This document shows positions 1 through 64,000 of a stretch of DNA of 64,000 nt, one piece after another. Positions within the stretch are counted from its first letter, which is position 1, and each line of letters opens with the position of its first letter. The stretch lies in assembly GCA_963402885.1 (NCBI GenBank), contig OY727095.1, positions 11,599,001-11,663,000 on the forward strand, written 5' to 3'. Position numbers and translations under genes: made by a program. The notes below the pieces were generated by a model, which was not told the origin of the DNA, searched no databases, and saw only the letters and a list, made by a program, of their open reading frames with translations. The stretch comes from Antedon bifida. Taxonomy: Eukaryota; Echinodermata; Crinoidea; Comatulida; Antedonidae.

Positions 1-345
1 AATTAACATTATTAAAAATAATCATAACACCTTATTCATCATATGCCTGGATTAGAGATTGCTTATATGTAATTTTAAAACTAAAAGGTGAAGGTTTCTT
101 TATCAGTGAATGTGAAAGACTTTCCCAAAGTTTAGGTCCAGTATAAAGTATTGAATGACGTCTAATGTGCGAGTCGCAGTTTTTAACAGTGTATACATTA
201 GTATTGGAAAAACGGGTAAAATGTGTATGAGTATCAGAAGGTTTAGTAAAGAGTGAACATATGTGGGTCGGAAGTAGATTATTTGTAAGTCGGTACATGA
301 ATAGTGCAGTTTGAAGTTTATTAACTTAAATAAACTTGAATAACA
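1..345 (-). mobile_element. 5'-truncated LINE (non-LTR retrotransposon) reverse-transcriptase tail
   Basis: The minus-strand reading frame at 32-298 ends in a pattern typical of the C-terminus of CR1/Jockey/RTE-type reverse transcriptases: a run like LFMYRLTNNLLP, then basic residues, then ILYTGPKLWESL. The frame stays similar a little upstream of its first Met, to about 325, and then stops, which fits 5' truncation. The element's 3' end lies left of the window. Homology between the upstream gene copy and its downstream duplicate starts next to this fragment (about 345 versus about 33724). The LINE therefore either sits in an intron of that paralogue or marks the duplication edge. Confidence 0.6.
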
Positions 346-430
346 TATTCAATATGCATAGTGTTTAGTCGTTTAATTTGCTCATCACGGATACATTCAA
401 AACATTGTTACTTTTTTACTTAATAAACAG

Positions 431-3400
431 ATGGCAACGACTGCATGCCTTAAAACACTACAAAATACAATAGAAAATGCTGTTCTTTTTCAATCTTGTG
501 TCTACGACGTCGCTGTAACAAATGATATGTCATTCTCAAATCAACAGTCACTGCAAATAGGTAAGTGACTACTAGCGTCATTTTCTCGTGAAGTTTATGA
601 AACGCCAAACGGAATTCATTTTTATCGAATTGTATTTATACAAAGTAAAATGTACACGACTATTAAAGTATTGTGCAATATTTGTTCATTTCAGGATGTC
701 CACAGCAGTGTTCAGGTCGTGGAGTATGCATCGATAGTGTATGCCAATGTCTACCGGGATGGTCTGGAAATAGTTGTAACAATGGTAAACTTTTCCCACT
801 TTAATTTTATCAATTTAATTGTTTTTAAACCCGAATTTTATTAATCCATGTTAACAATTATGCAATAATATTGAATTTAATTTCTTTAGGTACCTGCACC
901 TCGAATTGTATTATTGGAGATTGCATATCTGGGTTTTGTCGATGTAACGTTGGCTGGGAAGGCGATACATGTGAAGACAAAGGTACATATTATTATATAT
1001 TATTTAAGGAACACAATATTAACTTTATGTTAAAGGTATTGTTAATTATTAAAGTTTTTAACTTGTATATTTATATATATACTAATTGCAGGGTAAAATG
1101 CCAGTAATATGTTATTTAGTTCAATGAACTTAATGTTATTATATGCTTGTGTTTTAAGTAGTAATTAGACATTGAGTGTTAAACATATATTTTTAGCCAC
1201 TTGCTATGGTGTAAATAACTGTACAGACGAGCAACACGGTGAATGTCTTTCAACGGATGTATGTTTATGCAAGAAAGGGTTTACAGGTAAAAATGGTATT
1301 CTGTAATTTCTAGACATAAATTCTATTGGTTGAGAGTATTGAACTCTTTTTACGCTAGTCAAGCAACCACTTCTCTGCGCATGTGCAAATGAATAGAATT
1401 AGCCATTCAATCCGAGACAACCTTTTCACACTTATTAGAAATAATGTAGGATAACGAGTGTATGATTGTACCTATCCAAAGGCAAATTACTAAAAATATG
1501 ACAATGTATCAGTGGGTGGATCTCAATGGAGATACAAAATAAAATAAGCAAAAAGCTAAATCAAAACGATAAAGTAAAACAGCCAGAAAAATGAGCAGAG
1601 CTTTCGGGCAACACTAGCCCTTCCTCAGTTGACACTTGGACAAAGTAGATATAAAGCAGACAAGTACTTAACTGTAATATATATAATATTAATAACTGTG
1701 ATTTCATGTGATGATTGTAGTATCGTTCCAACGTGTCATGCAGTTTCTGATTGCTCAAGTAACGGAATCTGTGTTAACTTTGATGTATGTGAATGTCAGG
1801 AACAATGGAAATCTTCAGCTTGTGACGTGTTATCTTGTCACAACCTTGACGGATGCTCAGGTAAAATCTGAAGTGAATTAACAATTTAGTCTAGAACAGT
1901 TGATGTGAAAGAATATTTGTTATGGACTTGAAAATATTCCCTCCATTCAACTCATAAGCATTCATTATTTTGGATATCTTTATTTTATGAAGCAAATGTA
2001 TATAATATGAAATTCAGTTATCATAAATAGCGTAAATTGTTCAAATAGACAGTATAATTTTCAATAGTATACAGTATACGAAATTAACAACATTTGAAAT
2101 GTAAAAATGTTAAGAACATAAAAAAAATTAGTAAAAAACAAAACCAATATTGTCCAAGAAAATATTGTTTCTTTTTTGATTAACATAACATAAGAAACTG
2201 CTAATTGCCTTTATTTATGACAGGTAATGGCATATGCGTCAGTATCGACGTTTGTATGTGTAATAGTGGATGGACTGGCGAATCTTGTGCTTTGCCCGAT
2301 TTTTCTGAAATGAACTATTGTAGTGATCAGGGAGAATGTACAGGACCGAACCAATGTAGTTGTTATGTGGGGTACCAAGGAGATAACTGCACTGAATCAA
2401 TTGACTGCATTGAATTGAATAATTGCAATGGGAATGGAGTTTGTATTGAAGACGCCTCTTTGGATAATGGAACATTTTCTTGCGAGTAAGTTCAGCAACG
2501 GTAGTTAGTTAGTTACTTAGAAACTAAGGGTGCATGATGGGTGGTGGAAGTGGTTGGGTTTCTCAATGCTGTTGGCTAAACTGCGTACTCTCCTCTTTCT
2601 CCAATCAAATATCTGGAAACATCCCACGTTTATATTTGGCGTATTTAGATCTTTAGAACACTTCGGCCACAATCTACTGTATATTGGTCCTCTCAAGATA
2701 ATAAGTTATTTATAGCTTATGATGATGATCACAGTGTCTTACTACAGCTCTTTCACATAAACAGATGTAGTCCCTTTGAAAACAGACAAGAGGTTTTTTT
2801 ATAACTATATTAATGTATTGGTCTTTTTTCTAGGTGTTTCAGTGGATATTCAGGTGTGAATTGCTCTGTGTTTTCATGTGAACAGTTAAATAATTGTTAT
2901 GACCATGGGACATGTATTGAATCCAACGTTTGTCAGTGTGATGTTGGTTATACTGGACAAAATTGCTCATTTCCTTCTTGTGAAAATCTTGCGTTTTGTA
3001 CTGGTAAGTGCCGTCTAAAAACAATTTTATTATAACATTTTGATGAGATAAAAACATATAACAACCTAATTTCTTTTTTCCATTCATCTTTCCCTTTCAC
3101 TTTATTTATTGAAGGTAATGGAGCATGTGTATCATATGACAAATGTGAGTGCTACGCTTCCTGGTCAGGGGATATATGTGACATTGCATTTTGTAGTGAT
3201 GACTGCAATGGACGTGGAGATTGCGTTGATGAAGAAACATGTCAATGTTATATAGGTTATGAAGGTGATAGATGCGAACTTGTTCAACAAGAAAATCTAA
3301 ACCAACCTATATTTGATAACGATGCATTGAATGTCACATTTTACGAAAATCTACCGATTGGAACCTTTTTGATCACTGTAAATGCACGGGATAACGACAC

Positions 3401-6149
3401 TGGTCAGAATGGGATGGTATCATATCGATTATTACAGTCAGAATACTCAAACCTTTTTCTAATCGATCAACAAAATGGAAATTTGATTACTGCTTGGGTA
3501 TTTGATTTTGAAACACCATACTCGGATATCTCGCTTACAGTAATTGCTGAAGATAATGGTTTCCCACCGATGAGTGCATATGCTATGGTTAACCTAACGC
3601 TACTGGATCAAAATGATAACTGCCCAGTATTCTTAGGAGATTATCCAGATATAACTATTCATCTTAATACCACCAATGCAACAGTCATTAGTAATATTTC
3701 AGTTGTAGATGAAGATAGTGATGAAAATGGCAATGTTAAATTATCAATGAAGGTCGAAGGTGATATGTCAGGTTCAATATTCGAGTTATTAGACACTGGT
3801 GAAATATTGGTAGCTGGTGATCTTCAGTCAGGACGGTACGTAATCAAATTAGTTGCATCAGACAATGCCCTTCAGCCGTGTAAAACCAATCAAGAATTTT
3901 CTGTTTACGTTCCATTTGTTCCAAATTATGATTTAACAACGCCGGGCTTAACAACTGAACAACGTGAAATTACAACTCCTCAAGGAACTACAGTCAAAGA
4001 TGTTACCACAGCTCCAGACATAACAACTGAGCAACGCGTAATTACAACTCTAGGTACTACAGTTAAAGATGTTATTACAACTCCCGACTTGACAACTGAA
4101 CAGCGTAAAACAACTCCTCGAGAAACTACAGTTGTTACCACAACTCCCGACATAACAACTGAACAACGTGTAATTACAACTCAAGGAACTACAGATACAG
4201 ATGTTACAACTCCAGATATAACAACTGAACAACGTGTAGTTACAACTCAGGGAACTACAGTTAAAGATGTTACAACTCCAGACATAACAACTGAACAACG
4301 TGTAGTTACAACTCAGGGAACTACAGTTAAAGATGTTATCACAACTCCAGACATAACAACTGAACAACAGGTAATTACAACTCAAGGAACTACAGTTAAA
4401 GATATCACCACCCCGCACTTAACAACAGCTGATACTACTTCCCCGAAACAAGTAACAACTGTTCAACAAGGATCTACACCCAAAGAAGTCACTACAACCA
4501 TTATCGACAAAACTGATACTACATCACCAAATCCAACAACTGAAGCCGATAACGTAGTTACAACTCCACAAGTTTTGACATCAGAAGACAGTCGTACTAC
4601 TGCTCAAGATCTGAGAACCGAAAAAGAAGGTAAATTATTGAATATATTACTAATTAAGTTTGATAAACCAATAGTTTATTCACTCAAATATATATATCTA
4701 ACACCATTTAGAATATTATTAAAAACGTTGATTGTTGTTGTTAAAATGTGCAGTAGATCCTGTGATTTTGTGTGTTTGTTTTACAGGAGATTGTACAACA
4801 GATGCAGAATGCAATAATGGCGCAAGTTGCTATATTGGTGTATGCGCTTGTCTTTGTCCGTATAGTGGCACAACGTGTAATGAAGGTATATACCATTAGT
4901 TCGTCATAATCACAAACATATAATTTTTTATCGATTATGAATCAAATCATCTTCCTTATTATGATTATCATCTATAGATTAGGTAATATATTATTATTAC
5001 AATGTCATCAATAATCAGTAGCAGCAGCAACAACATTACAGATATCGTTATACTAATAGTAAATACCTATTATTAATACATTATGTACTTTTAGTTGGAC
5101 AGTGTTTTGAGACATCTATCATGGTTACTAGTCTTCAGTCCGTATTTGGTGATAATGAGGCCGAGTTTTCACCTGAATTAGACGATCCTTCAACTCAGTT
5201 GTTTCAAGATGTATACAAAGTGGCTAAAGATACTGTAAGCATTTCTCACAACCACATATAATATGCTCTTCTACGAGGTATTAAGTACCATTACTACTGT
5301 GACATTTAAAAAGTCCTATGTTGCATTGACATACATGCGACATTAATTTTTTTCAAATAAGCTTTCCCAATGAGTTATATATGATACTGCTAATATTATG
5401 AACCTTTGGACACTACAAATTTCTCAATTACCACTCTTTTTAGAGTTTGGTTTAAAATAAAATAAAAAGGTTACTTATATATACGATTGGTATTCTGCGA
5501 AGATTGATGTTGATGTATGTTCTGATAAATCATATCCAAATACCTTCAATTAAAAATACCTCTCATTAAATGATTTATATCGTGTTTTCTTTTTTCTTAA
5601 GATGGCAACTGTTGCTGCAAATTCTGATATTGTGAAAGAGATCAAAATCGTGAGATTTAGACAGGGAAGTCTACTTATGGACATGAGCATAGTAGCTGTA
5701 ACTGAACAATCTGAACAACAGATTAAGGAGGAGTTCACACGGGCGTTGATGGCTACAGATAGTAAAGATATTACTTTTGATTTAGACACCATACAGGTTA
5801 AAGAGGGTAAGTGTAAAGAAACAGATTTAGATTAGTTTGGAAATATCACTTTTAATTGCTGCTAATAATAGTATGGAAATGAGTGTGTAGGCTTATGTGT
5901 GAGATATACTTACTAATTGTTTTATTTATTACAGTAAATGAAGAATCCGATGTATGGATTATTGTCTTTATTTTGGCTTCCATCGCATTCTTGGGTATCT
6001 TCGTAATATGCATAGCTGTTTGTACTATGCTTATTTTGAAAACACAAGCAAAGAAAAGACATTTGAGAGATATGGCCGTATCAAGACAAGGTTTCATCTA
6101 CAGAGATGAACGAATGGATTGGGAACAAGGTGGAAAAAGATATAAATAA
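431..6149 (+). CDS. 3' part of a tandem paralogue: EGF-cadherin-mucin-SEA-TM membrane protein (partial)
   Basis: Twelve exon equivalents match the last twelve exons of the 11891-39595 gene: 431-560, 695-784, 890-982, 1197-1286, 1708-1860 (acceptor lost), 2224-2485, 2834-3003, 3115-4629, 4787-4885, 5095-5234, 5602-5806 and 5935-6149. With all twelve the tail is 1,053 residues and in frame. Domains in order: a short Cys-bearing post-VWD segment, EGF repeats, two cadherin repeats (about 3300-3925), a Thr-rich mucin stretch (about 3930-4620), an EGF, a SEA domain with FRQGSLLMD, one transmembrane helix and a short basic tail ending GGKRYK. Two defects are visible. The acceptor before exon 1708-1860 reads CAT instead of CAG, and an EGF cysteine at 2301-2303 is Phe. 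The 153-nt exon is phase 1-1, so skipping it keeps the frame, and in-frame AGs also occur just upstream (1656, 1659). It may be a working paralogue with altered splicing or an early pseudogene. The 5' end is not in the window. Confidence 0.75.
3940..4620 (+). repeat. Thr-rich mucin-like coding repeat (upstream copy)
   Basis: In-frame tandem repeats of about 66-72 nt encode variants of TTPDITTEQRVVTTQGTTVK. About seven to eight units are visible, followed by degenerate TTSP-type sequence. The high Thr content predicts dense O-glycosylation and an extended stalk between the cadherin repeats and the EGF/SEA/TM part. The exon holding it is 33 nt longer than in the downstream paralogue, with a different order of unit variants. 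Confidence 0.85.
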
Positions 6150-6417
6150 GATAATAAGTAATATACATGGCAACCTCTTTAAAAAAATACCTGTCGCGAG
6201 CAGAAACAGTTTTATAAGAATTGATCGAACATAACTTTTTAAAACTTACTCAGAATTATTAAACCATTTAGTGCATTTAGTTATTGTATTTATGTGGAGA
6301 AATAATGATGGTTAAGGGTTTTTTTTTAAAAATAATACAACATATATACTTGATATCTTTGGAATTCAATCCAGAACTTATTTGACTGTTGTACATTGAC
6401 CACGGTGAAGGATCGAC

Positions 6418-6530
6418 TGTGACGCTTATTCGTCTGCGGCGCTTATTCGACTGCGACGCTTATTCGTCTGCGGCGCTTATTCGACTGCGACGCTTATTCG
6501 TCTGCGGCGCTTATTCGACTGCGGTGTTGC
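6418..6530 (+). repeat. GC-rich 17/34-bp minisatellite
   Basis: Alternating 17-bp half-units, CGACGCTTATTCGTCTG and CGGCGCTTATTCGACTG, give a 34-bp higher-order period over about six to seven half-units. They lie downstream of the upstream paralogue's stop codon, probably in the 3'UTR or just past it. The matching place in the second copy (about 39855-39895) holds only about one or two half-units, so the array expanded or contracted after the duplication. Confidence 0.85.
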
Positions 6531-6812
6531 TTTTATAAACTTTTTTAAGTGCACATGGGTGAATGTATACTACTACAATAAAATATAACTACTACAATAG
6601 CAATATTCTTACTTCTTTATTTCAAATCTTAATATTATACTAGAATTTATATTGACTTGACGTGAAAACGGAAGGTCACTAATGTCAAAGCAGACTATTA
6701 TTAAAATGTAGGTTGTGTTTATTACTACACAGTTTTGTGATTTTTGTGAGCAATTATATATGCCGTGAACGTATGGGCTACCGTACAGTTTATTATTGTC
6801 AATTCTTTTAAC

Positions 6813-7475
6813 ATGAATTATAGACATGCAAGCCTATTGTAATGTAATGATATACTTTTATAATTAAGAAATCAACCTTTGTATTTGTATTTGTATTTGA
6901 GTTCACAAACTTGACCCAGAAAGTCCAGAGGAGAAATTGTCCAGATGTTTTTAATGTCCATTTAGTTTATAATAGAATCCCTAAAGAAAACACTTAGCTT
7001 AACATTTGACCTATCCCATCGTTAAACCAGGAGAGATTGACACTATTTAAGTACAGATTTGACAGTGTTATCCATCATTGAAATACCTCATTATACCGTT
7101 AATCACTCCCACTTAAACACCCCTGGATCAACTTAGGACCAATCGTTACCCTCACAGATTACGTAGTGACATATGTAAATGAACCGAAGCCGATATACCC
7201 CCAAGTTTCAGAAGAGCCCAGACACACCTTACAGCCACTTTACAGAGCGCACACCTTACACAGCCACCTCACGGAGCACACACCTTACAGCCACTTTACA
7301 GAGCACACACCTTACAGCCAGCATCACTAATCCTCTGTTCCTTAGTCAGTTAGTTAGCTGCATCATTATTATTGTATCAAGTATATTCTGAATAAATAAT
7401 ATATGTTACGACAGCAAAGCGAGTAAAGAGTCTTCCTTACAAAGTACCTCATAACATAACACTATATTACACTAT
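6813..7475. mobile_element. Insertion present only in the upstream copy (composite of LINE tail and other repeat)
   Basis: The two duplicated 3' flanks align up to the words CTTTTAACATG (about 6813) and CTTTCAACATG (about 40103). Alignment resumes at TATGTAGGATA in both. The upstream copy has about 660 bp of extra sequence between these points. It starts with a LINE-like 3' end (a short A/T-rich stretch ending in TTTGTATTTGTATTTG near 6876-6900). It also contains a small CACACCTTACAGCCAC-type tandem repeat (7240-7325) and ends near 7475. I cannot see a clear target-site duplication, so the exact element is not defined. Confidence 0.5.
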
Positions 7476-7724
7476 GTAGGATAAGTTTGCTATTTTATTT
7501 GTGGATAAACAGCTTTGAAACATGTTTGTTCATTTATATGTGACATAGTGTGTACAGAGCATTTGTCAAATTTGCAAAAATATTGAATTTGTAAAATGAT
7601 AATACAGTTTTCGAAATTTTCCCTGTAGGCCTAGAGGGATTTATTTACTTATTTAGGTTTTTGAACAAAAGGCTAAATATTGGACTTTTAGAACATGCAT
7701 TAAAGTAACATTATATTAAAAAAA

Positions 7725-8460
7725 TTAAAAGATCGAAATTTGGCATGTAGATGATGACTTACTGAGGTACAGGTATGCGCAGACCACATTATGTGATTCT
7801 GCGCATGTTATAAAACAATAGTAAAAGGGTCGCCACCACGACTGTTTAAAATATGTATTGTAACATGCACAGATCACATTATGTGATTCCGCGCATGTTT
7901 CATTATGATAAAATAACCAGTTGCCTAAATCCATATTTATTTCATGTGATATAGTGACCCGTTTTGTTAAAAACAAAGGATCTAAATTTGGTCATTTTTC
8001 GAATATGTTTTAAAATGATGTATGTATTGAGATAACATGCGCAGACGGCATTATGTGATTCTGCGTATGTCACATTATATAATAACTATTTGTCAACAAA
8101 TAAAAGGTAGAAATTTGACATTTTTTCAAAATGTGCCTGTACTATTAATCGAGTATTATCGACTTTAAAAAATGATGTATTGAGGTCTTTACATGCGTAG
8201 ACCACATTATGTGATTCTGCGCATGCGCAGACAACATGTGATGCTGCGCATGTCATATTATGATATAGTAAATTCATTATGTGCTTCTGCGCATGTAATT
8301 TCGTATAAAAGTAAAAGGGTCGAAATTTGGCCATTTTTTCGTACTACAGTATAGGGATTTTCCCGAAAAGTATCCAAATAGACTGTTTAACATTATGTTT
8401 TGAGGTAGCGTGCGCAGACCACATTATGTGCTTTTGCGCATGCCAATTTGTCAAAAAATA
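7725..8460. repeat. Hairpin satellite, upstream array (about 5 units)
   Basis: Diverged units of roughly 90-215 bp each contain CATGCGCAG ... CTGCGCATG around a CACATTATGTG core, followed by an A/T-rich spacer with AAAAGGGTCGAAATTTGGCC. Cores are near 7780, 7866, 8038, 8190 and 8405. The array lies at the same place relative to the gene end as the longer array at 40270-42060, and was probably carried along in the duplication. Confidence 0.75.
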
Positions 8461-8479
8461 AAATGGTCGAAATTACCTA

Positions 8480-11400
8480 GTACTTGTACTTTAAGCTTAT
8501 ACGCAACGACGCAGGCACAACGCAAGTGAGTTGACCAATCACATCGACAGTTCGAGTGATCCATCGTGTCGTGATTTGTATAAATGAGTGGCCGAAGTGT
8601 TTGATTTAACTAATGGAGTTTCTTAGAATTAGTAGCAGAGTACTGACTGGGTGAAATTTCTGTGCAAATAGACCCACAGGTTGATGTTTTCAAATTCTTT
8701 GGATAGAGTCTCTCCACAGGTGGTGGAATCATGACAAATATCTGCATAATTAACTACGCTACGCAACATATTCAGTGACTCTATCATGTTCCGCCGAAGC
8801 AGCAATGCTGTCACGTTCTGTATACAATATTGTATAGGAATTGTTTAAATCGTGTACTGTAAATGTTCATGAGTTTATATTCCATGAGAATACACAAGCT
8901 GGATTTTATTAGTAAATCCTTTAATTGGAGAAGTTATGTACGCTTACAAATGAGTGTGTGGTAAGTACATGCATTGAATACTTACTGACGCCCTGTGTTT
9001 GATACCCATCAAAATAATGCGGGGTTTTTTTTAATAGTTGAGAGAATATTTCAAGGATTAGGTTATATGTTATAATTTAGGAAGTAGATCAGCTATCTTG
9101 TAATTCTTTATCATAGAAAATAATAATTCCTGATTTCTGCCTAAAGAAGAAAAAAATAATAATGCGTCCAAGAAATAGTCAAGTGTATTTTCTTGATGAG
9201 GTGTTGGGTGTTGTCCAAATAGGGCCTTCTGTTGACAGATGTTTTTTTGTGTGTTAATTATGCTAGGCGACAGCACAACATTATGCCAGATTATGCTAGA
9301 TATAAGTTATGGCCAATTGTCACCAAACTCTTGTACCTGAGGGCGGTATATAGGTATGTACTACTAGACCCCTAAATTAGAATGCCAAGTTTTTGCTAGA
9401 TTCGGTTAACATTGGTAGATTTTCCTAACAAAGGATAGAGAAAATGCTGATTTAAGGGAAATATGCTTGAGAATTGGTTTTTCAGAATTATGCCAGATAT
9501 TATGCTAGCTTTTCCAAAATATACCTAGCATAAATTCTAGATGTTACAGCTAAAAGGGACAAAATTATGCTAGATTCGCGATCTATGCGAAGGAAGAAGG
9601 TATGGTATCGTCACGTCGCGTGTGTTCCATTGGTTGCAGAGATAGTAGCAGAATTCCCCCCAATATTACAGGTTATAACCTAAAAATTCGGCGATCTTTA
9701 TAGTACACCCAATGAAACTGTTTCCACCATGATACACGACTACAATACGGGCGACGGACTAATCATGAAACAAAACATGTGTTCTACGTGTTGCAGTTGT
9801 TTGTAGGAATAACATTAGCTTACCATAAGGAAACGAGCGGGAAATTTATAGATTTTTGGTCAGATAAATTTTACCAATTTTGAAACTTGTTATGGATATT
9901 ATTTTTAATAAACATAAATATAGTCGTTTCATATAATTGTGGGTTTTTATAAATCTTAACAGTCTGTCATATGACTCCTGTAGGCCTAGTGTGTCATTAA
10001 CCCTCTATACTATGAAGTAACAGTAAAAAACTAGTAGTATTAACTCTGTACCAGGAAGTAAATTAATATTTATTTTATTATTGCACTCTTAGCAAGTTTG
10101 TTCTCTATTTGTTTAATTAGTGTATACTATCACGAAAACAATCAATATGGTTGCATTGCTATAGGCAATTTAATGCCTCGCTGGTTTCCCTATTGACATA
10201 CAGTTTTCTACATTGTAAACATATTGTACTTATTTCAATAAAGATAATTCAATTCAATGACACTATAAAATACAAAATAAAAACATTGAAAAGGTCCTGG
10301 CGACGCCACGGTACGTGTGAAATGTCGCGAAAAACACGAAGTTGTCTATTATGAAATGTCGTGAAGTATTTCAGATTTTCAGATCTACAGTATATAGGAT
10401 ATTTCAATAAACAAATTTCAATAATATTTATTGAAACGAAGTTGAAAATGCAAAAAAGAAGATATACTAGATGCTATGTGCAAGATATAGATGTACCTTG
10501 ATTTAAAGTATAGATAATGTGAAAATACATTCGTCTATCCATCATTTGCACTTCACTAAATTGTTAATTCAGCCTTTTGAACTTTTGATTTCGTTCGGAT
10601 TACAGTGAAAACAAGGCCAACAGCCATTAAGTCGCGTGCTACAATGCATAGTGATACCGGACCGACAGACAGACCGACAGACAGACCGACCGACCGACCG
10701 ACCAACCTACCAACTGACCGAAATTACTGAACATTTTTAAAAATGTTGAAATGTTTAAAAACATTTATATTTTTAAAATTTACACGTGCGTAGCCTGTCA
10801 CTTTTGACGTGCTCGTATAACGTAATTTCGAGTTGAAAAGTAAGTCAAGAAAACAGAAATCGGGCAAAAAGAGTGCGCAATAACATTTAACGCGCAGTGC
10901 GCGCGCAAAAATCTGCGCACTCATGGCAATTTTGTAAACGCTTAAATTTGCCTGAAACGTACTCTTATTTCATCGAAAATAAATTTTGGAAATTGTAAGC
11001 GCGTTACATGCGCTACGCACGTAATTGTATTGCCATTATGATGATTTATGCCCTGAAATTTATGAGTACCAAATTTTATTTAATTGTGATTCATGGTTGT
11101 GAAGATATGATTACAAACGTGATTTCGTTAAATCGTGCGTAGACCGCGTAATATTTTATTGCACCGTGAAAACATAACCACACCGATTCCGATTCCAATG
11201 TGGGTTGGAGTGAAAAGTATAGCCTTACATTTAGTGCACGATTAACCACAACAGATGTGCAATTAGAAGTAAGATTTAAAGAAAATATTTGTCGCATTAT
11301 TAATGTTTACAAAGTATAAACAATTTCAGAAGAATGTCACGTGTATCCATACAATAGTGAGCTTGTTACTTGGTAGATGTATTAGAAATTAAGAATTACT

Positions 11401-11680
11401 TTTAAAATAAGTGTAGCCTATAATTATAATTCTTAGATATCTTGGTGTTCATTATAATTAAGTTGATCTGTCAGAGACAATTATGTACAATCATTTCATG
11501 TTTATGTTTGGTTCAAATAATGTCAAATCATTCGTTCATAAGCAAATGCATCAGGCCTTGAAATCCGTTACCTAGAACCTGGGAAAATTGTAGTATTGTT
11601 GTTTCAGGTAGAACTGATTGTATGTCATGCAATTGTACTGTACACCCTTTGATCAGTTGATTAATTCAATTGTCGCAAGG
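8480..11680. other. Intergenic DNA with no supportable gene
   Basis: All reading frames here are short and carry no recognisable domain. Visible items are a fragment of the GACCAATCACA palindromic repeat near 8510-8570, scattered words of the type TTATGCTAGAT (9280-9580), a LINE-like 3' tail (about 10190-10260, ending in CAATTCAATTC-type sequence), and the CCGA repeat listed separately. The last part probably holds upstream regulatory DNA for the gene starting at 11891. Confidence 0.5.
10596..10732. repeat. Dispersed CCGA-microsatellite repeat family, copy 1
   Basis: An A/T-rich lead-in with AAGGCCAACAGCCATTAAG and GTCGCGTGCTACAATGCA is followed by ACCGGACCGACAGACAGACC and a run of CCGA/CAGA units. 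The same lead-in and run recur at 58795-58945, and shorter relatives are at about 51160-51225 and 54232-54300 (inverted). The shared unique flank shows this is a dispersed element carrying a microsatellite, not an isolated simple repeat. Confidence 0.75.
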
Positions 11681-11688
11681 TTTGTTAT

Positions 11689-11695
11689 TATAAAA
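11689..11695 (+). promoter_or_regulatory. Candidate TATA box for the giant gene
   Basis: TATAAAA lies about 200 bp upstream of the start codon at 11891 in A/T-rich DNA. Such a match can occur by chance here. Transcription from about 11720 would give a 5'UTR of roughly 170 nt. Weak support only. Confidence 0.25.
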
Positions 11696-11852
11696 CATGT
11701 TTTTGCTCTTTGCTTATTATTCGTTACTAATAATAACTCTGAACTTTCTAAACTCTATTATCATGTTAATGATTTAGCAAGTTGATGTGAATAAAAACTG
11801 TTTACCCGAGAATCTTCGTCAGTTCGGTAATCGTCACAGAGATCGATTAAAC

Positions 11853-11888
11853 ATGTTTCGATTATTGATATTTGAAAAACTCCAATAA
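11853..11888 (+). promoter_or_regulatory. Short upstream ORF before the giant gene
   Basis: ATG at 11853 opens an 11-codon frame that ends in TAA at 11886-11888, two bases before the main ATG at 11891. If this stretch is in the mature 5'UTR, ribosomes would end the short frame immediately before the main start. That geometry can modulate initiation. The transcript start is not known from sequence. Confidence 0.4.
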
Positions 11889-11890
11889 AA

Positions 11891-13876
11891 ATGGAAACAC
11901 TTAATAAAAATTTGTTGTCCGTTATTATATTTGGATTTTGTTTAAGTTTTTCAGCTGGTGAAACATTCATCAGTGGAGACATTTCAGAAGATGTAGAGTT
12001 TGTATCTTCTGATAGTCCTTTGTTTGTGACAGATGACCTGTATGTACAGAGCAATGCTACTGTAACCATTCAAGCAGGAGTGCAGATGTTCTTTGCAGAA
12101 GGAACAGGCATCTTTGTTAATGGAACTTTGATTAGCAATGGAACAAACGACAATCATGTTGTGTTAACCAGTTATGGAAATTCGATATTTTTGAAAGACG
12201 AATGGCACCTCAAATGGTCACACGTAAGACTGGTGAACGGGGGTAATAAACACCAGGGCCGTGTGTTAGTGTATAAAGCTGGTAGATGGGGAAGAGTGTG
12301 TACAAATTATTATGCTCTTACAAATGCTGCTTTAGTAGTTTGCCGTCAACTTGGATACGAAAATGGATACTACAATGGGTTCGGTTCAGGACCAGAACCA
12401 GTTAATCTTTATGATGTGTACTGTGGTTCAAATGAGGAAACAATTTTGGATTGTCCTCGCAATGGTGGAAGCAGATGTACATGTAAGTTAATGAATTTAT
12501 TTACTTTGTGGTTATAAACATTTTCAACATTTTAAATTATTAGATATATTCAATAATATATAAATGAATGCATAATTTACTTAATTTTTAGATTCTTTAG
12601 GAGTTGTTTGTTCAACAACAATAAGTTCCCCGCACAACTTGACATTCTCCAATACCTCGTACTGGGCTGGTATAAGTTGGCTTAAAGACGATGCATATCA
12701 AGACAAACGAAGCTTCCTAAGATATACAGATATATCATTTGCGGGAGTAAACGCAAAGGGTGAACCTGGTAATCCTGCCATTTCTTCACATTCTAAACGC
12801 TTTCCATATTTATCCAATGTCAATATTGCTGATTGTGTTGGGTCAGGAATAAGTTTCTCTGGCGTCGTCTCAGTTGTTGACATTAACGAGGTTGTTGTTA
12901 AAGGCAATCGTGGTTATGGAATGGAAATGTCTACTTTAGGATCAATTTCAATACAAAATTCAAGATTTGAGGATAACGAATTTGATGGACTTGCAATGTT
13001 TGATGTTCATCATGGTACTCCTCATTATGACTACCTGTGTAATGATAATATTACATTTATTGATTCCTTCGAAACAAGATATTATACAGACGATCATATC
13101 AACAGTTACCAATCTTGTCGACAGGTAGGCCTATATTTATAAATATTTCTCGTGATAAGTTGCATTAGAGCCAACGGAAATAACCTGTTTTTGGCTATCC
13201 TTGTCAAAATTACATCTATACGTCAATCGTGTACCTGTTTTAAATATACATTAAATAGAACTAACTGTATTTGTTAATCTTTGATCTCATGTTTTCTGCC
13301 TAATGACGTTTTATACAATTTTAACTCCCATTTCTAGGGTATTGCTTGTAATCGTGTTCTTATACATTTTCTTGTATATTGTTATTGACATTTATTTTGA
13401 TCAAATAAATAAATGAATTAATTAATGAGTAAATTAATAAAACAAAAAGAACGTTTAATGTCAAAATAATGTGTTTTTAGCACGATAAAATAGGTAATCA
13501 TTCTGAGCGGATCACTTTTTGGATTATTGGAATTGGAAGGTGGGTGAAAGGGGGTTGGAGAGATATTCTGAAATTGGTCATTATTCATTTAGTAAGAAAT
13601 AAAGCCTAATAAAAAAAAAATAATTTTGTAAATGCCAGTTGTTTTATGCAGACCAAGGATACTTGCTGAAAGTGAAAGTCCTTCAATACTACTCGTATTA
13701 TATTGACTATGGTTACTTAACCCTCTATGATGGTAATGACACTTCAACCGCTGTTGTCAAAAGGTTTACAAAACAAGACGATGTACTGTCGTCCACAAAC
13801 AATGTCATGATTATTGAATATCGATGCTACTACTACAACTGCAGATACGATTTAAATTTAGTGATTTGGAGTGAGC
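11891..13876 (+). other. Exons 1-3: signal peptide and module 1 (leader, SRCR1, beta-helix, CUB1)
   Basis: Exons 11891-12482, 12592-13124 and 13639-13876. The start is a Met followed by a hydrophobic run (LLSVIIFGFCLSFSAG), a convincing signal peptide. The leader has the ATVTIQAGVQMFF / GTLISNG pattern shared by all three modules. SRCR1 (about residues 110-207) has six cysteines in the group A arrangement, including VVCRQLGY, and is split by intron 1 near its last cysteine. Short parallel beta-helix repeats follow (residues about 220-370, rich in N/G/S). The CUB-like segment contains YGYLTLYDGNDTS. Unlike modules 2 and 3, this module is interrupted by introns. The first exon-3 AG (13651) would break the frame, so the acceptor at 13637-13638 is used. 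Confidence 0.8.
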
Positions 13877-16800
13877 GTAAGTACATTACAAAATATTCTT
13901 ACTTTGGTGATTGTTTTTTTTAATAATATTTAACCATGTAAATGTGTTTGTTCTTATTATGGCATAATGTACTGTACATATCATGTCGCGTCCATTACAA
14001 AAAGTTATGTTTATTTATTTTCTATACATAATTGTATAATAAACCAAAATATTTCTGATTTTTTCATCAAATTAATCTGTTTCATAACATTAATGTATAA
14101 ATAGAGCCGGCCATATTTCCGAATTAACACTGTCCATAACAGTAAACTGTTTAATTTCAATTGATATGAGAAACTTACTTGGAAACTAAAGTAAAACGTA
14201 TAACCGTAGTAAAATGTAAAATTATATATTGTTATTTCAAGATTATTATTTATTTCAGCAACACAAGGGTCTCAGGAAATTAGAAATTCAAACTTTGTTG
14301 GCAACAATGGAAATGGATTGACAGTGCACCCAACGTACATGCCGGAAGTGAGTATGAACAACGTAAAGGTGATTTCTAATAATGGAAATGGATTTCAAAC
14401 ATACGGCAACATTGAAAAAATAACTGTCGACTCAAGTGATTTTGTCGGTAACTTTTTAAATGGAATTAGCATTTATGAAGCTCAGAACATTGTTATTAAT
14501 ACATCATATGTTTCAGAAAATAATATGAATGGATTGATTTCGAGAAGAGGTGATATTAGCATATTCAATAGTGTGTTTGACGGGAACTCCGATTCCGGGC
14601 TGTTTGTAGACGATAATAACCGCAATACTTTGCAGGTTGAAAATAACTCATTCTCTTATAACAACGGATGTGGAATCGTTATAACTGGTGCATATTCAAA
14701 CTCGTACATTTACAACAATTCAGTTGAATACAATATGAACGGTGCAATTAACATTGGAGTTGGCGTAAGCCCACGTTTATACGATATCATCATCTCGGGA
14801 AATACTATATCATTTAACACAGGAGGTTTCCTTGTACATATAGATGTATATCGAGTGAATTATGCAAATGCTATACAAATAACTGATAACGTTTTCAGAA
14901 ACAATACATGTGAGCGAGTCCTTTCTGTTGCTGTGTCCTACAATGATGATACTATGATTGTTGAGAGAAACGTTATGACTAACAATCAGCCACGATTGCG
15001 ATTTCCAAACTCTGTGTGGCCGTCATCTGTTTTGTTCTTACAATACTCAAAAGTATCAATGAAAAGCAACACATTTGATAATCCAGATTTCATGTTTGAA
15101 GTGGTTGCTGTTGGTCGGGAAAAACTATCAACAACTGTCATTAACGCTAGTCTGTCTTGGTGGGGATCTGATAACTGTTCTCTCATCAAGTCTCGTATCA
15201 TTGATGGAGAAACACGACCGTCGTATCCAAAGCTTTTAATATCGCCTTATCGTGTCGACAATGACACATCTGAACTTGCATATCAAGAATGTAGTCGAAT
15301 TGGAGTTTTTCAGTCCGGTCAAACGATAGGTGGCAGTATATATGGTAATGTGACATTATCTTCTGTCGGTAGTCCGTACGTAGTTAATAACGATATTGTA
15401 ATACACCCAGAAGCTATGTTGGTAATTGAACCTGGTGTAACCTTATTGTTTGACTACTATACTGGGATATTAGTTCGCGGAACACTTTTAGCCAACGGTA
15501 ATTACACAGATATGATCAGAATGACGCCATTCTTTAAAAACGTGTCTACTCCTATTCGAATATCTGATGGCAAAAATCAATGGGAAGGAGTCTTAGAAGT
15601 GTTGAAAGATGGTAACTGGAGTTCTGTCTGTTATTCTTCTTATAATTATAATTATGACATTGCTATTGTTGCGCGTATAGCGTGTCAGCAACTTGGATAC
15701 ACCGGATATCTTGATTATTACACTGCCACATCCACCAGAATGACCGTCTTAGATTATTTTGAATGCAATGAAGACACTCATACAAATATCTTAGACTGTG
15801 CTTTCAACATTCAACTGTATGTTTGTCCGTCATATAATAAGCTTTATTTGGTATGTAATCCTGGAAAGTGGAGTGGTATCAAGTACACGCTTTCCAGTAA
15901 GCAGAGTTCGATGGAATTTGCTTACATTAGTCAAACTGGTGGTAATCTTGAGAAAATGAATGTGTATTCCAGTGCTGCTATTCAAGTTGACTTTAATCAT
16001 CATCATTTTGCTAATCTTAATCTTCATAATGTACACAGAGGCTTTACATTCTACATAGATAACCCATTCATCGATAAAGATCCAACTACCAATACTGATA
16101 TCATCTGTGCTACTTTTGGATACGGTGTTACAGTTTATTCCCTTTCCTATCACTACTATCAGGGATCTATTAACTGCAGTGGGGGGATTTACCTGTCGAC
16201 ACTCTCATCGGATGATTTCAATGCTATCAAACATTACACCGATCAGCAACATGTTCTTAGTTTTGCGGAAGCTGATCAATCGATATTCGTCGAAGACATT
16301 CTTTATCTGGATTTATTATATTCAGGTTACAATTACGTCACACATTATCGTAACTTTACCGTGCAGGATGGTAATGCAATTGCAATGTTTGTCTACAATG
16401 ATTACATTTCAAATAATGGTTATTTGTCTTTCATCGATCCTTCAAGCGGAAAGACACTACTCTCGTTGGATTCTTCGTCGTCTGGGCGGCAACAACAGTG
16501 GATTCAAACGACCTCAAATGAACTCACTATTACGTTTTCGTCAAATTATTATTACGCTTCCAATAAAGTTGGAATTGTTATTCTGTCTTTAAAAGGTACG
16601 TAATTTCACATTTAGCACATTTAATTTTAAATTAATTTTCAGTTTAAATGATAAATAGGCCTACCTGTTTCTTCAACTTATGTTTTGTTCTTGAAAAAAA
16701 TATATTGCTTGATTGGCAAAAGAGAATCGAGTTTTCACGTGCAGGAATATTTTATCTACGATATAATATTATGTGAGTAAAAGTACATATAGCATTATTA

Positions 16801-19800
16801 TTTCTGTTTTCATACACAGACCCGGTTAAAAACATAACGAACAGCATTGTGTTGGATTCCATCAAATACGAAAGTAGTGGTTCGTACGCAATAGAAATGC
16901 AATCCGGATCAAAATCGACATACTTAAAAGTTTTGAACTGTACACTATTTGATAACACGTATGGATACGACATTGTGTATTTAAATAATGGGGGTCGCGT
17001 TCTGTTTGAAGGATGTAACTTGTCTTCGATTAATAACTATCGTCCTGATGGCGTTAGAATTCGTGGTACATTTGAAGGAATCACATTTTCTAACTGTGAA
17101 TTTAAAAATATTTACAGAGGTATTGACCTTTACAATAGCAATATACTACCACTTAAAATCATGGATTGTTCATTTTTAACGGTCAGTTATGCCATATACA
17201 TTTATGGAAGCCAACATTCAAACATCGAAGTGTATAAATCAAGATTCGAAGATTTTTATAATGGATTGAGAACCACATCCTTTGATAATATTTTCATCGA
17301 TGAATGTGACTTTCAAGATGGAACTTATGGTGTGTACGTTGATACATCGTTTGGTTATCAAAGTAATAATCACTCGATAATCTTGCAAAATATTAATTTC
17401 CAATCGGTACACCGATCAGTTTATGCGGACATTGATATTGATGCATATCAAGCGTCCGAATGGGTTTATCTAAGTTTAAAGAAATGTATTGTTGAAGATA
17501 GCGATCGCTTTCTGGAAACATATATATTTACGGAGACAATGAATATTGAAATGGATATAAAAAACAATATGATAATGCACGGTAGAGATGTTATCTCAAT
17601 AACGATAAATAACCAAATTGACAATAGCTACGTTGTTAACATTGCGAATAATACAATTATGAACAACACTGCTGATAACGCTATTGTTTCAATTGGACAA
17701 CACTACCCTGCATTCATGTCATCTTCAACAGGCTTACAATTTAATTTCATGGACAACATTTTACAACATAATTTAGCAAACCACATTATAAATGGTCTTA
17801 CATGTGCCTTGGAACTTGGTGTTCATACAGCATCCTTATCTGGAAATTTGTTTGATAACGTTGGAATCGATGTGGAGATCTGTAGTGCGCATGTCTTCAC
17901 TGACCAGGATCATTATATTGATGCACGGTTTAACCAATGGGGAAACGTTGAAGAAGATAAAGTACGCCACAGAGTTTTTGACAATGAAGATTGGAATAAC
18001 CTTGTGTACATTATTACGGATGATGAGAATACTGTAACTGATGAGTTGAGTAAATGTAGTTCGTCTAACATAGGTGGACGAATTAATGGCACATGTCACC
18101 TGACATTGCTAAATAGTCCTTATCAGGTCCAATCTGACATTACAGTTTTACCAAACGCAGAGTTAATAATAGATCCGGGTGTAAAATTGTTTTTAAAAGA
18201 AAATAATGGAATTACTATTCTTGGAAGGTTATCAGCAGTAGGTAATGCTAACGAAGAAATAACTTTTGATTTAATAGAAGTGCCTGGTTTTGGTTCAGTA
18301 GATAGTGATAAGATACGTTTGGTTGAAGGTAATAGTCGAACAGAAGGACGTCTTCAAATATATGTGAATGGTGAATGGAAATATGTTTGGTATAGCAGTT
18401 TTAGATACAATGATGCTCAGGTTGCTTGTCGACAACTTGGTTTTACCTACGAAGGTTATACTAGCGTTTCTCTCAATGCAGAATTTGAGCAAACCTGGAA
18501 AAACCGTCTCTATTGCAATGGATATGAGTTGAGTTTATTTGACTGTTCAGGGTACTACTACAACAACTATTACTATCCTTATAATGTATGGTTGAATTGT
18601 AAGAGCTCAAATTGGGGAAATATTCAATTGTATACCGATTCAAATTCTGAAAGGTCTACCATTAAACATGTTAACATATTAAATACCGGTCGGCTACATG
18701 GTGTGGATGGTGTACCTTCAATATATGCGTTTGGACCTGTAATTCCGCTCACAAAAGACATCTATTTTGAGAACTGTATCGGACAGGCACTTGTCATTGA
18801 TAGTACGACAGAAATTGAACTAGAGAGAATTACCGTAAAGCAGTGTTGGTCAGGTTTTGCATCAAGAATTTATTCAGAAGTCAACATTTTGGAGAGCTCG
18901 TTTGAACATATTGATGCTTCTGGCCTATTAATGACTACGAGAATAGCCAGTTTCTTCCCTTCACAGTCGTTTTTTCATTCCAGATGTGGTGGACATCATC
19001 TGGTTAATCCGGGAGACCAGTTAATGCTTTCTGAAAGTTTATGCGGTGAACAAGACTGCATCAGTGTTATTAAATGTGTACACAACTGTACAATTATTAT
19101 GGCTTTTCAACCCGTAAATCATTATTATTCCCGCATTTATATTTATGACGGGACTTCCATTTATTCTAATCAAATTGGATATGTAGACCGATATTCTTCG
19201 AAGATGACGTATATTCCTACTTCGAGCGCAGTAACTATTAGGATAGACTATTATTATTATTCTTCAAGATATTATTACTGTAAAAATACGAATAATTATC
19301 AACGACTTGAACTTCACATCTCGGTTTATGAAAAAGGTAAGTCACTTGATTTTTAAATCTTTATAATTGTAAAATTCACCGAATATGGAGTATGTTTATC
19401 CATTTATCGTCAATCGTTTTAGTGCGTAGTTATTGTGTATACTATTTCCTATTTATTAAGCTCAATTGATGGAATAAATTTAGGCCTACGTATTTCTGAC
19501 GACCCATCGTAAAAAATTGCAATACTTTAGGTACTACCAGCAATGAAATTCATACGTATCAAATGTCAATAGTTTATACATTTCCGCAATGTATAATTTT
19601 TTTGCGCACATTTTTAAAAATCAAATATTATAAGTTCTGAATTGTACTGTATTAGATGATAATATGTTTGGCTATTTATTTTGTTGTATCTTAATATTGT
19701 AGAACATCTGAAGTCGTCCATAACTGTAGCCGATTCGACTATCAAGAATGTTGTTGGATCTTTTGTTTCAATCGTGGATAATGAAATTGAAGATAAAATT

Positions 19801-22800
19801 CCTGTTGATGTTACCATTTCAAGATGCTATTTTGAAAAGTGTTCCCGAACAAACCACAGTGTTATCAGCATTGGTCGCAAAGACGGTAACTGTTCAATAA
19901 CTGAAAATTTTTTCAATGAAAACTACGGTACAGTAAACATTAATCAAGGAGGAACCGATGCTTCAACAATAATTGTTGCACGTAACTATTTTTTATCAAC
20001 AAAACAGAGTAACATATTGTATATACAGTCTCCAGCTGACTCAATAAGAATACAGGTGTTTGATAACCACTTCATTCAAAACATACCATCAGCAAACAAC
20101 GATGTAGTCACCATTCAAGGAGGCAACGCTAGTATTAATAACAACTTATTTTATTATAACAATGGGCGACATTTGATATTCATTGGAGGGGAAACTGCCA
20201 ATGGAAACCGACTCATCTATGGTAACATCATGATTTATAACACTGGCCAACGTTCTGATGAAACATTCACAATATTACTAGATGGTACCAATACTGGCAT
20301 TACTGGAAATTATATAGTAAATGCTGGAAATGAATTTGAAATAGCTCTTACTTCTCGGGTAACGGAGACGGTTTATGCTACAAATAACTATTGGGGAGTT
20401 CGTTCCTTAGAAGAGGTCAGAGGTCGAGTGCGTGATGGAAAGAGTATTATTGGTCACGCAGATATCGAACAGGAACCTTTTCTTACTGAACCATCAGATA
20501 TCGAATTCTTCAGTTGTAAGTTTAAACATTTTACTACCCTATATTAGCAGAGAAACGAATATTTAGGAAGAAGAGATATTTTGTTTTATTACTATAATTT
20601 AATAAAGGTTTATTATTAGCAAATGTAGTGAAGAAAAAATCAAAGGATTAAAAGATAACAAAGTTTTGAGATACTACTGTTTATATGAGGGAAGGAAATC
20701 TAGAAAGAACAGAGATATAAAGATCAAAGTTAAAAGATCATGTTAAATGTTAAATCATTAATTAATTAAGTAATTAATAATTGTTTTTAAAGCATCATGT
20801 CAGCCAGGCTATACCTTAGAAGGAAGTCAGTGTTTCAGTTACAAACCAGCTGCCGTCGACTACAATACAGCGAAGTCAATTTGCTTTGTATATATACATT
20901 TATTATTACTATTAATTAAAGTAATTAACCAAAGAGAGCACACTTTGTGTATACAAACAGTGTTCTTCTCTTCCACTAGAGACATTTTCCTTTTTGGTTA
21001 TCCGCAACTTAGAAGTTGCGGATAACCCTTGTGATTGTAAATATCTTCCTTTTTTTTCATCTTCTTTGTTCTTCTTTCTTTCCCGGAATTTTGTATATCT
21101 CTCGTCGTTGTCAACATAAGATTGTATAACTTTGTCAAAAGATTGACCTGTAGCTGTAGATGTGCAAGAAACTTCGTTATATGACGTTAGAGTCGCGCAG
21201 CGTAAGTTACGCGCGATTTTATGAATTTCAATGATTGATCATAGATTATAAACCAAAAGTCATTTTGTATTGACACTTGGTGAAAATTTAAGTCATATCA
21301 TGGGAAAACTTTCTATGGATTAAAAATAGCATGTTTCACAAGAAGTTACGCGAAATTAAAATTTCAAAATGCGCAAAATTAATTTCTAATCAATTTCTAC
21401 GCTGATCATGACATTTTGAGCATGTCAAAAATTCCCACGCGCGCGAAAAAAATTACGCGTAAGGTGCGCACGGAGCATGAAAATCATGTGTTTTTCTCTT
21501 GAATTAAGATTTTACAGTCTTTCCTAGTTATTTTAAAAAAGATTGACATCATTTCAAATTAAAATGACGTCATACGAACACGTTGATTTAGACCATTTGC
21601 GCGCGTTTTAGTTGCAAAAGTGACAACATATTGTCAAAATTATGCATATTTTTAATCTATTATAGCTTCTCCGGATCATCCATGACCCATAATGTTTTTA
21701 ATTTAATATGTAAGCAGATATGTTGTAGATATGAATTCATGCAGAATCTTTACCCCTCGGATGTTATGACGTCATCGTATGGCCACACGAATGTAAAATA
21801 TAGGATTTTTTACTCTTTCGTTATTGCTCATCACATTAAATAGAGCGCATCTCGCTTATACGTATTCCATTTCCACAGATATTTTAATACTCTCTAGGTC
21901 AATCAATTATCTTTCGCATGAGTTAAAAATATTTTAATTTTTATGACGTCATCATGTATAAAAAAGTAAATAACGTAGGTCCCCTATTTTCATCTTTACA
22001 GTAAATTTCAATCTGTTATAGCCCGTTAGAATAAAAAGTGATAATCATGATTAAAACGTTTTATGGAAGCTATTGGATTGTAGATACGAATGTATGTGAA
22101 TATTTTGCCAATCAGATGTTGTGACGTCATCATATGGCCAGTTGAATTCAAAAAGTCATATTTTCATCTCTTGCGTAAAAGTTCATTGCGTTTAAACGAG
22201 AGCGCATCTCACTTTTACGTGCTCAAAATTCTTCATATTTGTATTAATGTAATTATTTAGATAATTGTCTTCTAAAATAGTTATCTTTATATGTCAATTT
22301 GATGACGTCATCATGTTAATAATTGGATTTAAAAGATGGGTCTCGTAATTTCGTCTATGCTACACTGTATATAACATAATACAGTGTACAGTATTCTTTA
22401 AATACTGTAATATGCTGTATGCTACAAAATAGGTACAATTCAGCACTGTAAACATATTTAATTCATGTCATAGGATGTCATAATAATTGTCGGCGTTCAT
22501 ATATTTTAAACGTATGTGCATGTTGCGTTTGCGCGGATAACCCGAACTCGTCAAAGTGACGAGTTCAAATCTAGTTACCATTATATCTATACTTCAGTTT
22601 ACGTTCCCATTCGTATTCCCACTTTAAACAAATCAAGTACAGAATATCATTTTGTTATTTCGGAATTTTTTTTTTATAAACCTTATGTTCTTGTACTAAA
22701 TCATAATTTGTATATCTATATTAATTTTTTGTAATAATTCACAGTCGGAAAGAAACGCAGTGTACCGGCTAGTTTGCAATAATTGTATTGGTCCTACCAA

Positions 22801-25800
22801 GAACTCGGATGTCAACGAATTAAAGAAGTATTTAAGAATGAAAAACGGTGGATATGTTGACACAAGTCGTATTTGGATAGTAGATCAGGATTTATTTAAA
22901 AAGGTAACACTACATTGGGCCATAAGAGTCTTACGTCATTTCTGTTGCAACGTCGATAGTCGGAAACGACATCATGAAGGAAATATCATTTTGTTGAATA
23001 ATTTCATTTTGTTATTTGCTCCATGAGTCACCTAATTTGAGGTATTCTTATGGAGTTCCCACTTGCCGCCAATTATTTATTATTATGCTATGTGTTTCTC
23101 TGATCAAAAAATGACGTGAGCTCACATGTTTTGCTTATAGAACAATATACATTGTGTTGATTAATCTATTAGGTAGAAGGTTTATCATTACAATTTATCA
23201 TATTTTCGACAAATTACCACAATAAAGGTCATCTTTTTTTGCCTTCAGCACTACTCACACAGGTTATTTATGGTTGGCTAAAATCATGATCATTTTGTAA
23301 TGAGTAAATTATTATATTTGTCTAGTGTCGATATTTGGAAGTACATCATATCAGTGGTAAATACAGTACAGGAACAGCTGATTGTGGCCAGCGATACCCA
23401 ACTGTCTGCGAACGTCAAGCAGGTAAGATAACCCAAGAAAGAGTGATTACTCTTCCATAGAGTAATGTTGTATTACGTAAGTATAATCTGTATATAATAG
23501 CAATTATTCAGCAAAATTGTTCGTGTGTTTAAATCTTTCTCTCCTGTAAATTTAGTGAATCGATGTCCTAATCAATGTATGGGTAACGGGCTATGTGGAA
23601 GAGGTTATTGTTTCTGTAACACAGGCTGGACAGGTAAAGATTGTTCTCAGTTTACATGTTCAGGTGGTTGCGGAAACTATGGCACTTGTCAGGGACCAAA
23701 TGTATGCCGATGTAGGAGTGGCTGGCAGGTAAAAGCTTAAGCTTTCTGTGTTGACTATTTGGTAGTCTAGATGATAAATATGATAGTACGTGGAACATGA
23801 CGAAAATATAGTAGGGACTACTTTTATACTTCCATACTGTACAATCATGTGTATAATATATTCCAAGCAGCAGACTTACTACAAAATTACTATGGCAGCC
23901 TATGATTATGGTATAATTTTCTTTTTAAGGGATCAAGATGTACTTCTAGTTACTGCATCCGGTTCAAAGATTGTAAGTCGTGTGCAAAAGTTGAAGGATG
24001 TGGTTGGTGTGATTCAACTCGTACCTGTCTGCCAGGTACAAGTACAGGGCCCGATGACGCAGTTACCTGTCATGCATGGTTTCACAACTATTGTTTTACC
24101 ACCGGGACATGCTCCAGCAATATCGAGGTAGATTTGTAATTATTATTAGTTATCCGCTTGGTATACCAAGCGGATAACTCCTTGTTATTGTATGGGATCA
24201 ATAGTTTTTTTCTGTATTATTCTTGGATCCTTCCTTCCTTTTTGTGAGTCGCGTTTCTCTAAAATGTGTAAACATAACATTTCATAACTTTGACAACATA
24301 TGGGCATTTACGTGAAGTTGTGCACCTCCTATTTTTGAATGACGTCATAGTTGCGCAACGTGACTTACGCGCAATTTTATGAATTTCAATGATTGATTAT
24401 AGATTAAAAACCAAAAGTCATTTAGTATTGACACTTTGACAAAATTTAAGTCATATCAGGGGCAAACTTTCTACGGATTAAAAATGGCATGTTTCACAAG
24501 AAGTTACGCGCGCACGCGCATTTAAAATTTCAAAATGCGCAAAATTAATTTCTAATCAACTTTTTATGCGTTTCTTGTCATTTTGAGCATGTCAAAAATT
24601 CCCACGGGCGCGCAATTTTTTACGCACGCGGTGCGCACGTAGCGTTAAAAACATATTTTTTTCTCTTGAATTATATTTTTCAAGTCTTTCCTAGTAATTT
24701 TGAAAACAATTTAGACCTTTTCCAGTTTAAATAACGCCATACGAACACGTTGAATTAGACAATTCGTGCGCGTTTTTTATGAAAAAGCTTAAAAAATCGT
24801 CAAAATTATGTCTTTTTTTAAACAGTCATAGTTTCTAAAGTAAACCGTGAACCGTTTATTTTTATTACAAAATCTAGAAGTTGATGAGTTGTAGATATCG
24901 GATCATGCATCGATAAGGCTAAAAAAACATTGTGACGTCATCGTATGGCCACACGAATGTAAAAATTAGGATTTTTGTCTCTTTCGTTATTGCTCATCAC
25001 ATTCAATGGAGCGCATCACGCTTATCTGTATTCCTTTTTCTCCTAAATTTATATATTGTGTAGGTCAATCAACTTTCTTTAGCATGAGATAAAAATATTT
25101 TAATTTTTATGACGTCATCATGCCTAAAAATTTTAATTACGTGGGTCATTAATTTCATCTTTACAGTAAATTTTAATCTGTAATAGCTCGTAAGAATAAA
25201 ATGTGATAATCACGATTAAAACGTTTTCTGGAAGCTATTGGATTGTAGATACGAATTCATGTAAACATTTTGCCAATCGGATGTTGTGACGTCATCATAT
25301 GGCCAGTTGAATAAAAAAAGTCGTATTTTCATATTTTGCGTAATAGTTCATCACATTTAAAAGGGTGCGCATCTATATTTTACGTATTCAAATTTCTTCT
25401 ACACGTTAATATGTTGTTCCTGAGATAATTTCCTCCAGAAATTGCTATTTAAGTGTTTCATTTTGATACCGTCGCCATGTTAAAAATTGGAATAAATGGC
25501 GGGTCCCGTAATTTCACCTATTCTACACTGTATGTAATATGTATACAGATTATACTCTTTGCATGTATATACTATATGACACAAATTGACAGAATTCAGC
25601 ACTAACAGCATATCATATTCTTCAGTTCTTGTCATAATGCCATAATCTTTATCTGTGTGCAATATTCCAACGTATGACGTGCACGTGGCGTTTGTCGTTG
25701 TGCGGATAACTAACTCGTCAAAGTGACGAGTTTCATGTCTAGTTGTTTACATTCAGATTGTTACAATATTATAAAACTATTCACATTCTAGGGCCTATAC

Positions 25801-28800
25801 AAATTAATTAGCCGAATTTTAAATTTACTTATTATGTTGAAAGCCTTATATAAATATATATGCCTATTTATAACGTTTATTGTTAACGTTAACATCATTT
25901 ATACATTATCTCTAAAATCAACTTAGACATTAGATTGTGAACGATCACACTGCAACTTTACAAGATTAAGTACTACAACAGGATCATGCCAGAGTTGTCT
26001 GGATTTGAAGCAGTGTTTTACTAATACAGTGAGTATACTTTTTTACATTAGGTTTACGAAATTATTTAACCTTTTTTGAGTAATCATGTTTATTGTAGTT
26101 AATGCCTCATAAACAGTACCTTGTTGAAGTAAATATAATTACTGCAGTAACAACAGCAGAATAATTTTGACATTATCCTTTAAAAGAAAAAACAACTACA
26201 ATGTACCTTACAATGTTTTTGTTACTTGTAACATCATGGCCCATGGTCTTTGCCTAACCTACGAATTCAATGCATACCGTACTTACTTTTTTGTATAAAT
26301 TTAGAATAATAATTCATCACACATTCACCCCTTATAATCTACCGATTTAAACGTAGAATTTCGTGTTCTAAACCTGAACATTTTATATTCGATTTAGCCT
26401 GGCGGATGTAACGTTTGGATTCCAGATAAATGCCCATCTAATATTGTGAATCCCAACTATGCTGACCCAGAAAGGAAGAATAAAATAGACATTGACGACA
26501 GAGTTAAACTAATAAACGTTGGATTGAATTCTACAACTATTTATAATTGTCCCGTAAGAATAGATGGAAATGTTCTGATGATTACTAACAAGAGACTAGA
26601 TCACATAGATGCGTTTGATGTTCTTGTGTCTAGCCAAGGACAGGGCATATTTCACACTGTAACATCGGTACAACACTTGTGTAAGTAGTGTTTTCTTTAT
26701 TTACAATATTATATAACATGATAATTTATACTGTTTCTTGTTTTCTCTTTCTCTACACATTTTCTATTCCTTTCTTTCATAACGAATGATTTTCTTGTTT
26801 TTTAATCCATGTAATGATCTGTTGCAGAAAATATTAGAATGATCTTTATGACATTACATTATAGGGAGACACAGTATGATTAAAGCAAGATTAGGGAGAC
26901 TAGATGAAGTATTTGCATATGCAAATTTCCAAGATCTGTTAGATATCACTCCAATGGTTGATTCAAGTGATACCCCAGATGCTTCGTTTTTGGCTGACGT
27001 CATCAATGATCGAGTGTCATATCCAAATGAAGACATTGTCATACTCAAAGGTCTTTTTGTGTCATTTTATTTTAAAAAGTATTATCATGAATCATATTTT
27101 ATGGAAACTCTAAAAACAAAAAAGACACATTGTGCCATCGTTGATTTGTCGTCGCCTTTATCGCCTTTATTATTCGTTATTTATTTCTTTTTTAGATGTT
27201 CCTTTTCATAAATGTCTTGGAAGTAGAAATGTACCTGAAATAAGTAGCCTGCATTCAACAGTTGTCGTTTTGACTTTTGAAGTAGCAAGTTCATACGATA
27301 TATCTGTTGGGACGATAATCGCTCTGGACTCTATTGGAAACTTCATCGAATCTGTTGTCGACATTGTTGAAGAGCAAAACGCTACTTTTATTGAAACCAT
27401 GATTGTCGACTGCAGTAATAAATCCACATGGAAAGACATGTTAGTTACTTTATGTTTATAATAACATTGTTATGTGGTAGTGTAATAATAATAATGATCT
27501 GAAAGGGTACATTAATTATTTCTTGCAGCTTGGCAACAAATCCTTCTGCCGTTATTTCTGAAAAAGCTACACTTGGATGCAGTGGAGGTGAATATGACAC
27601 AGAAGGACTTTTTATAATCGATGGAAAAATAACAAAAGAACAGATAGCCAACGACACCACAGTTACTGGGCGTGAAACAAGTGGTTTAATTGGCAAGGTA
27701 CCGTTTTAAACAGTCAAGATTCCCAATATTGGTCTTTAAAATGTCTTAATCATATCATATCTGATCATATTTACTGTTATTTGCCAGCATTGAAATTAAT
27801 ACATCTTGAAATAAAAAAAAAATGTAAAAAAACACATTATGATTTGTTTTCCTTTCTCTTTACCTTACTAGGTTACAGAATATAAAGTTCAAGATAATTT
27901 AGTGTTTATAGAACTTCTTGTCATACGAGATCATCAGGAGTTTGGTGACGTCATAAACAATGTTACTGCAAATCGTAAATCGCCAATAGACATACATCTT
28001 ACTGAACCACAGACATACAAAGTAAGTGCTTTTCGAATGTTTTTATGTTAATAATGTAGCTAGCCTACGTATTATGTGATCGTGGAATACAAAACGGCTG
28101 ATCTCGGAACGTATTCGATTGCCATCAACAAATTGATATATGTGTATCAATGGTGTTTTTTAATAAAGGTTATAGGATACATATACATCGGTATGTAAAT
28201 AATATCAATACTTAACTATGTTGCTATTTTAAAAATCAGAATGGAAATATTTCATATGAAATCAAGCCAGACTTTAAATTCAATCCATCTCTGCGGCTAA
28301 CTTTTCAAAATGATGTAGTAAAATTCAGTCAACTTGATGTAGTATATGAGGGTACTGTAGAGGCGGGCATTCATATGAAAATCAAGGCGGGAGATCGGTA
28401 AGTGTAATTTTACCTTATATAACAAAATAATCACGATACAATTGAGGTACATTGCAAGCAAAGCAAGACTTAAGTACAATTTACTAATAATAACATACAA
28501 ACATTATTAAAGTTATTAATTATTTCCTCTGTTGCCCTTTGGAACGGTTTACCAATCTCTAATATATAACAAAATAATCACGATACAATTGAGGTACATT
28601 GCAAGCAAAGCAAGACTTAAGTACAATTTACTAATAATAACATACAAACATTATTAAAGTTATTAATTATTTCCTCTGTCGCCCTTTGGAACGGTTTACC
28701 AATCTCTAATGTGCAGAAAGTAGACGGAAAAGGTACAACCTCTTCAAAAAATACATTTTAAGAAATAAAAACTACTTCTAGTAGTATTAGTTTAATTAAT

Positions 28801-31800
28801 TTTTATTTATAGATTTGATTACGTTACTGAAAACCAATTTGTTGATAAAAGAAGAATTGGTTCTTATTACGTTACGTTGGGAAATGTACCTATTCCTCTA
28901 TCTGTTGATATCCAGGTCAAGTATTCCGTATCTGTTGACCTGCCTGTAAGTATATTGATTGTAAGAAGAAATGATAATTTATATCAATCAATCTATTTCA
29001 GAAAAAGGTATCGTTATATTGGATTTTCATAGTTTATGATAGTCCAGTACACTTTAAATATGATTAGTATTTAAGATTTTATTTAAAATTGTTGATAAAG
29101 AAATACACAAATCATTACCGTATTGTACTATTTGTCTTTAAGGCTTCGTTGGAAACCACTTTTGGTGTTACCTCTAGTGGATATATAAGCTTTGGTTCAG
29201 GTCTCAGACCACAGAAGGATAGATTGGTTGTACTACCTCCAACGGTTTGTATCATTATTTAATCACTTAGATAATCAAGTTAAATTAAATGATAGTTCTA
29301 TATGTTACATTTCTTTCGTGATATCGAAGGTGTATGAAGTTTAAGTTGTCATGAGTTGGCAAATATTGTTCCTAAGGGGTAGGCATTCTGTATAGACTCA
29401 CAATTATTTGCTTTTTAAAGTCAATAAAACGCACCATTCACTTTGTACTATTTATAGGTAGCTAATTCAAATACAAGTTCAACAAGAGCCGTGTATTCAA
29501 CACAACTTGAAGAAAAGAACAATACAATATCCGTGAATGCCACATTGACACCAACAATAGTGTTTACATTTCCATCTGAACCTGTGGCACCATTCTGCAC
29601 TACTAAATCTTCTCTGCCTGATTGGCTTGCAAATTTTGGTAGGAAAATTGTAGAGTCTAATAATAATTGAAATACTGAAATATGTTATACACAGAAGCTT
29701 TGTTTTCTATAATTTTACTTGTTTAGTATCATTCTGCTGGAAACGACCAAGTATTTTAGTATATCAATCTTTTTTTAATGTAGTACCGTAGTAGTAATCA
29801 GTTTGTACATTTCATTACTATAATGTTGTGTATTGAAGTTTGATCTTACATGATTAATCCCTGATTTAGTTGGAATAAATGAAACGAGATGTGCTTGGAA
29901 TTCAGAAGAGGAAACATCGTCAGCTTTTCAATTTTCTACTACATTCGATATTCAGACAAACTATACAGTTTTGATGTGTGATGATGTTTGTAATAAAGAT
30001 AATAGTTTACCTTGTGATATACCAAACGCCGACATATTATATGGTGGTCTTACAAACATGAATATGCTCACAACATATAACCAAGTCGACCTAACACAAA
30101 TCGCATACAGATCAAAAACGAATGAGTTAACGGTTCACACAAGGTAATGTTTTTATAAGTTACGGTGCGATTCTTTACCATCCTCCTGTATATTTATTAT
30201 GATTTGTTGCTAGCTGACCAACTGATATCAATTTTCAACTAATATCACTTCCTAACTGATATCACTTAAAATGTACTTATTTTCTTTAACAGAGAGTGCC
30301 GAGCCCAACCAATGCCTAGTGTTACCACAGAGACTACTGAAATGCCTAATTATTGTCCTGACGGCTACACAGTCTCTCAAACCAATGCTATAATGGAGTG
30401 CCCATGTACATGTCTTGATGCTACTCTGAGGAATATGTCTCCAGATGGATCATGCCCGGTTTGTTCATTTTACATCTTCTTCGCCGAACTAAACACTCAC
30501 TTCACACTATATACACGCTTATCAATGATATACTATTAGTTACACCCTGCTTGCTCACGGAATACGGGAAATATCCACGTTCTGGTTCCATATTCTATGA
30601 GGCCGAAGGGAATATGGAACCAGAACGTAGATATTTCCCGTATTCCGTAAGAACAAGCAGGGTGCAACGATTTTATCTCTTAATGCACACATATAAGCAA
30701 CTATGCATGCGCTCAACGATAAAAATACAATACAAAACATAAACAACGCGCGCGTAGAAACATCAAACAGGTAATACGGAATATATTACCCTTCTGATCT
30801 GCTTGACTGAGTAAATGGGCGTAAATACGGAATTATATCTCATACATATTGACCAATCGGATTACAGAATTCACGTACACTAATAGATAATAAACAATAT
30901 CTTGTAAAATGACGTGTAGTGGTCAATTTCAAGCAACCACTAGTAAAAAAAAGAATGTGAACATTTGAGTTAAACATAAAACTACAGTACCATATCATTT
31001 CACCAGAGTATATCTTCTAGAATACAAATATAATGCTTTAAATAATTTGAATTAGTTTGCATATTGTAGAACATTCAGAACTTAATAACTTAATAAACGA
31101 TATAATTGAATATAATATATTCAACATTATTGCAATTTTTCTTTAGTGTTCATGTCAATGTGCTGATGGGTCATATGATATCATAGCACCAGATGGAAGC
31201 TGCCCGTGTGAATGTACCTGTTCTGACTGTCAAACTTACACCATCGATTCAAACGGTTGTCCATGTCCCCTGATGAATGACATATGTCCGCCATGTTTGG
31301 TTGGTGAAGTTCAAGTTATCAACAATTGTCTTTGTCAATGTGTGCCAGATGACCAATGTGGAATTCCACCAATATGTGTGACTGGACGCCAAGGTGAACA
31401 CTGTGATAGACCCGACTGTCGGCCATGTCAAGGTAACAATATTTAACCAAGGCGATAATCAATTCAATCTAATCAAAACTCTAATTAATCAGTATTGACT
31501 AAAATACTATTTCATGATAAGTATTGATACAATGCACATTATTTACTTTGTTTAGGTTGCTCTGGGAACGGTGTCTGTACTTCGGTGCCAAACAGCTGTC
31601 AATCGCAATGTCAGTGTAATCGAGCTTGGATCGGAGAATGCTGTGACATTAGAAGACCAGCTAGAACTGGAGGAGATCCTCATCTTGTGACATTAGACGG
31701 TAATAACTTTATTCAACTAATTTTTTCCTTTCTTTTTTATCTTGTTATTTTATCTTCATTTTTTTTTTCTATAAATATTTTGTTCCTTTTCATTTCTTGT

Positions 31801-34800
31801 GTCTTTTTTTACCCTTTTTTTTCTATTTTTCCCCAATTTTATTTATTTTTTAATGAATAATTAAAAATGACGGAACTGAGTTAATGATTGGATGAGTGAT
31901 AAAATAAATAGATTAAGGTGGATTCTGTTTTTCTGTCATTTTTGTTTGGCAAATTACTCCGTATCAGCATTCTGTTGCTAACGAGAACGATTAACACAAA
32001 AAGCACCCTATGAATGGAATTGTCATTAAATTATTTGTTTGATCAGGTAATCACAACAAAGACCATGTACAATTTGAGTCCATATTGTGTTCTCCCAGAA
32101 TATAATAAATAAGTTATTAAAATAGATTTTTTAAATTGAAGCAAACATCGAGATAGGCTATTAAGTCTTTCTTAAGTACACTCCATATAAATATCTATTC
32201 CTTGTAGGTGTGGAGTACGATTACTATGGAAATGGCGAGTTCTGGTTATGCAGAAGCATTGGTAATGATTTTGGTATACAAGCAAGATTTTATGAAAGCC
32301 ACAGATCTTCATTAACTGGAGGAATTTCCATGAAATTGAAAGAAGATGTTTTGACAATTACCACTCCAATGATAGCGGATTATGAAACATTGCCAATTCT
32401 AAGGTAGGTACACATGATATTATAATATTGTACAAACCTAAAGAATATGAGAAAAAAAAACATTTTCCAATGTTAAGCCTTTAAACAAAGTGTTTAACTT
32501 TGATTTTTCAAACATTTTTAGACTAAATGGTGAATTACTGGATATAAACACTGAGCAGAAAATCCAATTGGCAAATTCAACAGTACTATTAGATGTTGAG
32601 CTGAGAAACAGCAGTAACTCGTCAAGTCCCATAATGATTTTGGCATTCGAATACCAATCAGGTGATTTTTTTGTATTTGTTTAAATTATTGATTTTCTAT
32701 TTTTGTTGTTGCCAAAAACATGTTAACCTCTATTTCTAAAGTGGAATGTTGCAGTGTTTATTGGACAGAAAACATATCCAGAAACGACTTTCATACTTTT
32801 GAAACGAATAAATTGTTTACATTAAAAAAACCCACACTTTTACTGATTTAAAAATAGTCTTATTTTTATTTATCAATACGGCTTTAAAGTTTTAACATTA
32901 TCAATCTTTATTGACATTGCCTTATTAATTATCTAGTGTTTTGTTGTCTAACTATCAGTTATTTATTTTTAAGGTGTGTCAGTAGGTATCGAAGTACAGT
33001 TTAGTGAGTCGATCGAGAGACTATACTTCAACTTATTACTCACACCTACCCTCAGCTTTATTGGTAAAACAGAAAGCCTCTGTGGTCTTATGGATGATGA
33101 CACGGACAACGATTTTATTGGTTCGGATGGCGCCCTCTACCATCTCAATAATGTCACTGAATTTGTTGAAACATGTAAGACAGATTACATATTATTGATT
33201 CATTGAATATTAAATAATTGACTCCCACATTTGGAGAAAACTGCAGCAATATAAAAACAACAAAAGCCGTAACTTTAGAAAAACATAAACATTTTTGTGA
33301 GAATAGTATTTTTTCAGTTTCATAGTCAACATTTCTTCTTTTTCCGAAACTAGGGAAAATTTCAAGCTCTAATTCTAATGGTGGACTGCATGGTTCTTGG
33401 TCGTGGAATTCGTCCAATTTTCATTCATTAGATGAGTTGGATAGTTCTTACACGAGGATATATGAACCGATCTACAGTTCAGATGACTTAGATCAAGATA
33501 TTGTGGAGGTAATAAAGATTAATAGATTAAATTATTTAGTAATAATTGTATGCATATCATTTTCTTTTAAATATTGATAACATGTTATTTCCTCAAAAAC
33601 CTGTGGATGTGAGAGCAATGCTATTTTTTTAATGTGGAGTTTCTATAATTAGACAGGTTATTAGATTTTTAACTTTCAATCTAGTAATCAACACTTGAAT
33701 TCGATATATGAGATTTATTTTTTCAATATGCATAGTTTTTAGTCGTTTAATTTGCTCATCACGGATACATTCAAAACATTGTTACTTTTTACTTAATAAA
33801 CAGATTGCAACGACTGCATGCCTTAAAACACTACAAAATACAATAGAAAATGCTGTTCTTTTTCAATCTTGTGTCTACGACGTCGCTGTAACAAATGACA
33901 TGTCATTCTCAAATCAACAGTCACTGCAAATAGGTAAGTGACTACTAGCGTCATTTTCTCATGAAGTTTATGAAACGCCAAACGGAATTCATTTTTATCG
34001 AATTTTATTTATACAAAGTAAAATGTACACGACTATTAAAGTATTGTGCAATATTTGTGCATTTCAGGATGTCCACAGCAGTGTTCAGGTCGTGGAGTAT
34101 GCATCGATAGTGTATGCCAATGTCTACCGGGATGGTCTGGAAATAGTTGTAACAATGGTAAACTTCTCCGCACTTTGATTTTATCAATTTAATTGTTTTT
34201 AAACCCGAATTTAATAATCCATGTTAACAATTATGCAATAATATTGAATTTAATTTCTTTAGGTACCTGCACCTCGAATTGTATTAATGGAGATTGCATA
34301 TCTGGGTTTTGTCGATGTAACGTTGGCTGGGAAGGCGATACATGTGAAGACAAAGGTACATATTATTATATATTATTTTAGGAACACAATATTAACTTTA
34401 TGTTAAAGGTATTGTTAATTATTAAAGTTTTTAATTTGTATATTTATATATATACTAATTGCAGGGTAAAATGCCAGTAATATTTTATTTAGTTCAATGA
34501 ACTTGATGTTATTATATGCTTGTGTTTTAAGTAGTAATTAGACATTGAGTGTTAAACATATATTTTTAGCCACTTGCTATAGTGTAAATAACTGTACAGA
34601 CGAGCAACACGGTGAATGCCTTTCAACGGATGTATGTTTATGCAAGAAAGGGTTTACAGGTAAAGACGGTATTCTGTAATTTCTAGACATAAATTCTATT
34701 GGTTGAGAGTATTGAACTCTTTTTACGCTAGTCAAGCAACCACTTCTCTGCGCATGTGCAAATGAATAGAATTAGCCATTCAATCTGAGACAACCTTTTC

Positions 34801-37800
34801 ACACTTAATAAAAATAATGTAGAATAACGAGTGTATGATTGTACCTATCCAAAGGCAAATTACTAAAAATATGGCAATGTATCAGTGGGTGGATCTCAAT
34901 GGAGATACAAAATAAAATAAGCAAAAAGCAAAATCAAAACGATAAAGTAAAACAGCCAGAAAAATGGCCCTTCCTCAGTTTACACTTGGACAAAGTAGAT
35001 ATAAAGCAGACAAGTACTTAACTGTAATATATAAATCATTTATATAATATTAATAACTGTATTATCAGGTGATGATTGTAGTATCGTTCCAACGTGTCAT
35101 GCAGTTTCTGATTGCTCAAGTAACGGAATCTGTGTTAACTTTGATGTATGTGAATGTCAGGAACAATGGAAATCTTCAGCTTGTGACGTGTTATCTTGTC
35201 ACAACCTTGACGGATGCTCAGGTAAAATCTGAAGTGAATAATGAAATAGCAATTTAGTCTAGAACAGTTGATGTGAAAGAATATTTGTTATGGACTTGTG
35301 AAAATATTCCCTCCATTCAACTCATAAGCATTCATTATTTTGGATATCTTTATTTTATGAAGCAAACGTATATAATATGAAATTCAGTTATCATAAATAG
35401 CGTTAATTGTTCAGATACTGAGATAAAAAGTATAATTTTCAATAGTATACAGTATACAAAATTAACAACAACGAAAAAAAAATTGTTAAGAACATAAAAA
35501 AAATAGTAAAAAACAAAACCAATATTGTCCAAGTAAATATTGTTACTTTTTTGATTAACATTTCATAAGAAACTGCTAATTGCCTTTATTTATGACAGGT
35601 AATGGCATATGCGTCAGTATCGACGTTTGTATGTGTAATAGTGGATGGACTGGCGAATCTTGTGCTTTGCCCGATTGTTCTGAAATGAACTATTGTAGTG
35701 ATCAGGGGGAATGTACAGGACCGAACCAGTGTAGTTGTTATGTGGGGTACCAAGGAGATAACTGCACTGAATCAATTGACTGCATTGAATTGAATAATTG
35801 CAATGGTAATGGAGTTTGTATTGAAGACGCCTCTTTGGATAATGGAACATTTTCTTGCGAGTAAGTTCAGCAACGGTAGTTTGTAGAAACTAAGGGTGCA
35901 TGATGGGTGGTGGAAGTGGTTGGGTTTCTCAATGCTGTTGGCTAAACTGCCTCTTTCTCCAATCAAATGTCTGGAAACATCCCACGTTTATAATTATTTG
36001 GCGTATTTAGATCTTTAGAACACTTCGGCCACAATCTACTGTATATTGGTCCTCTCAAGATGGAAATAAGTTATTTATAGCTTATGATGATGATCACTGT
36101 GTCTTACTTATACTACAGCTCTTTCACATAAACAGATGTAGTGCCTTTGAAAACAGACAAGAGGTTTTTTTTTATAGCTATATTAATGTATTGGTCTTTT
36201 ATCTAGGTGTTTTAGTGGATATTCAGGTGTGAATTGCTCTGTGTTTTCATGTGAACAGTTAAATAATTGTTATGACCATGGGACATGTATTGAATCCAAC
36301 GTTTGTCAGTGTGATGTTGGTTATACTGGACAGAATTGCTCACTTCCTTCTTGTGAAAATCTTGCGTTTTGTACTGGTAAGTGCCGTCTAAAAACAATTT
36401 TATTATACATTTTTGATGAGATAAAAACATATAACAACCTAATTTCTTTTTTCCATTCATCTTTCCATTTCACTTTATTTATTGAAGGTAATGGAGCATG
36501 TGTATCTTATGACAAATGTGAGTGCTACACTTCCTGGTCAGGTGATAAATGTGACATTGCATTTTGTAGTGATGACTGTAATGGACGTGGAGATTGCGTT
36601 GATGAAGAAACATGTCAATGTTATATAGGTTATGAAGGTGATAGATGCGAACTTGTTCAACAAGAAAATCTAAACCAACCTATATTTGATAACGATGCAT
36701 TGAATGTCACATTTTACGAAAATCTACCGATTGGAACCTTTTTAATCACTGTAAATGCACGGGATAACGACACTGGTCAGAATGGGATGGTATCATATCG
36801 ATTATTACAGTCAGAATACTCAAACCTTTTTCTAATCGATCAACAAAATGGAAATTTGATTACTGCTTGGGTATTTGATTTTGAAACACCATACTCGGAT
36901 ATCTCACTTACAGTAATTGCTGAAGATAATGGTTTCCCACCGATGAGTGCATATGCTATGGTTAACCTAACGCTACTGGATCAAAATGATAACTGTCCAG
37001 TATTCTTAGGAGATTATCCAGATATAACTATTCATCTTAATACCACCAATGCAACAGTCATTAGTAATATTTCAGTTGTAGATGAAGATAGTGATGAAAA
37101 TGGCAATGTTAAATTATCAATGAAGGTCGAAGGTGATATGTCAGGTTCAATATTCGAGTTATTAGACACTGGTGAAATATTGGTAGCTGGTGATCTTCAG
37201 TCAGGACGGTACGTAATCAAATTAGTTGCATCAGACAATGCCCTTCAGCCGTGTAAAACAAATCAAGAATTTTCTGTTTACGTTCCATTTGTTCCAAATT
37301 ATGATTTAACAACGCCGGGCTTAACAACTGAACAACGTGAAATTACAACTCTTCGAGAAACCACAGTTAAAGATGTTACCACAGCTCCAGACATAACAAC
37401 TGAACAGCGTAAAACAACTCCTTTAGAAACTACAGTTAAAGATGTTACCACAGCTTCAGACATAACAACTGAACAACGTGAAATTACAACTCCAGGAACT
37501 ACAGTTAAAGATGTTATTACAACTCCAGACTTGACAACTGAACAGCGTAAAACAACTCCTCGAGAAACTACAGTTGTTACCACAACTCCCGACATAACAA
37601 CTGAACAACGTGTAATTACAACTCAAGGAACTACAGTTAAAGATGTTACAACTCCAGACATAACAACTGAACAACGCGTAGTTACAACTCAAGGAACTAC
37701 AGTTAAAGATGTTACCACAAGTCAAGGAACTACAGTTAAAGATATTACCACCCCACACTTAACAACAGCTGATACTACTTCTCCAAATCAAGTGACAACT

Positions 37801-39595
37801 GTTCAACAAGGATCTACCCCCAAAGAAGTAACTACAACCATTATCGACAAAACTGATACTACATCACCAAATCCAACAACTGAAGACGATAACGTAGTTA
37901 CAACTCCACAAGTTTTGACATCAGAAGACAGTCGTACTACTGCTCAAGATCTGAGAACCGAAAAAGAAGGTAAATTATTGAATATATTACTAATTAAGTT
38001 TGATAAACCAATAGTTTATTCACTCAAATATATATATCTAACACCATTTAGAATATTATTAAAAACGTTGATTGTTGTTGTTAAAATGTGCAGTAGATCA
38101 TGTGATTTTGTGTGTTTGTTTTACAGGAGATTGTACAACAGATGCAGAATGCAATAATGGCGCAAGTTGCTATATTGGTATATGCGCTTGTCTTTGTCCG
38201 TATAGTGGCACAACGTGTAATGAAGGTATTTACCATTAGTTCGTCATAATCACAAACATAAATTATAATTTTTTATCAACGATTATGAAACAAATCATCT
38301 TCCTTATTATGATTATCATCTATAGATTAGATAATATATTATATTATTACAATGTCATCAATAATCAGTAGCAGCAACATTACAGATTATCAATATCTTT
38401 ATACTACTACAAGTAAATACCTATTATTAATACATTATGTACTTTTAGTTGGACAGTGTTTTGAGACATCTATCCTGGTTACTAATCTTCAGTCCGTATT
38501 TGGTGATAATGAGGCCCAGTTTTCACCTGAATTAGACGATCCTTCAACTCAGTTGTTTCAAGATGTATACAGAGTAGCTAAAGATACTGTAAGTATTTCT
38601 CACAACCACATGTTCTCTTTCAGAGGTATTAAGTATCAATGTTATTTGACTACTTTGACCTATTTATACAGGATAAAATCAGGTATAGATATTGCACCTG
38701 TTTTACATATGGTCCTGTTTGTTTCTTTTTTTTTGGAGCAATAGATTAAAAAATATTCAAGACATTAACAAACTTTAAAAAGGACAACCATATGTTGCAT
38801 TGTCATAGATGCGGCATGCATTTTTCCAATGAGTTACATAATTTCAATAACTCTAGGTACTACATTTCTCAATTGCCACTCTTGTTCAGTAAGTTTGGTT
38901 TAAAATAAAATTAAGGTGTACTTAAACGGGAATACTACAATATGCGATTGGCAGTTGATGTAATATGTTCTGATGAATCATATCCAAATACCTTTAATTA
39001 AAAATACCTCTCACTAAATGATTTATATCATGTTTCTCTTTTTCTTAAGATGACAACTGTTGCTGCCAGCTCTGATATTGTGAAAGAGATCAAAATCGTG
39101 GGATTTAGACAGGGAAGCCTACTTATGGACATGAGCATAGTAGCTGTAACTGGACAATCTGAACAACAGATTAGGGAGGAGTTCACACGGGCGTTGATGG
39201 CTACAGATAGTAAAGATATTACTTTTGATTTAGACACCATACAGGTTAAAGAGGGTAAGTGTAAAGATACAGATTTAGATTAGTTTGGAAATATCACGAT
39301 TACTTGTTGCTGATAATAGTATGAAAATAAGTGTGTATGCTTATGTATGAGAGTAACTTACCTAAGAGTTTTATTTGTTACAGTAAATGAAGAATCCGAT
39401 GTATGGATTATTGTCTTTATTTTGGCTTCCATCGCATTCTTGGGTATCTTCGTAATATGCATAGCTGTTTGCACTATGCTTATTTTGAAAACGCAAGCAA
39501 AGAAAAGACATTTGAGAGATATGGCCGTATCAAGACAAGGTTTCATCTACAGAGATGAACGAATGGATGGGGAACAAGGTGGAAAGAGATATTAA
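11891..39595 (+). CDS. bark-like: Giant Bark beetle/Anakonda-like mosaic membrane protein (41 exons, about 4,715 aa)
   Basis: One gene assembled by hand from 41 exons. All junctions are GT-AG, phases agree throughout, and the sum is 14,148 nt. Exon coordinates are in the domain entries below. Order of parts: signal peptide (about 1-23); three modules of beta-helix leader, SRCR, parallel beta-helix repeats and CUB (to about 2070); a last beta-helix region (to about 2343); C-type-lectin-like domain; EGF; PSI; an unassigned beta-rich region (about 2585-3244); Cys-rich repeats; EGF; VWD (about 3435-3640); EGF array; two cadherin repeats; Thr-rich mucin stretch; EGF; SEA with a GS cleavage-type site (about residue 4599); a transmembrane helix (about 4652-4674); and a 40-residue tail. 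In flies the Bark/Anakonda family acts at tricellular junctions. The C-terminal half here resembles membrane mucins instead. An adhesive or epithelial-barrier role is inferred. A few donors are weak (20888 GTATAT, 27051 GTCTTT, 29245 GTTTGT), so local exon edges could shift. Confidence 0.85.
14259..16595 (+). other. Exon 4 (2,337 nt): beta-helix 1, leader, SRCR2, CUB2
   Basis: A single very long exon, phase 1 at both ends. It begins with parallel beta-helix repeats (SxFxxNxxNGIxI-type coils, about residues 455-750). It continues with the second leader (AMLVIEPGVTLLFDY, GTLLANGN) and SRCR2, which keeps all six group A cysteines (SVCYSS, IACQQLGY, FECNED, ILDCAF, YVCPS, LVCN). A short stretch follows, then a CUB-like domain with INCSG and NNGYLSFIDPSSGK. 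Loops are Tyr/Asn-rich. Being symmetric and intronless, it is a natural unit for module duplication together with exon 5. Confidence 0.8.
16820..19336 (+). other. Exon 5 (2,517 nt): beta-helix 2, leader, SRCR3 (missing one disulfide), CUB3
   Basis: This exon has the same layout as exon 4 and is also phase 1-1. Beta-helix coils run to about residue 1640, then the third leader (AELIIDPGVKLFLKE, GRLSAVGN), then SRCR3 near 18290-18610. SRCR3 has WKYVWYSS where the other two modules have a cysteine (VCT, VCY). It also lacks the cysteine between the ILDC-like and last cysteine positions, where a YYYNNYYYPY run sits. Four of six cysteines remain. CUB3 (about 18980-19330) starts CGGHHLVNPGD and contains RIYIYDGTS and long Tyr runs (IDYYYYSSRYYYC). 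Confidence 0.8.
19703..20515 (+). other. Exon 6: final parallel beta-helix region
   Basis: About 271 residues of beta-helix coils (ITVADSTIKNV, SITENFFNENYG, NASINNNLFYYNNG, GNYIVNAGN) ending in an element like the module ends (TNNYWG ... GRVRDG ... EPFL). That closing motif also ends the earlier beta-helix blocks (for example WWGSDNC before leader 2 and FNQWGN before leader 3). The exon ends at phase 1. Confidence 0.75.
20793..23422 (+). other. Exons 7-9: divergent C-type-lectin-like domain
   Basis: Exons 20793-20887, 22745-22903 and 23326-23422. The start SSCQPGYTLEGSQCFSY with DYNTAKSIC is the typical opening of a long-form C-type-lectin fold, and the end YPTVCERQA is the typical last strand with the closing cysteine. 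The WND motif and the EPN/QPD calcium-sugar motifs are missing, so sugar binding is not predicted. Bark/Anakonda proteins carry such a domain at the same place. The exon 7 donor is GTATAT. The neighbouring intron holds a 1.6-kb mobile element (20996-22574). Confidence 0.7.
20996..22574. mobile_element. Palindrome-ended nonautonomous element, copy A (intron 7)
   Basis: The left end is a 32-nt perfect palindrome with arms GGTTATCCGCAACTT. The right end has GCGGATAAC, the reverse complement of the left motif, followed by a 3' hairpin (ACTCGTCA AAG TGACGAGT) and CTAGTT. The interior of about 1.5 kb is closely similar to copy B at 24149-25742 in the same orientation, and no long reading frame is seen. 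Subterminal inverted repeats plus a 3' hairpin and a CTAG end recall Helitron/Helentron-derived elements, but this assignment is an inference. Confidence 0.7.
23556..24127 (+). other. Exons 10-11: EGF-like repeats and PSI domain
   Basis: Exons 23556-23728 and 23930-24127. Two EGF-like repeats come first (CPNQCMGNGLCGRGYCFC, then CSGGCGNYGTCQG). A PSI domain follows, with the hallmark CKSCAKVEGCGWCDSTRTC. PSI modules act as spacers in cell-surface receptors. Lectin-like, EGF, PSI order is consistent with a Bark-type protein. Confidence 0.8.
24149..25742. mobile_element. Palindrome-ended nonautonomous element, copy B (intron 11)
   Basis: The left end is a 32-nt perfect palindrome with arms AGTTATCCGCTTGGTA. 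The right end has GCGGATAAC, then the same 3' hairpin as copy A and CTAGTT. Inner arm sequence differs from copy A although the palindrome is intact in both. The interior shares long stretches with copy A, including repeated TGACGTCATCATG words and TTACGCGC-type words. No coding capacity is visible. Confidence 0.7.
25927..30143 (+). other. Exons 12-22: Cys segment and beta-rich region of unknown fold
   Basis: Exons 25927-26028, 26398-26680, 26865-27050, 27196-27439, 27529-27697, 27872-28021, 28240-28397, 28813-28945, 29143-29244, 29458-29638 and 29870-30143. A short Cys-rich part (LDCERSHCNF, CQSCLDLKQC) leads into about 600 residues with few cysteines and regular alternation of hydrophobic and polar residues. 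I recognise no domain in it. Stretches like VGTIIALDSIGNFIESV and IGSYYVTLGNVPIPLSVDIQ suggest beta-sandwich folds. Many small exons of mixed phase contrast with the symmetric EGF exons that follow. It links the Bark-like half to the VWD half. Confidence 0.65.
28418..28711. repeat. 147-bp tandem duplication containing a LINE tail, in intron 18
   Basis: Two adjacent copies of about 147 bp differ at one visible base (TGTTGCCC versus TGTCGCCC). Each ends in a stretch that reads VALWNGLPISN in one frame, the signature of the end of non-LTR reverse transcriptases. A recent local duplication of a LINE remnant is the simplest reading. Confidence 0.8.
30293..31699 (+). other. Exons 23-25: CPC repeats and EGF before VWD
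   Basis: Exons 30293-30458, 31147-31432 and 31556-31699. Three related Cys-dense units carry the motif DGSCPC or NGCPCP with CxCxC runs, ending in CRPC. An EGF-like repeat follows (CSGNGVCTSVPNSCQSQC). The exon ends with TGGDPHLVTLDG, the conserved opening of a VWD domain. Many closely spaced cysteines predict a compact disulfide-linked linker. Confidence 0.75.
30541..30668. repeat. Near-perfect hairpin (MITE-like) in intron 23
   Basis: Two inverted arms of about 54 nt (CGGAATACGGGAAATAT and its complement, then GTTCTGGTTCCATATTC and its complement) flank a spacer of about 14 nt with only a few mismatches. It lies about 80 nt after the exon 23 donor. It would form a long RNA hairpin in the pre-mRNA. 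Confidence 0.85.
31700..32207 (+). other. Intron 25, pyrimidine-rich
   Basis: The first 150 bases are almost entirely T/C runs. No exon, RNA gene or element is recognised. The donor is GTAATAAC and the acceptor is TTCCTTGTAG. Confidence 0.6.
32208..33933 (+). other. Exons 26-30: VWD domain and following Cys segment
   Basis: Exons 32208-32403, 32522-32661, 32974-33174, 33354-33508 and 33804-33933. Together with the end of exon 25 these encode a von Willebrand type D domain of the Mesh/SUSD2/MUC4 kind: GDPHLVTLDG, YGNGEFWLCR, a long beta-rich middle, then ESLCGLMDDDTDNDFIG. The acidic DDDTDNDF loop fits calcium binding. Exon 29 is Ser/Asn/Trp-rich (WKISSSN ... SWSWNSSN). Exon 30 has the CxxxL ... 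CVYDVAVT pattern that follows VWD in this family. Exon 30 is the first exon shared with the upstream paralogue. Confidence 0.8.
34068..36376 (+). other. Exons 31-36: EGF repeat array
   Basis: Exons 34068-34157, 34263-34355, 34570-34659, 35069-35221, 35599-35860 and 36207-36376. About eight EGF-like repeats, for example CSGRGVCIDSVCQCLPGWSG, CISGFCRCNVGWEG and CTGPNQCSCYVGYQG. The first four exons are phase 1-1 and carry one repeat each or slightly more. They can therefore be skipped or duplicated without frame change. No calcium-binding EGF consensus is obvious. The acceptor of 35069 is a normal CAG, unlike its lost counterpart in the upstream copy. Confidence 0.85.
36488..37969 (+). other. 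Exon 37: last EGF repeats, two cadherin repeats and mucin stretch
   Basis: A 1,482-nt phase 1-1 exon. It ends the EGF array (CYIGYEGDRCE), then starts a cadherin repeat (NVTFYENLPIGTFLITVNA, ARDNDTGQNG, FDFETPYSD, VIAEDNGFPP, LDQNDNCPVF) with intact calcium-binding motifs. A second, more divergent repeat follows (VVDEDSDENG, LVASDN). The Thr-rich stretch fills about 37300-37960, with about six to seven TTPDITTEQ units. EGF followed by only two cadherin repeats is unlike classical or Fat-type cadherins. Confidence 0.85.
37300..37960 (+). repeat. Thr-rich mucin-like coding repeat (downstream copy)
   Basis: Tandem in-frame units encode TTEQRxxTTxxTTVKDVTT. Compared with the upstream copy the unit types are reordered, one unit is cut to TTSQGTTVKDITTP, and the exon is 33 nt shorter overall. 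Frame is kept in both copies, as expected for a coding VNTR. Confidence 0.85.
38127..39595 (+). other. Exons 38-41: EGF, SEA domain, transmembrane helix, cytoplasmic tail
   Basis: Exons 38127-38225 (EGF, CNNGASCYIGICACLC), 38449-38588 and 39050-39254 (SEA), and 39384-39595. The SEA domain has FSPELDDPSTQLFQDVY early and FRQGSLLMDMSIVAV late. The latter matches the FRxGS(hydrophobic) turn at which membrane-mucin SEA domains cleave themselves between G and S. The last exon encodes a hydrophobic helix (VWIIVFILASIAFLGIFVIC), then the basic stop-transfer KTQAKKRH and a short tail with two Tyr. No PDZ-binding end is evident. Confidence 0.85.
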
Positions 39596-40269
39596 TAAGT
39601 TAATAAGTAATGTACATAGCAACCTCTTTACAAAGACGCAAACGCAAGATCTGCCGCGAGCAGAAACAGTTTTAATTGATTTGATTAAACATAACTATTT
39701 AAAACTTACTCAGAATGATTAAACCATTTAGTGCATTTAGATATTGTATTTATGTGGAGAAACAATGATGGTTAAGGGTTTTTTACAATAATACATATAT
39801 ACAGTACTTGATTTCAATACAGTACTTATTTTACTACTGTACATTGACCACGCTGGTGGATCGACTGCTACGCTTATTCGACTGCGGTGTTGCTTTATAA
39901 ACAAGTGCACATGGGTAAATCTATACTCATGACTGAAAATGCATGCGAAAGTTTTATCATTAAACGGAAATATAACTAAAGTTCCTAAGAATATTAATAA
40001 AATGTAGTTTGCGTTTATTACTACACAGTTTTGCGATTGTTGTGAGCAATTGGATATGCCATGGGTTACCCTACAGTTTACTATTGTTAATTCTTTCAAC
40101 ATGTATGTAGGATAGATTTTTTTTTTCAATAAACAGCTTTGTAATTGTTTGTTCATTTATGACTTGATTTATGATAAAAAAAGCCAAATATTGCCCTTTT
40201 TAGAAAAGTAACATTACATTTTTAAAATATTAAAAGATCGAAATTCGGACTGTATATGATTACTTTTTG

Positions 40270-42060
40270 AAATAAGTACTGAGGTACAGCTATGAGCAGA
40301 CCACATTATGTGATTCTGCGCATGTTACAAAACAAAATAAAAGGGTTGACATTTTGCCATTTTTTTTAAATTTATTTTTTTTTTTTAATTAGCCACTACG
40401 ACTGTTTAAAATAATGTATTGAAGTAATATGCGCAGACCACATTATGTGATTCTGCGTATGTTTCATTTTGATAAAGTAACCAGTTACCTCAATACATAT
40501 TTATTTCATGTGATATAGTGACCCCTTTTTTCAAAAACAAAAGGGTCGACATTTTGTAATTTTTCTAAAATGTTTAAACTGATATATTGAGATAACATGC
40601 GAAGACCAAATTACGTGATTCTGCGTATGTCACATGATATAGTTTTGTCAACAAATAGAAGGGTCGAAATTTGACATTTTTTCAAAAATGTCCCTGTACT
40701 ATTAAACGACTATCATCGACTTGATCAAAATGATGTATCCAGATACGTAACATGCCTAGACCACATTATGTGATTCTGCGCATGTCATATTGTTCTATAT
40801 TGATGTCATTAATGTGATTCTGCTAATGTCACATGATATAGTAACCAGTTATGTCAAAAATTTGTAGAGTCGAAATTTTTCTGAAAAATGACAAAATGTC
40901 GACTGTTTAACATAATTTATTGAGGTAACATGCGCAGACCACGTTGTGTGCTTCTGCGCATGCTAATTTGTCAAAAAAGTAAAAGGGTCGAAATTTGGCC
41001 ATTTTTCGAAAAATTTCCCTGTACTATAGTACAGGAATTTTTCCTAAAAATCGCCAAACATCGACTGTTTAACATGCATTGAGGTAACATGCGCAGACCA
41101 CATTATGTGCATCTGAGTATGTCAATTTTTTTTTAAATAAAAGGGCCGAAATTTGGCAATTTTTTGAAAATTTCTCTGTAATAAAGTACAGGGATTTTTC
41201 CAAAAAAAATGGTCAAAAATTGACTGTTTAACATACGTACTGAGGTAACATGCGCAGACCACATTATGTGCTTCTGCGCATGTGATTTTGTTTTAAATAA
41301 AAGGGTCAAAATTTTTCGAAGATTTCCCTGTACAGAGATTTTTTCGAAAAATGGCCAAATATCGACTGTTTAACAGATGCATTGATGTTTATTTTCTAAA
41401 TAAAAGGGCCGAAATTTGACCATTTTTCGAATATATTTCCTTGTACAGGGATTTTTCCAAAAAATAGTCAAATATTGACTGTTTAACATGCGTACGGAAG
41501 TAACATGCGCAGACTACATTATGTGCTTCTGTGCTTGTGAATTTTTAAAAAATAAAAGGTCAAAATGTTGACATTTTTTTTTTAATTTCCCAATAATATG
41601 TGCTTCTGCGCATGTGAAATTTTTTTTAATAGAAGGGTCAAAATTTTGTCATTTTTCGAAAATGTCCCTGTATACAGGGATTTTCCCGAAAAATGACAAA
41701 ATATCGACTGTTTAACATACGTACTGAGGTAACATGCGCAGACCACATTATGTGCTTATGCGCATGTGATTTTTTTAAATAGAAGGGTCGAAATTTGGCC
41801 ACTTTTCGAAAATTTTCCTGTATACAGGGATTTTCCCGAAAAATGACCAAATATTTAACTTACGTACTGAGGTAACATGCGCAGACCACATTATGTGATT
41901 ATGCGCATGTCATTATAACAAACAAATTAAAGGATCGATATTTTGCCATTTTACACATTTCAGGGATTTTTCGATATTGGCCAAAACTACTGTTTAATAG
42001 TATAAGTAACATGCGCAGACCACATTATGCGCAGTTACCACTTAATACATATTTTAAACA
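40270..42060. repeat. Hairpin satellite, expanded array (about 11 units)
   Basis: Units of mostly about 140-180 bp repeat ACATGCGCAGACCACATT, then ATGTG, then CTGCGCATG, followed by A/T-rich DNA with AAAAGGGTCGAAATTTGGCC, TTTCCCTGTAC and GACTGTTTAACAT. In most units the CATGCGCAG and CTGCGCATG arms can pair across a loop of about 16 nt. Core positions include about 40292, 40430, 40598, 40750, 40928, 41090, 41248, 41500, 41735, 41875 and 42008. The related, shorter array is at 7725-8460. Confidence 0.85.
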
Positions 42061-43410
42061 GTCGAAAGTTAGCCACGTTTCTTTTTTTTTTAAATCCCTG
42101 TACATAGTAAGTCCAAGTTTGGCTCACCATAAAATAATACCTCATATTTTGGTCTACTGCATATGAGTAGTTGAAACACCAAGATCGTGTATTATTTAGA
42201 TCTGATTTTATGCACATTTTATATATAAAAATGGCCGCTATTTCAATACGAAGCAAAAACAGAAGTCTTAGCAGGGCCTAATGGATTCCCTGTCAGAAGT
42301 ACATGTGTTTAGACACCAAGATTTATGCACATTTTTATAAAAAGTCATTTCAATACGAGTCAAGATGGCTTAGAGTGATCAGAAGGGATTATTAAAGATA
42401 TCTGGCTATGTTGACATTCCACTCCCCCTAACTCGTTTTTTATCGATTTTTTCCTATACTAAACAGTGTTCTAATCCTAAGTTATTAAGGCCCATTTATA
42501 CTAGGACAACCTAGTGTGTAGCTTCACTGAATAAAACCGGACCGAACACACATTCAAGTACGGTAAAACTTACTGACCAAAATATAAGGATATTGTAAGC
42601 ACAGATAGTGTTGTTCATCCATATCTAATTTGTGTACGCATAATATAAACTCTACAGTACGGTGATGAGGGCCATATATTTTAATACCTTTATGCTGTTA
42701 GCCTACAAGTTTGTCATAAGGATTCACTTGAATGAGTTTCAATAGTCAACGATCAAAAGATAATCAGAGAAGCGTGGAAGAACTATGGAACTGTAGACAA
42801 TTAGGCTTAACAGTGGTAAAAGTAGACTTGACATTACTACTATCGATAAGAAAAATAAATAACGCTATCAGTAGGCCTACGTTAGCGCACATTGTCATGT
42901 TTAAATCTCGACAGCTGTACGTTAGTTCACCATATGTAAGCTTGCGTAAGTAAATCATAATAATTGATATTTTGCATACATTCTAAACTGTTGTAGAACC
43001 CCTATAAAGAGGACACCTTCTTGACCCATTAGTGTCTCCCTAAATGGTGATCTCTGAATTGGGTTTGTCCGTAGTATTGAACTATAGTTATTCACATGCC
43101 ATCGTTTGTTTGTGGAAAGTGTATACTTGTGTCTCCATTGAATATGGTTGTCAAAATAGGACTAATTAAAATATAGTAGGCCTAGCCCCATTCGCTTCTA
43201 GGGTAGTAAAGAGACCTGAGTTTACCTATTCCTGAATCGAATAGTTATGAGTAATAATATACGAAACAGATAGTTTTAATGTTTGTTCATTGAGAACTGA
43301 ATCTTGTTCTGACGTGGTGACGTATAATCAGATGACTAAATCCCTACAACAATATCCATATTCCACACCAATCAAAGTTGACATTAGAATGTTTATGTTT
43401 AAGTAAGTAA
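42061..43410. other. Intergenic DNA with no supportable gene
   Basis: Only short reading frames without domain signals. A few TAGGCCTA words are present. The right edge is the probable promoter of the copper-transporter gene. Confidence 0.5.
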
Positions 43411-43417
43411 CTTGAAC

Positions 43418-43551
43418 TATAAAAGACAATATGTTGGTAGGTTCTGCTTGTGTGTATCGAACAGCTACAGTTCAATTATTAACGTAAGCCCATATGGTGA
43501 TTTTAGTATTAAGTGTTCAACGGCCTTCGACGATGTCTGCATAACATTTCT
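43418..43551 (+). promoter_or_regulatory. Candidate TATA box and noncoding first exon of the Ctr gene
   Basis: TATAAAAG at 43418-43425 is followed about 30 bp later by a stretch that could start transcription (near 43450). A consensus donor (GTAAGT) lies at 43552, and the first coding exon has its acceptor at 43830. A noncoding exon of about 100 nt is thus plausible. It would carry short upstream frames, including one ending at GCATAA near 43540. Confidence 0.4.
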
Positions 43552-43854
43552 GTAAGTACTGTATATGTTCATACTATATTATTATAGGCGTATTGCTGTT
43601 ATTTTACTTTTAATTATTAAAATAACATAGTTTGCTTATGTAAGTAGTAGTGCTTCCTGTTTATTTTCATACATTTAGTTTGTCAAAATTTTACTTGGTA
43701 AAAAGGTAGGCAATGAGCTAAATAGGACATTGGAATTACCATATCCTCTCCAAGGTTTATAAGAACTTTTTTGGCGAAAGACCTCGGATATTTGTTATGT
43801 TTTTTCACATTATTCTCCTTATATTTTCAGAAGGAAATTATCTGCACCTTCATC

Positions 43855-45282
43855 ATGCATGACATGTATTTTCACTTCGACGAAACAAGCGATTATTTTC
43901 TGTTCAGGCGATGGGAGATAAAACATTTAAGTGGTAAGGTGCCTAAATATGGTCGTGACATGCTTAAATATGGTAGTGATATGACATCATCATGTCCATA
44001 TATGGGCACATCACATTTATTGTCACATAAAGTTTGATAGTGTAGACAGAGCTTTAGGAGGGGAAATGCTAATGGAACTATTTTAAAAAGTAATTGGGGA
44101 GCCTGTAATAATTTCGCCCACATTGGTATAAGCTAAAGTCTTAATCTGTTATTTGTTTGTCATGTATTCACATGTTGATGTATGGTTAACATTCATAAAT
44201 AGTATACTGTTGTGATTTTATTTACAATTTATAGATACTCATATAAGTTCATTCCCACTATCCAGTGGAAACAGGTTATTTATTTTAGTATTTTATATAG
44301 CCGTATCTATCTTTTTTTCTCTCTCTCTTTTGTGGCGCAAACACCACTTTATTCATATTCATATTATCTCATTTCATTACATAAAATCATTTTTGAATTC
44401 CGTATTACCTCCTTTTTTCATTAATATTCTTATATTTTGCTATACACTTGACAATGATCATCATTATCATCTATCTCGTTTTAAAATATTTTACAAAGAG
44501 AGAACACTTTGTGAATTTTTCATTTGTTTGTTTTCATTTTAGAACCCGGAATATACAATGTATTTATATACAAAATAAAAAGAACTACTTTCTTTGAGAT
44601 GAAGATTTGTACGAATTATGCAAATGCAACCAAGTGCCATCTTATAATATTGATTTATGTCCTTTTCAGAATTTGTCTTTACATGTTTGTTTGTCTTCGT
44701 TGTGGCGTTCATGTATGAGATGATTTTAGTCTGTCGTGAATTAGCACTACATGGTAATATTCAACGAAGACATAATGAGATGGTTAGAAGTAAACCAATG
44801 CCATCCGAAAGAACCAGGATGTTGACAGAAGGGCACGGAGTGGAGGAGTACGTTTGTTTTAAACATTTTGTATATTAATAGTGACGTCACCACACTGTAA
44901 ACGAACCCAGCTTCTCCATTTAAATGTGATTTATGTATTTATTTATTTATTTTAGTTTGTGTCTTTAGGAAATGTGGCCAATGATTACCAATAGTAAATT
45001 AACCACTGTCCTATCAGGTAGGTGGTAATTTCCTTTTAGAACAGTCAGAAAATTCTAAACTAACATGATTACTTTTTTTATAGAATTGGTTTTTGTACAC
45101 CGGCACACATTTGCCAGACGTTTATCCATATCATGGTTGTCATAACCCGCTACTTTCTTATGCTTGTAATAATGACTTTAAATGGTTACCTATGTTTATC
45201 GGTGCTTGCTGGCTCAACTTTGGGATACTTTTTCTTTGCCTGGAAAAAGACAGTCATCGTTAATCTAAGTCCAGAAAATTAG
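43855..45282 (+). CDS. Ctr-family copper transporter (SLC31, Ctr2-like), 151 aa
   Basis: Coding exons 43855-43933, 44670-44847 and 45084-45282 sum to 456 nt, giving 151 residues, with matching phases (1, 2). The protein starts MHDMYFHF, a Met/His start like Ctr2 proteins, and lacks the long Met-rich ectodomain of Ctr1. TM1 includes FVFVVAFMYE with the conserved YE. TM2 holds the MxxxM copper-path motif (YFLMLVIMTLNGY). TM3 holds GxxxG (LAGSTLGYFFFAW). Human CTR2 is 143 residues, so length fits. Ctr proteins form trimers that pass Cu(I) across plasma or endolysosomal membranes. The middle exon encodes the cytosolic loop with SKPMPSERTRML. No HCH tail is present (end NLSPEN). A polyadenylation signal AATAAA lies at about 45543. 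Confidence 0.85.
43936..44669 (+). other. Intron of the Ctr gene with a repeat fragment
   Basis: The word TTGATAGTGTAGACAGAGCT near 44032 recurs near 50951, showing a dispersed repeat end inside this intron. The rest is A/T-rich with no recognised feature. Confidence 0.5.
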
Positions 45283-47410
45283 TTTCAATATCCTCCATGA
45301 AGAAGACGTATTTTGTCGTTGTATCAGTGATCAGTGCTATTATAATTATTAATGTACTATGCAATTAGTCTGGAGTCTTTCTTGGAGGAGATTTTTAATG
45401 GTGGATATTGGATCTTGATTAGCTAGAATCGGGGTTATTTTATTCGAATGGCAATCAGACTTATTTCTGATTTATGGATTGGAAAATGTGCGTCACATTT
45501 GTACACAGACTTATTGAATTAACATCTCATCCATATGCATAAAATAAAGAACTACAATAATTGGAGGAGTCTAACGGAGAAAACCTAACACCAACTCCAC
45601 TCTTACTGGCATAGGGTGTGTGCGCAAGAAAAGGGTGAATAAGTATACCTTCTTTATGTCTGAAACAGATTTTACTACGTTGTGGAATAATAGAACACTC
45701 ATTGGTTATGCCTAATGATATACAGTTATATTATTTTGGTATGTAATAGCAACTAAAATAAATATGCATGTACTTTTTTTAAATATAGTATTTTTAATAT
45801 GCAAACTTCTATTCTATCAATATTTACAAAAGCTTACATTAAAATAATATACAGATAAAAGAGCTTAATGGTTTGCTTTTTTTGTAAACAACTAATGTTT
45901 TTTACTATATAAAAGGTTACTTTTAAAAACAAATGAGACAACAAAAAAGCTTGATTCCCACTCTGACGCAAAGCAAGTGATTTAACCAATCACAAGCGAT
46001 AGATTATTCGAACTGTCGTTCTTTATTGTCAACTCGTTTGCGTTGCGTCTTAATGAAAACCAAATTTACAATCTTCTTTTTTAGGATAACCAGAGAAAAA
46101 CACCAAATATTCATTTATATAACATCATTTTAGTGATGAATTAGCAAGTTTTAAATATATTTTTTACTTTACAATTAATTATACGTCACAACTGTTACTT
46201 TGCAATTTAAGATACATAGACATAGCAACGATACGAAATATCCGAATGGTGGAATTATAGGTTGATCAAACACAGTCCAGTTCAACAGCTTATATTTAGG
46301 GCCTGTAGCGAACTGATATACTGAAAATACAAACGCTGAGCATAGGCTATTAAATGGGAATATGCGCTGTTTGGTCCCCTGTATGCAAATTATCGTCCAT
46401 GTGTACGGCTGTACATATTACAGTCAAAAGTATGTTATCAACTCATCAAAAACGTTGAGTTGAATCATTAAAATTACCAATAATTGAAAAAGACTTATCA
46501 GCTTCAATCATCATCATAATATAAACAGAGAAACGAAAAACATAAAATAGTCTTCAACGATATTGAGACCAACATAAACTAATATAAAACGAAATCCAAA
46601 TAAGAATAAATTATTAAAATGGTATATTATTAAATATATATAAAATCTGATAAATTCAATGATAAAGATACATATACTGTACTCTTTTTACAGGTTGCTT
46701 TGTACAGGCCAATCAACATCGAAATATGTCGTCGTATTTGTCATCTAGCTCTATATTTTATAAAATAGCTTAAACGAAATTACATTCATTATTATTTTCA
46801 TTCATTTCGTTAAAACATTATACAAATATGTAAATGCAGTATTTTTTATATAAACTTTAATACAAAATAAATTACCGTCGTCATGGGGCGAACACCACGT
46901 AAAATATTGCACGGTGCCCCTTTTTAACCCCCCCCCCCCCCCCCCCCAAAAAAATAAATAAAAATAGGTATAAATTTAATATTCTTTGTTCTGCGTGAAA
47001 CTTTTCGACTTTCAAGAATATTGTATGACAGGAAAGATTGACTGCGCTATTGAATAAGGCGGAGACTGTGAATTATTTCAATAACATGGGCCTTGGACTA
47101 GATTTTTTGGGTGGAAGCCAGACTTTCTTCCTACGAAATATCGAGAGAGAATGATCTGTAGACGACCATCGAATTTTCTCTACCATGGAAAAAAGGCTGG
47201 CCTGCGAATGTTGCTTTCGCAAAAAGAGAAATGAAATTCATTTTCAAAATGCTGAGCGTGCATTATAACCATTAAAAAGTGAGGTGAACATTTCATCAGT
47301 CATATCAAAATACCAACACAGGATTCAAAATTTGGTCGAAGCTTTACAACCCTATAAAAAACATAATTATATTTCAGTGAAACGGTTAAGATACAATTCA
47401 CAAAATGTTT
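45283..47410. other. Space between convergent genes; repeats only
   Basis: Contains the Ctr 3' flank, a GACCAATCACA-type palindromic repeat (about 45958-46065), A/T-rich DNA and a run of about 20 C followed by A (46928-46954). No coding region is supported. Confidence 0.5.
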
Positions 47411-50400
47411 CTATAACTTTTGTACAGACGTCGTGATTGACGTCTGCTTGCTTGCTAACAATTCAAAAGACGACTGGACAGAGAACACTAAACTAGTATT
47501 AGTTGATAGTGCTATGCGGATTTGTTATACATGTGAATACTTTTTTAACAACCTCTGCCTACTCAAAATTACATATATAGTATGTGAGTGAAAAACATAA
47601 ACCACAAAATACTCCTACCTTACGCTCATTTAATGAGCTGGACGAGGGCTGATGTTTCATTTGTGGAGAATGTGTCGACTGTCTAAACATAATGGATGCC
47701 TGTGTATTGTTTGACGAAAATCCTCTGAAAAAAAATATAGTTAAAGTTGGTTTATAGGGGGTGCTATACTTTACACACGTTTTATTTAATTCTGAATGTT
47801 AAATGTTATATCTATTAATATTAGTGTGTTATTCTTTATAAATATGTCGGGTTATTATACACTCAATTTCTGGATCCGTTGCATTGATTTCTTAGGCCTA
47901 CTAGTAGGCCTACCATATTATGTTTGATCCATTCTCTCCGTTATTGTGCTTACCTTTGACTGTATGCAAATTTCCTCTTGTTTGTGCGTGTCCTGATTTG
48001 ACACAGACATACTATTAGTAAAGTTGTAGTGGGTGTCCCCAGTACGATTATATAGACTCCCAGTTCTAGCTTTTGTTCAAATGTCCATGAAGAATCTGGA
48101 AAAAACAGTAGGCACTATAAATAAGTTATATTGATTTATTTGATAAATTTTCACTTGAAATAGTTAATGATGACAGCTTTTTTATGATAAATAGTGAAAC
48201 ATATTATATCGATTTGACGGAAGAATGTGATTAGAAGGTGGTTTAATATTTGACGACTGGATCGGATCATGAAGGAACAGAGGTCTATAGATTGCGAGTG
48301 AATATAGGATGAGTAAATTGCTTGATGAATGGAGAGAATGTTTTTATGTAACAAACAAATTCTTTTTGTAAACTTGCCTTTTTCATAGTAACAGAGCTTT
48401 ATACTTTTCACCTTATAACTTTCCTGAAATCTCATTATTTCAATTGATGTATCACTGCCCTCTATCGTTGGGCATGACTCATCTCTATTAGACAGCAGGT
48501 AAAAGGGCGGTGTGAGGCTTGGTGGCGTCGAAGCCTTTGTAGAATTCACCTCTCTACAACATCTGTCCATAACGATACCCGTTGACCATGATGACAATTC
48601 AAAAGTGTGATATTCATTAAATAATGTGTCTGAAAATAGAAACGGTTGCTGTTTCAATATTTAATGACTTGTTTACATATTATTGAATTCACATTAAGTT
48701 AAAGTTGACATGTGTTACAGTGCTTATGTGTAAGCTTTTCTGAAATCATGGAGTAAAGAATCATGGAGAAATATTAGTCTCCATTACAGGTTTTTGTCCT
48801 GTTTCCTGTAGACGTGTTGTCTTGTACTTCTTTTTCAGTTTATGGGTATAGAAGATAGTTGTTGACAGTGACACGTGGTAATTTTTTATTTCATACTTTT
48901 TACTTCATTTAAGTATATTTTTATGATTTTTTTGGTTTGTGTGAAGAAAATAAAAAATACTCATATCTTAAATATATTCGTAGTGACACTCAGAGATTCA
49001 AAGCGTTTATTTGCTGCCAACTGTGGGTCACTATTTGTTTCAGAAAAGACACTTAATTGTGCAAATAGTTAATACGATATTCTAAATAATTACCTCTGTA
49101 AAAATTATCCGGACAAATTGTATCTACATCAACATCAATACTTAGAAAAACAATAAAGCAATAGTTTTCGTGGCTCCAGGCAAACCGTTTGCGATACTCG
49201 TCTGTTTTCCATGTACAAAAGTGCAGTTCTTGTACGGTGCCGCTATATTGTATGTAAGAGAAATGTGGCGCCTCTGAAACATCTATATCAGTTAAAGTTG
49301 ATGTATTTGAAAGACTAAGAGAAGCTTTTTTCCAAGGATCTTAAAAAAGAAAAGTAAACGAAACGATTTTGTGTTACTGAGAATTCTTTTTTAAAAAACA
49401 ATGTGTGCTCAATATTACTGTGAGATCGTGAACAAAAAAATATTTCCAAAGGCTTTAATTTACTCAGTACAGTTAGGATTGTAAGATGTCGAAATCCGAC
49501 AAAGCAGGAAAGTGCACCTTACATCAATTAATTTGGTCGCATCTTTGCCAACTGTACTTAATCACCGCACTGATTGTAACTGATTGCTTGAATACATTGG
49601 CTTATACGTTAAATCGTTTTGATAACATTTGTCGTGAGTAGACAATTTCAGCAAATAGACAATCTAAATAGACAATATGGACTGGACTTTGTAGTGATAC
49701 ATCTACTTTCATTTTGTGTTGTTTTTTAGTAAAGAATTTCAAGTTAATTATGCATGGTAACTAGTGTGTTTAGTTCAAATCAAAGTTACAAATTAAATAT
49801 AATTTAAACAGCTGACAGGCATGAATTTCAGATATTTAGCTAAATGAATTTGGCTTTTGAAGTTTAAACAGGATTTTCTCTTAAAATGGTCAAATAAAGA
49901 AAAAACATTCTGCATTCAGAATCTGTTCAAGCCAATGCAGAAGATCGTTAAACAAACATAACATTTGTTTGTTGGCACAAAAATTAATATGATTTTACTG
50001 AGTAATTTGAATTATTCTCTCGCTGATAAGAGAAAATGCAAAACAAAAATTATGAAACATTGGGGGAAACTGCAGATCGATAGTTCTTGCAATATATGAT
50101 CAATAGATATGTTTTGGCTGCACCTGGCCTTTAGATCCTTGAAGGTTTGCGTGAGAACAAATGATTATCGTTTTAATACAGAAACTGAGAAAATCCTAGC
50201 AATTGTAATAACTGATACGATACCTTTGCATCCGCTTATTGGCATCGGTAAAGCATCTAGTAATAAGGTATTATTCACAGAAATATCATCATCAGCAGCA
50301 GCTAATTTTAATCCGTTTAATTGTAGCTTTGTTGTTGTGCTATATAATTTGCCAATAACAGGTGATAATGTAAAGGAATTAGAGTCTGGATTGATCTTAT

Positions 50401-50461
50401 TACTGGCAGTAGAAAGCTTACAAGATAATGCAACTGCAAAAAGATAATAATATAGATACAT
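47411..50461 (-). CDS. Unrecognised type I membrane protein (six exons, 339 aa)
   Basis: Minus-strand exons in order: 50461-50224, 49339-49094, 48629-48405, 48095-47954, 47724-47619 and 47473-47411. Phases agree at every junction (1, 1, 1, 2, 0) and the sum is 1,020 nt. The start MYLYYYLFAVALSCKLSTA is a signal peptide. The ectodomain (about residues 20-245) has cysteines in HFCTWKTDEY, ENYCF, TICPDN, DRCCREV and ESCPTI, and N-glycosylation sequons (NNT, NTS, NST). Exon 4 gives one transmembrane helix (LGVYIIVLGTPTTTLLIVCLC, quoted here only as its 21-residue span at about 248-268). The cytoplasmic part of about 70 residues is Ser/Thr/Gln-rich, starting RTRTNKRK and ending TTSVQKL. I do not recognise the family. 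The exon 3 donor could alternatively be 7 codons earlier in the same phase. The last exon is short and least certain. Confidence 0.65.
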
Positions 50462-53400
50462 AATGATATTACATTAGTTTTCATCTATACATTAGAATTC
50501 TAAGTTTTCCAATGATGATACATACGACAATATTTGCCTAGTATCATAGGAATATTCAGTATTTGTCACATGTGGTGTCTGTATTACGGAACTTCCCTAT
50601 AATACTGGAGAAATCTAGATACAGTACCGGAAATCGGGTGGAAATTAACTTTTAGATTGCGAAGAAAAATATTCGAATTGGAGAAAAGTTTGAAATGGTG
50701 ATAATTGTGGTGGTTGAATCTTTCCGACAGTTAATTTAGCATTATTTCTAGCCCAAAAAAGTTCAAAACTAGTTTCTATTTTGCAATAGCATTGCAGATG
50801 GGCAAAGATGAGAAAGGTGCCTGCTAAAACAAATCAAAGTACCAATGGAAAAATGTTACAATATACAGGTCTCCCTATGGAGACGATGATATATGATGTC
50901 ACTGCCATATTTTGGCATATTACTACCATACTTTTTTGTCAAAACTGGTTTGATAGTGTAGACAGAGCTTAAGATTTGATTACTCACATAGAAACGTCCA
51001 CAACATCCATGTTTTACACATCTTGCAACTGTGATACATCTTTGTTCCTATAAGATTTTCATACATTGCTTACAGGCAGTTTTACATTTCTATATGAAAA
51101 AAAAATCGTTATATACAATTTAAAATATAAGAAGAAACAAGGTCATACACATGCTGCAGTCGCGTGCGCAAATTTGAGTTAGTGCTTACCGACCGACCGA
51201 CATAGTGAGCTGTAGAGTCTAAAAAACAGGATGGAAAATTCACTGTAGGAGATCCAATTGTTGTTTGTTTTTTACTAACATTAAAACGCTACTGTATGTT
51301 CCTCTCTTTTTAATCACCAATGGTCTCGGTTGACGTAGCGCCTACAACACGATATTGTTCAATATTGCCAATCCAATTTGAAGTCTTGATTGATTCATTA
51401 TTTCATTTTTTCGTGTTTTTTTTTTATAGACCGATAATTATTTATGAAAATCATTTAATATTTATTCATGTGTCTTTTCAAATAGTTGGTAAAAGGTTTT
51501 CTATCGAATTCCTCTGATAGTATTGAATTCGAAACATCAATTGTATACCGAAGCGGTATAATTACACTATAAAACATACGATACGCCTCAATACTCATGT
51601 GAATTCTTATAACATCGCTGGACTTAATAATTACACGTGTATCTAGAAGCTAATCACATTGAATGTGAATCATTATTTTATGATATAGTTAAAGGCAAAG
51701 AAGACATTGGGGAATATAACAACATTACCACATATGCCTAGCCTACTCACAGTACCATTATAACATTTGTATACCTAGTAATGTTCAAGGCAGGCAAATT
51801 CTTCAATTCTCATTAATATATAGTTCATTCAATGAATTTGAACGCTTTCTGCACAAGAGGTTTATTTGTTATTATACAGTAGAATCTTCGAAGACACATT
51901 CGCGACCCAACAAATGCCTCTTTAATAGTGATGCCCCTTAAAATAATTCCAGGTAACTTATAGACTTAGACTTACTGACCAATGTACTTTTTGTTTCTTT
52001 TAAAAACCTTTATTAAAGAAAACAATTTGGTAAGCTTGTAAATGTTGAACTTGTTTGCTATTTTAATACATATTAAAATATCTTTATTGGTACATTTTGG
52101 TCTTTTGGCAACATAGAGTGCATTTTGTTGTTTGATTTATAATATAAAATATAGAATTTACTCTGCATAATAATTTGTAACTTTACACTGGAAGATTGAT
52201 ACGATTTATACATGGGGGTGTAGATTACTACTTATGTTAATTGAAAAATACGTTTGACTATCTTTTCATTTTGCATCTTTCAATTCACACAAGATGCCAG
52301 AATATAACAGACTATGAAATACGATTTTACTGTGGCGGAAAAAAGCTCCCACATGAGCTCCACACATGGCAAATAAACACGTTTAAAACCTAAACGTGTC
52401 TTTGTAATTGTTCCACATTCAACACGTCACTTATGTGTTTAGTTGGATACAGACTACATGTTTAGAATTTAGAACCTAAACATGTTTAAGGCTAAATATG
52501 TGGAAAGAGTGGTGTGGTGATGTGTAAGATCTAAACACTATTTTTACAGTGCAAGTAAAATAATCTCTTGACATTTGTTTTGTTATTCTCATTATTCCAG
52601 ATTCAGTTTACTTTATTTCAGTATCTTGTCATTATAATATGTAGGCCCTATCTTTGCCGTCTGGAGTATCTCCTCACTCTCGTCAATCCCATCATAAACG
52701 TTAGCTCTATACTATAAATAAGTTTAGCACATTTAAATAAACAAATTGTGTGTGAACCCTGGTTAACAAGTTTAAATCAGACAACAACAGATTAATTATT
52801 TCTTAACCAAATTGCCTCATTTACCGTTTAGGTTTACAGACATGGATCATTTCGAATTTATTATGACATAAAACACCCTGAAATGTCCTTATTGGGTACA
52901 GTTTCTGTAGAGTAAACCTCCTCAATGAATAAATTATACTTTCCTGGCATACGGTAAGCCAGGTTTACACTACATTAAGTGTGGTTACCACTAGGACGCA
53001 ACACAACGACGTATTGACGCAAAGTGCTGTATTTCGTAATCACAAGTGGGAACCGACGACGCAACAGTGCTACAAACATCGCAGGTTTGATTTCACGCAG
53101 GCGGGGGCAAACACAATTATTGGAAGGGCATTTTCTTACGTTGCGTCGGTTGTGCTACGTTACGTTTACTGTTAAGGGAGCGGATAGAAAAGATTTAAGC
53201 TGATCCGAATGATTTTCACGTTTGAACGCAACACACGTTGACTGTATTGAATTCCGATAAATTAAAGCATGTAAACATATCTATGGTTGTACTGGTATAC
53301 AACAAGCCAATGTGAAAATGCTATGCTTATTGTTTAATTTGATTTGATTTGATTTCGATAGGCCTGCTTCTCGTGATAGGACATTTGATGAATGAAACGG

Positions 53401-54730
53401 ATTCAAAAGATAGGCCTAACTGTAGGGATGGACTTGAGCGATGGGTTTCAAATTGTAATCTACGAACTTCTGTTAGTTTTGGTTTATTTTTAATTATATA
53501 TACAGGCCTAATTTATATTTTAATAGCTTATGATATGCTTCACCGTAGGCCTACTAACAGAGTTTTTGTACAATATACTGACATACTGACACGTACGAAT
53601 AAGATTAATACAGTATTATGTAATCAAACAAACAAAAACAGATAGATATATTTGTAAAACTAAAGCAAATGTCATTGACATTTTTCCGCATCAACTCATA
53701 ATGAAATTAAATGTTAACAGATATGGAGATCAGACATATCAGACATTGATTTATGAACATCCTTACTTTTTAATTTCAAAGTATTAGAGAGGCTTTCTGA
53801 AAACACACACTTAGGTTTTTATTTCTGCAGTTTGTTCAACCAACATTATTTTCAGTCAATTTGCAACTATTATAATTAGGTGCCTAATATATTTATCGTT
53901 ATATTCTTTGTATTGTATGGTAATAAACCAAACACTTAATAGTAATACAATTAAATAAATATAGGTCGTGCATCTTCCAGTGAACCCAGTGTAACAGTTT
54001 TGTAGTCATGTGACAAACAGCCTCCAGTGGATCCTATCTAGGGATAAAAATCAAACCATGAAAAACTGTAATCAAAACTTTGTTTGTTTTAAAATACCCT
54101 TCAGTTTAATACATCATAACCTGTTATCATAATTCGTTGAGAAGAGTTTGGTGGAATCATAGTCAACTATTTACTATGGTGGAATATTGCGTAAACCATT
54201 ATGAACAACTAAGCGATCACGAGTGTGTTTTTAGTCTACAGCTCACTGTCGGTCGGTTGGTCGGTAAACACAAACTTGAGCACGCGACTGCAACCATTTA
54301 TATGGCCTTGTTTTTTTTTGTTCGTAATGTATTACTGAAGTACATGCCACAAGAGTGTACCAAAAGCTTTTTTTTATAAATATTAGGCCGATTCACCGGT
54401 TTGAACCCTATGTTTTATTGTATGCATAACCAACTGCAAATTGAAAGAAAATGAGCTATATTCTGTTGTTATTAAACTGACATATCTCCCGTGGTCGTTT
54501 TTAGCGTTCCATTATTGGTTTAGAAATAATATTTGCTTTCTAAGATCCATCAGAAGTTGATCGCCTCTGGCAAAGGTTCAATGTAAAGGTTAATCGATCG
54601 AAATAACGATTATCTGTGAATCAGATATTTTTACAAGATTAATGTGTTGACATAGTATCTGAAGAGAAAACATGGAACGTGATAGAGGCATATTCCAAAT
54701 AGAATGAACTTTCAAACACACGTTAAAGAT
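50462..54730. other. Repeat-bearing DNA upstream of the minus-strand gene; no gene seen
   Basis: No frame with domain signal. Contains a repeat end shared with 44032 (near 50951), two short relatives of the CCGA family (about 51160-51225, and inverted at 54232-54300), and a GCAACACAACGACG-type repeat at about 52960-53170 resembling the palindromic element near 62830. Several TAGGCCTA words occur around 53360-53560. Confidence 0.5.
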
Positions 54731-54759
54731 AAATGTTAAATGTATTTATTCTGGTCAAT

Positions 54760-54995
54760 TAATAAACTGAGGCAATTCAGATTAGCCCTCCACGGCAGCA
54801 AGCAGTGTAGCACCGCCTACCAGATAAGCACACCGGGCGATCCCCTACCTACTCTTTTGGAATGGTGTACCAAGTTCTCTAACGTGCACTATGTACACGG
54901 AATGAACGGCTTTACATCCCATCCGAAGGACGAGGCAATGCCAGTAAAGCATCCTGCCTAAGGATGCAATCAGTATGGTAGAGATTGGCTCGAAC
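54760..54995. repeat. Dispersed repeat with AACGTGCAC / CATCCGAAGGACGAGG block
   Basis: The blocks CCAAGTTCTCTAACGTGCAC, TGTACACGGAATGAACGGC and CATCCGAAGGACGAGG are echoed, more diverged and in the same order, at about 59440-59600 (GGTTCTTTAAAGTGCACATG, TGTACACTGGACCTACGG, ATCCGAGAAGACTG). Shared block order marks both as copies of one dispersed element. Its class is unknown to me. Confidence 0.55.
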
Positions 54996-54999
54996 CCAT

Positions 55000-57900
55000 G
55001 CATAAAGATATATTGTTTGAATGAAAAAAAAAATCACTTTTGTTGAATTTAAATATTTGATTTAAATAACGATTATCGTTGAATCGTGTGGCGTGGACAT
55101 ACAATTTTGTGATTATGGAAAGGTATATTCCAAACAGAATGGAATTGTAAACCAAAGCCTAAGTATTCATTCTCTAAAAATAAAAAAAAACGTTGGAGTG
55201 CCTATTATAACGGCTATTTTATTAAAAATAATTTTTTATTTTGGTAGGCATATTTTACTACTTAAGTAGTATACGATTATATTACTAGAAATTGTAATTA
55301 AGATGCATGAAACTCGCCATTCCAACCAATATCCTAACAAAGGCAAATTGTCTTGTTCTAACTGATATCCATTGATAAAAGAAAAGGAAATTGATAACAC
55401 AAACAAACTAATTTCAGAACTAAAATTAGCAAGTAGAACATGGTCCGTCCTACGCTAAGTAACAAATTGAACCTAAACGCTGTTGATTGTAATTTACGAT
55501 AGCACTTTGTTCCCGGTTCACGTTAGATTGTAAGATAATGCTCAAAATATTGGACAATTGCCGTTGACATTAGATATTGCATTGACAATTGCGTAGTACG
55601 CATGTGCACTTTTGCAGTTCTGTAAAGTAACGTTTGCAAGAATCGGAAACTAAAATAGTGGTGTTTTGTTTAAACAAAAAAACATGTCAACCGGATGGGT
55701 ATGAGAATCATTTTTTCATGGCATGATAAGACAGGAAACTATAGGATTATTCGACGAAAGAGGCAACAAAAGAGGAACGGGATCAATGTAACAAGAACCA
55801 AAGACGGCAGAAAAATTAATGGCAGTTAGAATAATCACCTGTGATACGTTTGCTGGAAAACATTTAAAGGGGAATTAATAGCTTAAGATATAATCACAAA
55901 ATGACAGCTGTTACTATAATTATAGAAATCAAATGGTAAACAGCGCGTGATATGAATCGAAATAAGAAGTCCTTGAGTACATCTTCAAGTACAACCCAAC
56001 GTTTACACGCGCGTAACCCACCAAATTATCATTTTTTGGACGCGCTTGCTAGCATTAAACTAAACTATGATGTTTTCACTTGCCTTCTTCCAAACTTATC
56101 CTAATTAAAACTTACCTAAGTTGTTTTTTCACACCGATAAATTAAAGATACATGATACAGGAGCTTTAATCGTAAACATATCCAAACACCTACGCTTGAT
56201 TTGGATAGGTTTCCACAATAGATTCTGCCAAAGGCAAATCTGCTACTTCTCATTATAGCATAAACAATGACAAGAAATGTTTGTTTCTGTGTAAATAATG
56301 GACATAACACTGATAATCAACACACGATTCACCTTCACTACCAAGGATAGCCTATATGTAAATAATAAGTTAATTAATTTTTATTGAAATGCTCTCAGAT
56401 TGTGTAGAATAAAGATTACAAGAAATTCCACAATTCAGAATACCGTACCAGATTATATCTAGGCCTACTGTATCTCTATTGAATTCTGTAATACAGTGAC
56501 GCATACATGTCAAATGTGATGCCTGTATTATTTAAGGTTAGATTAGGCTTACATGCGATAAATGCACACTGTATCACAGAATGTGCCTATAATATACTAC
56601 TGTACAACTTATAGATACAATACCGAGCATGGGTTAATAATCACGGAAATCACAGCATCACATTTTAATCAACTAATGTACTTTTTTATGAAACAAACAA
56701 TGCCTCATATTATATCTATGAATGTACAATATGCACAATAGTTTTTCAAATCTGTGCTTAGCTTTTCAATATAATGAGTGCATTGGACTTTTATCTAGTT
56801 TCAACTCAAATTTGTTTGGCGCCATAAGCACATTCTACGCAGACAATAGCACTATATAAAACAATGTACAGACAACAGTATTAAATTAGGCACCACACTA
56901 AATTTCAACAATTCTATTTAAACAACGTTGTTGTATCTATATATAAATTTACGTAAGGGCAAAATTCGGTAAATCGCGCGTTATTTCTAGAATGTTTACT
57001 CGATGGTATGTAAAGTTGGTTATAATCTCGGTACTGATTTTAACCACCTGATGTAACCCTGTTTAATAATTAAATTGAGTTAGATAATTAGTTATTGACA
57101 ATTAAAACGAATTTAGGTTCAACGATTTGCCCCAAATAAATCGTGTTATACACTGTCTAATGGATTTCTTCTTGAAAAATACCTACACACAATAATACGA
57201 GGATGCTTCGCATTTCCCTATCTCCTCCTACGATAATTGATTTTAATACCTGAAACCGGTTGAACAGCTCGAGTACAGTATCATAATGTTGAAGACAGGC
57301 CGATTTTAAAAAATGTGTTTTAAAATTTCAATTAGGCCTACATACTATAATAATTGTAGAAGCGGCTGGTAGTTGAGGCTGTTTGAGGCTACTTTAGTCA
57401 GGTTAATAAAGGGTACTTATTGGTCACATTCAAATATTTATATTTAAAAAAAAACATCGGTGGAATCTGTGGAAGCCTTATATGTAAGTTATATTATTGA
57501 CTAAAAGGCACAAGTTCTCGGTACTGTATACTACAAGTTATGGCAGAGTTTTTGTACGATTGACACAGTGACGCAACATGAATTCTTTATCATGGTGGAA
57601 TTATTATACAAGACATTTTTGGTGTCTATGGAAAACGAAATACAGGACCGAGAATTAGCATAAAAAACTAGAGCGTCGATAAAAACGAAAACATGTAGAC
57701 ATATAAGTATATTATCATACATAGGTTACAAATTTGAAAAACGCAGTAAAAACGTATTCAGGTTTTATCATACCTAGTCGTGCTACTCTTGTAAATACAC
57801 GTATGGGACGCACACATATCCCAATTTCTTTCTACAAATGAGAGTATGCCTTCAAGGAAGGATGAACTATATGAAGAGCCACATTGTCGCAAAAACGTTA

Positions 57901-58790
57901 TGTTTTGTATACTAATTAATGAAATGCAACCATAAACAAACGCTAATTTTGAAGACATAGAACGTCATTTGCATACAGCAGACAATCGTCTCTTGACATA
58001 ATTCTCTAACATGGATTGTGATCCATTAAAGCTACAAGAGATTTGTAATGATAATGATGATAATGTCAACGTACATGCACGACAAACGCAACATTGTATG
58101 TATAAAATGTAATTTCCGAAATATCTGACCTCAGCTTTCGATCGCCTTAGGTCTATATCTTTTTTAAATACTAAAAGTCTGCTCTTTTATCACCCAACAT
58201 TCAGATCACCAGCCGTTTAAATAATGTGACTGGCTGTACACACAGCGGCTGTGGATATAGTCACGACCTTTAAAATTACATAAGGATTTAATGAATAATG
58301 ATAAAACCTAATTGGTTTATGCATACTCGACCTAAATATGTACGTATGTAACAATCATAATGCATAATTAACAACTGGAGCTGTATAGATGTATTACATA
58401 TTGTATCAGTTTTATACACATTGGTGTTAGGCATGTGTGTTCACTATGTGATGTGATTATTAAGATTGAACTGAACAGCCGAATCGATTACTAAAAAACA
58501 CCAAATAAGGACAAATTGAGAGTTTATTTATTCTGCCTGGCGCTTTCGGAGCAAAAACATTGGTTCAGATTCATAACAGTATATCAACAATATGTAAAAG
58601 CAAAATTACAAGACAAATTAAATCGAAGACCAAAATATTTATACAGTAAATCAATTAAAGTGCATGTTTGTTACTTCTTATGACCATTTACACAAAACGC
58701 GGACAAATTATTATCAATGTATTGTGCGAGTTTTCTCAATGCGGCTAAGATGTGGTTGCTGCTCAATGCAGGAAGAAGATGTACCTCTCC
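55000..58790. other. A/T-rich DNA with no supportable gene
   Basis: Reading frames are short, lack domain signals and do not join across plausible splice sites that I could find. No RNA gene was recognised. Confidence 0.45.
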
Positions 58791-58794
58791 TTGC

Positions 58795-58945
58795 TCAAGC
58801 AGGAAGACACTATAACAAGGCCAACAGCCATAAGTCGCGTGCTAAAACGCATAGTGATACCGGACCGACAGACAGACCGACAGACCGACAGACCGACCGA
58901 CCAACATAGTGAACTATAGAGTCGCGTCCACGCGACTAAAAACTG
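58795..58945. repeat. Dispersed CCGA-microsatellite repeat family, best copy
   Basis: Lead-in AAGGCCAACAGCCATAAG and GTCGCGTGCTAAAACGCA, then ACCGGACCGACAGACAGACC with CCGA units, then ACATAGTGAACTATAGAG and a small hairpin (AGTCGCG TCCA CGCGACT) followed by AAAAA. This copy shows the whole order: lead-in, microsatellite, terminal hairpin, A-tail. Confidence 0.75.
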
Positions 58946-59399
58946 GGGTGAGCAGAAGCTAAAGAGAAAATTAAATAAATAGCAACAAACAATAAAAATC
59001 AATAGCAATAATTTCAACATTCTATCTCTAAATCTTTTCCTGATAACCTAATTCTTACTCGATGCGGTGGAAATCACATTGCATTTATAGCTCATAAATT
59101 ATGACAGTAGTTTATATGATGCTGTTGAGCAACGACAAAGTATTGTAAATATAAGGCACAGATTTGCTAATTAAACCTAATGAATATGCGTTGCATTGGT
59201 AGAGCTGTAAAACGAAGAATTCTAATTCTACTAATTTTTAGAAAATGCTTAAAATTGTTCTAACCTAAATAGATCAATATAAAAGAAGGAAGATCCAGAG
59301 ACAAACAAATGAAACATGCAAGGAAAAGACTGGAAATTAGGCATACGCCTAACTACGTACATATCAGGGAAGTAGAAAACAGTGATGAAGTGATGAAGA

Positions 59400-59610
59400 C
59401 TGAATTGAATTGAAATATTTTATTTATACTGCGCGACTTCTTCATTCAAAGACTGGTCTCCCAGAGGGCCCAGTTATAATCAGTGGCTGTCATGTACTAG
59501 TACTCGTCTCGAAAGATGTACTAGGTTCTTTAAAGTGCACATGTGTACACTGGACCTACGGTTTATAGTCCTTATCCGAGAAGACTGATAAGAAAATTAA
59601 CTACGTGAGC
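59400..59610. repeat. Second copy of the AACGTGCAC-block dispersed repeat
   Basis: Starts with GAATTGAATTGAAATATTTT, typical of a LINE or SINE tail read in reverse. It then has the block order described for 54760-54995. More diverged than that copy. Confidence 0.5.
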
Positions 59611-61470
59611 CTAATATATACTTGTTGAGAGGAACAAAATGGTACCGAACCATTCTACTATATATTCGAAATAGGACTAGTATTGTAATAACTTGGTTGA
59701 AAACACTGTTGAAAAATATGTTAGAGTTAGAGTAGAGTGTTAAAGGAAGGCAATATACTTAAATTAAAAACACCCACAAAACAACTAAAATAGAAAATTC
59801 GACAGCTTGGATTCGAAGCAATAAATTGAAGAAAACATTGAAGAATAAATAACAGTAGAAGATCATTCATCAGTGAACTTAATCTAGAATGCGCAGCATG
59901 TCCACTTAATTTAAAACGAAGTTGTCGCAGTTTTAATTAGGAAACGATGAATGCGAAAATACAAGGATAATGCGTAAACAAGTCAATATATAAGTATTTT
60001 TAAATGTCATGATTGTTATGGGTTGTCATTATATTTCTGCAATGCATCATGTCTTTGGATATACAGCAACTGCATGCTTTTTAGATACATTTTATACCTT
60101 GAATTCAGCGAAAAATATGGTTTTTTTTTTAACGAAACCGATTCTTCGGTGCGTTGTTGCAAACCAGTCTTTAATATTAGTAGGAAGCTTCCGAGTTGCG
60201 ACGACTGAGGACCGACTACCGACCATGGACCGACGACCGACCGACGACCTAGGTCTGTTCAATTGATGTGTCGTATATAGGCCGTCGTCTGGACTAGAAA
60301 CACCACCAAAGTGAGGTCGAAGTGAGAACACACTTCCCAATATTTTCGCATGCTTACAATATGAAGAAGAAGTTTGGTCTTCGGTTACGCAACTCGAAAT
60401 CCCTATTATAAATAATAAGTAATTGTGATTACTGTGATTAATGATAACTTAAAAGGGTTCTAATCCGAAGGTGAATAGGTAGATTTACAGTAATACTAAT
60501 ATTTATTTATAGCAAATTATAGATGAAACATATCTACTACTTTAAAACGCGAAATTTATTATCAATTCTATTATAGGGAGTTAAAGTAAAGTGTTTTGGG
60601 TCGATTTCTGTGTGACTGCAGAGTAACGTGCTAGATTCCAACCAATACTAGACATGGGGATGTGTATCCGAGACAATAGGTTATCCGCAGAATCACATAC
60701 CATATATATTCGAATAAACGCTCCGGTGTTTATTGTTCAGGTGACTTTTATTCAAGGAGGCGTTTATTAGGAGGAGGCGATAGATATATGAAAAAATACA
60801 ACACAATTTAAATTTATATTAAGAAGATAAAAAATGTTATCAAAATGCTTGGTAAATTGTAGATCATGTCAAACAATGAATTATAGTACTAAAGGTTCCG
60901 TGGCGTTTATTCTGGGGGGGGGGGGAATAATTAGAAATGATTTTCTAATGGGGGGGGGGGGGAGGCGTGATTACTCAAAAGTAGGGGTTTATTTAAAGCA
61001 AGGCTTTTATTCAAAGCGGGCGTTTATTTGAAAAAAATACGGGGTAATCTTATAATAATGCTATAAAGAATGTACCGATTGCGTCATTTCTTCCCCTGAT
61101 GTTTTTCACTGTTCCAGACACAAACGCAGGTATCTATCTATGGCTTTCCTGCTGCGATTTACACATAACAATGTTCTAATCTAATTTTCTTGAGAGTTAA
61201 CCATTAGTGGTACTACCATATAGATAAAATAAAATCACGTTGCTTTAATACATGAACATAGCCGGTGGCACTTAAAACGAATACTTATAAATCGTGCACC
61301 TGCTATGTATTGAACCAACATCAACTTTAAAAGCATTTTCTATGGAATGATAGAAGAATTGTGAATAATACAATGTTTAATGGTTAGTTTATCGATTCGC
61401 TATAATTTCACCGGTAACATGTTGCAGTCAAATACGAATAAAACGTATGGTTTAAATCTATATCATTAAA
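59611..61470. other. Non-coding DNA with GCGTTTATT words and two G-runs
   Basis: Between 60720 and 61045 the word GCGTTTATT (or close forms) recurs several times. Two G-runs of 12 and 13 bases occur at 60914-60925 and 60950-60962. A GACCGAC-rich stretch lies at 60200-60250. No gene is supported. Confidence 0.5.
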
Positions 61471-61529
61471 CGTACACGGGCTCTCAAAATGTTTGTGTAT
61501 TTTGTGGGCAAACCCTTCTTTGATCATCG

Positions 61530-62395
61530 CCTCCAATCGTTTACGCATGGCAAACCATTTTACGACTACCTCCAAGTTATACGTATGCAAAAACCGTTTG
61601 ATCCCCACCACCAGTTTTTCGAATGGCAAACCCTTTGTGCATCTCCTCCAGGTTTTTACGTATGGAAAACCTTTTGAGCACCATCGCCACTTTATACGTA
61701 TGGCAAACCGTTTGAGCACCACCTCTAGTTCTGTTTTACGTATGGAAAACCGTTTGAGCACCACCTCTAGTTCTGTTTTACGTATGGCAAACCGTTTGAG
61801 CACCACCTTTAGTTCTGTTTTACGTATGGCAAACCGTTGAGCACTACCTCTAATTCTGCTTTTACGTATAGCAAACCGTTGAGCACCACCTCTAATTCTG
61901 CTTTTACGTATAGCAAACCGTTGAGCACCACCTCTAGTTCTGCTTTTACGTATGGCAAACCGTTGAGCACCACCTCTAGTTCTGTTTTACGTATGGCAAA
62001 CCGTTTGAGCACCACCTTTAGTTCTGTTTTACGTATGGCAACCCGTTTGAGCACCACCTCTAGTTCTGTTTTTACGTATGGCAAACCGTTTGAGCACCAC
62101 CTCTAGTTCTGTTTTTACGTATGGCAAACCATTTGATCACAACTCCCAAGTTTTTACGTATGGCAATCCGTTTGAGCACCATCTCTAGTTCTGTTTTTAC
62201 GTATTGCAAACCGTTTGAGAACCACCTCCAGTTCTGTTTTTACGTATGGAAAACCGTTTAAGCACCACCTCTGGTTCTGTTTTTAAGTATGGCAAACCGT
62301 TTGAGCACCATCTCTAGTTCTGTTTTGACGTATGGAAAACCTTTTGAGCATCACTTCCACTTTGTACGTATGGCAAACCGTATTTCGAAAACTTT
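61530..62395. repeat. 42-43 bp minisatellite, about 19 units
   Basis: The unit is approximately TTTTACGTATGGCAAACCGT followed by TTGAGCACCACCTCTAGTTC and TG. Central units (about 61720-62130) are nearly identical; the edges are more diverged. Because 42 is a multiple of 3, several frames stay open on both strands, which produces false protein predictions. Confidence 0.95.
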
Positions 62396-64000
62396 AGAAA
62401 GCTGAAAGGTATTCATTAGGGATCTACCTATCTACTTCACGTCAGCTTGTTATAACATTAATCAATGACGGAATGATATATTGTAGTTACAGAATGATGA
62501 AAGAAAACATTAAACGTAACAGATAAAATAAATGCGTCGGTCGTGACCGCAATAAAATTACTTAAAGTACTCAAGCTAATGGTGACTACAGTTAATAGGA
62601 TAAGGTTCACACAAGATTAAACAAAGAATTACATTAGTAAAAAGAAAAAAAAAACTATGTGATTATATTGTTTATCAACTGATGCCCACCTTGACGTTAC
62701 TTTATTGTTGAAATGACAACAGTCTCATAAATGACCTGGTCGCCGTTGCGTTCTAGTGGGAACTAAGCTTAAGAAGCATGAGGTAGTTTTCATTCCGCAT
62801 AGGCCTACATGTAATTATTGGTTCTCACTAGAGACGTAACACAAGGACGTAACGCAACGTAAGTGAGTTGACCAATCACAATGTGATGGATTATTCGTCG
62901 CTTGTGATTGGTCAACACGTTTGCGTTACGTCCTAGTGGAAACCAAGCTTAAAGAAACGCATTTGTCAATTTCCTTTCAAAAGATGGGCGCCAGTATTAA
63001 TCAAGTATATATATTTAATGTGTAATCTAACCGAATGACGTCAAAGACAGATTTCTTTTCTTTTTTGTATGATTTTGAAAAAATTAGATTATTTGACAGA
63101 AAAAGGCATACTTAAAACTAATGTTTGTATCTACTTTGAATCTCTACGATGTAAATATATTCATTAAGGTTACACTCATTTTCGATTAGCTATTTAAACA
63201 GAAAGCAATTGAATTGGAATGCGTATTATTAATTTTACGCTGATGCAACAGCAGCGCATAGTACTGTAGGCTTGAACAAAATTAAATATAATAGAAATGC
63301 GTGTTTGTTATACTGACAGGACGATGGTAATTTCTTCATAATAAATGTTAAAATAAAACAATATAACTTGAGTTTTTAATGCAACAAATGATTATCTGCG
63401 CATGCGTATAAACCTGTAGGGCCGATATAAACGAAATCTCACTACGTTAATAATAATTAAATCGACAACATCATACAGAGTAAAGGTATAATATTTCCTT
63501 GTTTTCACACAAAGTCAGTAGGGTTCTACTACTAGGATTCAAACAGTACAGAATATTATTCTGTCATAATAAAATCTCTACTATTTTGTCACGCTTCTTC
63601 ACAACAAGCTAAACAAATAGTCAAATTGGCAGTTAATATCATAATCAAAACTACGAGTGAAATTAAAGGAATGACCAAAATACAGTCCATAGCAATATGT
63701 TTGTAATAAAGAGAAGTATAAGTTCTCAAATATCTGTAATAAATGAGCCTCGTGCGGTTGTATCGTATTGATTTATAATAATGATTTATGAACTTGTATA
63801 ATTTGTGCGTTAAGAAAATATCGGTACATAATATTACATACGGTTTTCGATCATTAAATGCACATTATATTGTATAACATTATATTGTACAATAATGCAA
63901 AGAAATATATAAATAATGTAATTCACATTAAATGTATATTGTAGATGTGAAGAAAGTATCATTAGGCTTATATTTTGTATTGGTAATCGAATAGATGACT
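62396..64000. other. Non-coding end of the window with a palindromic repeat
   Basis: Apart from the inverted repeat at 62815-62950 (listed separately), this is A/T-rich DNA without recognisable genes. Confidence 0.45.
62815..62950. mobile_element. Inverted-repeat MITE-like element
   Basis: The left part (CACTAGAGACGTAACACAAG, then AGTGAGTTGACCAATCACA) is mirrored by the right part (CTTGTGATTGGTCAACACG, then GCGTTACGTCCTAGTGGAAA). The result is a foldback of about 125 bp. Related partial copies are at 8510-8570, 45958-46065, 52960-53170 and 62740-62775. Confidence 0.75.

Follow-up and report, generated by a model that had tools for sequence, protein, structure and literature searches.

Introduction

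Tricellular junction proteins have been studied mostly in flies, where Bark/Anakonda is located at these junctions and works with M6. Mesh/MUC4-type proteins, for which NIDO and AMOP domains are defining, have a VWD domain and a membrane anchor, and MUC4 also carries a mucin stretch. VWDE-type proteins combine VWD with EGF repeats. Bark-type proteins are characterised by SRCR domains, a beta-helix, CUB domains, a C-type lectin-like domain (CTLD) and a transmembrane (TM) segment, as portrayed in the available parts of three reports (PMC6716108, PMC11698045, PMC8006247). Drosophila Bark beetle/Anakonda (Aka) is described with a signal peptide, SRCR, CUB, a parallel beta-helix, a CTLD and a TM segment; it mediates homophilic adhesion, and its ectodomain, not its cytoplasmic part, is needed to gather at vertices (available part of PMC11698045). 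In the crab Scylla paramamosain, the corresponding account of SpBark gives a protein of 2,863 aa with three SRCR domains, a CTLD followed by 255 residues, and a C-terminal TM segment. SpBark aids phagocytosis and also binds microbes, with the strongest binding through the CTLD (available part of PMC6716108).

Here we describe a related locus of Antedon bifida, found in the window (the whole stretch of 64,000 nucleotides that was analysed, C8:11599001-11663000); genome-wide searches covered the assembly of 315.6 Mb in 27 contigs. Its mitochondrial COX1 agrees best with conserved residues when AAA is read as Asn and AGR as Ser, a code used by echinoderms and flatworms; the resemblance of COX1 favours an echinoderm. 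Known from genomic DNA, the predicted product is a 4,715-residue type I, single-pass membrane protein of the Bark/Anakonda type, encoded by one gene. An internal block of 1,543 residues, carrying VWD and EGF domains, interrupts what otherwise reads as a Bark-type backbone. The signal peptide, SRCR, parallel beta-helix and TM segment, with candidate CUB domains and a candidate CTLD, are shared with Aka, whereas VWD, an EGF array and the orphan module are missing from the available description of Aka, which also leaves cadherin and SEA unmentioned. Three SRCR domains, a candidate CTLD and a C-terminal TM segment are shared with SpBark, but here about 2,260 residues follow the CTLD; both comparisons are by description. 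None of the open-access literature matches listed had the same architecture.

Results

A curated 41-exon model with a Bark-type head

A purpose-written splice-aware gene finder, trained on long open exons, with weights from the conservation between tandem copies, predicted 42 exons; predictions made with lax penalties were discarded because of overprediction. Hand curation left 39 exons: four exons were removed (two false starts and two very small ones), ATG 11891 was taken as the start, exon 3 was lengthened and a final exon was added. Reading of open stretches in the DNA then located two VWD exons, one acceptor was reset from the DNA, and the final curated prediction for the window copy is a single frame of 41 exons and 4,715 residues (Table 1). 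The initial annotation had proposed one phase-consistent reading of 41 exons and about 4,715 codons, and our independently curated model arrived at the same totals. Hydropathy alone identified the signal-like N-terminus and the single C-terminal TM segment, with no second TM-like stretch in the protein. Elsewhere in the window, an open frame on the minus strand at 48154-48660 weakly matches the C-terminal domain of apextrin (ApeC; E 0.0019, under the cut-off), and 61540-62381 is a tandem array of about 20 copies of units of about 42 bases.

Table 1. Features of the window, in window positions
Feature	Position	Strand	Basis or remark
3' end of neighbouring tandem copy B	1..6149	+	stop one codon later than in window copy
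Whole coding span, 41 exons, 4,715 residues	11891..39595	+	all exons matched in order in C14
Start codon and N-terminal signal-like stretch, residues 9-27	11891..11971	+	hydropathy; ATG also in copies A and B; METLN start in C14
SRCR 1, residues 115-205, spanning exons 1-2	12233..12614	+	best Pfam SRCR stretch
CUB-like domain, unit 1, exon 3	13639..13876	+	Pfam CUB 14.9 bits, below cut-off 21.4
Beta-helix, residues 486-638	14351..14809	+	best Pfam stretch, PF13229
SRCR 2	15560..15865	+	limits by eye; best Pfam SRCR_2 stretch 15590-15778
CUB domain, unit 2	16289..16594	+	
Right-handed beta-helix, unit 2	16822..17886	+	
SRCR 3	18319..18627	+	limits by eye; Pfam counts three SRCR stretches, details best one only
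CUB-like stretch, unit 3	18997..19335	+	position alone; no Pfam match
CTLD, exons 7-9 (20793-20887, 22745-22903, 23326-23422)	20793..23422	+	profile; same place and phases in C15
Internal, putatively inserted block, exons 10-36, residues 2461-4003 (1,543)	23556..36376	+	flanked by phase-1 introns; missing from C15
EGF repeats and PSI-like segment, exons 10-11	23556..24127	+	Pfam; PSI 21.8 bits, cut-off 23.1
Orphan module, ~630 residues, exons 13-22	26398..30143	+	no relative detected
Cys-rich CPC repeats, exons 23-24	30293..31432	+	sequence; no Pfam match
VWD domain, residues 3433-3608, within exons 25-28	31666..33131	+	Pfam PF00094 36.6 bits, cut-off 22.9
EGF array, exons 31-37 (start)	34068..36660	+	Pfam EGF_TEN, EGF_Teneurin; end approximate
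Two cadherin repeats, exon 37	36706..37272	+	Pfam PF00028 90.6 bits, two stretches; end of second approximate
Thr-rich mucin-like stretch	37322..37720	+	69-base tandem repeat in DNA
EGF-like repeat before SEA, exon 38	38127..38225	+	corresponding exon in C15
SEA-like domain, exons 39-40	38449..39254	+	Pfam 23.7 bits; C14 30.7; C15 24.9; cut-off 26.4
TM segment, then short cytoplasmic tail	39407..39463	+	hydropathy 3.2

The N-terminal half had been annotated as a Bark/Anakonda-type head. This agrees with the presence of both the three SRCR domains (Pfam, 137.3 bits) and the right-handed parallel beta-helix that mark these proteins, although the CUB and CTLD scores are weak. All 14 chains matched by the CTLD profile are C-type lectins, but the best E is 0.022, and Pfam gave no CTLD match in the window copy. 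None of the 11 PDB chains that a CUB profile matched up to E 1 is a CUB domain. Single-sequence AlphaFold models were poor overall (mean pLDDT 42.9 and 47.7), and therefore only their beta-helix and CUB fold matches were used.

The VWD, EGF repeats, two cadherin repeats, Thr-rich mucin-like stretch, SEA-like domain and TM segment noted earlier were all located by Pfam, hydropathy or residue composition, the SEA-like domain under the cut-off in this copy. The mucin-like stretch has 72 Thr in its richest 200 residues (S/T/P 45.5%). Its 69-base minisatellite varies in copy number between tandem copies, with about 5.9 units at 37322-37720 versus 6.7 at 3949-4403. The SEA profile gave two PDB matches, neither to a SEA domain. 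A G-S pair in the SEA-like domain (39113-39118) is invariant in the copies on C8, C14 and C15, and given this invariance in three paralogues, self-cleavage at the pair is possible.

Within the block, the VWD domain matched FcGBP best in the PDB (E 3.5e-08), and the orphan module had no match in Pfam and none in the PDB up to E 1. All 40 genome matches of the orphan module fall in the C8 copies and C14. The same holds for 24 of the 29 matches of the VWD piece, the other five being weak (E 1.5e-4 or worse), and neither search of the genome found a donor gene for the block. The VWD scan also recorded, at C7:672700-734900 (G000), a run of VWD exons, several of them identically scored and spaced about 1.7 kb apart.

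Long-form paralogues on C8 and C14

The genome holds four copies of the long form, one on C14 and a tandem triplet on C8. The tandem copies A, B and C (C being the window copy) are spaced at 29-35 kb; each has a head and a tail, and head, block and tail were duplicated together. All 41 exons were mapped in both A and B, and copy A keeps 40/40 donors and 40/40 acceptors. The start codon is identical in the three copies, and A and B stop one codon after the position used in C. In steps of 400 bases outside gaps, identity of A and B (C8 about 11547176-11605149) to the window copy varies between 66% and 99%, a patchiness suggestive of gene conversion. Insertions of about 1.6 kb in intron 7 (20994-22574) and intron 11 (24145-25745) are related to each other (79% alike over 1.4 kb) and are absent from A and B.

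The C14 copy (C14:10748572-10784342) was found by protein search and is 73% identical in protein, with 3,353 identical residues among 4,578 aligned. Its prediction was curated by phase and splice sites; eight false exons were dropped, and exons 1, 3 and 6 and the stop were corrected. False exons ahead of the C14 gene at about 10741260-10747170 and within it at about 10753300-10754400 (L025, L026) look retroelement-like by eye. The best plus-strand matches of all 41 exons are in order and 47-94% identical. Phases agree for 41/41 exons, GT donors for 40/40 and AG acceptors for 40/40, and 28/41 exons are equal in length. DNA matches cover 97% of exon bases versus 11% of intron bases. As judged from these comparisons, the conservation of exons, phases and splice sites is far beyond chance, and it includes the exons at the head/block junction. 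Substitutions point to purifying selection: dN/dS versus C14 is 0.27 overall with a per-exon maximum of 0.66, and is 0.32 in the head, 0.22 in junction exons 9-13 and 0.13 in VWD exons 25-30.

Among the tandem copies, dN/dS over all exons is 0.37 (C-A) and 0.40 (C-B). Three exon groups were compared, and the head gave 0.45-0.47 versus 0.17-0.27 elsewhere; SEA exon 39 gave 0.81 and 1.09, on 4 and 5 changes. The faster divergence of the head would suit relaxed duplicates or a role in recognition. Immune genes usually show recent tandem amplification, as the long copies do. Together with the diverged head and with microbe binding by SpBark through its CTLD, this could mean that the long copies act in immune recognition or barrier defence and not at junctions. 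We regard this as unlikely, though not far-fetched, since dN/dS does not exceed 0.47 in any of the three exon groups and the head is constrained relative to C14.

A short paralogue without the block

A protein search also detected, at 28-35% identity, a paralogue on the minus strand of C15 (C15:20809641-20794404) with 13 exons, 3,080 aa and about 26% identity to the window copy. Its order is SRCR/beta-helix units, CTLD, EGF, cadherin, EGF, SEA-like domain and TM, and hydropathy gives a signal-like start and one strong TM segment. The units number three by alignment, but Pfam gives two SRCR stretches; the cadherin region yields one Pfam stretch (32.1 bits, cut-off 28.8) in place of two. Identical residues number 585/2,258 in the head, in an alignment whose end was forced by the chosen cut, and 131/508 in the tail. 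BLASTP supports the homology of the tail (EGF-cadherin, E 5.6e-19; EGF-SEA, E 2.1e-9). Intron phases, compared by eye, agree with the C8 partners in 12/12 cases, and intron positions are 0-4 alignment columns apart at the CTLD and tail versus 8-38 in the head; the C8 intron that follows exon 3 is without a counterpart in C15.

The C15 gene differs from the long form in having no counterpart of exons 10-36 and no Pfam match to VWD. A stretch of 321 bases separates its last lectin exon from its EGF-cadherin exon. The EGFs of the block match the C15 EGF weakly (best E 1.5e-7), as expected for EGFs. The 27 exons of the block are entered and left through phase-1 introns, and C15 has one phase-1 intron at that place. 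Because both ends are in phase 1, the block leaves the reading frame unbroken, and it appears to be a symmetrical insertion, or the mirror image of a symmetrical loss.

The initial annotation joined a Bark head to a Mesh/MUC4-like tail. One gene and the listed domains are supported; the proposed origin of the tail is not, since the VWD-less C15 protein already carries the EGF-cadherin-EGF-SEA-TM tail, which thus belongs to the Bark-type backbone here, and the extra exons are internal. The VWD domain, the membrane anchor and, as in MUC4, a mucin stretch do recall Mesh/MUC4-type proteins. However, the VWD is placed inside the Bark-type backbone, some 1,050 residues ahead of the TM segment, and NIDO and AMOP had no Pfam match up to E 1 in a scan that preceded the addition of the two VWD exons. 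VWDE-type proteins likewise have VWD plus EGF repeats, but the window protein adds a Bark-type head, cadherins, a SEA-like domain and a TM segment.

We favour gain of the block over its loss, inferring this from the two published arthropod descriptions: in the available accounts the 255 residues after the CTLD of SpBark leave no room for the block, and Aka is described without it. That the long form is older, C15 having lost exons 10-36 through one symmetrical deletion, seems improbable. Such a deletion would leave an identical phase-1 intron, and the coexistence of both forms in the genome gives neither priority in age. Against it, the crab and fly proteins show no VWD in the available descriptions, the crab stretch after the CTLD is short, and within this genome the orphan module turned up in the four long copies alone. 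Returning to gain, we put the odds near even that a Bark-type junction adhesion protein was enlarged by half in a single step. A block of 27 exons, symmetrical in phase 1 and holding VWD and a module of unknown fold, would have entered the stalk between the lectin-like and cadherin parts, and the long form would then have founded a small family (C14 and the tandem triplet).

The same comparison bears on whether the locus holds two neighbouring genes, one of Bark type and, after it, one with VWD, EGF, cadherin and SEA. Each half does have recognisable Pfam domains of its own. This reading nevertheless fails, because the block sits between two parts of one backbone that are contiguous in C15, where head and EGF-cadherin-SEA-TM tail form one compact gene model. 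Hydropathy finds no TM-like stretch that closes the head, and in C14 exons 9-13 have retained their splice sites and phase and are under purifying selection. We consider two genes hardly credible, and a second gene within the block appears very unlikely. Copy B may be dead, since its exon 5 is interrupted by a 3.66 kb insertion (C8 about 11581870-11585540, upstream of the window) and AT replaces AG before exon 34. For the window copy an assembly artefact or dead gene is highly improbable: like copy A and C14, it is fully open with intact splice sites and dN/dS well under 1. The ends of the copy B insertion are inverted over about 150 bases and 79% alike, as in a DNA transposon.

Discussion

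The best overall explanation, to which we give a probability of roughly 0.72, is one Bark-type gene with an internal block, encoding an adhesion or barrier protein with a lengthened stalk. The beta-helix/SRCR head would mediate adhesion at cell contacts or at the apical surface. The block would lengthen the stalk and might provide a VWD assembly site, and the membrane-proximal SEA-like domain could cleave itself at the G-S pair and so serve as a force-sensitive release point.

A cadherin-SEA-TM tail appears to belong to at least some Bark-type proteins, and it is absent from the available parts of the published descriptions. Short and long Bark-type forms stand side by side in this genome, so that block insertion as the source of a new architecture can be tested directly. 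If the enlargement did take place in one step, the animal would have gained tall, possibly self-cleaving, VWD-linked contacts beside the ordinary short form.
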